A stretch of DNA of 64,000 nt, taken from positions 2,928,535 to 2,992,534 of the forward strand of contig CM067533.1 in the NCBI GenBank assembly GCA_034509925.1. The letters run 5' to 3'. The position numbers were made by a program, and so were the translations under genes. Shown piece by piece: positions 1 through 64,000 of the stretch. The notes beneath the pieces were generated by a model. It had not been told where the DNA came from. It saw only the letters and a list, made by a program, of their open reading frames with translations, and made no database searches. How positions within the stretch are numbered: position 1 is the first letter of the stretch; every line of letters begins with the position of its first letter. The DNA is from Hirudinaria manillensis (Eukaryota; Annelida; Clitellata; Hirudinida; Hirudinidae).

Positions 1-165
1 TGCTCTGCAATTACCAACATCCTAAAGAAATTGTTTGTTTATTAATTACTTCTTAACAAACTTAAAATCAGAGATTTTATTATTTTGGATATCTGACTTC
101 CTTAATTGAAAATAGTGGCTTGTATTAGTCGTATTAAATTGTATTAAATGTTACAATGTTTACAG

Positions 166-1549
166 GAAGAAATAAAAACAAAAGATGAAATCCGTTCGGA
201 ATCGAAGGTCGACGAAGATGCCAAGCCTGAAGGCGACGATAATGCGAGCGACTTGGACAATGCTTATTCTCCGTATAGCAACATATCGGAGGCCAGTTCG
301 GACTCCGTCGTGGTCGTGGGAGTCGAACCTGCAAAGCCTAAGAAAGGAAAGAAATCCAAGAGTCGGAAGAGGTCGAGGAGTTCTGATGGAAATCGAAGGA
401 AGAAGAGGAGGAGGAGGCATAAAAGCAGCAGGAGATCTTCTCGTCACTGCTCGGGCGTGGACGAGGAATCGGAAGACGTGTCCGGCCACTTCTTGCAAAA
501 GTAATTTCTAGCAGACGAAGCTGCTTTTCTGCAATGTTAGACATCTTAAGATAGTTTTAATTCGACATCAAGACAGGACGGAACTAGAGCAAAAGTCCAC
601 GAAGTTGATGGTAGCTCCAAGGGCTATCTGGATGAAGATCTGTTGATGGATGGTTATTATGTGGATGATTCGTGTAATGACTCGACCGGTAAGAAAAAGA
701 CAAAGAGAAGTGTCGACAGGGTTCGTTTAATTGATTTGCGAATCCAAATATTGTGTCCAAATATTGAAATAATATCTCAATATTGAAAAAAATCTAGTAA
801 GAAAAATTTAGTGTTTAGTTTAATCGTTGCAATTCAAAAACAAAGAAACTATCTGGGCTGTGTTGTTTATTAAGATAAATTTTGGGGAAGCTGAAAGGCA
901 AGCTGCTGCATTTAGGATGACAGCAGGTGGCAAGCAACCTCCATTTTCAGTTGCGAGTCCAGCTTGGCAGAAGCAAAACTTTATTAGCTCACCACAAAGG
1001 TAAGTCGACTTAATTTACAGTGTCGACTCAATATACTCTGCACTAAAATATTTGCAGATCTTCTAGGCAACAAGTTCATGGTTTTGTTGGTCAACCAAAT
1101 TTCTCATCGATGCCTGCGACGACAGCACACAAACACGTCAGGCAAACTCCTTTTTATCATCAGCAACAAATAAATGCCCATCCTGCCCACGAGACATCCT
1201 TATATGAACGAAAGAACATTGGCGATTCAGAGTCTTATAGACACTCGAGGAATGCTCCCAAAAAAACGTTTCGCATTGAAAGTGAGGGAGGTAAAAAGAT
1301 ATATTGAAACAGAGAGATTTACTTAAAATTGTAGTCGAATATGAACTTTTATTATTTATTATGAACTAAATTATTTCAGATGACGTGAATGTCGATAGCA
1401 TTGCTTTTAAGAGGTTAAAAAGAAATGATGATGGAAAAGCAAAACACTTGCCCACGAAGTGTGCAAAACTAACAACAGAAGAATTCCAGAAGGATGCGCG
1501 TCACCAAAAACGACGTGGAGATTACTTTGATATGAGAAATAAGAGATAA
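166..1549 (+). CDS. Unrecognised basic Ser/Arg/Lys-rich protein, 3' part of gene (5' end outside window)
   Basis: Five coding exons join in one consistent frame: 166-500, 573-688, about 891-999, 1058-1290 and 1380-1549, giving 320 residues and a TAA. An AG acceptor precedes 166, so upstream exons lie outside the window. The first exon has an acidic stretch, then a Ser/Val-rich segment, then a strongly basic run rich in Lys, Arg and Ser that looks like a nuclear localisation or RS-like segment. Later exons are rich in Gln, Ser and His, and the C-terminus is basic. I recognise no catalytic domain and do not name the family. Junctions at 999/1058 and 1290/1380 are well supported by GTAAG/GTAAA donors, CAG acceptors and codon phase. 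The 573 and 891 acceptors (CAAG, GAAG) are weaker, and 903 is an alternative for 891. An AATAAA follows 85 bases after the stop. A nuclear role is inferred from composition only. Confidence 0.6.
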
Positions 1550-1633
1550 AAGACTCGTACATCAGAAACTGTTACCCATTCTAATATTAGTAAATGAAGA
1601 AATATGAAAAAAGTGACGAGGAATTAATGCTGT

Positions 1634-1639
1634 AATAAA
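1634..1639 (+). promoter_or_regulatory. Polyadenylation signal AATAAA
   Basis: Canonical AATAAA about 85 bases after the stop codon at 1547-1549. It ends the first gene only about 83 bases before the tRNA array begins. Confidence 0.7.
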
Positions 1640-1774
1640 CATTTCATCGCAAAATTTATCTTAGGAAACTGATTGCAATTAGAGTTTGTTTAAAATATAT
1701 TGAAGAACAGATTGAAGCTTTTTGCGTTGAATACGGATTTTGACGATCCGAAGCCGACAAAAAGAGACCGTTCG

Positions 1775-1791
1775 CGCCCCTGGGTGGATTC

Positions 1792-1832
<41 letters not shown>

Positions 1833-1848
1833 GTTGCGCCACAAGGGC
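1775..1848 (-). tRNA. tRNA-Asn(GTT), array copy 1 of 79 (representative)
   Basis: A 74-nt cloverleaf with every stem intact: a 7-bp acceptor with one G-U pair, D stem GCGC/GCGC, anticodon stem TTCGG/CCGAA with loop CTGTTAA (anticodon GTT), a 5-nt variable loop and T stem GGTGG/CCACC with loop TTCGAAT. The discriminator base is G. The internal B box GGTTCGAATCC is perfect. There is no intron and no encoded CCA, as usual for eukaryotes. A TTTTT terminator in the sense direction (plus-strand A5 at 1759-1763) lies 11 nt past the 3' end. The further copies lie every 499 bp up to 40697-40770 and I saw no change inside the gene. G34 makes it an expected queuosine substrate. Confidence 0.97.
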
Positions 1849-2106
1849 CGACAAACTCCCAGACGCCATCGTAATGGTGGAAACGTTCTCCCCGAGCCGA
1901 AACTCGATTCCTTTACTTGCCAGAGTCGTTCTAGCGCGCCGATCTCAGGCCGTTCGGGACAAGTTTGGGAACGTTTAGAGAGGAGAAGCATGACAAAGTC
2001 AATGCTTGACTTTCTTTCCATCGTGCATCGTCCGGAGAGCGATCTAGCGGTTATCTATTGCGTCCGTCAAGGAAGAGAAGGTGGTCGGCTCGAGACTGGT
2101 GCGCGG
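1849..2106. promoter_or_regulatory. 258-bp spacer between divergent tRNA-Asn and tRNA-Asp genes (first of 78)
   Basis: This spacer is the 5' flank of both tRNA genes, so any upstream Pol III elements would lie here. It holds an inverted repeat with 8-bp arms and a 3-nt gap, AAAGTCAATGCTTGACTTT, at 1995-2013. A GTCGGCTCGAGACT block at 2084-2097 ends 9 bp before the Asp gene. I recognise no RNA gene or protein gene in it. It recurs every 499 bp, and three of the four substitutions seen in the array lie in copies of this spacer. Confidence 0.6.
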
Positions 2107-2178
2107 TCCTCGTTAGTATAGTGGTAAGTATCCCCGCCTGTCACGCGGGAGACCGGGGTTCAATTCCCCGACGGGGAG
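2107..2178 (+). tRNA. tRNA-Asp(GTC), array copy 1 of 78 (representative)
   Basis: A 72-nt cloverleaf: acceptor TCCTCGT/ACGGGGA, D stem GTAT/GTAT, anticodon stem CCCGC/GCGGG with loop CTGTCAC (anticodon GTC, A37), a 4-nt variable loop and T stem CGGGG/CCCCG with loop TTCAATT. The discriminator base is G, an Asp identity element. The B box is GGTTCAATTCC, with A where the consensus usually has G. Terminators follow at 2186-2189 (T4) and 2196-2200 (T5). There is no intron. The other 77 copies lie every 499 bp up to 40530-40601, with no change seen in the gene. Like its Asn partner, it is an expected queuosine-34 substrate. Confidence 0.97.
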
Positions 2179-2273
2179 TCGGCTGTTTTCGAGACTTTTT
2201 GCTTCGAACGGGTGCAGCTGGTGCGTTGGATACGGATTTTGACGATCCGAAGCCGACAAAAAGAGACCGTTCG
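2179..2273. terminator. 95-bp spacer between convergent tRNA-Asp and next tRNA-Asn, with terminators for both
   Basis: It contains T4 (2186-2189) and T5 (2196-2200) for the Asp gene reading rightwards. It also contains A5 (2258-2262), which is T5 for the next Asn gene reading leftwards. Oligo-T is the standard Pol III stop. The spacer recurs every 499 bp, and its copy near 39.69 kb carries the 39691 substitution. Confidence 0.75.
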
Positions 2274-2290
2274 CGCCCCTGGGTGGATTC

Positions 2291-2331
<41 letters not shown>

Positions 2332-2789
2332 GTTGCGCCACAAGGGCCGACAAACTCCCAGACGCCATCGTAATGGTGGAAACGTTCTCCCCGAGCCGAA
2401 ACTCGATTCCTTTACTTGCCAGAGTCGTTCTAGCGCGCCGATCTCAGGCCGTTCGGGACAAGTTTGGGAACGTTTAGAGAGGAGAAGCATGACAAAGTCA
2501 ATGCTTGACTTTCTTTCCATCGTGCATCGTCCGGAGAGCGATCTAGCGGTTATCTATTGCGTCCGTCAAGGAAGAGAAGGTGGTCGGCTCGAGACTGGTG
2601 CGCGGTCCTCGTTAGTATAGTGGTAAGTATCCCCGCCTGTCACGCGGGAGACCGGGGTTCAATTCCCCGACGGGGAGTCGGCTGTTTTCGAGACTTTTTG
2701 CTTCGAACGGGTGCAGCTGGTGCGTTGGATACGGATTTTGACGATCCGAAGCCGACAAAAAGAGACCGTTCGCGCCCCTGGGTGGATTC

Positions 2790-2830
<41 letters not shown>

Positions 2831-3288
2831 GTTGCGCCACAAGGGCCGACAAACTCCCAGACGCCATCGTAATGGTGGAAACGTTCTCCCCGAGCCGAAA
2901 CTCGATTCCTTTACTTGCCAGAGTCGTTCTAGCGCGCCGATCTCAGGCCGTTCGGGACAAGTTTGGGAACGTTTAGAGAGGAGAAGCATGACAAAGTCAA
3001 TGCTTGACTTTCTTTCCATCGTGCATCGTCCGGAGAGCGATCTAGCGGTTATCTATTGCGTCCGTCAAGGAAGAGAAGGTGGTCGGCTCGAGACTGGTGC
3101 GCGGTCCTCGTTAGTATAGTGGTAAGTATCCCCGCCTGTCACGCGGGAGACCGGGGTTCAATTCCCCGACGGGGAGTCGGCTGTTTTCGAGACTTTTTGC
3201 TTCGAACGGGTGCAGCTGGTGCGTTGGATACGGATTTTGACGATCCGAAGCCGACAAAAAGAGACCGTTCGCGCCCCTGGGTGGATTC

Positions 3289-3329
<41 letters not shown>

Positions 3330-3787
3330 GTTGCGCCACAAGGGCCGACAAACTCCCAGACGCCATCGTAATGGTGGAAACGTTCTCCCCGAGCCGAAAC
3401 TCGATTCCTTTACTTGCCAGAGTCGTTCTAGCGCGCCGATCTCAGGCCGTTCGGGACAAGTTTGGGAACGTTTAGAGAGGAGAAGCATGACAAAGTCAAT
3501 GCTTGACTTTCTTTCCATCGTGCATCGTCCGGAGAGCGATCTAGCGGTTATCTATTGCGTCCGTCAAGGAAGAGAAGGTGGTCGGCTCGAGACTGGTGCG
3601 CGGTCCTCGTTAGTATAGTGGTAAGTATCCCCGCCTGTCACGCGGGAGACCGGGGTTCAATTCCCCGACGGGGAGTCGGCTGTTTTCGAGACTTTTTGCT
3701 TCGAACGGGTGCAGCTGGTGCGTTGGATACGGATTTTGACGATCCGAAGCCGACAAAAAGAGACCGTTCGCGCCCCTGGGTGGATTC

Positions 3788-3828
<41 letters not shown>

Positions 3829-4286
3829 GTTGCGCCACAAGGGCCGACAAACTCCCAGACGCCATCGTAATGGTGGAAACGTTCTCCCCGAGCCGAAACT
3901 CGATTCCTTTACTTGCCAGAGTCGTTCTAGCGCGCCGATCTCAGGCCGTTCGGGACAAGTTTGGGAACGTTTAGAGAGGAGAAGCATGACAAAGTCAATG
4001 CTTGACTTTCTTTCCATCGTGCATCGTCCGGAGAGCGATCTAGCGGTTATCTATTGCGTCCGTCAAGGAAGAGAAGGTGGTCGGCTCGAGACTGGTGCGC
4101 GGTCCTCGTTAGTATAGTGGTAAGTATCCCCGCCTGTCACGCGGGAGACCGGGGTTCAATTCCCCGACGGGGAGTCGGCTGTTTTCGAGACTTTTTGCTT
4201 CGAACGGGTGCAGCTGGTGCGTTGGATACGGATTTTGACGATCCGAAGCCGACAAAAAGAGACCGTTCGCGCCCCTGGGTGGATTC

Positions 4287-4327
<41 letters not shown>

Positions 4328-4785
4328 GTTGCGCCACAAGGGCCGACAAACTCCCAGACGCCATCGTAATGGTGGAAACGTTCTCCCCGAGCCGAAACTC
4401 GATTCCTTTACTTGCCAGAGTCGTTCTAGCGCGCCGATCTCAGGCCGTTCGGGACAAGTTTGGGAACGTTTAGAGAGGAGAAGCATGACAAAGTCAATGC
4501 TTGACTTTCTTTCCATCGTGCATCGTCCGGAGAGCGATCTAGCGGTTATCTATTGCGTCCGTCAAGGAAGAGAAGGTGGTCGGCTCGAGACTGGTGCGCG
4601 GTCCTCGTTAGTATAGTGGTAAGTATCCCCGCCTGTCACGCGGGAGACCGGGGTTCAATTCCCCGACGGGGAGTCGGCTGTTTTCGAGACTTTTTGCTTC
4701 GAACGGGTGCAGCTGGTGCGTTGGATACGGATTTTGACGATCCGAAGCCGACAAAAAGAGACCGTTCGCGCCCCTGGGTGGATTC

Positions 4786-4826
<41 letters not shown>

Positions 4827-5284
4827 GTTGCGCCACAAGGGCCGACAAACTCCCAGACGCCATCGTAATGGTGGAAACGTTCTCCCCGAGCCGAAACTCG
4901 ATTCCTTTACTTGCCAGAGTCGTTCTAGCGCGCCGATCTCAGGCCGTTCGGGACAAGTTTGGGAACGTTTAGAGAGGAGAAGCATGACAAAGTCAATGCT
5001 TGACTTTCTTTCCATCGTGCATCGTCCGGAGAGCGATCTAGCGGTTATCTATTGCGTCCGTCAAGGAAGAGAAGGTGGTCGGCTCGAGACTGGTGCGCGG
5101 TCCTCGTTAGTATAGTGGTAAGTATCCCCGCCTGTCACGCGGGAGACCGGGGTTCAATTCCCCGACGGGGAGTCGGCTGTTTTCGAGACTTTTTGCTTCG
5201 AACGGGTGCAGCTGGTGCGTTGGATACGGATTTTGACGATCCGAAGCCGACAAAAAGAGACCGTTCGCGCCCCTGGGTGGATTC

Positions 5285-5325
<41 letters not shown>

Positions 5326-5783
5326 GTTGCGCCACAAGGGCCGACAAACTCCCAGACGCCATCGTAATGGTGGAAACGTTCTCCCCGAGCCGAAACTCGA
5401 TTCCTTTACTTGCCAGAGTCGTTCTAGCGCGCCGATCTCAGGCCGTTCGGGACAAGTTTGGGAACGTTTAGAGAGGAGAAGCATGACAAAGTCAATGCTT
5501 GACTTTCTTTCCATCGTGCATCGTCCGGAGAGCGATCTAGCGGTTATCTATTGCGTCCGTCAAGGAAGAGAAGGTGGTCGGCTCGAGACTGGTGCGCGGT
5601 CCTCGTTAGTATAGTGGTAAGTATCCCCGCCTGTCACGCGGGAGACCGGGGTTCAATTCCCCGACGGGGAGTCGGCTGTTTTCGAGACTTTTTGCTTCGA
5701 ACGGGTGCAGCTGGTGCGTTGGATACGGATTTTGACGATCCGAAGCCGACAAAAAGAGACCGTTCGCGCCCCTGGGTGGATTC

Positions 5784-5824
<41 letters not shown>

Positions 5825-6282
5825 GTTGCGCCACAAGGGCCGACAAACTCCCAGACGCCATCGTAATGGTGGAAACGTTCTCCCCGAGCCGAAACTCGAT
5901 TCCTTTACTTGCCAGAGTCGTTCTAGCGCGCCGATCTCAGGCCGTTCGGGACAAGTTTGGGAACGTTTAGAGAGGAGAAGCATGACAAAGTCAATGCTTG
6001 ACTTTCTTTCCATCGTGCATCGTCCGGAGAGCGATCTAGCGGTTATCTATTGCGTCCGTCAAGGAAGAGAAGGTGGTCGGCTCGAGACTGGTGCGCGGTC
6101 CTCGTTAGTATAGTGGTAAGTATCCCCGCCTGTCACGCGGGAGACCGGGGTTCAATTCCCCGACGGGGAGTCGGCTGTTTTCGAGACTTTTTGCTTCGAA
6201 CGGGTGCAGCTGGTGCGTTGGATACGGATTTTGACGATCCGAAGCCGACAAAAAGAGACCGTTCGCGCCCCTGGGTGGATTC

Positions 6283-6323
<41 letters not shown>

Positions 6324-6781
6324 GTTGCGCCACAAGGGCCGACAAACTCCCAGACGCCATCGTAATGGTGGAAACGTTCTCCCCGAGCCGAAACTCGATT
6401 CCTTTACTTGCCAGAGTCGTTCTAGCGCGCCGATCTCAGGCCGTTCGGGACAAGGTTTGGAACGTTTAGAGAGGAGAAGCATGACAAAGTCAATGCTTGA
6501 CTTTCTTTCCATCGTGCATCGTCCGGAGAGCGATCTAGCGGTTATCTATTGCGTCCGTCAAGGAAGAGAAGGTGGTCGGCTCGAGACTGGTGCGCGGTCC
6601 TCGTTAGTATAGTGGTAAGTATCCCCGCCTGTCACGCGGGAGACCGGGGTTCAATTCCCCGACGGGGAGTCGGCTGTTTTCGAGACTTTTTGCTTCGAAC
6701 GGGTGCAGCTGGTGCGTTGGATACGGATTTTGACGATCCGAAGCCGACAAAAAGAGACCGTTCGCGCCCCTGGGTGGATTC

Positions 6782-6822
<41 letters not shown>

Positions 6823-7280
6823 GTTGCGCCACAAGGGCCGACAAACTCCCAGACGCCATCGTAATGGTGGAAACGTTCTCCCCGAGCCGAAACTCGATTC
6901 CTTTACTTGCCAGAGTCGTTCTAGCGCGCCGATCTCAGGCCGTTCGGGACAAGTTTGGGAACGTTTAGAGAGGAGAAGCATGACAAAGTCAATGCTTGAC
7001 TTTCTTTCCATCGTGCATCGTCCGGAGAGCGATCTAGCGGTTATCTATTGCGTCCGTCAAGGAAGAGAAGGTGGTCGGCTCGAGACTGGTGCGCGGTCCT
7101 CGTTAGTATAGTGGTAAGTATCCCCGCCTGTCACGCGGGAGACCGGGGTTCAATTCCCCGACGGGGAGTCGGCTGTTTTCGAGACTTTTTGCTTCGAACG
7201 GGTGCAGCTGGTGCGTTGGATACGGATTTTGACGATCCGAAGCCGACAAAAAGAGACCGTTCGCGCCCCTGGGTGGATTC

Positions 7281-7321
<41 letters not shown>

Positions 7322-7779
7322 GTTGCGCCACAAGGGCCGACAAACTCCCAGACGCCATCGTAATGGTGGAAACGTTCTCCCCGAGCCGAAACTCGATTCC
7401 TTTACTTGCCAGAGTCGTTCTAGCGCGCCGATCTCAGGCCGTTCGGGACAAGTTTTGGAACGTTTAGAGAGGAGAAGCATGACAAAGTCAATGCTTGACT
7501 TTCTTTCCATCGTGCATCGTCCGGAGAGCGATCTAGCGGTTATCTATTGCGTCCGTCAAGGAAGAGAAGGTGGTCGGCTCGAGACTGGTGCGCGGTCCTC
7601 GTTAGTATAGTGGTAAGTATCCCCGCCTGTCACGCGGGAGACCGGGGTTCAATTCCCCGACGGGGAGTCGGCTGTTTTCGAGACTTTTTGCTTCGAACGG
7701 GTGCAGCTGGTGCGTTGGATACGGATTTTGACGATCCGAAGCCGACAAAAAGAGACCGTTCGCGCCCCTGGGTGGATTC

Positions 7780-7820
<41 letters not shown>

Positions 7821-8278
7821 GTTGCGCCACAAGGGCCGACAAACTCCCAGACGCCATCGTAATGGTGGAAACGTTCTCCCCGAGCCGAAACTCGATTCCT
7901 TTACTTGCCAGAGTCGTTCTAGCGCGCCGATCTCAGGCCGTTCGGGACAAGTTTGGGAACGTTTAGAGAGGAGAAGCATGACAAAGTCAATGCTTGACTT
8001 TCTTTCCATCGTGCATCGTCCGGAGAGCGATCTAGCGGTTATCTATTGCGTCCGTCAAGGAAGAGAAGGTGGTCGGCTCGAGACTGGTGCGCGGTCCTCG
8101 TTAGTATAGTGGTAAGTATCCCCGCCTGTCACGCGGGAGACCGGGGTTCAATTCCCCGACGGGGAGTCGGCTGTTTTCGAGACTTTTTGCTTCGAACGGG
8201 TGCAGCTGGTGCGTTGGATACGGATTTTGACGATCCGAAGCCGACAAAAAGAGACCGTTCGCGCCCCTGGGTGGATTC

Positions 8279-8319
<41 letters not shown>

Positions 8320-8777
8320 GTTGCGCCACAAGGGCCGACAAACTCCCAGACGCCATCGTAATGGTGGAAACGTTCTCCCCGAGCCGAAACTCGATTCCTT
8401 TACTTGCCAGAGTCGTTCTAGCGCGCCGATCTCAGGCCGTTCGGGACAAGTTTGGGAACGTTTAGAGAGGAGAAGCATGACAAAGTCAATGCTTGACTTT
8501 CTTTCCATCGTGCATCGTCCGGAGAGCGATCTAGCGGTTATCTATTGCGTCCGTCAAGGAAGAGAAGGTGGTCGGCTCGAGACTGGTGCGCGGTCCTCGT
8601 TAGTATAGTGGTAAGTATCCCCGCCTGTCACGCGGGAGACCGGGGTTCAATTCCCCGACGGGGAGTCGGCTGTTTTCGAGACTTTTTGCTTCGAACGGGT
8701 GCAGCTGGTGCGTTGGATACGGATTTTGACGATCCGAAGCCGACAAAAAGAGACCGTTCGCGCCCCTGGGTGGATTC

Positions 8778-8818
<41 letters not shown>

Positions 8819-9276
8819 GTTGCGCCACAAGGGCCGACAAACTCCCAGACGCCATCGTAATGGTGGAAACGTTCTCCCCGAGCCGAAACTCGATTCCTTT
8901 ACTTGCCAGAGTCGTTCTAGCGCGCCGATCTCAGGCCGTTCGGGACAAGTTTGGGAACGTTTAGAGAGGAGAAGCATGACAAAGTCAATGCTTGACTTTC
9001 TTTCCATCGTGCATCGTCCGGAGAGCGATCTAGCGGTTATCTATTGCGTCCGTCAAGGAAGAGAAGGTGGTCGGCTCGAGACTGGTGCGCGGTCCTCGTT
9101 AGTATAGTGGTAAGTATCCCCGCCTGTCACGCGGGAGACCGGGGTTCAATTCCCCGACGGGGAGTCGGCTGTTTTCGAGACTTTTTGCTTCGAACGGGTG
9201 CAGCTGGTGCGTTGGATACGGATTTTGACGATCCGAAGCCGACAAAAAGAGACCGTTCGCGCCCCTGGGTGGATTC

Positions 9277-9317
<41 letters not shown>

Positions 9318-9775
9318 GTTGCGCCACAAGGGCCGACAAACTCCCAGACGCCATCGTAATGGTGGAAACGTTCTCCCCGAGCCGAAACTCGATTCCTTTA
9401 CTTGCCAGAGTCGTTCTAGCGCGCCGATCTCAGGCCGTTCGGGACAAGTTTGGGAACGTTTAGAGAGGAGAAGCATGACAAAGTCAATGCTTGACTTTCT
9501 TTCCATCGTGCATCGTCCGGAGAGCGATCTAGCGGTTATCTATTGCGTCCGTCAAGGAAGAGAAGGTGGTCGGCTCGAGACTGGTGCGCGGTCCTCGTTA
9601 GTATAGTGGTAAGTATCCCCGCCTGTCACGCGGGAGACCGGGGTTCAATTCCCCGACGGGGAGTCGGCTGTTTTCGAGACTTTTTGCTTCGAACGGGTGC
9701 AGCTGGTGCGTTGGATACGGATTTTGACGATCCGAAGCCGACAAAAAGAGACCGTTCGCGCCCCTGGGTGGATTC

Positions 9776-9816
<41 letters not shown>

Positions 9817-10274
9817 GTTGCGCCACAAGGGCCGACAAACTCCCAGACGCCATCGTAATGGTGGAAACGTTCTCCCCGAGCCGAAACTCGATTCCTTTAC
9901 TTGCCAGAGTCGTTCTAGCGCGCCGATCTCAGGCCGTTCGGGACAAGTTTGGGAACGTTTAGAGAGGAGAAGCATGACAAAGTCAATGCTTGACTTTCTT
10001 TCCATCGTGCATCGTCCGGAGAGCGATCTAGCGGTTATCTATTGCGTCCGTCAAGGAAGAGAAGGTGGTCGGCTCGAGACTGGTGCGCGGTCCTCGTTAG
10101 TATAGTGGTAAGTATCCCCGCCTGTCACGCGGGAGACCGGGGTTCAATTCCCCGACGGGGAGTCGGCTGTTTTCGAGACTTTTTGCTTCGAACGGGTGCA
10201 GCTGGTGCGTTGGATACGGATTTTGACGATCCGAAGCCGACAAAAAGAGACCGTTCGCGCCCCTGGGTGGATTC

Positions 10275-10315
<41 letters not shown>

Positions 10316-10773
10316 GTTGCGCCACAAGGGCCGACAAACTCCCAGACGCCATCGTAATGGTGGAAACGTTCTCCCCGAGCCGAAACTCGATTCCTTTACT
10401 TGCCAGAGTCGTTCTAGCGCGCCGATCTCAGGCCGTTCGGGACAAGTTTGGGAACGTTTAGAGAGGAGAAGCATGACAAAGTCAATGCTTGACTTTCTTT
10501 CCATCGTGCATCGTCCGGAGAGCGATCTAGCGGTTATCTATTGCGTCCGTCAAGGAAGAGAAGGTGGTCGGCTCGAGACTGGTGCGCGGTCCTCGTTAGT
10601 ATAGTGGTAAGTATCCCCGCCTGTCACGCGGGAGACCGGGGTTCAATTCCCCGACGGGGAGTCGGCTGTTTTCGAGACTTTTTGCTTCGAACGGGTGCAG
10701 CTGGTGCGTTGGATACGGATTTTGACGATCCGAAGCCGACAAAAAGAGACCGTTCGCGCCCCTGGGTGGATTC

Positions 10774-10814
<41 letters not shown>

Positions 10815-11272
10815 GTTGCGCCACAAGGGCCGACAAACTCCCAGACGCCATCGTAATGGTGGAAACGTTCTCCCCGAGCCGAAACTCGATTCCTTTACTT
10901 GCCAGAGTCGTTCTAGCGCGCCGATCTCAGGCCGTTCGGGACAAGTTTGGGAACGTTTAGAGAGGAGAAGCATGACAAAGTCAATGCTTGACTTTCTTTC
11001 CATCGTGCATCGTCCGGAGAGCGATCTAGCGGTTATCTATTGCGTCCGTCAAGGAAGAGAAGGTGGTCGGCTCGAGACTGGTGCGCGGTCCTCGTTAGTA
11101 TAGTGGTAAGTATCCCCGCCTGTCACGCGGGAGACCGGGGTTCAATTCCCCGACGGGGAGTCGGCTGTTTTCGAGACTTTTTGCTTCGAACGGGTGCAGC
11201 TGGTGCGTTGGATACGGATTTTGACGATCCGAAGCCGACAAAAAGAGACCGTTCGCGCCCCTGGGTGGATTC

Positions 11273-11313
<41 letters not shown>

Positions 11314-11771
11314 GTTGCGCCACAAGGGCCGACAAACTCCCAGACGCCATCGTAATGGTGGAAACGTTCTCCCCGAGCCGAAACTCGATTCCTTTACTTG
11401 CCAGAGTCGTTCTAGCGCGCCGATCTCAGGCCGTTCGGGACAAGTTTGGGAACGTTTAGAGAGGAGAAGCATGACAAAGTCAATGCTTGACTTTCTTTCC
11501 ATCGTGCATCGTCCGGAGAGCGATCTAGCGGTTATCTATTGCGTCCGTCAAGGAAGAGAAGGTGGTCGGCTCGAGACTGGTGCGCGGTCCTCGTTAGTAT
11601 AGTGGTAAGTATCCCCGCCTGTCACGCGGGAGACCGGGGTTCAATTCCCCGACGGGGAGTCGGCTGTTTTCGAGACTTTTTGCTTCGAACGGGTGCAGCT
11701 GGTGCGTTGGATACGGATTTTGACGATCCGAAGCCGACAAAAAGAGACCGTTCGCGCCCCTGGGTGGATTC

Positions 11772-11812
<41 letters not shown>

Positions 11813-12270
11813 GTTGCGCCACAAGGGCCGACAAACTCCCAGACGCCATCGTAATGGTGGAAACGTTCTCCCCGAGCCGAAACTCGATTCCTTTACTTGC
11901 CAGAGTCGTTCTAGCGCGCCGATCTCAGGCCGTTCGGGACAAGTTTGGGAACGTTTAGAGAGGAGAAGCATGACAAAGTCAATGCTTGACTTTCTTTCCA
12001 TCGTGCATCGTCCGGAGAGCGATCTAGCGGTTATCTATTGCGTCCGTCAAGGAAGAGAAGGTGGTCGGCTCGAGACTGGTGCGCGGTCCTCGTTAGTATA
12101 GTGGTAAGTATCCCCGCCTGTCACGCGGGAGACCGGGGTTCAATTCCCCGACGGGGAGTCGGCTGTTTTCGAGACTTTTTGCTTCGAACGGGTGCAGCTG
12201 GTGCGTTGGATACGGATTTTGACGATCCGAAGCCGACAAAAAGAGACCGTTCGCGCCCCTGGGTGGATTC

Positions 12271-12311
<41 letters not shown>

Positions 12312-12769
12312 GTTGCGCCACAAGGGCCGACAAACTCCCAGACGCCATCGTAATGGTGGAAACGTTCTCCCCGAGCCGAAACTCGATTCCTTTACTTGCC
12401 AGAGTCGTTCTAGCGCGCCGATCTCAGGCCGTTCGGGACAAGTTTGGGAACGTTTAGAGAGGAGAAGCATGACAAAGTCAATGCTTGACTTTCTTTCCAT
12501 CGTGCATCGTCCGGAGAGCGATCTAGCGGTTATCTATTGCGTCCGTCAAGGAAGAGAAGGTGGTCGGCTCGAGACTGGTGCGCGGTCCTCGTTAGTATAG
12601 TGGTAAGTATCCCCGCCTGTCACGCGGGAGACCGGGGTTCAATTCCCCGACGGGGAGTCGGCTGTTTTCGAGACTTTTTGCTTCGAACGGGTGCAGCTGG
12701 TGCGTTGGATACGGATTTTGACGATCCGAAGCCGACAAAAAGAGACCGTTCGCGCCCCTGGGTGGATTC

Positions 12770-12810
<41 letters not shown>

Positions 12811-13268
12811 GTTGCGCCACAAGGGCCGACAAACTCCCAGACGCCATCGTAATGGTGGAAACGTTCTCCCCGAGCCGAAACTCGATTCCTTTACTTGCCA
12901 GAGTCGTTCTAGCGCGCCGATCTCAGGCCGTTCGGGACAAGTTTGGGAACGTTTAGAGAGGAGAAGCATGACAAAGTCAATGCTTGACTTTCTTTCCATC
13001 GTGCATCGTCCGGAGAGCGATCTAGCGGTTATCTATTGCGTCCGTCAAGGAAGAGAAGGTGGTCGGCTCGAGACTGGTGCGCGGTCCTCGTTAGTATAGT
13101 GGTAAGTATCCCCGCCTGTCACGCGGGAGACCGGGGTTCAATTCCCCGACGGGGAGTCGGCTGTTTTCGAGACTTTTTGCTTCGAACGGGTGCAGCTGGT
13201 GCGTTGGATACGGATTTTGACGATCCGAAGCCGACAAAAAGAGACCGTTCGCGCCCCTGGGTGGATTC

Positions 13269-13309
<41 letters not shown>

Positions 13310-13767
13310 GTTGCGCCACAAGGGCCGACAAACTCCCAGACGCCATCGTAATGGTGGAAACGTTCTCCCCGAGCCGAAACTCGATTCCTTTACTTGCCAG
13401 AGTCGTTCTAGCGCGCCGATCTCAGGCCGTTCGGGACAAGTTTGGGAACGTTTAGAGAGGAGAAGCATGACAAAGTCAATGCTTGACTTTCTTTCCATCG
13501 TGCATCGTCCGGAGAGCGATCTAGCGGTTATCTATTGCGTCCGTCAAGGAAGAGAAGGTGGTCGGCTCGAGACTGGTGCGCGGTCCTCGTTAGTATAGTG
13601 GTAAGTATCCCCGCCTGTCACGCGGGAGACCGGGGTTCAATTCCCCGACGGGGAGTCGGCTGTTTTCGAGACTTTTTGCTTCGAACGGGTGCAGCTGGTG
13701 CGTTGGATACGGATTTTGACGATCCGAAGCCGACAAAAAGAGACCGTTCGCGCCCCTGGGTGGATTC

Positions 13768-13808
<41 letters not shown>

Positions 13809-14266
13809 GTTGCGCCACAAGGGCCGACAAACTCCCAGACGCCATCGTAATGGTGGAAACGTTCTCCCCGAGCCGAAACTCGATTCCTTTACTTGCCAGA
13901 GTCGTTCTAGCGCGCCGATCTCAGGCCGTTCGGGACAAGTTTGGGAACGTTTAGAGAGGAGAAGCATGACAAAGTCAATGCTTGACTTTCTTTCCATCGT
14001 GCATCGTCCGGAGAGCGATCTAGCGGTTATCTATTGCGTCCGTCAAGGAAGAGAAGGTGGTCGGCTCGAGACTGGTGCGCGGTCCTCGTTAGTATAGTGG
14101 TAAGTATCCCCGCCTGTCACGCGGGAGACCGGGGTTCAATTCCCCGACGGGGAGTCGGCTGTTTTCGAGACTTTTTGCTTCGAACGGGTGCAGCTGGTGC
14201 GTTGGATACGGATTTTGACGATCCGAAGCCGACAAAAAGAGACCGTTCGCGCCCCTGGGTGGATTC

Positions 14267-14307
<41 letters not shown>

Positions 14308-14765
14308 GTTGCGCCACAAGGGCCGACAAACTCCCAGACGCCATCGTAATGGTGGAAACGTTCTCCCCGAGCCGAAACTCGATTCCTTTACTTGCCAGAG
14401 TCGTTCTAGCGCGCCGATCTCAGGCCGTTCGGGACAAGTTTGGGAACGTTTAGAGAGGAGAAGCATGACAAAGTCAATGCTTGACTTTCTTTCCATCGTG
14501 CATCGTCCGGAGAGCGATCTAGCGGTTATCTATTGCGTCCGTCAAGGAAGAGAAGGTGGTCGGCTCGAGACTGGTGCGCGGTCCTCGTTAGTATAGTGGT
14601 AAGTATCCCCGCCTGTCACGCGGGAGACCGGGGTTCAATTCCCCGACGGGGAGTCGGCTGTTTTCGAGACTTTTTGCTTCGAACGGGTGCAGCTGGTGCG
14701 TTGGATACGGATTTTGACGATCCGAAGCCGACAAAAAGAGACCGTTCGCGCCCCTGGGTGGATTC

Positions 14766-14806
<41 letters not shown>

Positions 14807-15264
14807 GTTGCGCCACAAGGGCCGACAAACTCCCAGACGCCATCGTAATGGTGGAAACGTTCTCCCCGAGCCGAAACTCGATTCCTTTACTTGCCAGAGT
14901 CGTTCTAGCGCGCCGATCTCAGGCCGTTCGGGACAAGTTTGGGAACGTTTAGAGAGGAGAAGCATGACAAAGTCAATGCTTGACTTTCTTTCCATCGTGC
15001 ATCGTCCGGAGAGCGATCTAGCGGTTATCTATTGCGTCCGTCAAGGAAGAGAAGGTGGTCGGCTCGAGACTGGTGCGCGGTCCTCGTTAGTATAGTGGTA
15101 AGTATCCCCGCCTGTCACGCGGGAGACCGGGGTTCAATTCCCCGACGGGGAGTCGGCTGTTTTCGAGACTTTTTGCTTCGAACGGGTGCAGCTGGTGCGT
15201 TGGATACGGATTTTGACGATCCGAAGCCGACAAAAAGAGACCGTTCGCGCCCCTGGGTGGATTC

Positions 15265-15305
<41 letters not shown>

Positions 15306-15763
15306 GTTGCGCCACAAGGGCCGACAAACTCCCAGACGCCATCGTAATGGTGGAAACGTTCTCCCCGAGCCGAAACTCGATTCCTTTACTTGCCAGAGTC
15401 GTTCTAGCGCGCCGATCTCAGGCCGTTCGGGACAAGTTTGGGAACGTTTAGAGAGGAGAAGCATGACAAAGTCAATGCTTGACTTTCTTTCCATCGTGCA
15501 TCGTCCGGAGAGCGATCTAGCGGTTATCTATTGCGTCCGTCAAGGAAGAGAAGGTGGTCGGCTCGAGACTGGTGCGCGGTCCTCGTTAGTATAGTGGTAA
15601 GTATCCCCGCCTGTCACGCGGGAGACCGGGGTTCAATTCCCCGACGGGGAGTCGGCTGTTTTCGAGACTTTTTGCTTCGAACGGGTGCAGCTGGTGCGTT
15701 GGATACGGATTTTGACGATCCGAAGCCGACAAAAAGAGACCGTTCGCGCCCCTGGGTGGATTC

Positions 15764-15804
<41 letters not shown>

Positions 15805-16262
15805 GTTGCGCCACAAGGGCCGACAAACTCCCAGACGCCATCGTAATGGTGGAAACGTTCTCCCCGAGCCGAAACTCGATTCCTTTACTTGCCAGAGTCG
15901 TTCTAGCGCGCCGATCTCAGGCCGTTCGGGACAAGTTTGGGAACGTTTAGAGAGGAGAAGCATGACAAAGTCAATGCTTGACTTTCTTTCCATCGTGCAT
16001 CGTCCGGAGAGCGATCTAGCGGTTATCTATTGCGTCCGTCAAGGAAGAGAAGGTGGTCGGCTCGAGACTGGTGCGCGGTCCTCGTTAGTATAGTGGTAAG
16101 TATCCCCGCCTGTCACGCGGGAGACCGGGGTTCAATTCCCCGACGGGGAGTCGGCTGTTTTCGAGACTTTTTGCTTCGAACGGGTGCAGCTGGTGCGTTG
16201 GATACGGATTTTGACGATCCGAAGCCGACAAAAAGAGACCGTTCGCGCCCCTGGGTGGATTC

Positions 16263-16303
<41 letters not shown>

Positions 16304-16761
16304 GTTGCGCCACAAGGGCCGACAAACTCCCAGACGCCATCGTAATGGTGGAAACGTTCTCCCCGAGCCGAAACTCGATTCCTTTACTTGCCAGAGTCGT
16401 TCTAGCGCGCCGATCTCAGGCCGTTCGGGACAAGTTTGGGAACGTTTAGAGAGGAGAAGCATGACAAAGTCAATGCTTGACTTTCTTTCCATCGTGCATC
16501 GTCCGGAGAGCGATCTAGCGGTTATCTATTGCGTCCGTCAAGGAAGAGAAGGTGGTCGGCTCGAGACTGGTGCGCGGTCCTCGTTAGTATAGTGGTAAGT
16601 ATCCCCGCCTGTCACGCGGGAGACCGGGGTTCAATTCCCCGACGGGGAGTCGGCTGTTTTCGAGACTTTTTGCTTCGAACGGGTGCAGCTGGTGCGTTGG
16701 ATACGGATTTTGACGATCCGAAGCCGACAAAAAGAGACCGTTCGCGCCCCTGGGTGGATTC

Positions 16762-16802
<41 letters not shown>

Positions 16803-17260
16803 GTTGCGCCACAAGGGCCGACAAACTCCCAGACGCCATCGTAATGGTGGAAACGTTCTCCCCGAGCCGAAACTCGATTCCTTTACTTGCCAGAGTCGTT
16901 CTAGCGCGCCGATCTCAGGCCGTTCGGGACAAGTTTGGGAACGTTTAGAGAGGAGAAGCATGACAAAGTCAATGCTTGACTTTCTTTCCATCGTGCATCG
17001 TCCGGAGAGCGATCTAGCGGTTATCTATTGCGTCCGTCAAGGAAGAGAAGGTGGTCGGCTCGAGACTGGTGCGCGGTCCTCGTTAGTATAGTGGTAAGTA
17101 TCCCCGCCTGTCACGCGGGAGACCGGGGTTCAATTCCCCGACGGGGAGTCGGCTGTTTTCGAGACTTTTTGCTTCGAACGGGTGCAGCTGGTGCGTTGGA
17201 TACGGATTTTGACGATCCGAAGCCGACAAAAAGAGACCGTTCGCGCCCCTGGGTGGATTC

Positions 17261-17301
<41 letters not shown>

Positions 17302-17759
17302 GTTGCGCCACAAGGGCCGACAAACTCCCAGACGCCATCGTAATGGTGGAAACGTTCTCCCCGAGCCGAAACTCGATTCCTTTACTTGCCAGAGTCGTTC
17401 TAGCGCGCCGATCTCAGGCCGTTCGGGACAAGTTTGGGAACGTTTAGAGAGGAGAAGCATGACAAAGTCAATGCTTGACTTTCTTTCCATCGTGCATCGT
17501 CCGGAGAGCGATCTAGCGGTTATCTATTGCGTCCGTCAAGGAAGAGAAGGTGGTCGGCTCGAGACTGGTGCGCGGTCCTCGTTAGTATAGTGGTAAGTAT
17601 CCCCGCCTGTCACGCGGGAGACCGGGGTTCAATTCCCCGACGGGGAGTCGGCTGTTTTCGAGACTTTTTGCTTCGAACGGGTGCAGCTGGTGCGTTGGAT
17701 ACGGATTTTGACGATCCGAAGCCGACAAAAAGAGACCGTTCGCGCCCCTGGGTGGATTC

Positions 17760-17800
<41 letters not shown>

Positions 17801-18258
17801 GTTGCGCCACAAGGGCCGACAAACTCCCAGACGCCATCGTAATGGTGGAAACGTTCTCCCCGAGCCGAAACTCGATTCCTTTACTTGCCAGAGTCGTTCT
17901 AGCGCGCCGATCTCAGGCCGTTCGGGACAAGTTTGGGAACGTTTAGAGAGGAGAAGCATGACAAAGTCAATGCTTGACTTTCTTTCCATCGTGCATCGTC
18001 CGGAGAGCGATCTAGCGGTTATCTATTGCGTCCGTCAAGGAAGAGAAGGTGGTCGGCTCGAGACTGGTGCGCGGTCCTCGTTAGTATAGTGGTAAGTATC
18101 CCCGCCTGTCACGCGGGAGACCGGGGTTCAATTCCCCGACGGGGAGTCGGCTGTTTTCGAGACTTTTTGCTTCGAACGGGTGCAGCTGGTGCGTTGGATA
18201 CGGATTTTGACGATCCGAAGCCGACAAAAAGAGACCGTTCGCGCCCCTGGGTGGATTC

Positions 18259-18299
<41 letters not shown>

Positions 18300-18757
18300 G
18301 TTGCGCCACAAGGGCCGACAAACTCCCAGACGCCATCGTAATGGTGGAAACGTTCTCCCCGAGCCGAAACTCGATTCCTTTACTTGCCAGAGTCGTTCTA
18401 GCGCGCCGATCTCAGGCCGTTCGGGACAAGTTTGGGAACGTTTAGAGAGGAGAAGCATGACAAAGTCAATGCTTGACTTTCTTTCCATCGTGCATCGTCC
18501 GGAGAGCGATCTAGCGGTTATCTATTGCGTCCGTCAAGGAAGAGAAGGTGGTCGGCTCGAGACTGGTGCGCGGTCCTCGTTAGTATAGTGGTAAGTATCC
18601 CCGCCTGTCACGCGGGAGACCGGGGTTCAATTCCCCGACGGGGAGTCGGCTGTTTTCGAGACTTTTTGCTTCGAACGGGTGCAGCTGGTGCGTTGGATAC
18701 GGATTTTGACGATCCGAAGCCGACAAAAAGAGACCGTTCGCGCCCCTGGGTGGATTC

Positions 18758-18798
<41 letters not shown>

Positions 18799-19256
18799 GT
18801 TGCGCCACAAGGGCCGACAAACTCCCAGACGCCATCGTAATGGTGGAAACGTTCTCCCCGAGCCGAAACTCGATTCCTTTACTTGCCAGAGTCGTTCTAG
18901 CGCGCCGATCTCAGGCCGTTCGGGACAAGTTTGGGAACGTTTAGAGAGGAGAAGCATGACAAAGTCAATGCTTGACTTTCTTTCCATCGTGCATCGTCCG
19001 GAGAGCGATCTAGCGGTTATCTATTGCGTCCGTCAAGGAAGAGAAGGTGGTCGGCTCGAGACTGGTGCGCGGTCCTCGTTAGTATAGTGGTAAGTATCCC
19101 CGCCTGTCACGCGGGAGACCGGGGTTCAATTCCCCGACGGGGAGTCGGCTGTTTTCGAGACTTTTTGCTTCGAACGGGTGCAGCTGGTGCGTTGGATACG
19201 GATTTTGACGATCCGAAGCCGACAAAAAGAGACCGTTCGCGCCCCTGGGTGGATTC

Positions 19257-19297
<41 letters not shown>

Positions 19298-19755
19298 GTT
19301 GCGCCACAAGGGCCGACAAACTCCCAGACGCCATCGTAATGGTGGAAACGTTCTCCCCGAGCCGAAACTCGATTCCTTTACTTGCCAGAGTCGTTCTAGC
19401 GCGCCGATCTCAGGCCGTTCGGGACAAGTTTGGGAACGTTTAGAGAGGAGAAGCATGACAAAGTCAATGCTTGACTTTCTTTCCATCGTGCATCGTCCGG
19501 AGAGCGATCTAGCGGTTATCTATTGCGTCCGTCAAGGAAGAGAAGGTGGTCGGCTCGAGACTGGTGCGCGGTCCTCGTTAGTATAGTGGTAAGTATCCCC
19601 GCCTGTCACGCGGGAGACCGGGGTTCAATTCCCCGACGGGGAGTCGGCTGTTTTCGAGACTTTTTGCTTCGAACGGGTGCAGCTGGTGCGTTGGATACGG
19701 ATTTTGACGATCCGAAGCCGACAAAAAGAGACCGTTCGCGCCCCTGGGTGGATTC

Positions 19756-19796
<41 letters not shown>

Positions 19797-20254
19797 GTTG
19801 CGCCACAAGGGCCGACAAACTCCCAGACGCCATCGTAATGGTGGAAACGTTCTCCCCGAGCCGAAACTCGATTCCTTTACTTGCCAGAGTCGTTCTAGCG
19901 CGCCGATCTCAGGCCGTTCGGGACAAGTTTGGGAACGTTTAGAGAGGAGAAGCATGACAAAGTCAATGCTTGACTTTCTTTCCATCGTGCATCGTCCGGA
20001 GAGCGATCTAGCGGTTATCTATTGCGTCCGTCAAGGAAGAGAAGGTGGTCGGCTCGAGACTGGTGCGCGGTCCTCGTTAGTATAGTGGTAAGTATCCCCG
20101 CCTGTCACGCGGGAGACCGGGGTTCAATTCCCCGACGGGGAGTCGGCTGTTTTCGAGACTTTTTGCTTCGAACGGGTGCAGCTGGTGCGTTGGATACGGA
20201 TTTTGACGATCCGAAGCCGACAAAAAGAGACCGTTCGCGCCCCTGGGTGGATTC

Positions 20255-20295
<41 letters not shown>

Positions 20296-20753
20296 GTTGC
20301 GCCACAAGGGCCGACAAACTCCCAGACGCCATCGTAATGGTGGAAACGTTCTCCCCGAGCCGAAACTCGATTCCTTTACTTGCCAGAGTCGTTCTAGCGC
20401 GCCGATCTCAGGCCGTTCGGGACAAGTTTGGGAACGTTTAGAGAGGAGAAGCATGACAAAGTCAATGCTTGACTTTCTTTCCATCGTGCATCGTCCGGAG
20501 AGCGATCTAGCGGTTATCTATTGCGTCCGTCAAGGAAGAGAAGGTGGTCGGCTCGAGACTGGTGCGCGGTCCTCGTTAGTATAGTGGTAAGTATCCCCGC
20601 CTGTCACGCGGGAGACCGGGGTTCAATTCCCCGACGGGGAGTCGGCTGTTTTCGAGACTTTTTGCTTCGAACGGGTGCAGCTGGTGCGTTGGATACGGAT
20701 TTTGACGATCCGAAGCCGACAAAAAGAGACCGTTCGCGCCCCTGGGTGGATTC

Positions 20754-20794
<41 letters not shown>

Positions 20795-21252
20795 GTTGCG
20801 CCACAAGGGCCGACAAACTCCCAGACGCCATCGTAATGGTGGAAACGTTCTCCCCGAGCCGAAACTCGATTCCTTTACTTGCCAGAGTCGTTCTAGCGCG
20901 CCGATCTCAGGCCGTTCGGGACAAGTTTGGGAACGTTTAGAGAGGAGAAGCATGACAAAGTCAATGCTTGACTTTCTTTCCATCGTGCATCGTCCGGAGA
21001 GCGATCTAGCGGTTATCTATTGCGTCCGTCAAGGAAGAGAAGGTGGTCGGCTCGAGACTGGTGCGCGGTCCTCGTTAGTATAGTGGTAAGTATCCCCGCC
21101 TGTCACGCGGGAGACCGGGGTTCAATTCCCCGACGGGGAGTCGGCTGTTTTCGAGACTTTTTGCTTCGAACGGGTGCAGCTGGTGCGTTGGATACGGATT
21201 TTGACGATCCGAAGCCGACAAAAAGAGACCGTTCGCGCCCCTGGGTGGATTC

Positions 21253-21293
<41 letters not shown>

Positions 21294-21751
21294 GTTGCGC
21301 CACAAGGGCCGACAAACTCCCAGACGCCATCGTAATGGTGGAAACGTTCTCCCCGAGCCGAAACTCGATTCCTTTACTTGCCAGAGTCGTTCTAGCGCGC
21401 CGATCTCAGGCCGTTCGGGACAAGTTTGGGAACGTTTAGAGAGGAGAAGCATGACAAAGTCAATGCTTGACTTTCTTTCCATCGTGCATCGTCCGGAGAG
21501 CGATCTAGCGGTTATCTATTGCGTCCGTCAAGGAAGAGAAGGTGGTCGGCTCGAGACTGGTGCGCGGTCCTCGTTAGTATAGTGGTAAGTATCCCCGCCT
21601 GTCACGCGGGAGACCGGGGTTCAATTCCCCGACGGGGAGTCGGCTGTTTTCGAGACTTTTTGCTTCGAACGGGTGCAGCTGGTGCGTTGGATACGGATTT
21701 TGACGATCCGAAGCCGACAAAAAGAGACCGTTCGCGCCCCTGGGTGGATTC

Positions 21752-21792
<41 letters not shown>

Positions 21793-22250
21793 GTTGCGCC
21801 ACAAGGGCCGACAAACTCCCAGACGCCATCGTAATGGTGGAAACGTTCTCCCCGAGCCGAAACTCGATTCCTTTACTTGCCAGAGTCGTTCTAGCGCGCC
21901 GATCTCAGGCCGTTCGGGACAAGTTTGGGAACGTTTAGAGAGGAGAAGCATGACAAAGTCAATGCTTGACTTTCTTTCCATCGTGCATCGTCCGGAGAGC
22001 GATCTAGCGGTTATCTATTGCGTCCGTCAAGGAAGAGAAGGTGGTCGGCTCGAGACTGGTGCGCGGTCCTCGTTAGTATAGTGGTAAGTATCCCCGCCTG
22101 TCACGCGGGAGACCGGGGTTCAATTCCCCGACGGGGAGTCGGCTGTTTTCGAGACTTTTTGCTTCGAACGGGTGCAGCTGGTGCGTTGGATACGGATTTT
22201 GACGATCCGAAGCCGACAAAAAGAGACCGTTCGCGCCCCTGGGTGGATTC

Positions 22251-22291
<41 letters not shown>

Positions 22292-22749
22292 GTTGCGCCA
22301 CAAGGGCCGACAAACTCCCAGACGCCATCGTAATGGTGGAAACGTTCTCCCCGAGCCGAAACTCGATTCCTTTACTTGCCAGAGTCGTTCTAGCGCGCCG
22401 ATCTCAGGCCGTTCGGGACAAGTTTGGGAACGTTTAGAGAGGAGAAGCATGACAAAGTCAATGCTTGACTTTCTTTCCATCGTGCATCGTCCGGAGAGCG
22501 ATCTAGCGGTTATCTATTGCGTCCGTCAAGGAAGAGAAGGTGGTCGGCTCGAGACTGGTGCGCGGTCCTCGTTAGTATAGTGGTAAGTATCCCCGCCTGT
22601 CACGCGGGAGACCGGGGTTCAATTCCCCGACGGGGAGTCGGCTGTTTTCGAGACTTTTTGCTTCGAACGGGTGCAGCTGGTGCGTTGGATACGGATTTTG
22701 ACGATCCGAAGCCGACAAAAAGAGACCGTTCGCGCCCCTGGGTGGATTC

Positions 22750-22790
<41 letters not shown>

Positions 22791-23248
22791 GTTGCGCCAC
22801 AAGGGCCGACAAACTCCCAGACGCCATCGTAATGGTGGAAACGTTCTCCCCGAGCCGAAACTCGATTCCTTTACTTGCCAGAGTCGTTCTAGCGCGCCGA
22901 TCTCAGGCCGTTCGGGACAAGTTTGGGAACGTTTAGAGAGGAGAAGCATGACAAAGTCAATGCTTGACTTTCTTTCCATCGTGCATCGTCCGGAGAGCGA
23001 TCTAGCGGTTATCTATTGCGTCCGTCAAGGAAGAGAAGGTGGTCGGCTCGAGACTGGTGCGCGGTCCTCGTTAGTATAGTGGTAAGTATCCCCGCCTGTC
23101 ACGCGGGAGACCGGGGTTCAATTCCCCGACGGGGAGTCGGCTGTTTTCGAGACTTTTTGCTTCGAACGGGTGCAGCTGGTGCGTTGGATACGGATTTTGA
23201 CGATCCGAAGCCGACAAAAAGAGACCGTTCGCGCCCCTGGGTGGATTC

Positions 23249-23289
<41 letters not shown>

Positions 23290-23747
23290 GTTGCGCCACA
23301 AGGGCCGACAAACTCCCAGACGCCATCGTAATGGTGGAAACGTTCTCCCCGAGCCGAAACTCGATTCCTTTACTTGCCAGAGTCGTTCTAGCGCGCCGAT
23401 CTCAGGCCGTTCGGGACAAGTTTGGGAACGTTTAGAGAGGAGAAGCATGACAAAGTCAATGCTTGACTTTCTTTCCATCGTGCATCGTCCGGAGAGCGAT
23501 CTAGCGGTTATCTATTGCGTCCGTCAAGGAAGAGAAGGTGGTCGGCTCGAGACTGGTGCGCGGTCCTCGTTAGTATAGTGGTAAGTATCCCCGCCTGTCA
23601 CGCGGGAGACCGGGGTTCAATTCCCCGACGGGGAGTCGGCTGTTTTCGAGACTTTTTGCTTCGAACGGGTGCAGCTGGTGCGTTGGATACGGATTTTGAC
23701 GATCCGAAGCCGACAAAAAGAGACCGTTCGCGCCCCTGGGTGGATTC

Positions 23748-23788
<41 letters not shown>

Positions 23789-24246
23789 GTTGCGCCACAA
23801 GGGCCGACAAACTCCCAGACGCCATCGTAATGGTGGAAACGTTCTCCCCGAGCCGAAACTCGATTCCTTTACTTGCCAGAGTCGTTCTAGCGCGCCGATC
23901 TCAGGCCGTTCGGGACAAGTTTGGGAACGTTTAGAGAGGAGAAGCATGACAAAGTCAATGCTTGACTTTCTTTCCATCGTGCATCGTCCGGAGAGCGATC
24001 TAGCGGTTATCTATTGCGTCCGTCAAGGAAGAGAAGGTGGTCGGCTCGAGACTGGTGCGCGGTCCTCGTTAGTATAGTGGTAAGTATCCCCGCCTGTCAC
24101 GCGGGAGACCGGGGTTCAATTCCCCGACGGGGAGTCGGCTGTTTTCGAGACTTTTTGCTTCGAACGGGTGCAGCTGGTGCGTTGGATACGGATTTTGACG
24201 ATCCGAAGCCGACAAAAAGAGACCGTTCGCGCCCCTGGGTGGATTC

Positions 24247-24287
<41 letters not shown>

Positions 24288-24745
24288 GTTGCGCCACAAG
24301 GGCCGACAAACTCCCAGACGCCATCGTAATGGTGGAAACGTTCTCCCCGAGCCGAAACTCGATTCCTTTACTTGCCAGAGTCGTTCTAGCGCGCCGATCT
24401 CAGGCCGTTCGGGACAAGTTTGGGAACGTTTAGAGAGGAGAAGCATGACAAAGTCAATGCTTGACTTTCTTTCCATCGTGCATCGTCCGGAGAGCGATCT
24501 AGCGGTTATCTATTGCGTCCGTCAAGGAAGAGAAGGTGGTCGGCTCGAGACTGGTGCGCGGTCCTCGTTAGTATAGTGGTAAGTATCCCCGCCTGTCACG
24601 CGGGAGACCGGGGTTCAATTCCCCGACGGGGAGTCGGCTGTTTTCGAGACTTTTTGCTTCGAACGGGTGCAGCTGGTGCGTTGGATACGGATTTTGACGA
24701 TCCGAAGCCGACAAAAAGAGACCGTTCGCGCCCCTGGGTGGATTC

Positions 24746-24786
<41 letters not shown>

Positions 24787-25244
24787 GTTGCGCCACAAGG
24801 GCCGACAAACTCCCAGACGCCATCGTAATGGTGGAAACGTTCTCCCCGAGCCGAAACTCGATTCCTTTACTTGCCAGAGTCGTTCTAGCGCGCCGATCTC
24901 AGGCCGTTCGGGACAAGTTTGGGAACGTTTAGAGAGGAGAAGCATGACAAAGTCAATGCTTGACTTTCTTTCCATCGTGCATCGTCCGGAGAGCGATCTA
25001 GCGGTTATCTATTGCGTCCGTCAAGGAAGAGAAGGTGGTCGGCTCGAGACTGGTGCGCGGTCCTCGTTAGTATAGTGGTAAGTATCCCCGCCTGTCACGC
25101 GGGAGACCGGGGTTCAATTCCCCGACGGGGAGTCGGCTGTTTTCGAGACTTTTTGCTTCGAACGGGTGCAGCTGGTGCGTTGGATACGGATTTTGACGAT
25201 CCGAAGCCGACAAAAAGAGACCGTTCGCGCCCCTGGGTGGATTC

Positions 25245-25285
<41 letters not shown>

Positions 25286-25743
25286 GTTGCGCCACAAGGG
25301 CCGACAAACTCCCAGACGCCATCGTAATGGTGGAAACGTTCTCCCCGAGCCGAAACTCGATTCCTTTACTTGCCAGAGTCGTTCTAGCGCGCCGATCTCA
25401 GGCCGTTCGGGACAAGTTTGGGAACGTTTAGAGAGGAGAAGCATGACAAAGTCAATGCTTGACTTTCTTTCCATCGTGCATCGTCCGGAGAGCGATCTAG
25501 CGGTTATCTATTGCGTCCGTCAAGGAAGAGAAGGTGGTCGGCTCGAGACTGGTGCGCGGTCCTCGTTAGTATAGTGGTAAGTATCCCCGCCTGTCACGCG
25601 GGAGACCGGGGTTCAATTCCCCGACGGGGAGTCGGCTGTTTTCGAGACTTTTTGCTTCGAACGGGTGCAGCTGGTGCGTTGGATACGGATTTTGACGATC
25701 CGAAGCCGACAAAAAGAGACCGTTCGCGCCCCTGGGTGGATTC

Positions 25744-25784
<41 letters not shown>

Positions 25785-26242
25785 GTTGCGCCACAAGGGC
25801 CGACAAACTCCCAGACGCCATCGTAATGGTGGAAACGTTCTCCCCGAGCCGAAACTCGATTCCTTTACTTGCCAGAGTCGTTCTAGCGCGCCGATCTCAG
25901 GCCGTTCGGGACAAGTTTGGGAACGTTTAGAGAGGAGAAGCATGACAAAGTCAATGCTTGACTTTCTTTCCATCGTGCATCGTCCGGAGAGCGATCTAGC
26001 GGTTATCTATTGCGTCCGTCAAGGAAGAGAAGGTGGTCGGCTCGAGACTGGTGCGCGGTCCTCGTTAGTATAGTGGTAAGTATCCCCGCCTGTCACGCGG
26101 GAGACCGGGGTTCAATTCCCCGACGGGGAGTCGGCTGTTTTCGAGACTTTTTGCTTCGAACGGGTGCAGCTGGTGCGTTGGATACGGATTTTGACGATCC
26201 GAAGCCGACAAAAAGAGACCGTTCGCGCCCCTGGGTGGATTC

Positions 26243-26283
<41 letters not shown>

Positions 26284-26741
26284 GTTGCGCCACAAGGGCC
26301 GACAAACTCCCAGACGCCATCGTAATGGTGGAAACGTTCTCCCCGAGCCGAAACTCGATTCCTTTACTTGCCAGAGTCGTTCTAGCGCGCCGATCTCAGG
26401 CCGTTCGGGACAAGTTTGGGAACGTTTAGAGAGGAGAAGCATGACAAAGTCAATGCTTGACTTTCTTTCCATCGTGCATCGTCCGGAGAGCGATCTAGCG
26501 GTTATCTATTGCGTCCGTCAAGGAAGAGAAGGTGGTCGGCTCGAGACTGGTGCGCGGTCCTCGTTAGTATAGTGGTAAGTATCCCCGCCTGTCACGCGGG
26601 AGACCGGGGTTCAATTCCCCGACGGGGAGTCGGCTGTTTTCGAGACTTTTTGCTTCGAACGGGTGCAGCTGGTGCGTTGGATACGGATTTTGACGATCCG
26701 AAGCCGACAAAAAGAGACCGTTCGCGCCCCTGGGTGGATTC

Positions 26742-26782
<41 letters not shown>

Positions 26783-27240
26783 GTTGCGCCACAAGGGCCG
26801 ACAAACTCCCAGACGCCATCGTAATGGTGGAAACGTTCTCCCCGAGCCGAAACTCGATTCCTTTACTTGCCAGAGTCGTTCTAGCGCGCCGATCTCAGGC
26901 CGTTCGGGACAAGTTTGGGAACGTTTAGAGAGGAGAAGCATGACAAAGTCAATGCTTGACTTTCTTTCCATCGTGCATCGTCCGGAGAGCGATCTAGCGG
27001 TTATCTATTGCGTCCGTCAAGGAAGAGAAGGTGGTCGGCTCGAGACTGGTGCGCGGTCCTCGTTAGTATAGTGGTAAGTATCCCCGCCTGTCACGCGGGA
27101 GACCGGGGTTCAATTCCCCGACGGGGAGTCGGCTGTTTTCGAGACTTTTTGCTTCGAACGGGTGCAGCTGGTGCGTTGGATACGGATTTTGACGATCCGA
27201 AGCCGACAAAAAGAGACCGTTCGCGCCCCTGGGTGGATTC

Positions 27241-27281
<41 letters not shown>

Positions 27282-27739
27282 GTTGCGCCACAAGGGCCGA
27301 CAAACTCCCAGACGCCATCGTAATGGTGGAAACGTTCTCCCCGAGCCGAAACTCGATTCCTTTACTTGCCAGAGTCGTTCTAGCGCGCCGATCTCAGGCC
27401 GTTCGGGACAAGTTTGGGAACGTTTAGAGAGGAGAAGCATGACAAAGTCAATGCTTGACTTTCTTTCCATCGTGCATCGTCCGGAGAGCGATCTAGCGGT
27501 TATCTATTGCGTCCGTCAAGGAAGAGAAGGTGGTCGGCTCGAGACTGGTGCGCGGTCCTCGTTAGTATAGTGGTAAGTATCCCCGCCTGTCACGCGGGAG
27601 ACCGGGGTTCAATTCCCCGACGGGGAGTCGGCTGTTTTCGAGACTTTTTGCTTCGAACGGGTGCAGCTGGTGCGTTGGATACGGATTTTGACGATCCGAA
27701 GCCGACAAAAAGAGACCGTTCGCGCCCCTGGGTGGATTC

Positions 27740-27780
<41 letters not shown>

Positions 27781-28238
27781 GTTGCGCCACAAGGGCCGAC
27801 AAACTCCCAGACGCCATCGTAATGGTGGAAACGTTCTCCCCGAGCCGAAACTCGATTCCTTTACTTGCCAGAGTCGTTCTAGCGCGCCGATCTCAGGCCG
27901 TTCGGGACAAGTTTGGGAACGTTTAGAGAGGAGAAGCATGACAAAGTCAATGCTTGACTTTCTTTCCATCGTGCATCGTCCGGAGAGCGATCTAGCGGTT
28001 ATCTATTGCGTCCGTCAAGGAAGAGAAGGTGGTCGGCTCGAGACTGGTGCGCGGTCCTCGTTAGTATAGTGGTAAGTATCCCCGCCTGTCACGCGGGAGA
28101 CCGGGGTTCAATTCCCCGACGGGGAGTCGGCTGTTTTCGAGACTTTTTGCTTCGAACGGGTGCAGCTGGTGCGTTGGATACGGATTTTGACGATCCGAAG
28201 CCGACAAAAAGAGACCGTTCGCGCCCCTGGGTGGATTC

Positions 28239-28279
<41 letters not shown>

Positions 28280-28737
28280 GTTGCGCCACAAGGGCCGACA
28301 AACTCCCAGACGCCATCGTAATGGTGGAAACGTTCTCCCCGAGCCGAAACTCGATTCCTTTACTTGCCAGAGTCGTTCTAGCGCGCCGATCTCAGGCCGT
28401 TCGGGACAAGTTTGGGAACGTTTAGAGAGGAGAAGCATGACAAAGTCAATGCTTGACTTTCTTTCCATCGTGCATCGTCCGGAGAGCGATCTAGCGGTTA
28501 TCTATTGCGTCCGTCAAGGAAGAGAAGGTGGTCGGCTCGAGACTGGTGCGCGGTCCTCGTTAGTATAGTGGTAAGTATCCCCGCCTGTCACGCGGGAGAC
28601 CGGGGTTCAATTCCCCGACGGGGAGTCGGCTGTTTTCGAGACTTTTTGCTTCGAACGGGTGCAGCTGGTGCGTTGGATACGGATTTTGACGATCCGAAGC
28701 CGACAAAAAGAGACCGTTCGCGCCCCTGGGTGGATTC

Positions 28738-28778
<41 letters not shown>

Positions 28779-29236
28779 GTTGCGCCACAAGGGCCGACAA
28801 ACTCCCAGACGCCATCGTAATGGTGGAAACGTTCTCCCCGAGCCGAAACTCGATTCCTTTACTTGCCAGAGTCGTTCTAGCGCGCCGATCTCAGGCCGTT
28901 CGGGACAAGTTTGGGAACGTTTAGAGAGGAGAAGCATGACAAAGTCAATGCTTGACTTTCTTTCCATCGTGCATCGTCCGGAGAGCGATCTAGCGGTTAT
29001 CTATTGCGTCCGTCAAGGAAGAGAAGGTGGTCGGCTCGAGACTGGTGCGCGGTCCTCGTTAGTATAGTGGTAAGTATCCCCGCCTGTCACGCGGGAGACC
29101 GGGGTTCAATTCCCCGACGGGGAGTCGGCTGTTTTCGAGACTTTTTGCTTCGAACGGGTGCAGCTGGTGCGTTGGATACGGATTTTGACGATCCGAAGCC
29201 GACAAAAAGAGACCGTTCGCGCCCCTGGGTGGATTC

Positions 29237-29277
<41 letters not shown>

Positions 29278-29735
29278 GTTGCGCCACAAGGGCCGACAAA
29301 CTCCCAGACGCCATCGTAATGGTGGAAACGTTCTCCCCGAGCCGAAACTCGATTCCTTTACTTGCCAGAGTCGTTCTAGCGCGCCGATCTCAGGCCGTTC
29401 GGGACAAGTTTGGGAACGTTTAGAGAGGAGAAGCATGACAAAGTCAATGCTTGACTTTCTTTCCATCGTGCATCGTCCGGAGAGCGATCTAGCGGTTATC
29501 TATTGCGTCCGTCAAGGAAGAGAAGGTGGTCGGCTCGAGACTGGTGCGCGGTCCTCGTTAGTATAGTGGTAAGTATCCCCGCCTGTCACGCGGGAGACCG
29601 GGGTTCAATTCCCCGACGGGGAGTCGGCTGTTTTCGAGACTTTTTGCTTCGAACGGGTGCAGCTGGTGCGTTGGATACGGATTTTGACGATCCGAAGCCG
29701 ACAAAAAGAGACCGTTCGCGCCCCTGGGTGGATTC

Positions 29736-29776
<41 letters not shown>

Positions 29777-30234
29777 GTTGCGCCACAAGGGCCGACAAAC
29801 TCCCAGACGCCATCGTAATGGTGGAAACGTTCTCCCCGAGCCGAAACTCGATTCCTTTACTTGCCAGAGTCGTTCTAGCGCGCCGATCTCAGGCCGTTCG
29901 GGACAAGTTTGGGAACGTTTAGAGAGGAGAAGCATGACAAAGTCAATGCTTGACTTTCTTTCCATCGTGCATCGTCCGGAGAGCGATCTAGCGGTTATCT
30001 ATTGCGTCCGTCAAGGAAGAGAAGGTGGTCGGCTCGAGACTGGTGCGCGGTCCTCGTTAGTATAGTGGTAAGTATCCCCGCCTGTCACGCGGGAGACCGG
30101 GGTTCAATTCCCCGACGGGGAGTCGGCTGTTTTCGAGACTTTTTGCTTCGAACGGGTGCAGCTGGTGCGTTGGATACGGATTTTGACGATCCGAAGCCGA
30201 CAAAAAGAGACCGTTCGCGCCCCTGGGTGGATTC

Positions 30235-30275
<41 letters not shown>

Positions 30276-30733
30276 GTTGCGCCACAAGGGCCGACAAACT
30301 CCCAGACGCCATCGTAATGGTGGAAACGTTCTCCCCGAGCCGAAACTCGATTCCTTTACTTGCCAGAGTCGTTCTAGCGCGCCGATCTCAGGCCGTTCGG
30401 GACAAGTTTGGGAACGTTTAGAGAGGAGAAGCATGACAAAGTCAATGCTTGACTTTCTTTCCATCGTGCATCGTCCGGAGAGCGATCTAGCGGTTATCTA
30501 TTGCGTCCGTCAAGGAAGAGAAGGTGGTCGGCTCGAGACTGGTGCGCGGTCCTCGTTAGTATAGTGGTAAGTATCCCCGCCTGTCACGCGGGAGACCGGG
30601 GTTCAATTCCCCGACGGGGAGTCGGCTGTTTTCGAGACTTTTTGCTTCGAACGGGTGCAGCTGGTGCGTTGGATACGGATTTTGACGATCCGAAGCCGAC
30701 AAAAAGAGACCGTTCGCGCCCCTGGGTGGATTC

Positions 30734-30774
<41 letters not shown>

Positions 30775-31232
30775 GTTGCGCCACAAGGGCCGACAAACTC
30801 CCAGACGCCATCGTAATGGTGGAAACGTTCTCCCCGAGCCGAAACTCGATTCCTTTACTTGCCAGAGTCGTTCTAGCGCGCCGATCTCAGGCCGTTCGGG
30901 ACAAGTTTGGGAACGTTTAGAGAGGAGAAGCATGACAAAGTCAATGCTTGACTTTCTTTCCATCGTGCATCGTCCGGAGAGCGATCTAGCGGTTATCTAT
31001 TGCGTCCGTCAAGGAAGAGAAGGTGGTCGGCTCGAGACTGGTGCGCGGTCCTCGTTAGTATAGTGGTAAGTATCCCCGCCTGTCACGCGGGAGACCGGGG
31101 TTCAATTCCCCGACGGGGAGTCGGCTGTTTTCGAGACTTTTTGCTTCGAACGGGTGCAGCTGGTGCGTTGGATACGGATTTTGACGATCCGAAGCCGACA
31201 AAAAGAGACCGTTCGCGCCCCTGGGTGGATTC

Positions 31233-31273
<41 letters not shown>

Positions 31274-31731
31274 GTTGCGCCACAAGGGCCGACAAACTCC
31301 CAGACGCCATCGTAATGGTGGAAACGTTCTCCCCGAGCCGAAACTCGATTCCTTTACTTGCCAGAGTCGTTCTAGCGCGCCGATCTCAGGCCGTTCGGGA
31401 CAAGTTTGGGAACGTTTAGAGAGGAGAAGCATGACAAAGTCAATGCTTGACTTTCTTTCCATCGTGCATCGTCCGGAGAGCGATCTAGCGGTTATCTATT
31501 GCGTCCGTCAAGGAAGAGAAGGTGGTCGGCTCGAGACTGGTGCGCGGTCCTCGTTAGTATAGTGGTAAGTATCCCCGCCTGTCACGCGGGAGACCGGGGT
31601 TCAATTCCCCGACGGGGAGTCGGCTGTTTTCGAGACTTTTTGCTTCGAACGGGTGCAGCTGGTGCGTTGGATACGGATTTTGACGATCCGAAGCCGACAA
31701 AAAGAGACCGTTCGCGCCCCTGGGTGGATTC

Positions 31732-31772
<41 letters not shown>

Positions 31773-32230
31773 GTTGCGCCACAAGGGCCGACAAACTCCC
31801 AGACGCCATCGTAATGGTGGAAACGTTCTCCCCGAGCCGAAACTCGATTCCTTTACTTGCCAGAGTCGTTCTAGCGCGCCGATCTCAGGCCGTTCGGGAC
31901 AAGTTTGGGAACGTTTAGAGAGGAGAAGCATGACAAAGTCAATGCTTGACTTTCTTTCCATCGTGCATCGTCCGGAGAGCGATCTAGCGGTTATCTATTG
32001 CGTCCGTCAAGGAAGAGAAGGTGGTCGGCTCGAGACTGGTGCGCGGTCCTCGTTAGTATAGTGGTAAGTATCCCCGCCTGTCACGCGGGAGACCGGGGTT
32101 CAATTCCCCGACGGGGAGTCGGCTGTTTTCGAGACTTTTTGCTTCGAACGGGTGCAGCTGGTGCGTTGGATACGGATTTTGACGATCCGAAGCCGACAAA
32201 AAGAGACCGTTCGCGCCCCTGGGTGGATTC

Positions 32231-32271
<41 letters not shown>

Positions 32272-32729
32272 GTTGCGCCACAAGGGCCGACAAACTCCCA
32301 GACGCCATCGTAATGGTGGAAACGTTCTCCCCGAGCCGAAACTCGATTCCTTTACTTGCCAGAGTCGTTCTAGCGCGCCGATCTCAGGCCGTTCGGGACA
32401 AGTTTGGGAACGTTTAGAGAGGAGAAGCATGACAAAGTCAATGCTTGACTTTCTTTCCATCGTGCATCGTCCGGAGAGCGATCTAGCGGTTATCTATTGC
32501 GTCCGTCAAGGAAGAGAAGGTGGTCGGCTCGAGACTGGTGCGCGGTCCTCGTTAGTATAGTGGTAAGTATCCCCGCCTGTCACGCGGGAGACCGGGGTTC
32601 AATTCCCCGACGGGGAGTCGGCTGTTTTCGAGACTTTTTGCTTCGAACGGGTGCAGCTGGTGCGTTGGATACGGATTTTGACGATCCGAAGCCGACAAAA
32701 AGAGACCGTTCGCGCCCCTGGGTGGATTC

Positions 32730-32770
<41 letters not shown>

Positions 32771-33228
32771 GTTGCGCCACAAGGGCCGACAAACTCCCAG
32801 ACGCCATCGTAATGGTGGAAACGTTCTCCCCGAGCCGAAACTCGATTCCTTTACTTGCCAGAGTCGTTCTAGCGCGCCGATCTCAGGCCGTTCGGGACAA
32901 GTTTGGGAACGTTTAGAGAGGAGAAGCATGACAAAGTCAATGCTTGACTTTCTTTCCATCGTGCATCGTCCGGAGAGCGATCTAGCGGTTATCTATTGCG
33001 TCCGTCAAGGAAGAGAAGGTGGTCGGCTCGAGACTGGTGCGCGGTCCTCGTTAGTATAGTGGTAAGTATCCCCGCCTGTCACGCGGGAGACCGGGGTTCA
33101 ATTCCCCGACGGGGAGTCGGCTGTTTTCGAGACTTTTTGCTTCGAACGGGTGCAGCTGGTGCGTTGGATACGGATTTTGACGATCCGAAGCCGACAAAAA
33201 GAGACCGTTCGCGCCCCTGGGTGGATTC

Positions 33229-33269
<41 letters not shown>

Positions 33270-33727
33270 GTTGCGCCACAAGGGCCGACAAACTCCCAGA
33301 CGCCATCGTAATGGTGGAAACGTTCTCCCCGAGCCGAAACTCGATTCCTTTACTTGCCAGAGTCGTTCTAGCGCGCCGATCTCAGGCCGTTCGGGACAAG
33401 TTTGGGAACGTTTAGAGAGGAGAAGCATGACAAAGTCAATGCTTGACTTTCTTTCCATCGTGCATCGTCCGGAGAGCGATCTAGCGGTTATCTATTGCGT
33501 CCGTCAAGGAAGAGAAGGTGGTCGGCTCGAGACTGGTGCGCGGTCCTCGTTAGTATAGTGGTAAGTATCCCCGCCTGTCACGCGGGAGACCGGGGTTCAA
33601 TTCCCCGACGGGGAGTCGGCTGTTTTCGAGACTTTTTGCTTCGAACGGGTGCAGCTGGTGCGTTGGATACGGATTTTGACGATCCGAAGCCGACAAAAAG
33701 AGACCGTTCGCGCCCCTGGGTGGATTC

Positions 33728-33768
<41 letters not shown>

Positions 33769-34226
33769 GTTGCGCCACAAGGGCCGACAAACTCCCAGAC
33801 GCCATCGTAATGGTGGAAACGTTCTCCCCGAGCCGAAACTCGATTCCTTTACTTGCCAGAGTCGTTCTAGCGCGCCGATCTCAGGCCGTTCGGGACAAGT
33901 TTGGGAACGTTTAGAGAGGAGAAGCATGACAAAGTCAATGCTTGACTTTCTTTCCATCGTGCATCGTCCGGAGAGCGATCTAGCGGTTATCTATTGCGTC
34001 CGTCAAGGAAGAGAAGGTGGTCGGCTCGAGACTGGTGCGCGGTCCTCGTTAGTATAGTGGTAAGTATCCCCGCCTGTCACGCGGGAGACCGGGGTTCAAT
34101 TCCCCGACGGGGAGTCGGCTGTTTTCGAGACTTTTTGCTTCGAACGGGTGCAGCTGGTGCGTTGGATACGGATTTTGACGATCCGAAGCCGACAAAAAGA
34201 GACCGTTCGCGCCCCTGGGTGGATTC

Positions 34227-34267
<41 letters not shown>

Positions 34268-34725
34268 GTTGCGCCACAAGGGCCGACAAACTCCCAGACG
34301 CCATCGTAATGGTGGAAACGTTCTCCCCGAGCCGAAACTCGATTCCTTTACTTGCCAGAGTCGTTCTAGCGCGCCGATCTCAGGCCGTTCGGGACAAGTT
34401 TGGGAACGTTTAGAGAGGAGAAGCATGACAAAGTCAATGCTTGACTTTCTTTCCATCGTGCATCGTCCGGAGAGCGATCTAGCGGTTATCTATTGCGTCC
34501 GTCAAGGAAGAGAAGGTGGTCGGCTCGAGACTGGTGCGCGGTCCTCGTTAGTATAGTGGTAAGTATCCCCGCCTGTCACGCGGGAGACCGGGGTTCAATT
34601 CCCCGACGGGGAGTCGGCTGTTTTCGAGACTTTTTGCTTCGAACGGGTGCAGCTGGTGCGTTGGATACGGATTTTGACGATCCGAAGCCGACAAAAAGAG
34701 ACCGTTCGCGCCCCTGGGTGGATTC

Positions 34726-34766
<41 letters not shown>

Positions 34767-35224
34767 GTTGCGCCACAAGGGCCGACAAACTCCCAGACGC
34801 CATCGTAATGGTGGAAACGTTCTCCCCGAGCCGAAACTCGATTCCTTTACTTGCCAGAGTCGTTCTAGCGCGCCGATCTCAGGCCGTTCGGGACAAGTTT
34901 GGGAACGTTTAGAGAGGAGAAGCATGACAAAGTCAATGCTTGACTTTCTTTCCATCGTGCATCGTCCGGAGAGCGATCTAGCGGTTATCTATTGCGTCCG
35001 TCAAGGAAGAGAAGGTGGTCGGCTCGAGACTGGTGCGCGGTCCTCGTTAGTATAGTGGTAAGTATCCCCGCCTGTCACGCGGGAGACCGGGGTTCAATTC
35101 CCCGACGGGGAGTCGGCTGTTTTCGAGACTTTTTGCTTCGAACGGGTGCAGCTGGTGCGTTGGATACGGATTTTGACGATCCGAAGCCGACAAAAAGAGA
35201 CCGTTCGCGCCCCTGGGTGGATTC

Positions 35225-35265
<41 letters not shown>

Positions 35266-35723
35266 GTTGCGCCACAAGGGCCGACAAACTCCCAGACGCC
35301 ATCGTAATGGTGGAAACGTTCTCCCCGAGCCGAAACTCGATTCCTTTACTTGCCAGAGTCGTTCTAGCGCGCCGATCTCAGGCCGTTCGGGACAAGTTTG
35401 GGAACGTTTAGAGAGGAGAAGCATGACAAAGTCAATGCTTGACTTTCTTTCCATCGTGCATCGTCCGGAGAGCGATCTAGCGGTTATCTATTGCGTCCGT
35501 CAAGGAAGAGAAGGTGGTCGGCTCGAGACTGGTGCGCGGTCCTCGTTAGTATAGTGGTAAGTATCCCCGCCTGTCACGCGGGAGACCGGGGTTCAATTCC
35601 CCGACGGGGAGTCGGCTGTTTTCGAGACTTTTTGCTTCGAACGGGTGCAGCTGGTGCGTTGGATACGGATTTTGACGATCCGAAGCCGACAAAAAGAGAC
35701 CGTTCGCGCCCCTGGGTGGATTC

Positions 35724-35764
<41 letters not shown>

Positions 35765-36222
35765 GTTGCGCCACAAGGGCCGACAAACTCCCAGACGCCA
35801 TCGTAATGGTGGAAACGTTCTCCCCGAGCCGAAACTCGATTCCTTTACTTGCCAGAGTCGTTCTAGCGCGCCGATCTCAGGCCGTTCGGGACAAGTTTGG
35901 GAACGTTTAGAGAGGAGAAGCATGACAAAGTCAATGCTTGACTTTCTTTCCATCGTGCATCGTCCGGAGAGCGATCTAGCGGTTATCTATTGCGTCCGTC
36001 AAGGAAGAGAAGGTGGTCGGCTCGAGACTGGTGCGCGGTCCTCGTTAGTATAGTGGTAAGTATCCCCGCCTGTCACGCGGGAGACCGGGGTTCAATTCCC
36101 CGACGGGGAGTCGGCTGTTTTCGAGACTTTTTGCTTCGAACGGGTGCAGCTGGTGCGTTGGATACGGATTTTGACGATCCGAAGCCGACAAAAAGAGACC
36201 GTTCGCGCCCCTGGGTGGATTC

Positions 36223-36263
<41 letters not shown>

Positions 36264-36721
36264 GTTGCGCCACAAGGGCCGACAAACTCCCAGACGCCAT
36301 CGTAATGGTGGAAACGTTCTCCCCGAGCCGAAACTCGATTCCTTTACTTGCCAGAGTCGTTCTAGCGCGCCGATCTCAGGCCGTTCGGGACAAGTTTGGG
36401 AACGTTTAGAGAGGAGAAGCATGACAAAGTCAATGCTTGACTTTCTTTCCATCGTGCATCGTCCGGAGAGCGATCTAGCGGTTATCTATTGCGTCCGTCA
36501 AGGAAGAGAAGGTGGTCGGCTCGAGACTGGTGCGCGGTCCTCGTTAGTATAGTGGTAAGTATCCCCGCCTGTCACGCGGGAGACCGGGGTTCAATTCCCC
36601 GACGGGGAGTCGGCTGTTTTCGAGACTTTTTGCTTCGAACGGGTGCAGCTGGTGCGTTGGATACGGATTTTGACGATCCGAAGCCGACAAAAAGAGACCG
36701 TTCGCGCCCCTGGGTGGATTC

Positions 36722-36762
<41 letters not shown>

Positions 36763-37220
36763 GTTGCGCCACAAGGGCCGACAAACTCCCAGACGCCATC
36801 GTAATGGTGGAAACGTTCTCCCCGAGCCGAAACTCGATTCCTTTACTTGCCAGAGTCGTTCTAGCGCGCCGATCTCAGGCCGTTCGGGACAAGTTTGGGA
36901 ACGTTTAGAGAGGAGAAGCATGACAAAGTCAATGCTTGACTTTCTTTCCATCGTGCATCGTCCGGAGAGCGATCTAGCGGTTATCTATTGCGTCCGTCAA
37001 GGAAGAGAAGGTGGTCGGCTCGAGACTGGTGCGCGGTCCTCGTTAGTATAGTGGTAAGTATCCCCGCCTGTCACGCGGGAGACCGGGGTTCAATTCCCCG
37101 ACGGGGAGTCGGCTGTTTTCGAGACTTTTTGCTTCGAACGGGTGCAGCTGGTGCGTTGGATACGGATTTTGACGATCCGAAGCCGACAAAAAGAGACCGT
37201 TCGCGCCCCTGGGTGGATTC

Positions 37221-37261
<41 letters not shown>

Positions 37262-37719
37262 GTTGCGCCACAAGGGCCGACAAACTCCCAGACGCCATCG
37301 TAATGGTGGAAACGTTCTCCCCGAGCCGAAACTCGATTCCTTTACTTGCCAGAGTCGTTCTAGCGCGCCGATCTCAGGCCGTTCGGGACAAGTTTGGGAA
37401 CGTTTAGAGAGGAGAAGCATGACAAAGTCAATGCTTGACTTTCTTTCCATCGTGCATCGTCCGGAGAGCGATCTAGCGGTTATCTATTGCGTCCGTCAAG
37501 GAAGAGAAGGTGGTCGGCTCGAGACTGGTGCGCGGTCCTCGTTAGTATAGTGGTAAGTATCCCCGCCTGTCACGCGGGAGACCGGGGTTCAATTCCCCGA
37601 CGGGGAGTCGGCTGTTTTCGAGACTTTTTGCTTCGAACGGGTGCAGCTGGTGCGTTGGATACGGATTTTGACGATCCGAAGCCGACAAAAAGAGACCGTT
37701 CGCGCCCCTGGGTGGATTC

Positions 37720-37760
<41 letters not shown>

Positions 37761-38218
37761 GTTGCGCCACAAGGGCCGACAAACTCCCAGACGCCATCGT
37801 AATGGTGGAAACGTTCTCCCCGAGCCGAAACTCGATTCCTTTACTTGCCAGAGTCGTTCTAGCGCGCCGATCTCAGGCCGTTCGGGACAAGTTTGGGAAC
37901 GTTTAGAGAGGAGAAGCATGACAAAGTCAATGCTTGACTTTCTTTCCATCGTGCATCGTCCGGAGAGCGATCTAGCGGTTATCTATTGCGTCCGTCAAGG
38001 AAGAGAAGGTGGTCGGCTCGAGACTGGTGCGCGGTCCTCGTTAGTATAGTGGTAAGTATCCCCGCCTGTCACGCGGGAGACCGGGGTTCAATTCCCCGAC
38101 GGGGAGTCGGCTGTTTTCGAGACTTTTTGCTTCGAACGGGTGCAGCTGGTGCGTTGGATACGGATTTTGACGATCCGAAGCCGACAAAAAGAGACCGTTC
38201 GCGCCCCTGGGTGGATTC

Positions 38219-38259
<41 letters not shown>

Positions 38260-38717
38260 GTTGCGCCACAAGGGCCGACAAACTCCCAGACGCCATCGTA
38301 ATGGTGGAAACGTTCTCCCCGAGCCGAAACTCGATTCCTTTACTTGCCAGAGTCGTTCTAGCGCGCCGATCTCAGGCCGTTCGGGACAAGTTTGGGAACG
38401 TTTAGAGAGGAGAAGCATGACAAAGTCAATGCTTGACTTTCTTTCCATCGTGCATCGTCCGGAGAGCGATCTAGCGGTTATCTATTGCGTCCGTCAAGGA
38501 AGAGAAGGTGGTCGGCTCGAGACTGGTGCGCGGTCCTCGTTAGTATAGTGGTAAGTATCCCCGCCTGTCACGCGGGAGACCGGGGTTCAATTCCCCGACG
38601 GGGAGTCGGCTGTTTTCGAGACTTTTTGCTTCGAACGGGTGCAGCTGGTGCGTTGGATACGGATTTTGACGATCCGAAGCCGACAAAAAGAGACCGTTCG
38701 CGCCCCTGGGTGGATTC

Positions 38718-38758
<41 letters not shown>

Positions 38759-39216
38759 GTTGCGCCACAAGGGCCGACAAACTCCCAGACGCCATCGTAA
38801 TGGTGGAAACGTTCTCCCCGAGCCGAAACTCGATTCCTTTACTTGCCAGAGTCGTTCTAGCGCGCCGATCTCAGGCCGTTCGGGACAAGTTTGGGAACGT
38901 TTAGAGAGGAGAAGCATGACAAAGTCAATGCTTGACTTTCTTTCCATCGTGCATCGTCCGGAGAGCGATCTAGCGGTTATCTATTGCGTCCGTCAAGGAA
39001 GAGAAGGTGGTCGGCTCGAGACTGGTGCGCGGTCCTCGTTAGTATAGTGGTAAGTATCCCCGCCTGTCACGCGGGAGACCGGGGTTCAATTCCCCGACGG
39101 GGAGTCGGCTGTTTTCGAGACTTTTTGCTTCGAACGGGTGCAGCTGGTGCGTTGGATACGGATTTTGACGATCCGAAGCCGACAAAAAGAGACCGTTCGC
39201 GCCCCTGGGTGGATTC

Positions 39217-39257
<41 letters not shown>

Positions 39258-39715
39258 GTTGCGCCACAAGGGCCGACAAACTCCCAGACGCCATCGTAAT
39301 GGTGGAAACGTTCTCCCCGAGCCGAAACTCGATTCCTTTACTTGCCAGAGTCGTTCTAGCGCGCCGATCTCAGGCCGTTCGGGACAAGTTTGGGAACGTT
39401 TAGAGAGGAGAAGCATGACAAAGTCAATGCTTGACTTTCTTTCCATCGTGCATCGTCCGGAGAGCGATCTAGCGGTTATCTATTGCGTCCGTCAAGGAAG
39501 AGAAGGTGGTCGGCTCGAGACTGGTGCGCGGTCCTCGTTAGTATAGTGGTAAGTATCCCCGCCTGTCACGCGGGAGACCGGGGTTCAATTCCCCGACGGG
39601 GAGTCGGCTGTTTTCGAGACTTTTTGCTTCGAACGGGTGCAGCTGGTGCGTTGGATACGGATTTTGACGATCCGAAGCCGACAAAAAGAGTCCGTTCGCG
39701 CCCCTGGGTGGATTC

Positions 39716-39756
<41 letters not shown>

Positions 39757-40214
39757 GTTGCGCCACAAGGGCCGACAAACTCCCAGACGCCATCGTAATG
39801 GTGGAAACGTTCTCCCCGAGCCGAAACTCGATTCCTTTACTTGCCAGAGTCGTTCTAGCGCGCCGATCTCAGGCCGTTCGGGACAAGTTTGGGAACGTTT
39901 AGAGAGGAGAAGCATGACAAAGTCAATGCTTGACTTTCTTTCCATCGTGCATCGTCCGGAGAGCGATCTAGCGGTTATCTATTGCGTCCGTCAAGGAAGA
40001 GAAGGTGGTCGGCTCGAGACTGGTGCGCGGTCCTCGTTAGTATAGTGGTAAGTATCCCCGCCTGTCACGCGGGAGACCGGGGTTCAATTCCCCGACGGGG
40101 AGTCGGCTGTTTTCGAGACTTTTTGCTTCGAACGGGTGCAGCTGGTGCGTTGGATACGGATTTTGACGATCCGAAGCCGACAAAAAGAGACCGTTCGCGC
40201 CCCTGGGTGGATTC

Positions 40215-40255
<41 letters not shown>

Positions 40256-40529
40256 GTTGCGCCACAAGGGCCGACAAACTCCCAGACGCCATCGTAATGG
40301 TGGAAACGTTCTCCCCGAGCCGAAACTCGATTCCTTTACTTGCCAGAGTCGTTCTAGCGCGCCGATCTCAGGCCGTTCGGGACAAGTTTGGGAACGTTTA
40401 GAGAGGAGAAGCATGACAAAGTCAATGCTTGACTTTCTTTCCATCGTGCATCGTCCGGAGAGCGATCTAGCGGTTATCTATTGCGTCCGTCAAGGAAGAG
40501 AAGGTGGTCGGCTCGAGACTGGTGCGCGG

Positions 40530-40601
40530 TCCTCGTTAGTATAGTGGTAAGTATCCCCGCCTGTCACGCGGGAGACCGGGGTTCAATTCCCCGACGGGGA
40601 G
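40530..40601 (+). tRNA. tRNA-Asp(GTC), last array copy (78 of 78)
   Basis: Identical to the first copy, with the same divergent spacer upstream and the same T4/T5 terminators downstream. It marks the last complete Asp gene of the array. Confidence 0.97.
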
Positions 40602-40696
40602 TCGGCTGTTTTCGAGACTTTTTGCTTCGAACGGGTGCAGCTGGTGCGTTGGATACGGATTTTGACGATCCGAAGCCGACAAAAAGAGACCGTTCG

Positions 40697-40713
40697 CGCC
40701 CCTGGGTGGATTC

Positions 40714-40754
<41 letters not shown>

Positions 40755-40770
40755 GTTGCGCCACAAGGGC
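40697..40770 (-). tRNA. tRNA-Asn(GTT), last array copy (79 of 79), with foreign 5' flank
   Basis: The gene body and its 3' terminator match all other copies. The array homology stops exactly at its 5' end, so the 258-bp divergent spacer is replaced by AT-rich single-copy DNA. If upstream spacer elements help transcription, this copy may behave differently. Its internal A and B boxes remain intact. Confidence 0.95.
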
Positions 40771-41370
40771 TGGCGTCGAGGTCTATTATTCTCCCTACTT
40801 AGTTCGCCGTTCCTTTTGATTTGATTGGTCGGTTTTTTTTTATTGTTGAGGTTCTTAAATAATTTGTTATTGTTTGTGTTATTTTATTTTATTTTTATAT
40901 AAATTCCGTGTTTATTTACGTTCTTATTAATGTGTTTAATATTCGTTAGTTTTATTTCGAAATTATCGTGCATTTAGTTGACTTTAAATGTATCGGTGAC
41001 AAAAAATTGATCTTTAATTCTCACAATATATATGAAAATGTCTTTATATTTGATTTAAATATTTCTCAAATGTGTATCATAAATTTGTTAAATATTTTCC
41101 ATCTTTAATTCTAAATTTTTTATCGTATTTGTAAACAGCCAACGTATTTTTGCGTTCCTTATTTGGTATATTTGCCGCAGCACTATATTCATATCAGGAT
41201 ATAAAATTTGCCGCTGATTTCATATAAGAAATTTTAGCTCGATTGACAACGCTCAGCAAAACCGTATTTGCGACTAAAAGCTTAGCTAATTAAATGTGTA
41301 ACGCTACATTTATATAACCTAATCCACTCATAACAACAACGAAACTTAAATTAACACCTCTAAAGTAAAT
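40771..41370. other. AT-rich intergenic DNA between tRNA array and SR-protein gene
   Basis: Single-copy AT-rich sequence with a T run near 40.83 kb. I see no coding potential, RNA gene or array homology in it. Confidence 0.6.
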
Positions 41371-41376
41371 TTTATT
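41371..41376 (-). promoter_or_regulatory. Polyadenylation signal of the SR-protein gene
   Basis: TTTATT on the plus strand reads AATAAA on the minus strand. It lies just over 50 bases past the SR-gene stop codon. Confidence 0.7.
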
Positions 41377-41428
41377 GTTTATACACTGAAAATGTGGACA
41401 AAAAACGCTAATGTTATCATTGTTGATT

Positions 41429-43419
41429 TTAGTTTGATTCAGAACCTGACCTCCTGGGACTGTCATTGCTGTTTAATCTTTGTCGCTTTGATGGCGTTCC
41501 AGTTGATTCTGGACTCCTACTCCTTTTTTTGGTATCTGGGGTCTGGCTTCCCACCTTGTCATAGTCACTGTGGCAATCTTTTGAAGCACTTCTACTTCTA
41601 GATCTGCTTCTAGATCTATCCTTAATTTCATCTTGATGCCTGTTTAGAGATTCACTTCTTTCTTTCTGAACCTCATCAACCTCTCTTTCCTTGCTATGTC
41701 TTTCTTTACTTTGACTCCTGTCCTTTCTTTTAGGACTTCTAACAGAAGGACTTCTGCTCCTAGATCTCTTATCTTCACCATCATTTCGAGTCCTACTGTT
41801 GGCTGACCTACTTCTGTCTCTTTTTGCTGACCTGCTTCTGTCTCTGTTGGCTGACCTACTTCTGTCTCTGCTGTGAGACTTGCTCCTACTTCTATCTCTC
41901 CTATTGTTGCTCCGACCCCGTCTATCTTTGCTACGACTCCTTCTTTCCTTGCTTATGCTCCTGTCTCTATTTCTGCTGACACTTCTGTTATCATTATTCT
42001 TTCTACTTTCACTTCTTTTGCGATCACTCCTTCGACTGTTGCTTCGTCCCCTACTGGCACTTCTACTGACGCTTCTACTGTTGCTACGCCTGCTGCGCCT
42101 TCCTCTGCTCCTACTTCTGGACCTAGACCTTCTGCTGTCACTCCTGCTCCTCGAGCGGCTAAAAGTTAAATTAGAATTAGTAAACGATCATCTCCGCATA
42201 AACGATCAAATGAATGTAAACCTTTTGTTCCTCGAATCTTCAACTAGCTTGATCTTTCTGCCGTTTATTTCTGTTCCATCGAGCTTATCAATGGCTCTTT
42301 TCATGTCTTTGTATGAAGCAAACTCAACAACTCTGGAAATAGGCACATAATCTTAATAAATAAGCAAAAAATCCATTGGATAAAAATTTCTACAAACCCT
42401 TCATTCCTTCTATCTTTATGAGCATCTGCAAATGTCACATCACCTGCCTGTCTCATATAATCTTTCAGGTCCTAATAATAAAGATGTTCGTTTTATTAAC
42501 TTTTAACTCGGTTCATGCATGCACAACATATAAATCTAGACATACAATGCCTTTTATATGAAGCACACCTCAGAAACATGCTTTAATCACTGAGTGCCCA
42601 ACAGCTGTGCAAACCCATCAACAATCATCCACATGTCCAGAGAATGCAAGGATGAGCATCAGCTTTAATTCAGAGCAACATATATAGTTAGAATTACAAA
42701 AACCTATACAGCTAATAAACAAGTAACATGTAAACAAGCATAAAATCCTTTTGACATACCTGCCAGCTAACTCTTGAAGACAAGTTCTCAACAATCAGCT
42801 TGTAACCGGTGCGCACTGGGGCCCCATACCTAGAACGATAAGAAAAAAAGAGGATGTTGAACGTAAGCGATCAAGGCATTCATATTTCATTTTATATATT
42901 TACTTGTCAAGCCATGTTGGCTTGGGTGCTCTGCTCGACCTTTGTGATCTTCCTGATGGTCCTTTTGCATGCTCTACAATTACTCTTTCTCCAAGAAGCT
43001 CTCTTCCATGCAGTTCATACACAGCATCATCTGCATCTCTGTAGTCTTCAAAGTCCTATCAAAATCAATAAAGCTTTGTATTACCTAGAATCACACAAGA
43101 TCTGCGGCAACTACAAACAAATTAGTGAAACATTAGCATTTCTTACGACATTACACGTGCGTTACAAGGTTCACTGCAATGTGACACCTCAGAAAAATCA
43201 CCGAACAATTCAGTACTGAACACAATGTTTCATTAATAGTAATCGCTAAGATCTCCGTAGTCAAATTCTAGTTCAAAAATATGTTAAGATTCTAACCACA
43301 AAACCAAATCCATTCTTCAACATCACATCAGCAATCTTGCCATAATTTTTGAAAAATTTTTCTATGTCTCTTTCTGTAGCACGACGATGAAGTCTTCCTA
43401 TATATACTCTGCTAGGCAT
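41429..43419 (-). CDS. SR splicing factor of the SRSF4/5/6 (B52/SRp55) type
   Basis: Six coding exons on the minus strand: 43419-43297, 43055-42904, 42829-42760, 42471-42398, 42332-42222 and 42158-41429. All phases agree and give a 419-residue protein. Residues 1 to about 72 form a canonical RRM, with RNP2 VYIGRL and RNP1-like NGFGFVDF. A short linker follows, then a second pseudo-RRM with the SR-family signature SWQDLKD, spanning about residues 93-165. The rest is an RS domain of more than 220 residues dense in Arg-Ser repeats. The family binds exonic enhancers and regulates constitutive and alternative splicing in the nucleus, with RS phosphorylation by SRPK and CLK kinases. The length lies between human SRSF6 and SRSF4. 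Introns are 63-288 bp. The exon 1 donor is GTTAGA, a weak match to consensus. The assignment to the SRSF4/5/6 group is firm; the exact orthologue is not. Confidence 0.93.
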
Positions 43420-44860
43420 ATTCAAGCTTCAGGCAATTTCAAATTATGTCGGATATATTTTCTTATACCGTCGATAAGGCACTAACGCGACACAGGTTCA
43501 CATAGATAATAAAACAAAGATCGTGCGTACTATGTAATAAAATATTGTAATATAATTTCAAAAAATATTTAAAATAAACAAATTAAATTTGAAACGAATT
43601 TGTGTAAATAATAATCGTTTTTAAATAAACTGTGTAACAGGAGGCATTTACAAAAGCAACTGGGAATGGGAGACTTCGTAATTATTGAAATCTAGAAAAA
43701 AACGTAATTTTATTATATTGGACAGTTAATATAAAGTGGCTTGTTTTTCTGGAGCTACACCTAGTAAAATTATGAGATACCTTACATTAATTAACAATTT
43801 CTAAAAAAGTATAATTTGAACGCTTTTTATCGTTGTATTAACAAAGATGTTTAAGAGCCTGGGAAAACTGAGTTATGAAGAGAGTCTGAGAAGCTCTAGA
43901 CTCAGAAATCTCGATATAAGGAGAAGGAGGGACGTGGTTTTGTCGCTGGAATAGGTCTATGAGCTCAAGATAGTAACAGAAAGAGATTTACCATCATCAC
44001 TAATTTTCGGATTTAATAGAAATGTTTAAAAATGCACTTTCAAAACTCGGCCACAGTTGGAAGGGAGTGGTTCATTATACAGACTATATTCTCCTCAAAC
44101 CACTGGAAATTGCGACTAAGTTAAATTAAAGGCGGACTTATGTTAATGACAACTCCGTCCATATCAAATGACTACTTTTCATACAAAATTCATAAGAATT
44201 CCTTGCTAATTCCAGTAATTTATTTTGAATACCCAACCGTAAAGGATAAGTTCGAGAATAATTTCGTTGTGACTGCTGGCCTCAGGTAGATCTGTATTTC
44301 TGTTCGAGGAATGATATTCTCAATCTGTGACTATTAATGAAGAAGTAAATGAATTCATGGATTAAAGCCGTGCTATTAAGTTATTGCCACAAAAACTAGA
44401 AAATAGGTTTAGGCAAATATTTTCGGTCTTATATATTATCTTGACTTTAAGTGGGCTGCAGGAACAATTTATTTGATCGCACAAGTTTTTTTTATGTGTA
44501 CTAATTACATGTTTCATAACAACCGCCATGTGATAAACAATTTTTGAACAAGTATAGATTGGACGCTTTTTGTCGTTGTAGTCTGCCGGCATATAAAAAT
44601 TGCATTTGGAGATAGGCCTAAAACGATTTTGTTTTAATATAATCATCGTTGTTCACGACCATCAAAGAGATGCAGCTTTAAAATACTTATATAATTTTCC
44701 AAAAGGAAAGTTCACTAATATTTAATGCAGGATTAGATTTAAGTGAGTTACCAAATATTGAAAATTAAGTTATAAGCGTTTATTTTGTGCCACAGATTTG
44801 AATTATTGTGAGCTATTTAATGCTAATGCATATAATAATATTCTGTCAGTATTCTTCAAT
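43420..44860. promoter_or_regulatory. Shared upstream region of divergent SR-protein and CK1-gamma genes
   Basis: About 1.44 kb separates two start codons that point away from each other, so it must hold both promoters. I saw no convincing TATA box or other named element and no supported open reading frame. Confidence 0.45.
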
Positions 44861-47800
44861 ATGGATGATGACAAAGATGAAAAAAAAAATACTGGGATGT
44901 ATGTTGCCAACAGGTTCTGTTAACATGTTTATAAAGAGATCTTTAATTATACATTTAAAGGTTATCATGAATTTAAATTATCAAATGTTTAGGGTACCAT
45001 CAGCCAGCAATCGTTACTTAAAATTAGTTCAAACTTCTAATTTGCTTGGGAATACTTACTCAGTTGGTCGCAAAATTGGTGCTGGCAACTTTGGAGAGTT
45101 GCATTTAGGTTAAATTCTACTTGAATGAAACAACTAAATAAGTTACTTAATAATATGCCTTTTTCCTTTTCCAAAGGAAAAAATATTTATACGAACGATC
45201 CAGTAGCAATTAAGTTGGTGAGTTACTAAGGCATATCATCATTAATTAATTTATTATTATTGTTATGTAACTTGTCAATTCTTTTAGGAATTAACTAAAG
45301 CTAAAACTCCACGATTAGTGCTTGAATTCAGATACTATAAATTGCTCAACATGGCAGGTGGGTTTTGTTTTTGTATTACCTGAAAGATGTATATATGTTC
45401 AAAGGATGTGTGTGCATTTAAGCTATGCATATCAGTTTAAAATTCAATAATTTAAAATGGTACAATTAAAAAAAGTTAATGTTAAACATTTGTAGAGGGT
45501 ATTCCAAATGTTCATTTTTATGGGCAATTTCACAAATATAATGCACTGGTAATTGATCTACTAGGACCTAACCTTGAAGAACTTTATGATATGTGTGGAA
45601 GAAAATTTACTATAAAGACCTGTACCATGATTGCTATCCAAGCTGTAAGTCTTCATTCCAAGAGCTTTGAAGCTAGTTTTGTTGCCTCAACAGATTTATT
45701 TTGGGAAACTGGAATTACCATTGAAATTGTGGCATATTTCATTAGCCATGTTCATACCAGAATATACTACTAGATATACTAAGTATACTATTAGATAGCA
45801 AACATTTTTGTTCGTGTTTGGGATAGTAACAAAATTGTTATACAAATTCAAAAATCTTTTCGTTAGTATTGGAATTTGTTAATTAATTTTGAAGGTGGAA
45901 TAAACAATAATTTGTTAAACAATCTTTTGGTCAGCTGAGGCTTGTGCTTCCTTAAGGCTGATCTGCAAGTCATTTATTAGTTGTGCTCATTGTTTGCTTC
46001 TTTGTTCTGATTAATAAATCCAATCTAAACAAAAAAAAAACTATGCTTTCTTGGTTTAAAGTAATAGATCAATTGTTGCTATTGTGATGGAGAAGCAACA
46101 TAGGCTATTTTATAGGTTGCTAAGTTCATTAAAGATTGTCATAGCATCATTTCATTTTATTTTTTTAAATTCGCAATTGGAGCATGCAGTTGAATTAATT
46201 CACAAGTTAGCTCAGAAGATTGTGTCCCTTCATACGATGGTGGTGGCAATGCTCTTAATGCGTTGTGTTTGCGTTGAGGAGCTGCAGTGAAAAATTGCCT
46301 CTGATGCCAAATAATTACATCTACATTTTATGTTCTCAACCTTTCGAGTGCCTTGTGCATTTATTTGAATAGAATGCAAAGATACTTTTTTATATTATGC
46401 TCTAGGTTGTTTCCTATCTTTGCAGATCAAATGTGACACATTACTACACTGTACTATGTGTTGCATGCATGAACTGTTTATCATTTTTCCTCTCCAAAAT
46501 TTATACTCATGCAAATTTTGAAAAGTTAACCAATTTTTCAGGTTAGAAGGATAGAATATGTTCACAGCAAACATCTTCTGTATCGAGATATAAAACCGGA
46601 AAATTTTGTCATTGGGAGACAAAGTTTGAGGGATACTAAAACAATTTATCTGATAGATTTTGGACTGGCAAAAAGGTACTTTGATCCAGAAACGAATCTG
46701 CATATTCCATTCAAAGATCACAAAAGTTTGACGGGAACTGCTCGATATATGAGCGTCAATACCCACCTGGGATTGGGTAAATTTATAAATTGTACTCTTG
46801 ATGAGGAGTATTTCAAATCTATGCTTCAAAAATGTTGTCTTAGTTTCATTACTTGATCTAATAAATGACTGTAATAATGACGACCCAATAGTGGATAAAC
46901 ATGTTCAAATCATGATTCACTTCATTTGTGGATGGATCTTGATATTCATTAATGAAAATTTATACTCTGGTGTGAATCGCTTATTCCTTGTATTCATTAA
47001 TATGATACATCAAGCATTTAATATCTAGAAATGCCAAAGAGGGCATGCATAAGAAATGTATTACAAGGAAATAATTTTTTCTTTATTCTAGGATACTTGA
47101 ATCTTATGTGAATTGGATCTGCTTGCATATACTTTAGGGCAATTTATTTCATCTTTACTTCCTTTATCTTTCGTGACAGCGTTCATTCTATACCCAATAG
47201 GGACTCATTGGCATGAATTTATTTTGTTAAAATGACTGATTACTTACTTAAAATCTCTCCAGTGCTATTGGCTGAATCATAAAGATGGTGATCTCACAAG
47301 AATTATATTTATTATTTTGTAGTTTGGTCATTTTTAATCGATAGTCTTGTAGTATTTTTAAAATAATTTTTGTCCCACAACTTAAAATTAGTTTTTACAT
47401 AAGGATAATAGGATTGTTAAGTCAACGCATAAACATTCATTTTATCATCAGTGGTATACATTTTTGAATACTTTGCTGAATAAAGCTTCTCAAAATAATT
47501 TTCAGAGACATTTGTATCAACTTTAATGATTGTTAACCTACATCGTGATCCATTTATTAGCCCAGATAATAAATTAATTAGATTTTTTCTATCTCATTTG
47601 CAATTTATTGAATTATCTCTCCATTGAAGCATTAATCTTTTTCTTATAAATAATTAATAATCATTAATTATTAATAAAAGTTATAAGGTTTTGTTTAATG
47701 ACAGAACAAAGCAGAAGAGATGACTTAGAGGCTATTGGAAACATGGTGATGTATTTTATGAGGGGTAATTTACCGTGGCAAGGTTTGAGGGCAGATACGT

Positions 47801-50800
47801 TGAAAGAAAGGTACCAGAAAATTGGTGAGACAAAGCAAAAAACCCCTATAGAAGACTTATGTAAACATTATCCAAGTAAGTCATTATTTATTTTATATCT
47901 TTAGGTAACATCTTTAGTGCAAAAATATCCACAAAAGATACAAAGATAATAGCCCTTTAATAATCCTAAACTCTGAGTTCAACAAGCCATATTTTAATTT
48001 AAAAATAAATTTAAAAGCCACATAAGTTTAACAAGTAAGTTTTTTGACTATGGTTATGTAGTCAAGGTTTAAAAGAGGAGATCATCTCTGATGATTTAAC
48101 ATATTATAGGAGGTCTTTCCAGATGCATAATTCCAATGTATATGATCATACATATATCTCTGATGATATAATGATGTATCTCCACAATACATAAAAGAAA
48201 TACATGGGTCCTTGGCATAATGAAGTTTTGAAGTCCAGAGATTAGATGGACGTCCTATCGTTTTGGAAATATGAAGAGTATTTGGGAAATTAATGTTTAT
48301 GAAAACCTGTAATGATATAATTGTAGGCTATTAGTTCAACTTTATATGAAATTCAGAGCTAGGAGAAATTATCTAGTAGTAGTATGGTAAGATGTGAAAG
48401 TTTAGCAATGAAGATGAATATTGGTATTTGTAACTACTTGAAATTTATTTAATGCCACGTTGAAGGGAGGTGTTGCAGGGGCAAATAGAATAGAATTGCA
48501 GTATTCCAACTTTGTCACAACTAGCTAAATAGCAAAAGACACCTTGGGGAAACCCAATGTCATGAGTCTCTGAGAATATGTAGTATTTTGTAACAGACTG
48601 GAGCAATTTTAACAACACTATATCTTACATTTTCTCTGCCAATTGCTGTCTGCCTGAGTTAATTTTTAGTGCTACTGTTTTTTTTCTAGAACTGAGATCA
48701 TCCCTCTTAATGCCTTTGGATGAATTGTCATTATTTATCATCATTTATACTTTTTATCAGAGGTGGCTCTGTTATTCCACAATGGCATTTTATCTTTATT
48801 CAAATTCTCGTATCCTTCCTTACAGTCACAGCAATGGTTGCCAATTGTTAAAATCTAAAAGCTTCTTCAGTCATGCTTTCTTAAGCTGAATTGATATTCT
48901 TTCATATGTGATCATTGATTTGTAGTCAGACACCCAAGTATATCTTGCATGATCTGACATGCATTGACTTTAAATATGTAATGATTGTCAAGAGTTTTGC
49001 TTGGTTTCCTATTTGCTGTGTATAGTCATAGTTTTATATTAGCTAGAAATAAGTAAGGAGATATTGTGACTTTTCCGTGACTTCTGTTCAATAATGCTTC
49101 ATCTCACGTGCCAATAGCTACAGTTTGGCACATATAATATAAATTATTCAAAAAGATATCTTTGATCCATGCTAAGAAACTGTAAAACAGAGTCAGATTG
49201 CTCTTTTAAGTTATATAAAATTTGCTGCAGTTGAGTCTGAGGTATAATTTTGCATTCTAATATCTTGTAAAGCTTTGCCAAAATATGAAAAAAACACTAA
49301 AAAGGCATTAGTGTTTGTTTAAATTATAATTAGTAAACTGACTCAATAGCAAATTTTCAGTTCATTTTCTGCAAACATAATCAAGACTGATGCAAATAAT
49401 ATCGGGGATTATTCAAAAAGATTTGAATATAAAAAAAAACCTGTTATTTATCCCCAAAATATGATTTTGTGTCAAGTGTTGTCATTATCTTTGTTGAATG
49501 AAGTTTTGAATGAATTAATCCGTCTCTTGCGCATTCTCTAACAAGTGCCAAAGCTGCTTCGTTAGATTCTTGACAACCCCCTCAACATCTTTGCATGAAT
49601 TGTCATTATCTATCATCATTCATATTTTTATCAGAGGAGGCTCTGTTATTCCACAATGGCATTTCTGGTATTTCATCTTTATTCAAATTCTGATATCCTA
49701 CCTTACAGTCACAGAGATGATTGCCAATTGTTAAAATCTGTATATAAAATCCCCAGCATTAAAATTCAAAATGGGGGAAGAAATGTTAGTGCCCTGTCCT
49801 GAAGCTTCTTCAGTCATGCTTTCTTAAGCTGAATTGCTATTCTTTCAAACGTGATCATTGATTTGAAATCACGCACACACGTGTGTCTTGCATGATTTGA
49901 CATGCATCGACTTTAAATATGTAATGTTTGTCAAGAGTGTTGCTTGGTTTCCTATTTGCAGTGTATAGTCATAGTTTTATATTAGCTAGAATCAACTAAG
50001 CAGATATTGTGACTTTTCCATGACTTCTGTTCAATAATGCTTCATCTCATGTGCCAATAGCTACAGTTTGACACATATCATATAAATATCTTTGATCCAT
50101 TCTAAGAAACTGTAAAACAGAGTCAGATTGCTCTTTTAAGTCATATAAAATTTGCTGAAATTGAGTCTGAGGTATAATCTTGCATCCTGTTATCTTGTAA
50201 AGGTTTTGGCAATATATGAAAATAACACTATAAAGGCATATTTTCGGTTTCATTTTCTGTAAACATAATCAAGACTTTTGCTATATGGTAAATATTGATA
50301 GAAACTCTTGAACGAGCGTACTGACAGGGATCTTCAGAGGAATGGCCCCCTCTATGAGTGTTTCAGCCCTGAATCCTGACACTCTCGGGGGCTGGGCCGC
50401 ATCCGTTGATCAAGCGGATGTCCCTGCCAGATACTTTCTTCCAATAACCAGACAACGACTTCCGACAAACAAACAATACTCGCACTGCCATTTTACGAAA
50501 AATTCCACGAGGGCTCCGAAAAACCGTCAAAGTCGCCATTGCGGCACTTCTTATATCACTTTGGTGTGAATGCCGTCCAGGGTGTCTCTTTCCTGGTCTT
50601 ACACTGGAGTCCCTGTTTTGGTGGAGTGGACAGGGACGACTAGCCTCGCTGTGTCTGAGGCTTACCTTCAGTCCTTCATTGTCCAGATCCAGTGAGAAGC
50701 CGATTCTGCGGACTCGGCTATTTTCTGGACGAACTGTTTGGTTTGCCTGTTTGAAAGGCCTATCTTCCTGAGAAAGGCGTATGTAGACTTGCCTACCAGC

Positions 50801-53538
50801 CCTCTCGCTCCGACTTCTATTGGCAACACAATAGTGGATTATTCAAAAAGATTTGAGTATAAAAAAAACCCGAGACTTCTGTTCGATAATGCTTCATCTC
50901 ATGTGCCAATAGCATATTTGACACATATCTTATAAATATCTTTGATCCTTGGTAAGAAACTGTAAACAGAGTCAGATTGCTCTTTTAAGTCATATAAAAT
51001 TTGCTGATGTTGAGTCTTTGGCAGAATTTCACAACTCTTACCTTTCTCATGACACTAATTATGAACCAAAAGCCTTATATTCCTCAGTATTGTTACTAAG
51101 TAAATGTTTGACAAAAAGTGCTTCTGGTGCTAAAAGATACTATATCAATAAAGTATACTTGCATTTACTTTCTTTAGACCTTGTGGTGATGATGACCAAA
51201 TATGGCTAGTTGAGATAATATTTCAACATCAAGATCCTAAGCAAAAAAAAGAATAATAATGATCTCTTATAGGATCTGTTACATTCATTTGGATGCTCCT
51301 TGAATATCTCTTGTAATGATTTCCTCAATATGACTTCCTTTTGAAATCTTCTTTCAATTTAATCGGTCAAATACATGCAGTTTTAATTGATTATTTCCAA
51401 ATAACAATAGTTGGTCTGTACACGAGCATAGAGAATACAAAACTGTCAATCAGAATATTTTTAATTGTTATTATTTTCCCAAGGCCAGATGGTGAATTAC
51501 TTCAATTATGTCAGATCTCTGTCGTTTACTGCAACTCCAGATTATGAATATTTATACGATTTATTATATGGAATTCTTGAAGACAAAAGACTTCATTGTG
51601 ATTGGGAGTTTGATTGGTTGACAAGAAGAGCGGTAAATTACTTTGCGGATGAGAATGTTTTCGTGGGGTTTTCGAGATTTTCTGACGACATATTGATTTT
51701 GTAATGTCTCACTGCATATAGATATATAAATATATTTCAATAGAGTGCTGACCTCTCAGTTGTTATTCAGGGTTAGGGTTAGCAGGTTAGGGTTAGGGTT
51801 AGGCTAAAAAAAAGGGAATTTGGCAACAAGTATCATGTAATAAATAATAATAATAATAATTGCTGTTATTATAAGATTATTAGCTTCATTGAATTATTAT
51901 GTTAATGTAACAATATTGTTATTCAGTGTAAAGAGCTATATTCTGTCTGAAACAAATTTTGACAGAATCTGAAAATTCAGCTTTTCATTGAAAAGAAGTT
52001 TAATTTTGTAATGTTCACAGTTATGGGGACTAGAACCCATACTAAGGATGTCTCTCAGATAAATACACACTAGACTTTTAAACAGTTCATGACATCTCAT
52101 GTTTGACTATCTATATGTCAAGCCACATTATCTTTATGATAATCAAAGCAAATATTTCATAATATTGTTATTAGATTTCTTCATCATTCTTCATTGGTTA
52201 TTATTGCATCTTAATTTCAAGGTTAAACGATTTTCCACTTCAACGGAAGCTGTTGACAAGCAGGCAAATCAAGTGGTTAGTAGTGCGATGTTCATCAGTT
52301 GTCCAGTAATTAGATTCACTTGTGGTAGACATCACCTGAAAGGGCAGCCTTTAAAATATTTTTGGTTTATGAAGTCAGAGACAGATATTGCTATGTGGTT
52401 TCATCCAAATCGTTCATACTTTTGGAGAATGCCATAAACTTGAATGCAGGAATCCATCGCTATCGATGCGTTGATTGTTTTAAAAGGATGAGCTCGCATT
52501 CCTTCAATAACGCTTTCTTAACTTTCCACGGCAACCAAAAAACATCCCAATGTCTGAGTGCAGCAGAGAAACAGTTATGTAAATATTTGGTTCAATCAAA
52601 ACCTTTAGTTCAAAAGCCGTCCACGACGATTTTTATACCCAAGGCAAAATTCTTTGACAGAATATTTTTAAGTTCACCGAACTTCATTCAATTAGTAACA
52701 CCTTGTTGTCCATCAGTCATTTGTTCTGTAGTCATTGGATTGCATTCCTGCAGGCAGAAGTAAAGGCAGCAGTTTTAATGTATTTGCAATCCAGCAAGGC
52801 TAATGTCATCACAGATCACTCATGGCTAGGAGTGCCACGTAAATGAAGGAACAATAAACTTGATCTCCATATCCCTTTAGAATAAAGGACACAAAAACTC
52901 CAAAACTGAGCTTCAATCTTCTATTTATATTATATTTACCTAATAAATATATTAAAAATTAAGTAATAAAATGCAAGCGTAAATAACTGGCATTGATGCA
53001 TGCATCATCTGGATGCATTATAAATGTAAGAGTGCATCAAAGGAATAACAAAATTTCTTTTCCAATCTGTTCTCTTGTTGCTTCTCTCTTCTATTATTCT
53101 TGATTATTTTAAATAATTAAAGTTTAACTTAAGTCCATCATGATGCTGCATAATGTTTATATTTGCATTTGTGGTAATTCCATTTCCGTTTCCTTTTTTA
53201 GGATGACGAGCAGTTTGGGAAAGTCCGTCGCGGGGCATCGGTTCGAGTGAGTAGTCGTTTGCATAGATTGCGAGTTTGCGGCAATCGGAGCGATGCCAGT
53301 GAATTTCTAACGTCAACGTCTTTTCTTTAGGTTTTAACGTCGGCTGCAGACCTTTTAGACTTAGCCGCTGAAATGGATAATGATAAAAAAGAGAGGTCGT
53401 GTAATTGGTGAGGGGATTTCTATCCATCTTCATCATGTCTTCATAAATATTTTTTTTATAATAATGGTTTTTGGGGTCATCCATCTTATCGGTTTCCGTT
53501 GCGTCGGCTGCTTTCTTTCCAGTTTGAGGATTGAATGA
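44861..53538 (+). CDS. Casein kinase 1 gamma (CSNK1G / gilgamesh family)
   Basis: Exons in consistent phase: 44861-44913, 44993-45108, 45177-45217, 45288-45357, 45496-45644, 46542-46776, 47705-47875, 51484-51632, 52222-52275, 53202-53246, 53331-53407 and 53523-53538. They total 391 residues, near the usual 400-450. Visible kinase features are the glycine loop [11 protein letters not shown], the VAIKLE lysine, the catalytic loop YRDIKPENF, the metal-binding IDFGLAK, and the CK1 segments [16 protein letters not shown] and [10 protein letters not shown]. The segment [19 protein letters not shown] is diagnostic of the gamma subfamily. The family is membrane-associated and phosphorylates Wnt co-receptor LRP6 and other substrates. 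The last three exons carry no clear homology; they were chosen by phase and splice sites and end in CNCLRIE. That short Cys motif could stand in for the usual palmitoylated C-terminus, which is inference. Exons 1-8 are secure, exon 9 is likely, exons 10-12 are provisional. Confidence 0.88.
48706..49450 (+). repeat. Intronic direct repeat, copy A
   Basis: It matches 49582-50870, apart from an insertion there, over several hundred bases at visibly high similarity. Shared blocks include GAATTGTCATTAT, GGCTCTGTTATTCCACAATG, the stretch with CAATAATGCTTCATCTCA, and GGATTATTCAAAAAGATTTG. No coding sense was found. This is an old local duplication, or two copies of an unnamed repeat. Confidence 0.7.
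49582..50870 (+). repeat. Intronic direct repeat, copy B, interrupted by a LINE fragment
   Basis: It follows copy A block by block up to AAACATAATCAAGACT near 50270. Homology resumes at GGATTATTCAAAAAG near 50835. The roughly 550 bp between, richer in GC, is absent from copy A and is an insertion. Confidence 0.65.
50290..50832 (-). mobile_element. 5'-truncated non-LTR retrotransposon fragment
   Basis: A GC-richer block inserted in repeat copy B. On the minus strand, 50828-50668 encodes the residues [20 protein letters not shown], continuing to SHWIWTMKD and a stop. This resembles the C-terminal tail of LINE reverse transcriptase proteins, which share a V-E-V-G-x-R-G motif followed by an Ala-rich helix and S/R-x-W-x-W. 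The part from 50667 down to about 50290 would be its 3' untranslated region. No intact reverse transcriptase remains. The family name cannot be given without a search. Confidence 0.55.
50871..51010 (+). repeat. Intronic direct repeat, partial copy C
   Basis: It starts at ACTTCTGTTCGATAATGCTT and follows the inner part of copies A and B through TTAAGTCATATAAAATTTGC, with small deletions. It directly follows copy B. Confidence 0.65.
51769..51804 (+). repeat. Interstitial TTAGGG telomere-type repeat
   Basis: Five GGGTTA-type repeats within 36 bp, interrupted once by a GCA, inside the CK1-gamma intron between 51632 and 52222. Coding exons lie on both sides, so this is not a chromosome end. Confidence 0.8.
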
Positions 53539-53586
53539 GTTTGAAATTCGTATTTAATTTAATTTTAATTTGGCATTTAAATGCAA

Positions 53587-53592
53587 AATAAA
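53587..53592 (+). promoter_or_regulatory. Candidate polyadenylation signal of the CK1-gamma gene
   Basis: AATAAA about 50 bases after the stop of the proposed last exon. It mildly supports the 3' end of the gene model. Confidence 0.5.
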
Positions 53593-53599
53593 AATTTAA

Positions 53600-54947
53600 T
53601 GATGTGCAGTTTGTCTAGGTGAGTTCTTTCCTGGGTGCGATGGTAATTCTGGGTAATGGAAATTCTGGTTATGTTACTATTTTTAAAATCCAGCACGTTT
53701 CATTCTTGGGGGAGTACTCTCGGGTGCTACGTGAATAAATTAGAGCGATTAAGGCAAACGCAAATCATAAAGATAGGCAAAGGTAGAAATTTAGAATCGT
53801 CAAGTGTGCCTTCGTGTTACGAAAGTTTACGGCTTAAAGTTCATTCACATTTGCTTATTTTTAATTGCAGGTGTTGCCTACCATTTCAGAGGAAGAAGAA
53901 TGCTTAGGATGTAATTTGTAGTTTGTAAATGAGTTCCTTTCACTGAATCACATGTGGATATAAGACGAAGAAAACTGTCGATTGACTTTAAACGAGTAAT
54001 GCATCCATTTTTGGCAGTTCCGCTATATTTTCGTTCGAGCCTCTAAGTTACTATTTTGAATGCGACGCGTACGCGAATTGAATGAATCGGTTTTTGATTA
54101 AATCCAGCGATTAATGTCAGAGCTTCGGTTTTTCTTTAAATGCTCGTCAATGCTTCTTTTGCACAAACATCGACGACCTTTGTGACCTTTGTAGGAGTCC
54201 GTTGTCGTCTTAAATACCCGAAGCCTTCAAAAACTGATAATACTAATGTCTATAATAGTGCTTGTCAATCATAGCCGGACTGTTTTACAAAATGGTTGTA
54301 AAATGATTGAAGAAATTTAACAATTTCTTGTATTTGTGTTTCTATGATTTTCATATATTTTCATATATATTCATAGTCGTCATAAATGTCTATTAAATAA
54401 AAAAAAAACATGAAAATATTAATAAACTTTAATCTAGTTTTAATGGTAGTATTAATTAGTGGTATTGATTACTAATAGCATTAATTAGTGGTATTAATCA
54501 ATTGCTTTCCAATCGAGTACACAACAGCAGGAATTTAAGTGTTCCTTATTCTGGACTAGTTTTGCCGTCCTGATGTAAGTATTTGATTTTCTTCATCTTT
54601 TGTTTATTTTGGATTAAATTTGCATAATCATTTAAGTTTGGATGCAAAAATAACTTACTAAGTGGATGATCTTATAGTGCCTGACCAGATGGCACTTCCT
54701 AACTGAAACCTGTTTGCAGAGCTCATAGCATTTTGAAACGCAGAAAATTATATATACGAGAGAAATTCCCCTTACTCAATTTCGTTAAGTCACTGAATGT
54801 TTTGTATGAAAAAAAAATAAATTTTATGATTAGCTAGAAACTTGCAATTTCCCCATCAACTTTTATCAAATTTCAAATGATGGCCAAGCCACTGGTCAGA
54901 AAATATAATAAAATTCTAGTTAAGTACATGATATTTTAAGTGATGGA

Positions 54948-54990
<43 letters not shown>

Positions 54991-55120
54991 GACATTAGTA
55001 TTTTTGTCTCTAGAAGTTTTTTAAATTGAGTTTCGTTATTAGGGAGAGTTTTGAAAAGCCATAATAATTCGCTAATAATAAGAATGACAACAATAACGAC
55101 AGGGAGTTAAATGAAATATT
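53600..55120. other. Intergenic region with (TTA)n microsatellite at 54947-54990
   Basis: Between two genes that converge here. It contains a TTA microsatellite of about 14 units. I found no supported gene. The open frame near 53.7-53.9 kb has no recognisable features. Confidence 0.55.
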
Positions 55121-55122
55121 AT

Positions 55123-55145
55123 TTTATTATTATAAATAATTTATT
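55123..55145 (-). promoter_or_regulatory. Polyadenylation signals of the HECT ligase gene
   Basis: Two TTTATT hexamers (55123-55128 and 55140-55145) read AATAAA on the minus strand, about 70-90 bases past the stop codon. Confidence 0.6.
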
Positions 55146-55212
55146 TCAAATAGGTATAAATATATTACATAATATTTGTTAATTTTCCGAGTTTGCTTAT
55201 GAGAATCAATTT

Positions 55213-57714
55213 TCAAACAAATTGGAATGAATCACATTCCATCATGGCGTACATAAGCTTCCTTCTTGTTATATCTATGCTGCTGTACTCAGGCAAATTA
55301 ATTAAATTACTGCAAGTCGATGCGCTTGGGAGTCTGTCGTCATGGTTACCGTCAGGAGAACTGTCCATTGACACTGTAAGAGCAGGCCTTAATTTGGCTA
55401 TTCCTCCGCACGGCAGTCTCGTTCTACCGGTGACAAACTTTAGAAACAACAGTTGTTCGTCATTATTGAACGATGCCAACGTATCAAGAAAGTGACTTAT
55501 CACAGGAGATTCAGCATTAAATCCATTTATAAATCTGAAGCACGATTTCATTTCGTCAATAGTCCAAGGTTCGAGTCGTGAGCCGCAAAATAACGATTCT
55601 AATTCGTCTGGTAAAAACATGTCTAAGTGGGGTTCTTTTATGACACTCAAGAAGCCTCTAACAAATTGTGAGAAAGTTTCACCATTAATAACCATTTGAC
55701 CCAGGCGTTTCAAATATTCATCCATGTTGAGAGGAGAAAGCATAACATCATTTCCTCCATCCATCAGTTCGATGTTAGTTCCAGGAATTGTAAAGCTAAT
55801 GGCCAAATACTCAAAAGGGCAATTCTCTTGAAACTCCAACTTTTCAATCAATGAATATTTGTCTGCCATCGTGAGCGAAGGATGAGACAGAATGATGGAG
55901 CTTTTTCTTTTTAAGGATAATAATTGTTCTATGAAAATGGAAGTCATTGGGAGAATTGTAGGCACTTGATGATAGCTGAATTTAGGTTTGGATAGGATGT
56001 CAGACGTCAGTTGCCTGTAGAATTCGATGTTGAGGGGAATATCGAGAACTGCACCATCAAAAAGGCCTTTAGCCATAAGAGCTCCAAGGAAGTACAGAGT
56101 ATCATCTCTCTTGCCTGGTTTTGGATATAACCCATTCGAAGAGTCCACAAATTCTTCTTCGATTTGAAAATTTCTTTTGCTTCCTGGAAGTGATGGGCTA
56201 GGTGGGCCTAGCCAAATATCAAAATGATATCTTTGTAAATCGTGAGATATAAGTGTATAAGCCTCTTTCGTTGGACCTATCCCTGTTCCAATTTCGTTTT
56301 TAAAACTGAATTGCCATTTCTCACATGCTGCTCTTGAATCTTGGCCAAATAACTTTTTGACATCGTTCAGAGTGTCATGCCTTGAAATAGAGTAGGTCTT
56401 CGTTCGACGCTTGCAATTCCACGTGTTCTTAACCGTTTTCTCAAATATATGCAGCCGAAGACTATGAGAAAGGGCAGCTGGACAAGTTTTGGCCATATTT
56501 CTGTACACTAGTAGCGAATCCATTTCGGACAATTGCTGCTCAACCAACCAAACGTCATTTTGAAATTCTTTTGTGATATCATGGCATATAAAGTCGCATT
56601 TCTCCATCAAAAGAGGAGCATTGAAATGATCGAACCATCTGTACCAGGTGTTGTTCCAATTGTACATCAGTTTCAGCGTAGTCAGAGTACTATTTAGCTG
56701 CTCGCCAAACATTTCATACTGACACCCCTTCTCATTTTTATGGTATTTCTGTCGGGATTGAAAATATTTAGCAGCTCTGAATACATAAGCGAGAATATTT
56801 TTGAGAAGATCTCCTAATCTTTTGAAATACTCCGCATCACATCTCAAGCGATCATCGACTTCTTTTATTTGGAGGAAGCCTATGAGAAATGTTCTCATCG
56901 AGTCTTCATTTTCATGGAGGTTCGTGAAAGCAACTCTGAGGCGATTAACAAATTCGCACAAAATCAATTCTTCCAAAGTCAGGGCACCTTGCTTCCACGA
57001 ATCTAAAATGTATTTTAAGTTATTAATGGTGTCCAGGTCTTGAACGTTGTTTAAATACACGTAAGGGGTCCATTTGGCCAGACTTTCGTAGACAACTTGG
57101 TAGAGATTGAATTCATTCGAAAATCTCATCAGCGTCTCGATTAAATCCTGCTCTTTGTACTTTCCAATCCTGAATAATATCCTGATAGCGATTCTGGGAC
57201 TCAAAACTTTCTGTTGAAGAGATTCCGACAATCTCGTCAGGATTACTTCGAGAATGGAGGTTGACAACAAGTAATTTGCGCCATTTCTGGGCTCCAATTT
57301 GCTTTCGATTAGTTCCATGTGATGCTGACCGAGAATCTCGTGTCTAAAATAATTTTCATCGGCGTAGTAAATCGACCTGAGATAGACGGAGGTAAACAGG
57401 TTCAATGGTTTCGTCTTCCTATTGAAATATCGATACAATTCAGATAGTGGTTTGTGTACGTAACTGACGAGTGAACCGACCGAGTTCAAGTCGTCGTCTC
57501 TGAAACTTTCCCGTTCGATCGTTTGAATCGCAAGATGCTGAAGATGGCGTGGCATTCCTGGCAAGAATTCGTTAACGGCGAGAACGTAATTTTCAATATT
57601 ATTTTCTTCATAATCTTTCAAAAGTTGCAGCTCTCTGTCCAGGCAGTCGGCCAGAGATCCACCCAGCCCTTTGTCTAAAAGTGCTGATAGTGATTCTTTT
57701 TCGAAAAATTTCAT
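55213..57714 (-). CDS. Intronless HECT E3 ubiquitin ligase, TRIP12/UFD4-like HECT domain
   Basis: A single exon of 833 residues. ATG at 57714 was chosen because an in-frame TAA lies four codons upstream. Residues from about 450 to 833 form a HECT domain with the TRIP12/UFD4-group signature: KNEIGTGIGPTKEAY with LISHDLQR, then YFLGALMAKGLFDGAVLDIP, a PDELESLFCGS block, FLKFVTGRTRLPCGG, and LPSASTCSNLINLPEYSS. The catalytic cysteine is Cys801, 32 residues from the C-terminus, which is the family position. It would accept ubiquitin from an E2 as a thioester and pass it to a substrate lysine. The N-terminal half looks alpha-helical and has none of the WWE or ARM regions I expect of TRIP12, which is near 2000 residues. 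With no introns amid intron-bearing neighbours, it may derive from a retrocopy or be strongly diverged. Substrates are unknown. Confidence 0.9.
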   Translation of the reverse strand: MKFFEKESLSALLDKGLGGSLADCLDRELQLLKDYEENNIENYVLAVNEFLPGMPRHLQHLAIQTIERESFRDDDLNSVGSLVSYVHKPLSELYRYFNRKTKPLNLFTSVYLRSIYYADENYFRHEILGQHHMELIESKLEPRNGANYLLSTSILEVILTRLSESLQQKVLSPRIAIRILFRIGKYKEQDLIETLMRFSNEFNLYQVVYESLAKWTPYVYLNNVQDLDTINNLKYILDSWKQGALTLEELILCEFVNRLRVAFTNLHENEDSMRTFLIGFLQIKEVDDRLRCDAEYFKRLGDLLKNILAYVFRAAKYFQSRQKYHKNEKGCQYEMFGEQLNSTLTTLKLMYNWNNTWYRWFDHFNAPLLMEKCDFICHDITKEFQNDVWLVEQQLSEMDSLLVYRNMAKTCPAALSHSLRLHIFEKTVKNTWNCKRRTKTYSISRHDTLNDVKKLFGQDSRAACEKWQFSFKNEIGTGIGPTKEAYTLISHDLQRYHFDIWLGPPSPSLPGSKRNFQIEEEFVDSSNGLYPKPGKRDDTLYFLGALMAKGLFDGAVLDIPLNIEFYRQLTSDILSKPKFSYHQVPTILPMTSIFIEQLLSLKRKSSIILSHPSLTMADKYSLIEKLEFQENCPFEYLAISFTIPGTNIELMDGGNDVMLSPLNMDEYLKRLGQMVINGETFSQFVRGFLSVIKEPHLDMFLPDELESLFCGSRLEPWTIDEMKSCFRFINGFNAESPVISHFLDTLASFNNDEQLLFLKFVTGRTRLPCGGIAKLRPALTVSMDSSPDGNHDDRLPSASTCSNLINLPEYSSIDITRRKLMYAMMECDSFQFV

Positions 57715-58123
57715 ATTTTTCTCCAATTACGAAATTTCACTTCAGGAATTTCACTTATTTGGAATTTGGTGATTGGTCAATAAATTTAACTTCATCAGTC
57801 TGTGGTATTAACAAAAGATGCTGAATATTATTGCGAGAATATTGTGTTTTCTGTTATAATTTTTTTAATTAATTTTTCTTCATTTTTTTTTTGTGAATAT
57901 CCAGTTAATCACGTTAAATTCAAACTTTAAAATAGCGTGTATTTTAAGGTATTTAAAGGTACTTTTGAAGCTTTTGATTGTTTCACTTTCTCCCAATAAA
58001 AAAAAAAGTGCAACCGGCAACGCCGACAGCTTAAAAACCTTAGTCGTGGAAATTCAGGTCAGTTGGTGAATTCCACTTTATGAATAAAATCGAATTTTGG
58101 GGAATATTTTTTAAGAATTATCA
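57715..58123. promoter_or_regulatory. Short gap between LIM-only gene end and HECT gene start
   Basis: About 400 bp, AT-rich, with several A or T runs. It must carry the HECT gene promoter, since both neighbours point left. No defined element was recognised. Confidence 0.4.
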
Positions 58124-58129
58124 TTTATT
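58124..58129 (-). promoter_or_regulatory. Polyadenylation signal of the LIM-only gene
   Basis: TTTATT on plus (AATAAA on minus), about 190 bases past the LIM-only stop codon. Confidence 0.55.
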
Positions 58130-58314
58130 ATTTAAGCTGGTTATTGATAAATTACGTCTGAAAATGAAGGTCAGTGCCTCTGGAAAATTAATTATTTCTG
58201 AACAAGACAAGTTACAACCCTTTCAGAACAAGAAGAGATGAAGAGTTATTCAAATACGTCAAAACAATGTCAACAACGTATCGAATTGCATCCAGGAATC
58301 CATGTGATGTCAAG

Positions 58315-59790
58315 TCATGAAGTAGCGAGACACCGTGTCACAAAATCCTCCTCAACTCCAAAGTTTTCCTGCTCGATTTTGGTCAACGAATCGTAATTGA
58401 TAGACATCTTTGCAAATATAAGTCTCTCTTCGTAATCGTACTCGCAGAATATTTTGTTGTCGCACAAGTAATATCTGTCCCCGACACAGAATCTGAAAAT
58501 ATTTGAAATATTTTTTATTTGTATTTATTCAGTTAATGTCCGATGCATTTCATTAAATTTGATAATTGATGTCCTACGTGACACTGAGTCCTAATATAGT
58601 CAGAGCATTATTAGCTTCTCATGTGCTATGGAAATGATCTCAATAATGATGACGACGACGATGACGATGACGACGATGATTATGTGAATCAATTATAATT
58701 ATGGATTTTATGGTCGACATAAACGAGAAATTGGCGAAATGAAGATGACAAATTCACTTCAAAATCGACTGAGAACTGAAGGTGATCTTCCCGAACGCCT
58801 CAAAATCGAATCAGAGTTACCTGTGGTTGCATTGTTGGCAGGCAAAACATTCCAAATGGTAGACGTTGTGTTTTGCTTTCATCACCATTTCGAAAGCGGG
58901 GATTGACTTTTCGCAAATGGAGCAATAACCGGGAGAACCAAACAACCTGGAAAATTAGAAAATCCAGGCTTTTTACTTAAAACGTTATTTATTTTTTATT
59001 TTTGTTGAAATTGAAGATCTAAGTTTTGGTCATTTTTAATTTAAAGTGTCCTTCGATTTGATTGCCATGATCTCAGTGTTTGAGGGATGTTTATTTTAAT
59101 TATAAACATAAATACAAACACGTTTATCGGCCTTGACACGTCGTGACACGTCGTATTAATTGTCAGAAAATTATAAGAATATTTCATCAAACGGTAACAG
59201 CAAAGAAAACATGCTACCTTCATGTTCCATGTTCTACGTTTATGTAATAATATCATTAAATCAATATTATAGATTTAAGTTGATCAATACTCAAATGGTC
59301 AATAAATGGAAAATTCATTAAATGGTTAATAAATGTAAATAATTAAAAATCAAATACAAGTTTATTTGTTTCTAGAATAGATCGTCAAATGCGCTCCTAG
59401 AAAAAACCCAACCGAGCAAAGAGTTTTGAGATTGAAATGCGAGACCCTTCTTTAAAACACCTCACCTTAAATAATCCCTGCGACAGAGCACCAGATTTTC
59501 ACGGCTGAACAAAGTCGATCCGAGCTCTGCCAGTCTGCAATGGCAGCTGGAACACTTCAGGCAGTCTTCGTGCCAGAATTTGTCCAGTGATCTGAGCAGG
59601 AACCTATCGTTGATTGGTAGTTTGCAACCGCTGCACTCGAGAGGTGCGCTCGATGTGTTATCCTGCCGATAAATGCTTCTGTCCACTTTGATTGGCCGAT
59701 GACGACTATAATCAGATCAGAACTTACCGATTGGAGTTTGTTGGCGCCTTGCTTCTTCGAGTTGCTGAGATTCGAGCCGTTGAAGTTCAT
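58315..59790 (-). CDS. LIM-only transcriptional cofactor, LMO1/2/3 (rhombotin) type
   Basis: Four coding exons on the minus strand: 59790-59728, 59662-59466, 58946-58821 and 58492-58315, giving 187 residues with all phases matching. Two LIM zinc-binding domains follow a 30-residue leader. LIM1 runs from CSGCKLPINDRFLL to VLCRRDYL, and LIM2 from YCSICEKSIPAFEMVMKAKH through CFACQQCNHRFCVGDRYYL to FCEYDYEE. All zinc ligands are visible. RRDYLRLFG between the domains and IPAFEMVMKAKHNVYHLECF place it with LMO1/2/3 rather than LMO4. LMO proteins do not bind DNA; they bridge LDB1 and bHLH or GATA factors in the nucleus. No homeodomain follows, so it is not an LHX protein in this model. The tail after LIM2, about 35 residues, is longer than in vertebrate LMO1. 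The 65-bp first intron removes an alternative in-frame ATG near 59686. Confidence 0.92.
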
Positions 59791-61773
59791 GTTAAATGTT
59801 CTTGCATTAAATCTTTGTTTTGAAATCGTCTCCTGTTGTTGCAGACCAAGACGTGGATGAACGTTGTTCGCGTCTCATGATGAAGGCTTTTAAGGGACAC
59901 TCCTGAGGCAATGGAGTCGAGCATCATGGACGATTTACGAAGGATGTCGTACGTCTAAATATGGTGTATGGAAACAGGTTATAAATTTAAATCAAGGATT
60001 ATTTTCCACACAAATTACTATCAAACTGGTGACCTTCCATGGTAAATGCAATTCGTTTGAGATAATATATCGCCAAATGTATTAACAAACATTTAACAAA
60101 ATGTTCCGAGAAATTGTTAAAATATTGAGCTTTTCAAAAGCATTCCACCGCTGTCACAAATGCAGGAATCCAAAGAGTTCAAAGATGCACAAGTCCCGTT
60201 GATGGGAACGTAAAATAGACCGAAGGTGATATAAAATGTTGGAACACGAAAGAGTCGTATTTCAAACACTCGAACTTCTCCCTCACCTCCGTGAAGTATT
60301 ACCATCACTTCTTCCGTTCAACGAACGGCAAGAAGAAGCTGCTTTGTATGACGTGTGTATTATTTTTTCTCTTGTCTTTCTAAACATCATTGAATTAAGT
60401 TCTCTTGCTCTTGGAAATAAAGGTATTGGATAACATACATGCATGCATGCAATGCAATGCAATTATTAATTATTCGCAATTCATTTCTAATTCATCTCGT
60501 GTGAATTGAAAATAAATATCAGAGCAGTAACTGTGTTTATGTGCGTCAAACAGCGAACCTCAAGAAAACGATGACTTATGACGTCTGCCGTCGCAAGTCG
60601 CAAAATGATTGCAAGTCATCACGTGACGTCGTAACCTCTTTTGACCTGCCATGAACTCTGTTGACCTCTGAAGAGTTCATTTGAGCCGCCTATCATGCGT
60701 GCAACATGAGACCATTATATTTTGAAAGATGTTAATTAAAAAAATGTGAGGGAGGTGGAGAATATACTTTGGAATATGGTTTCTCGGTGCGTTTAATTAT
60801 CTGTACGATTGAATAGGATACGTCTAATATTGAAAAGTTTCGACGCAAACTCGATATCTTTCGAAAGGTAACCAAAGAAATTTGTAACAGCAGGCAGCCC
60901 CAGCTCCGTGAACATTTTGACATGTTAAAAAATGAGATTTTATTTTAAAATTTGTTATTCCAAGTATAAATCTTTCTTTAACAATGTAACGGTGAGCGAC
61001 TATCATCTTTGTAAATGGAACAAAACCAAATGCAAACGAACGAGGAGTTAAGAACAAACAAACAAACAAATAAATAAATAAATAATGTATTTCACGTAAA
61101 GAGTGAAGTTAATAACAAAATTTTATAACAAAATTATCAGTTGAAGGTTTGCAGGAACAGCATAAAAAGGCAATTCATTGATAACGTCGTTATCTCATTT
61201 CTCCTATTCAAAAGCAACTTGAACGTCGCTTTGCTATCGACTCCATCGGAACCAATTCAGAAAATCGAATGAATGAATATTTTGAAGCGAGGCCGTGAGA
61301 ATGTTAAATAGGGCAATAAAACACAGAACAGTCAATTGGATCTCAAGACTTTGAACGTAATCAAACGTCAGGAGACAAGGAAACGATCAAAGTCATTGGC
61401 GATAACAATTTTCCAACTACACTCGGGGGAGGCATAGTTTAACGAGATTCAGTGCCAGATGAGAAAAGTCATTCGAAACAAACTGACAGCAAAGCGGCAC
61501 ATGAATTGATAAAATAGATCAAAATGAAAATAACGAGAGAACTGAAGAAATATATATTTATTTTATTTATTTATTTATTTATAATTCGCGAAAACATTTA
61601 TAATTCTTTTTTTTTATAACCGTTGAAAGTTCTTGAGTTTGAATTGAAACTTTTAAATAATCGAAGTTTCAATTCAATTTTCCCAATTTCTTGTGATGGT
61701 TTTTGGATATCTAGCGAAATTTCTGGATGTACCTAGATCAGGTTCTTTTGGTAACGCCACCTCTTGCCGTTCG
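59791..61773. promoter_or_regulatory. Upstream region of the LIM-only gene; no gene seen
   Basis: About 2 kb with no supported coding sequence. It holds a cluster of CRE-like, E-box and TTGACCT motifs at 60579-60667. It also has short repeats: ATGCATGC/CAATG near 60435-60462, (AAAC)n/(AAAT)n at 61053-61085, and (TTTA)n at 61557-61583. Confidence 0.45.
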
Positions 61774-61845
61774 TCCTCGTTAGTATAGTGGTAAGTATCC
61801 CCGCCTGTCGCGCGGGAGACCGGGGTTCAATTCCCCGACGGGGAG
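61774..61845 (+). tRNA. Dispersed single tRNA-Asp(GTC) gene with G37
   Basis: A 72-nt gene identical to the array tRNA-Asp except for one base: the anticodon loop reads CTGTCGC, with G37, where the array has CTGTCAC, with A37. The cloverleaf and B box are intact. A T5 terminator lies at 61853-61857. Its flanks share nothing with the array unit, so it is an independent locus 21 kb from the array edge. Confidence 0.96.
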
Positions 61846-61852
61846 ACGCGGG

Positions 61853-61857
61853 TTTTT
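61853..61857 (+). terminator. Pol III terminator of dispersed tRNA-Asp
   Basis: A run of five T starting eight bases after the tRNA 3' end. Confidence 0.75.
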
Positions 61858-62842
61858 GCACGGCGTCCGGAGTCAGAATCGGACCAACCCGTGTAATGGC
61901 TTCTGGATACCGGGTGTAGTTCTGGTTGTAATCCACGTTGGGTTCTTCCAGTAAATGATTGTGACGTTACATATTATTGCTCATCCAAATTGAAAGCAAT
62001 GAGTTATACTAACCCCTATTAATATAAGGGTAAGTATAATAATAATAATAATGGTAAAGATATTCCAGAGATTCCAATATCCCAACTTGTTGACTGTTTC
62101 TCATAAGCGACGTGTTTCTTCCTTCTTCAGAATATGCACCATTTCGATCATCAAATAGATTCACTTCAGAACATGATGGACGAGACAAGACATTCAAATT
62201 TCATCAATTGCCTTACAATTCTGGATGCTATGTTAATGCTTAATTGATCAGTTCATTGGAAACAAATCTTTTTCATAAATTTTATTCGTATTTATGAAAC
62301 AAATTTCATAATTCCGTACAAAAGAACCTAACGTTTAAAAGTGAATTTTGATATAAAAAGAAGAGGAGGAAGAAGAGGAGGAAGAGGAGCATTGCATGTT
62401 TTAAGCGCCTGATGACTTCACAAAACATTGTTCAAGCACACGTAACTCAAATGATTCGTTCTATAATTCACATAGCGACACCTATCGACAATCCACTCGG
62501 CGCAGCAAACGCTATCGAGATTATCGTACCTCACGATTATTATTATTAATATTATTATTATTATTTTGACTTTGTGAAAAACTCAAGAAATGTGCAGACT
62601 CGTTGCAAAACATCAAACGAACAGAGTCCTGGTCAGCTGCTAAAAAAAGCAATGAAATGAATGAACGAATGAATGAATGTTTTCTCCTCCTACGTAGGAT
62701 TTGTGAAATTAAATGTAAAAATAAAAAATATAAAATAAAAATATAAAATTAGTTTCACGGTGCGACAGTCAAAAACGTCCGTGAGCTGACGACGAGGCAA
62801 AATAAATGCTTGTTTTTGTTTTTTGATGTTATTGCAAAAAAA

Positions 62843-62884
<42 letters not shown>

Positions 62885-63109
62885 GGGTGTCCATTGGAGA
62901 TGCGTGAACAACTTCAACTGTACAGCAGGTTAGAAAAACATTCTATTTGCAGGAAGTAGGATAGAATTTCATTCCAAAACTCAGATGGATCGGCGATAAA
63001 GTTAACATAATTAATAATAATAATAAAAATAATAATAATAATAAATAAATAAATAAAAAACAAACACATCGATTGCTGGTGGTTCAGTGGAATAGTGAAC
63101 ACTTAGTAC
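61858..63109. other. Intergenic region rich in (TAA)n microsatellites
   Basis: It contains ATT or TAA microsatellites near 62525-62570, 62843-62883 and 63005-63058, and a short purine-rich GGAAGA run near 62360-62390. Small open frames here are microsatellite translations. The 3' untranslated region of the PKC gene must lie at its right side, but no close AATAAA was found for it. Confidence 0.5.
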
Positions 63110-63937
63110 TTAAACTTCAATGCTACCACACAGAGGAGTGCTCAATCTATTTGGAGGCGACGACGAGGAGGACGAGGAAGACTTTCTGGCAGCAAAATCG
63201 GACTTTCTCGACGAGATCGGCACGGAAGTCGGCACTTCTTCTACTTCTTCCTTTTCGCGTTTCGCCTCCTCGCGAACCGACGGATCTTCGAGATCCGCGC
63301 GTCCCTTCTGCCGGAGTTCGATTCTAGAGTGCGTCGACGAGGTAGATTCTTCGTCGGTCGGGCCGCTTTCTTGCATAACGATTTCCTGCTCCTCGTGACG
63401 CACGGACCCGGGCGGGGTGCTTCCCGACATATCCGTGCGGGACGCGGACGACTCGGGCCGCTTCGCGTCGCAAGAGGCCCGAACGTCGCAAGGCGTTTGA
63501 CACTTTAAAGACGTCTCGTGGCGATCGACGGAGGTCGTCATGTGAAATTGCAACGTGCCGAAGGAATCCGTCGGCACCGAGCCGACGCCGGCGGTCGCTT
63601 GCATAGAGGAAAAGTTGACAGAATGTTTCAGACGAGAAATTGGAATTTTTTTGACTTGCATCATGTTTGACATATTCAAAGTTTTGAGAACTTGATCCTC
63701 TGACGTTTCTCTCGCCAGGGTCTTCAACGTTGATGAATCGGAAACTCGAGCGAGGGCAGACGACAAAATGTCCGATTGTTTCGAGCCGTGCGATTGGCCG
63801 TAGTCTTCGTTGATGAACGAAAATCCGTCGAATTCCGACTGAGTTATGTTCTTGATGACCTGAGGATCGGAGGGCGTCAAGACGGGGTCGGCTTTCGTAA
63901 AATCCTGGTCAAAGTTGCTCGTGTCGAGTCTTGATTT
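63110..63937 (-). CDS. Conventional protein kinase C, last coding exon, with long C-terminal tail (partial)
   Basis: One exon of 275 codons plus TAA; the rest of the gene lies beyond the window. A TTTAAACAG acceptor precedes it in phase 0. The first residues are the AGC-kinase C-tail in PKC form: [12 protein letters not shown], then the turn motif PVLTPSD, then the hydrophobic motif EFDGFSF. The spacing and the segment [14 protein letters not shown] match conventional PKC (alpha/beta/gamma), the Ca2+- and diacylglycerol-activated kinases. These motifs are normally phosphorylated and stabilise the kinase. After the hydrophobic motif, where such proteins usually end within 10-20 residues, the frame continues for about 234 residues. 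This tail is rich in Ser/Thr, with a Lys/Glu-rich stretch and a run of eight Ser, and ends in SIEV, a possible class II PDZ ligand. The tail is GC-rich like coding DNA here. The PKC identity is firm; the isoform is not. Confidence 0.85.
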
Positions 63938-64000
63938 CTGTTTAAAAAATTATTTAAAAAAAAAAAGAAAATAAAAATTAATTCACCATCTTTGCATAAA

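Follow-up and report, generated by a model that had tools for sequence, protein, structure and literature searches.

Why should a leech genome carry two kinds of tRNA gene in dozens of identical copies, set in opposed pairs along 39,048 bp of a 64,000-nucleotide stretch of Hirudinaria manillensis DNA (the window)? Such a locus could be a working source of tRNA, a satellite, a chromatin boundary, a mobile-element array or a product of the assembly, and each of these readings can be weighed against the structure of the repeat and the arrangement of tRNA genes elsewhere in the genome.

Results

An array of divergent tRNA gene pairs

The window holds a single tandem array (Table 1), for which TRF gives a period of 499 bp, 78.3 copies and 99% matches; dividing its length by the period yields 78.25 units. 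The first-pass annotation, made from the letters alone, had delimited the array correctly to the base and had rightly supposed an animal origin. Its claim of 157 array genes also agrees with ARAGORN, whose 158 tRNA genes for the whole window comprise 79 tRNA-Asn(GTT) on the minus strand and 78 tRNA-Asp(GTC) on the plus strand in the array, and one lone tRNA-Asp. That such an array arose by chance is excluded. Within the example unit the 5' ends of the two genes lie 258 bp apart, and the 3' ends of adjoining units' genes are separated by 94 bp. The left edge of the array falls within this Asp-Asn tail-to-tail spacer, and the right edge coincides exactly with the 5' end of the last tRNA-Asn, whose 5' flank therefore differs. 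TRF detected no short tandem repeats inside 1723-40770, and a repeat search of each array flank returned nothing of use.

All 79 tRNA-Asn copies (1774-1848 to 40696-40770, in 499-bp steps) are identical, as are all 78 tRNA-Asp copies (2107-2178 to 40530-40601). The Asn gene has an A box (TGGCGCAACCGG), a B box (GGTTCGAATCC) and a T5 run 10 nt downstream; the Asp gene has an A box (TAGTATAGTGG) and a B box (GGTTCAATTCC), with T4 and T5 runs downstream. Rfam tRNA scores are 71.3 bits for Asn and 59.3 bits for Asp, relative to a gathering score of 29, in the scored interval 1700-3300 (three genes of each). A box, B box, T-run terminator and tRNA fold are intact in the genes of the units read in this and the other arrays described below, Lys and Gly units aside, and a run of T4 or longer lies within 40 nt of 11/11 genes from the six unit types read, compared with 21.5% of 40-mers.

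Table 1. Positions of the array, its genes and related features (window coordinates unless a C-prefixed sequence is named)
Feature	Position	Strand	Remarks
Tandem array	1723-40770 (= C8:2930257-2969304)	none	78.25 units x 499 bp
Left edge unit	1723-2221	none	single change, at 1730
Example unit	2222-2720	none	Asn(-) + Asp(+), divergent, head to head
tRNA-Asn(GTT) of example unit	2273-2347	-	ARAGORN, Rfam
tRNA-Asp(GTC) of example unit	2606-2677	+	ARAGORN, Rfam
Last tRNA-Asn	40696-40770	-	array end = 5' end of gene
Lone tRNA-Asp	61774-61845	+	ARAGORN; one difference from array copies (position 37, A to G)
Leu-CAG/Thr-AGT array	C1:5585418-5629428		75.2 units x 585 bp; 75 Leu and 75 Thr genes

Homogeneity and assembled copy number

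Among the 78 full units 74 are identical, and the array contains five base changes in total (at 1730, 6455, 6458, 7456 and 39691), all in spacer and none in tRNA, a number too small to show constraint. The changes at 7456 and 39691 enclose 32,235 bp free of variants. Because this stretch exceeds the 18.73-kb mean length of the HiFi reads behind the published assembly (PMC10671345), the exact copy number is the assembler's choice, and the number of 499-bp units is accordingly uncertain. The same stretch could be taken to mean that the assembly inflated or deflated the count and that the real array is much smaller or larger, but the flanks at the two edges are unrelated, variants in the Leu/Thr array form graded patterns that are hard to attribute to an assembler, and the array of initiator tRNA genes (iMet) spans less than 15 kb; we consider so large an error quite improbable.

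Asp and Asn genes outside the array

Statements about rarity rest here on pattern searches, a word-based DNA search having skipped common words and missed the array itself. The Asp core has 79 matches genome-wide, unchanged when up to three mismatches are allowed, of which 78 lie in the array; the Asn core, at up to three mismatches, has 80, of which 79 lie in the array. The lone tRNA-Asp of the window, with a T5 run just downstream, is the sole match to the Asp core outside the array. The Asn relative on C3 differs at 0/107 tRNA columns and 26/191 spacer columns (p 6e-6). Yet C3 also has a truncated piece of Asp that is unchanged (0/32) even though it cannot be a whole gene, and recency or conversion may therefore explain part of the identity of the tRNA bodies.

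These counts bear on the idea that the array is a tandem series of LTR elements of the Helenus type, which contain tRNA sequence. The LTRs of such elements carry tRNA-like sequence, and one family is seen in tandem arrays (PMC10886601). However, the cores outside the leech array amount to one Asp and one Asn, so that dispersed copies are lacking; each unit pairs an intact Asn gene with an intact Asp gene on the other strand; and there is no sign of a target-site duplication, because the 40-base flanks share no word longer than 4 nt. We reject this explanation, to which we give next to no chance.

Sister arrays of other isoacceptors

That only Asp and Asn genes are present holds for the window array, but the special system for NAY decoding read into this does not stand: other isoacceptors occur in comparable arrays, and a unique Asp/Asn system is rejected. 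Twelve isoacceptors were seen in arrays or clusters. Beside the Leu/Thr array, C1 holds all 100 Lys-TTT matches listed (the best 100 of 702); 80/83 iMet matches lie on C6 with a period of 185 bp; 99 of the 100 Phe-GAA matches listed (of 166) fall in a single C2 array shared with Glu-TTC; 100/100 Gly-GCC matches are on C5 with a period of ~553 bp (Lys and Gly were identified by their letters); and at least 41 Ser-CGA matches, two of them read, occur on C11 with a period of 490 bp. A Ser-AGA/TGA cluster packs four genes into 0.8 kb of C2, and for tRNA-Sec 4/52 rows exceeded the cut-off, three strong ones at one place, a lower bound from the scoring of 53 of 10,413 candidates. Pro and Trp patterns, searched with up to three mismatches, gave no match, which does not show the absence of these genes. 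Genome-wide counts cover five isoacceptors, a part of the tRNA set; one array holds most matches per pattern (Asp 78/79, Asn 79/80, iMet 80/83, Gly 100/100, Phe 99 of the 100 listed).

Could the window array act chiefly as a chromatin boundary or TFIIIC-bound insulator, a role proposed for the repeat at human 1q23.3, and yield tRNA only secondarily? Its intact A and B boxes are dense, and its GC content is about 0.55, compared with 0.31-0.40 in eleven 2-kb windows from 42001 on. Arrays of other isoacceptors nevertheless lie on several chromosomes, and tRNA output is needed because the array holds nearly all Asp and Asn genes found; we regard a boundary role of this kind as very unlikely.

Constraint, exchange and codon demand

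Constraint and the local spread of variants were tested in the Leu/Thr array only, where the 585-bp units differ on average at 5.7 alignment columns. Just 4/35 variant alleles fall in tRNA, which makes up 27% of the unit (p 0.021), and each is confined to one unit, whereas 19/31 spacer alleles are common to several units (p 0.035). Shared alleles are clustered, with a mean separation of 8.3 units versus 25 for random placement and 0/1000 shuffles as low. Leu/Thr variants thus avoid tRNA bodies and spread among adjoining units, the pattern expected from unequal exchange. Spacers of the six unit types compared (without Lys and Gly) gave no match across arrays at E up to 1, and a common spacer ancestry is rejected.

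Copy number showed no clear relation to codon use (rho 0.26, p 0.62; six tRNA classes, 15 ORFs, 6,314 codons), in a small and weak test whose ORFs are unannotated, some of them perhaps mobile elements, and whose Thr and Leu counts come from the Leu/Thr array only. A dosage device tuned to demand, one function the first-pass annotation had offered, is unsupported by this result. The lack of such a link and the near-perfect homogeneity of the window array would suit a selfish satellite that carries tRNA genes by accident, its copies mostly silent and unselected, and the authors of the Entamoeba study deem many inactive array copies likely (PMC2652664). Yet variants avoid tRNA bodies, T runs follow every gene read, hardly any other Asp or Asn cores exist in the genome, and twelve isoacceptors lie in such arrays or clusters, the six unit types read sharing no spacer sequence. 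Conservation of tRNA bodies together with terminators makes a mere satellite less likely, and on balance we find it an unlikely explanation.

Discussion

Given the anatomy of the array, its near-exclusive gene content, its sister arrays, and the constraint and local variant spread seen in one of them, we think it probable that functional, concertedly evolving tRNA arrays are the main source of tRNA-Asn and tRNA-Asp in this leech. Each 499-bp unit would comprise two divergent Pol III genes with internal A- and B-box promoters and T-run terminators. Unequal crossing-over may have amplified a single Asn/Asp pair; short-range unequal exchange or gene conversion would keep the copies alike, and selection would purge changes within tRNA bodies. 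If, as we infer, the genes are transcribed and many copies are active, the array would be the chief supplier of the two cytosolic tRNAs.

Tandem units with several tRNA genes also form the tDNA repeats of Xenopus, which differ from the leech array in being longer and in mixing several isoacceptors, and human tRNA genes are mostly located outside 1q23.3. The tRNA VNTR at 1q23.3 is likewise a tandem array of similar units, but has a 7.3-kb unit, occupies one locus and is bound by CTCF (PMC4041453). The Arabidopsis SYY cluster, again tandem repeats of tRNA genes, is a single locus silent in most tissues (PMC12308677), whereas the leech array is nearly the sole source found.

Because genome-wide tRNA arrays occur in Entamoeba (PMC2652664) and Hydractinia (PMC11067881), the kind of array is already known, and its presentation as an undescribed system was too strong. 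Nearly all tRNA genes of E. histolytica lie in tandem arrays of 25 distinct units, which hold up to five tRNA genes each and are uniform for the most part; a few genes are dispersed (PMC2652664). The leech resembles Entamoeba in that most matches of a probed isoacceptor fall in one array of homogeneous units; Entamoeba, however, is a protist, and the leech units read carry one or two tRNA genes, except for the Ser-AGA/TGA cluster. Of the Entamoeba species surveyed, E. histolytica and E. dispar have short tandem repeats between genes and the others lack them, as does the leech 499-bp unit (TRF); that account also describes the function of the arrays as unknown and gene number as unlinked to codon use (PMC2652664, Tawari et al.). 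The hydroid Hydractinia, an animal, has tRNA arrays for every one of the 20 amino acids, their tens to hundreds of copies almost identical and set at roughly even distances, and Nematostella also has tRNA arrays; as a cnidarian, Hydractinia differs in additionally having spliceosomal RNA and U3 arrays (PMC11067881). A survey of 74 genomes concluded that eukaryotes have evolved large clusters of tRNA genes on many occasions, with 87% of tRNA genes clustered in stickleback, 65% in zebrafish and 89% in Nematostella, and fifty or more genes in some animal clusters, but its clusters were defined by distances below 1000 nt and need not be homogeneous tandem units, and a name search of its text for Helobdella or Capitella found no annelid (PMC2888827). 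Among the papers listed by literature searches that covered leeches and annelids, none described leech tRNA arrays.

More tentatively, we envisage that leeches keep nearly their whole nuclear tRNA set in a few dozen arrays managed like rDNA, each homogeneous array devoted to one isoacceptor or divergent pair, a plausible reading for which we would claim somewhat less than even confidence. On this reading, the copy number of the arrays and the state of their chromatin would determine tRNA supply. Reported tRNA gene totals are 429 for a draft of Hirudo medicinalis (PMC7303139), 1,308 for Dinobdella ferox (PMC10494388) and 5,709 for a HiFi assembly of Hirudo verbana (PMC12820476), a contrast that only hints that assembly type matters, because species and methods differ. 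tRNA arrays may be common and overlooked. Arrays of tRNA genes on a genome-wide scale are a rare layout. If the few-dozen-array reading is true, leeches would have reached independently, among bilaterians, an organisation like that of Entamoeba and Hydractinia, one that stayed hidden before long-read assemblies. With such arrays in a small-genome bilaterian, it becomes testable whether tRNA supply is governed by copy number, by chromatin silencing of extra copies, or by neither.

Results

Each unit of the window array carries a minus-strand tRNA-Asn(GTT) and a plus-strand tRNA-Asp(GTC) whose 5' ends face each other across 258 bp, with 94 bp separating the 3' ends of neighbouring units, and the 5' end of the final tRNA-Asn is exactly where the array stops. 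Identical units make up 74 of the 78, all five base changes lie in spacers, and every Asn copy is identical to the other Asn copies, as every Asp copy is to the other Asp copies. GC content is about 0.55 within the array vs 0.31-0.40 outside (eleven 2-kb windows from 42001 on).

We searched 148,429,096 bases in 23 contigs, including the 15,581-bp C23 (32% masked as N), which is mitochondrial; its visible protein genes share one strand, in what we take to be the annelid mitochondrial order. The Asp core, the sequence pattern used for searching, occurs 79 times genome-wide, 78 in the window array plus a lone copy differing at 1 of 72 positions, a count unchanged at up to 3 mismatches; of 80 Asn cores (up to 3 mismatches), 79 lie in the array and one on C3. 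A protein kinase C terminal domain match and a HECT-domain ORF also occur in the window, and HECT-domain ORFs or fragments flank both sides of the C3 locus, which carries the Asn gene and a truncated Asp; the L047 ORF and the L001:3-725 fragment overlap a single genome stretch.

The first-pass annotation described an array of an Asp/Asn pair only, which holds for the content of the window array and fails as a genome-wide picture, as other isoacceptors are also arrayed (table). A tRNA-model search scored 63 matches among 10,475 candidates, all 63 in the Leu/Thr array on C1. The mixed Ser-AGA and Ser-TGA genes on C2 are interspersed and near-identical in body, which suggests anticodon change or conversion between isoacceptors. 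Judged from the matched letters, an intron of some 22 nt appears to follow the anticodon of the arrayed Lys-TTT gene, which would be unusual for an animal tRNA-Lys. Of 52 listed matches to tRNA-Sec, a tRNA required in small amounts, 4 exceed the cut-off, and 3 of these are strong and lie in one place; with 53 of 10,413 candidates scored, this is a lower bound. The three strong matches have equal scores and uneven spacing. A large Sec array is absent from this list, which it should have filled, as Thr did in the tRNA-model search. Pro and Trp patterns gave no matches genome-wide at up to 3 mismatches, from which the absence of these genes does not follow; array layout therefore cannot be claimed for all isoacceptors.

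Features of the window and of tRNA loci elsewhere in the genome (bare positions are window positions)
Feature	Location	Unit or step	Copies and remarks
Asn/Asp array	1723-40770	499 bp	78.25 units as assembled, true size not fixed by assembly; 79 Asn, 78 Asp
Base changes in array	1730, 6455, 6458, 7456, 39691
Lone tRNA-Asp	61774
HECT-domain ORF	55213-57726
Protein kinase C terminal domain ORF	63110-63949
HECT-domain ORFs or fragments, C3 locus	L001:3-725; L001:1876-2142; L047:6913-9729		L001, L047: stretches read
Leu-CAG/Thr-AGT array	C1:5585418-5629428	585 bp	75.2 units, opposite orientation, 75 genes of each
Lys-TTT array, apparent intron	C1:8399724-8427762 and beyond	~281-286 bp	100 listed of 702 TAGC-type pattern matches; named from letters
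iMet array	C6	185 bp	80 of 83 pattern matches; other 3 singles on C2
Phe-GAA + Glu-TTC array	C2	~400 bp	99 of 100 listed among 166 Phe matches
Remaining listed Phe match	C2:13067920		Outside Phe/Glu array
Gly-GCC array	C5	mostly 553 bp	100 of 100 matches; named from letters
Ser-CGA array	C11	490 bp	41 among matches listed, with weak scores for tRNA-Sec; sequence read for two
Ser-AGA/Ser-TGA, mixed	C2:3784900-3785700 (L060)		At least 4 genes in 0.8 kb read
tRNA-Sec matches	G000:C2:12130380-12132195		3; one read

The array copies read have intact A and B boxes, and a run of TTTT or longer lies within 40 nt downstream of all 11 genes read in six unit types; Phe and iMet have it 32-34 nt away, the others 5-15 nt. 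Across these units 21.5% of 40-mers contain such a run, so that the enrichment has p 5e-8 if the genes are independent, or 2e-7 with 10 genes, since two Ser-TGA genes are near copies. Many of these terminators read GTTTTGC or GTTTTG.

In the Leu/Thr array and at the C3 locus, tRNA bodies also vary less than their spacers. Across 74 compared units of the Leu/Thr array, tRNA sequence takes up 27% of the unit but holds 4 of 35 variant alleles (p 0.021), each of them confined to one unit, vs 19 of 31 spacer alleles shared (p 0.035). Between the window unit and its C3 relative, 0 of 107 tRNA columns differ vs 26 of 191 in the spacer (p 6e-6). This identity could be read as pure selection, but the truncated Asp piece at C3 also shows 0 changes in 32, which counts against that reading; recency or conversion may thus contribute.

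Discussion

Leu/Thr units with a common allele average 8.3 units apart vs 25.0 at random (as low in 0 of 1000 shuffles), and differences climb from 3.8 between near neighbours to about 6-7 between distant units. This pattern marks local unequal exchange, and misassembly would hardly produce it. By extension, the window array, whose own variants are too few for such a test, would have undergone the same exchange. Of the nine iMet units read, the tRNA of the first diverges most (50.2 vs 57.7 bits), as expected for an array edge. Both Leu/Thr edges fall at B-box sequences, and the window array stops where a tRNA gene does; our guess is that breaks may favour tRNA genes. Among six unit types, no common spacer sequence was detectable, so each array probably originated separately.

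We infer that the window array must supply most tRNA-Asp and tRNA-Asn, because nearly all cores sit there, unless two single genes suffice. The earlier proposal of dosage tuned to codon demand is unsupported: Phe has 166 matches vs 79 for Asp, at 4.2% vs 5.3% of codons in a small, crude sample (6,314 codons from 15 ORFs).

The array had also been put forward as not a described system, a view too strong in the light of prior work. Almost all Entamoeba tRNA genes are arrayed, with function unknown (PMC2652664), Hydractinia arrays cover all 20 amino acids and Nematostella also has arrays (PMC11067881), and a 74-genome survey found large clusters in fishes and Nematostella and states that they arose many times (PMC2888827); human 1q23.3 (PMC4041453) and Arabidopsis SYY (PMC12308677) are single loci. 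The H. manillensis assembly paper reports 22 scaffolds (148.59 Mb; longest 14.76 Mb) and a 15,581-bp mitochondrial genome, and its main text does not contain the word "tRNA" (PMC10671345). For leeches, the literature searched yielded no description of tRNA arrays, only gene counts: 5,709 tRNA genes in Hirudo verbana (PMC12820476), 1,308 in Dinobdella ferox (PMC10494388), and 429 plus 116 pseudogenes in the Hirudo medicinalis draft (PMC7303139); the Erpobdella count, 4,219, is of non-coding genes. As far as we have searched, the leech arrays would thus represent the first annelid case of a rare but known layout.
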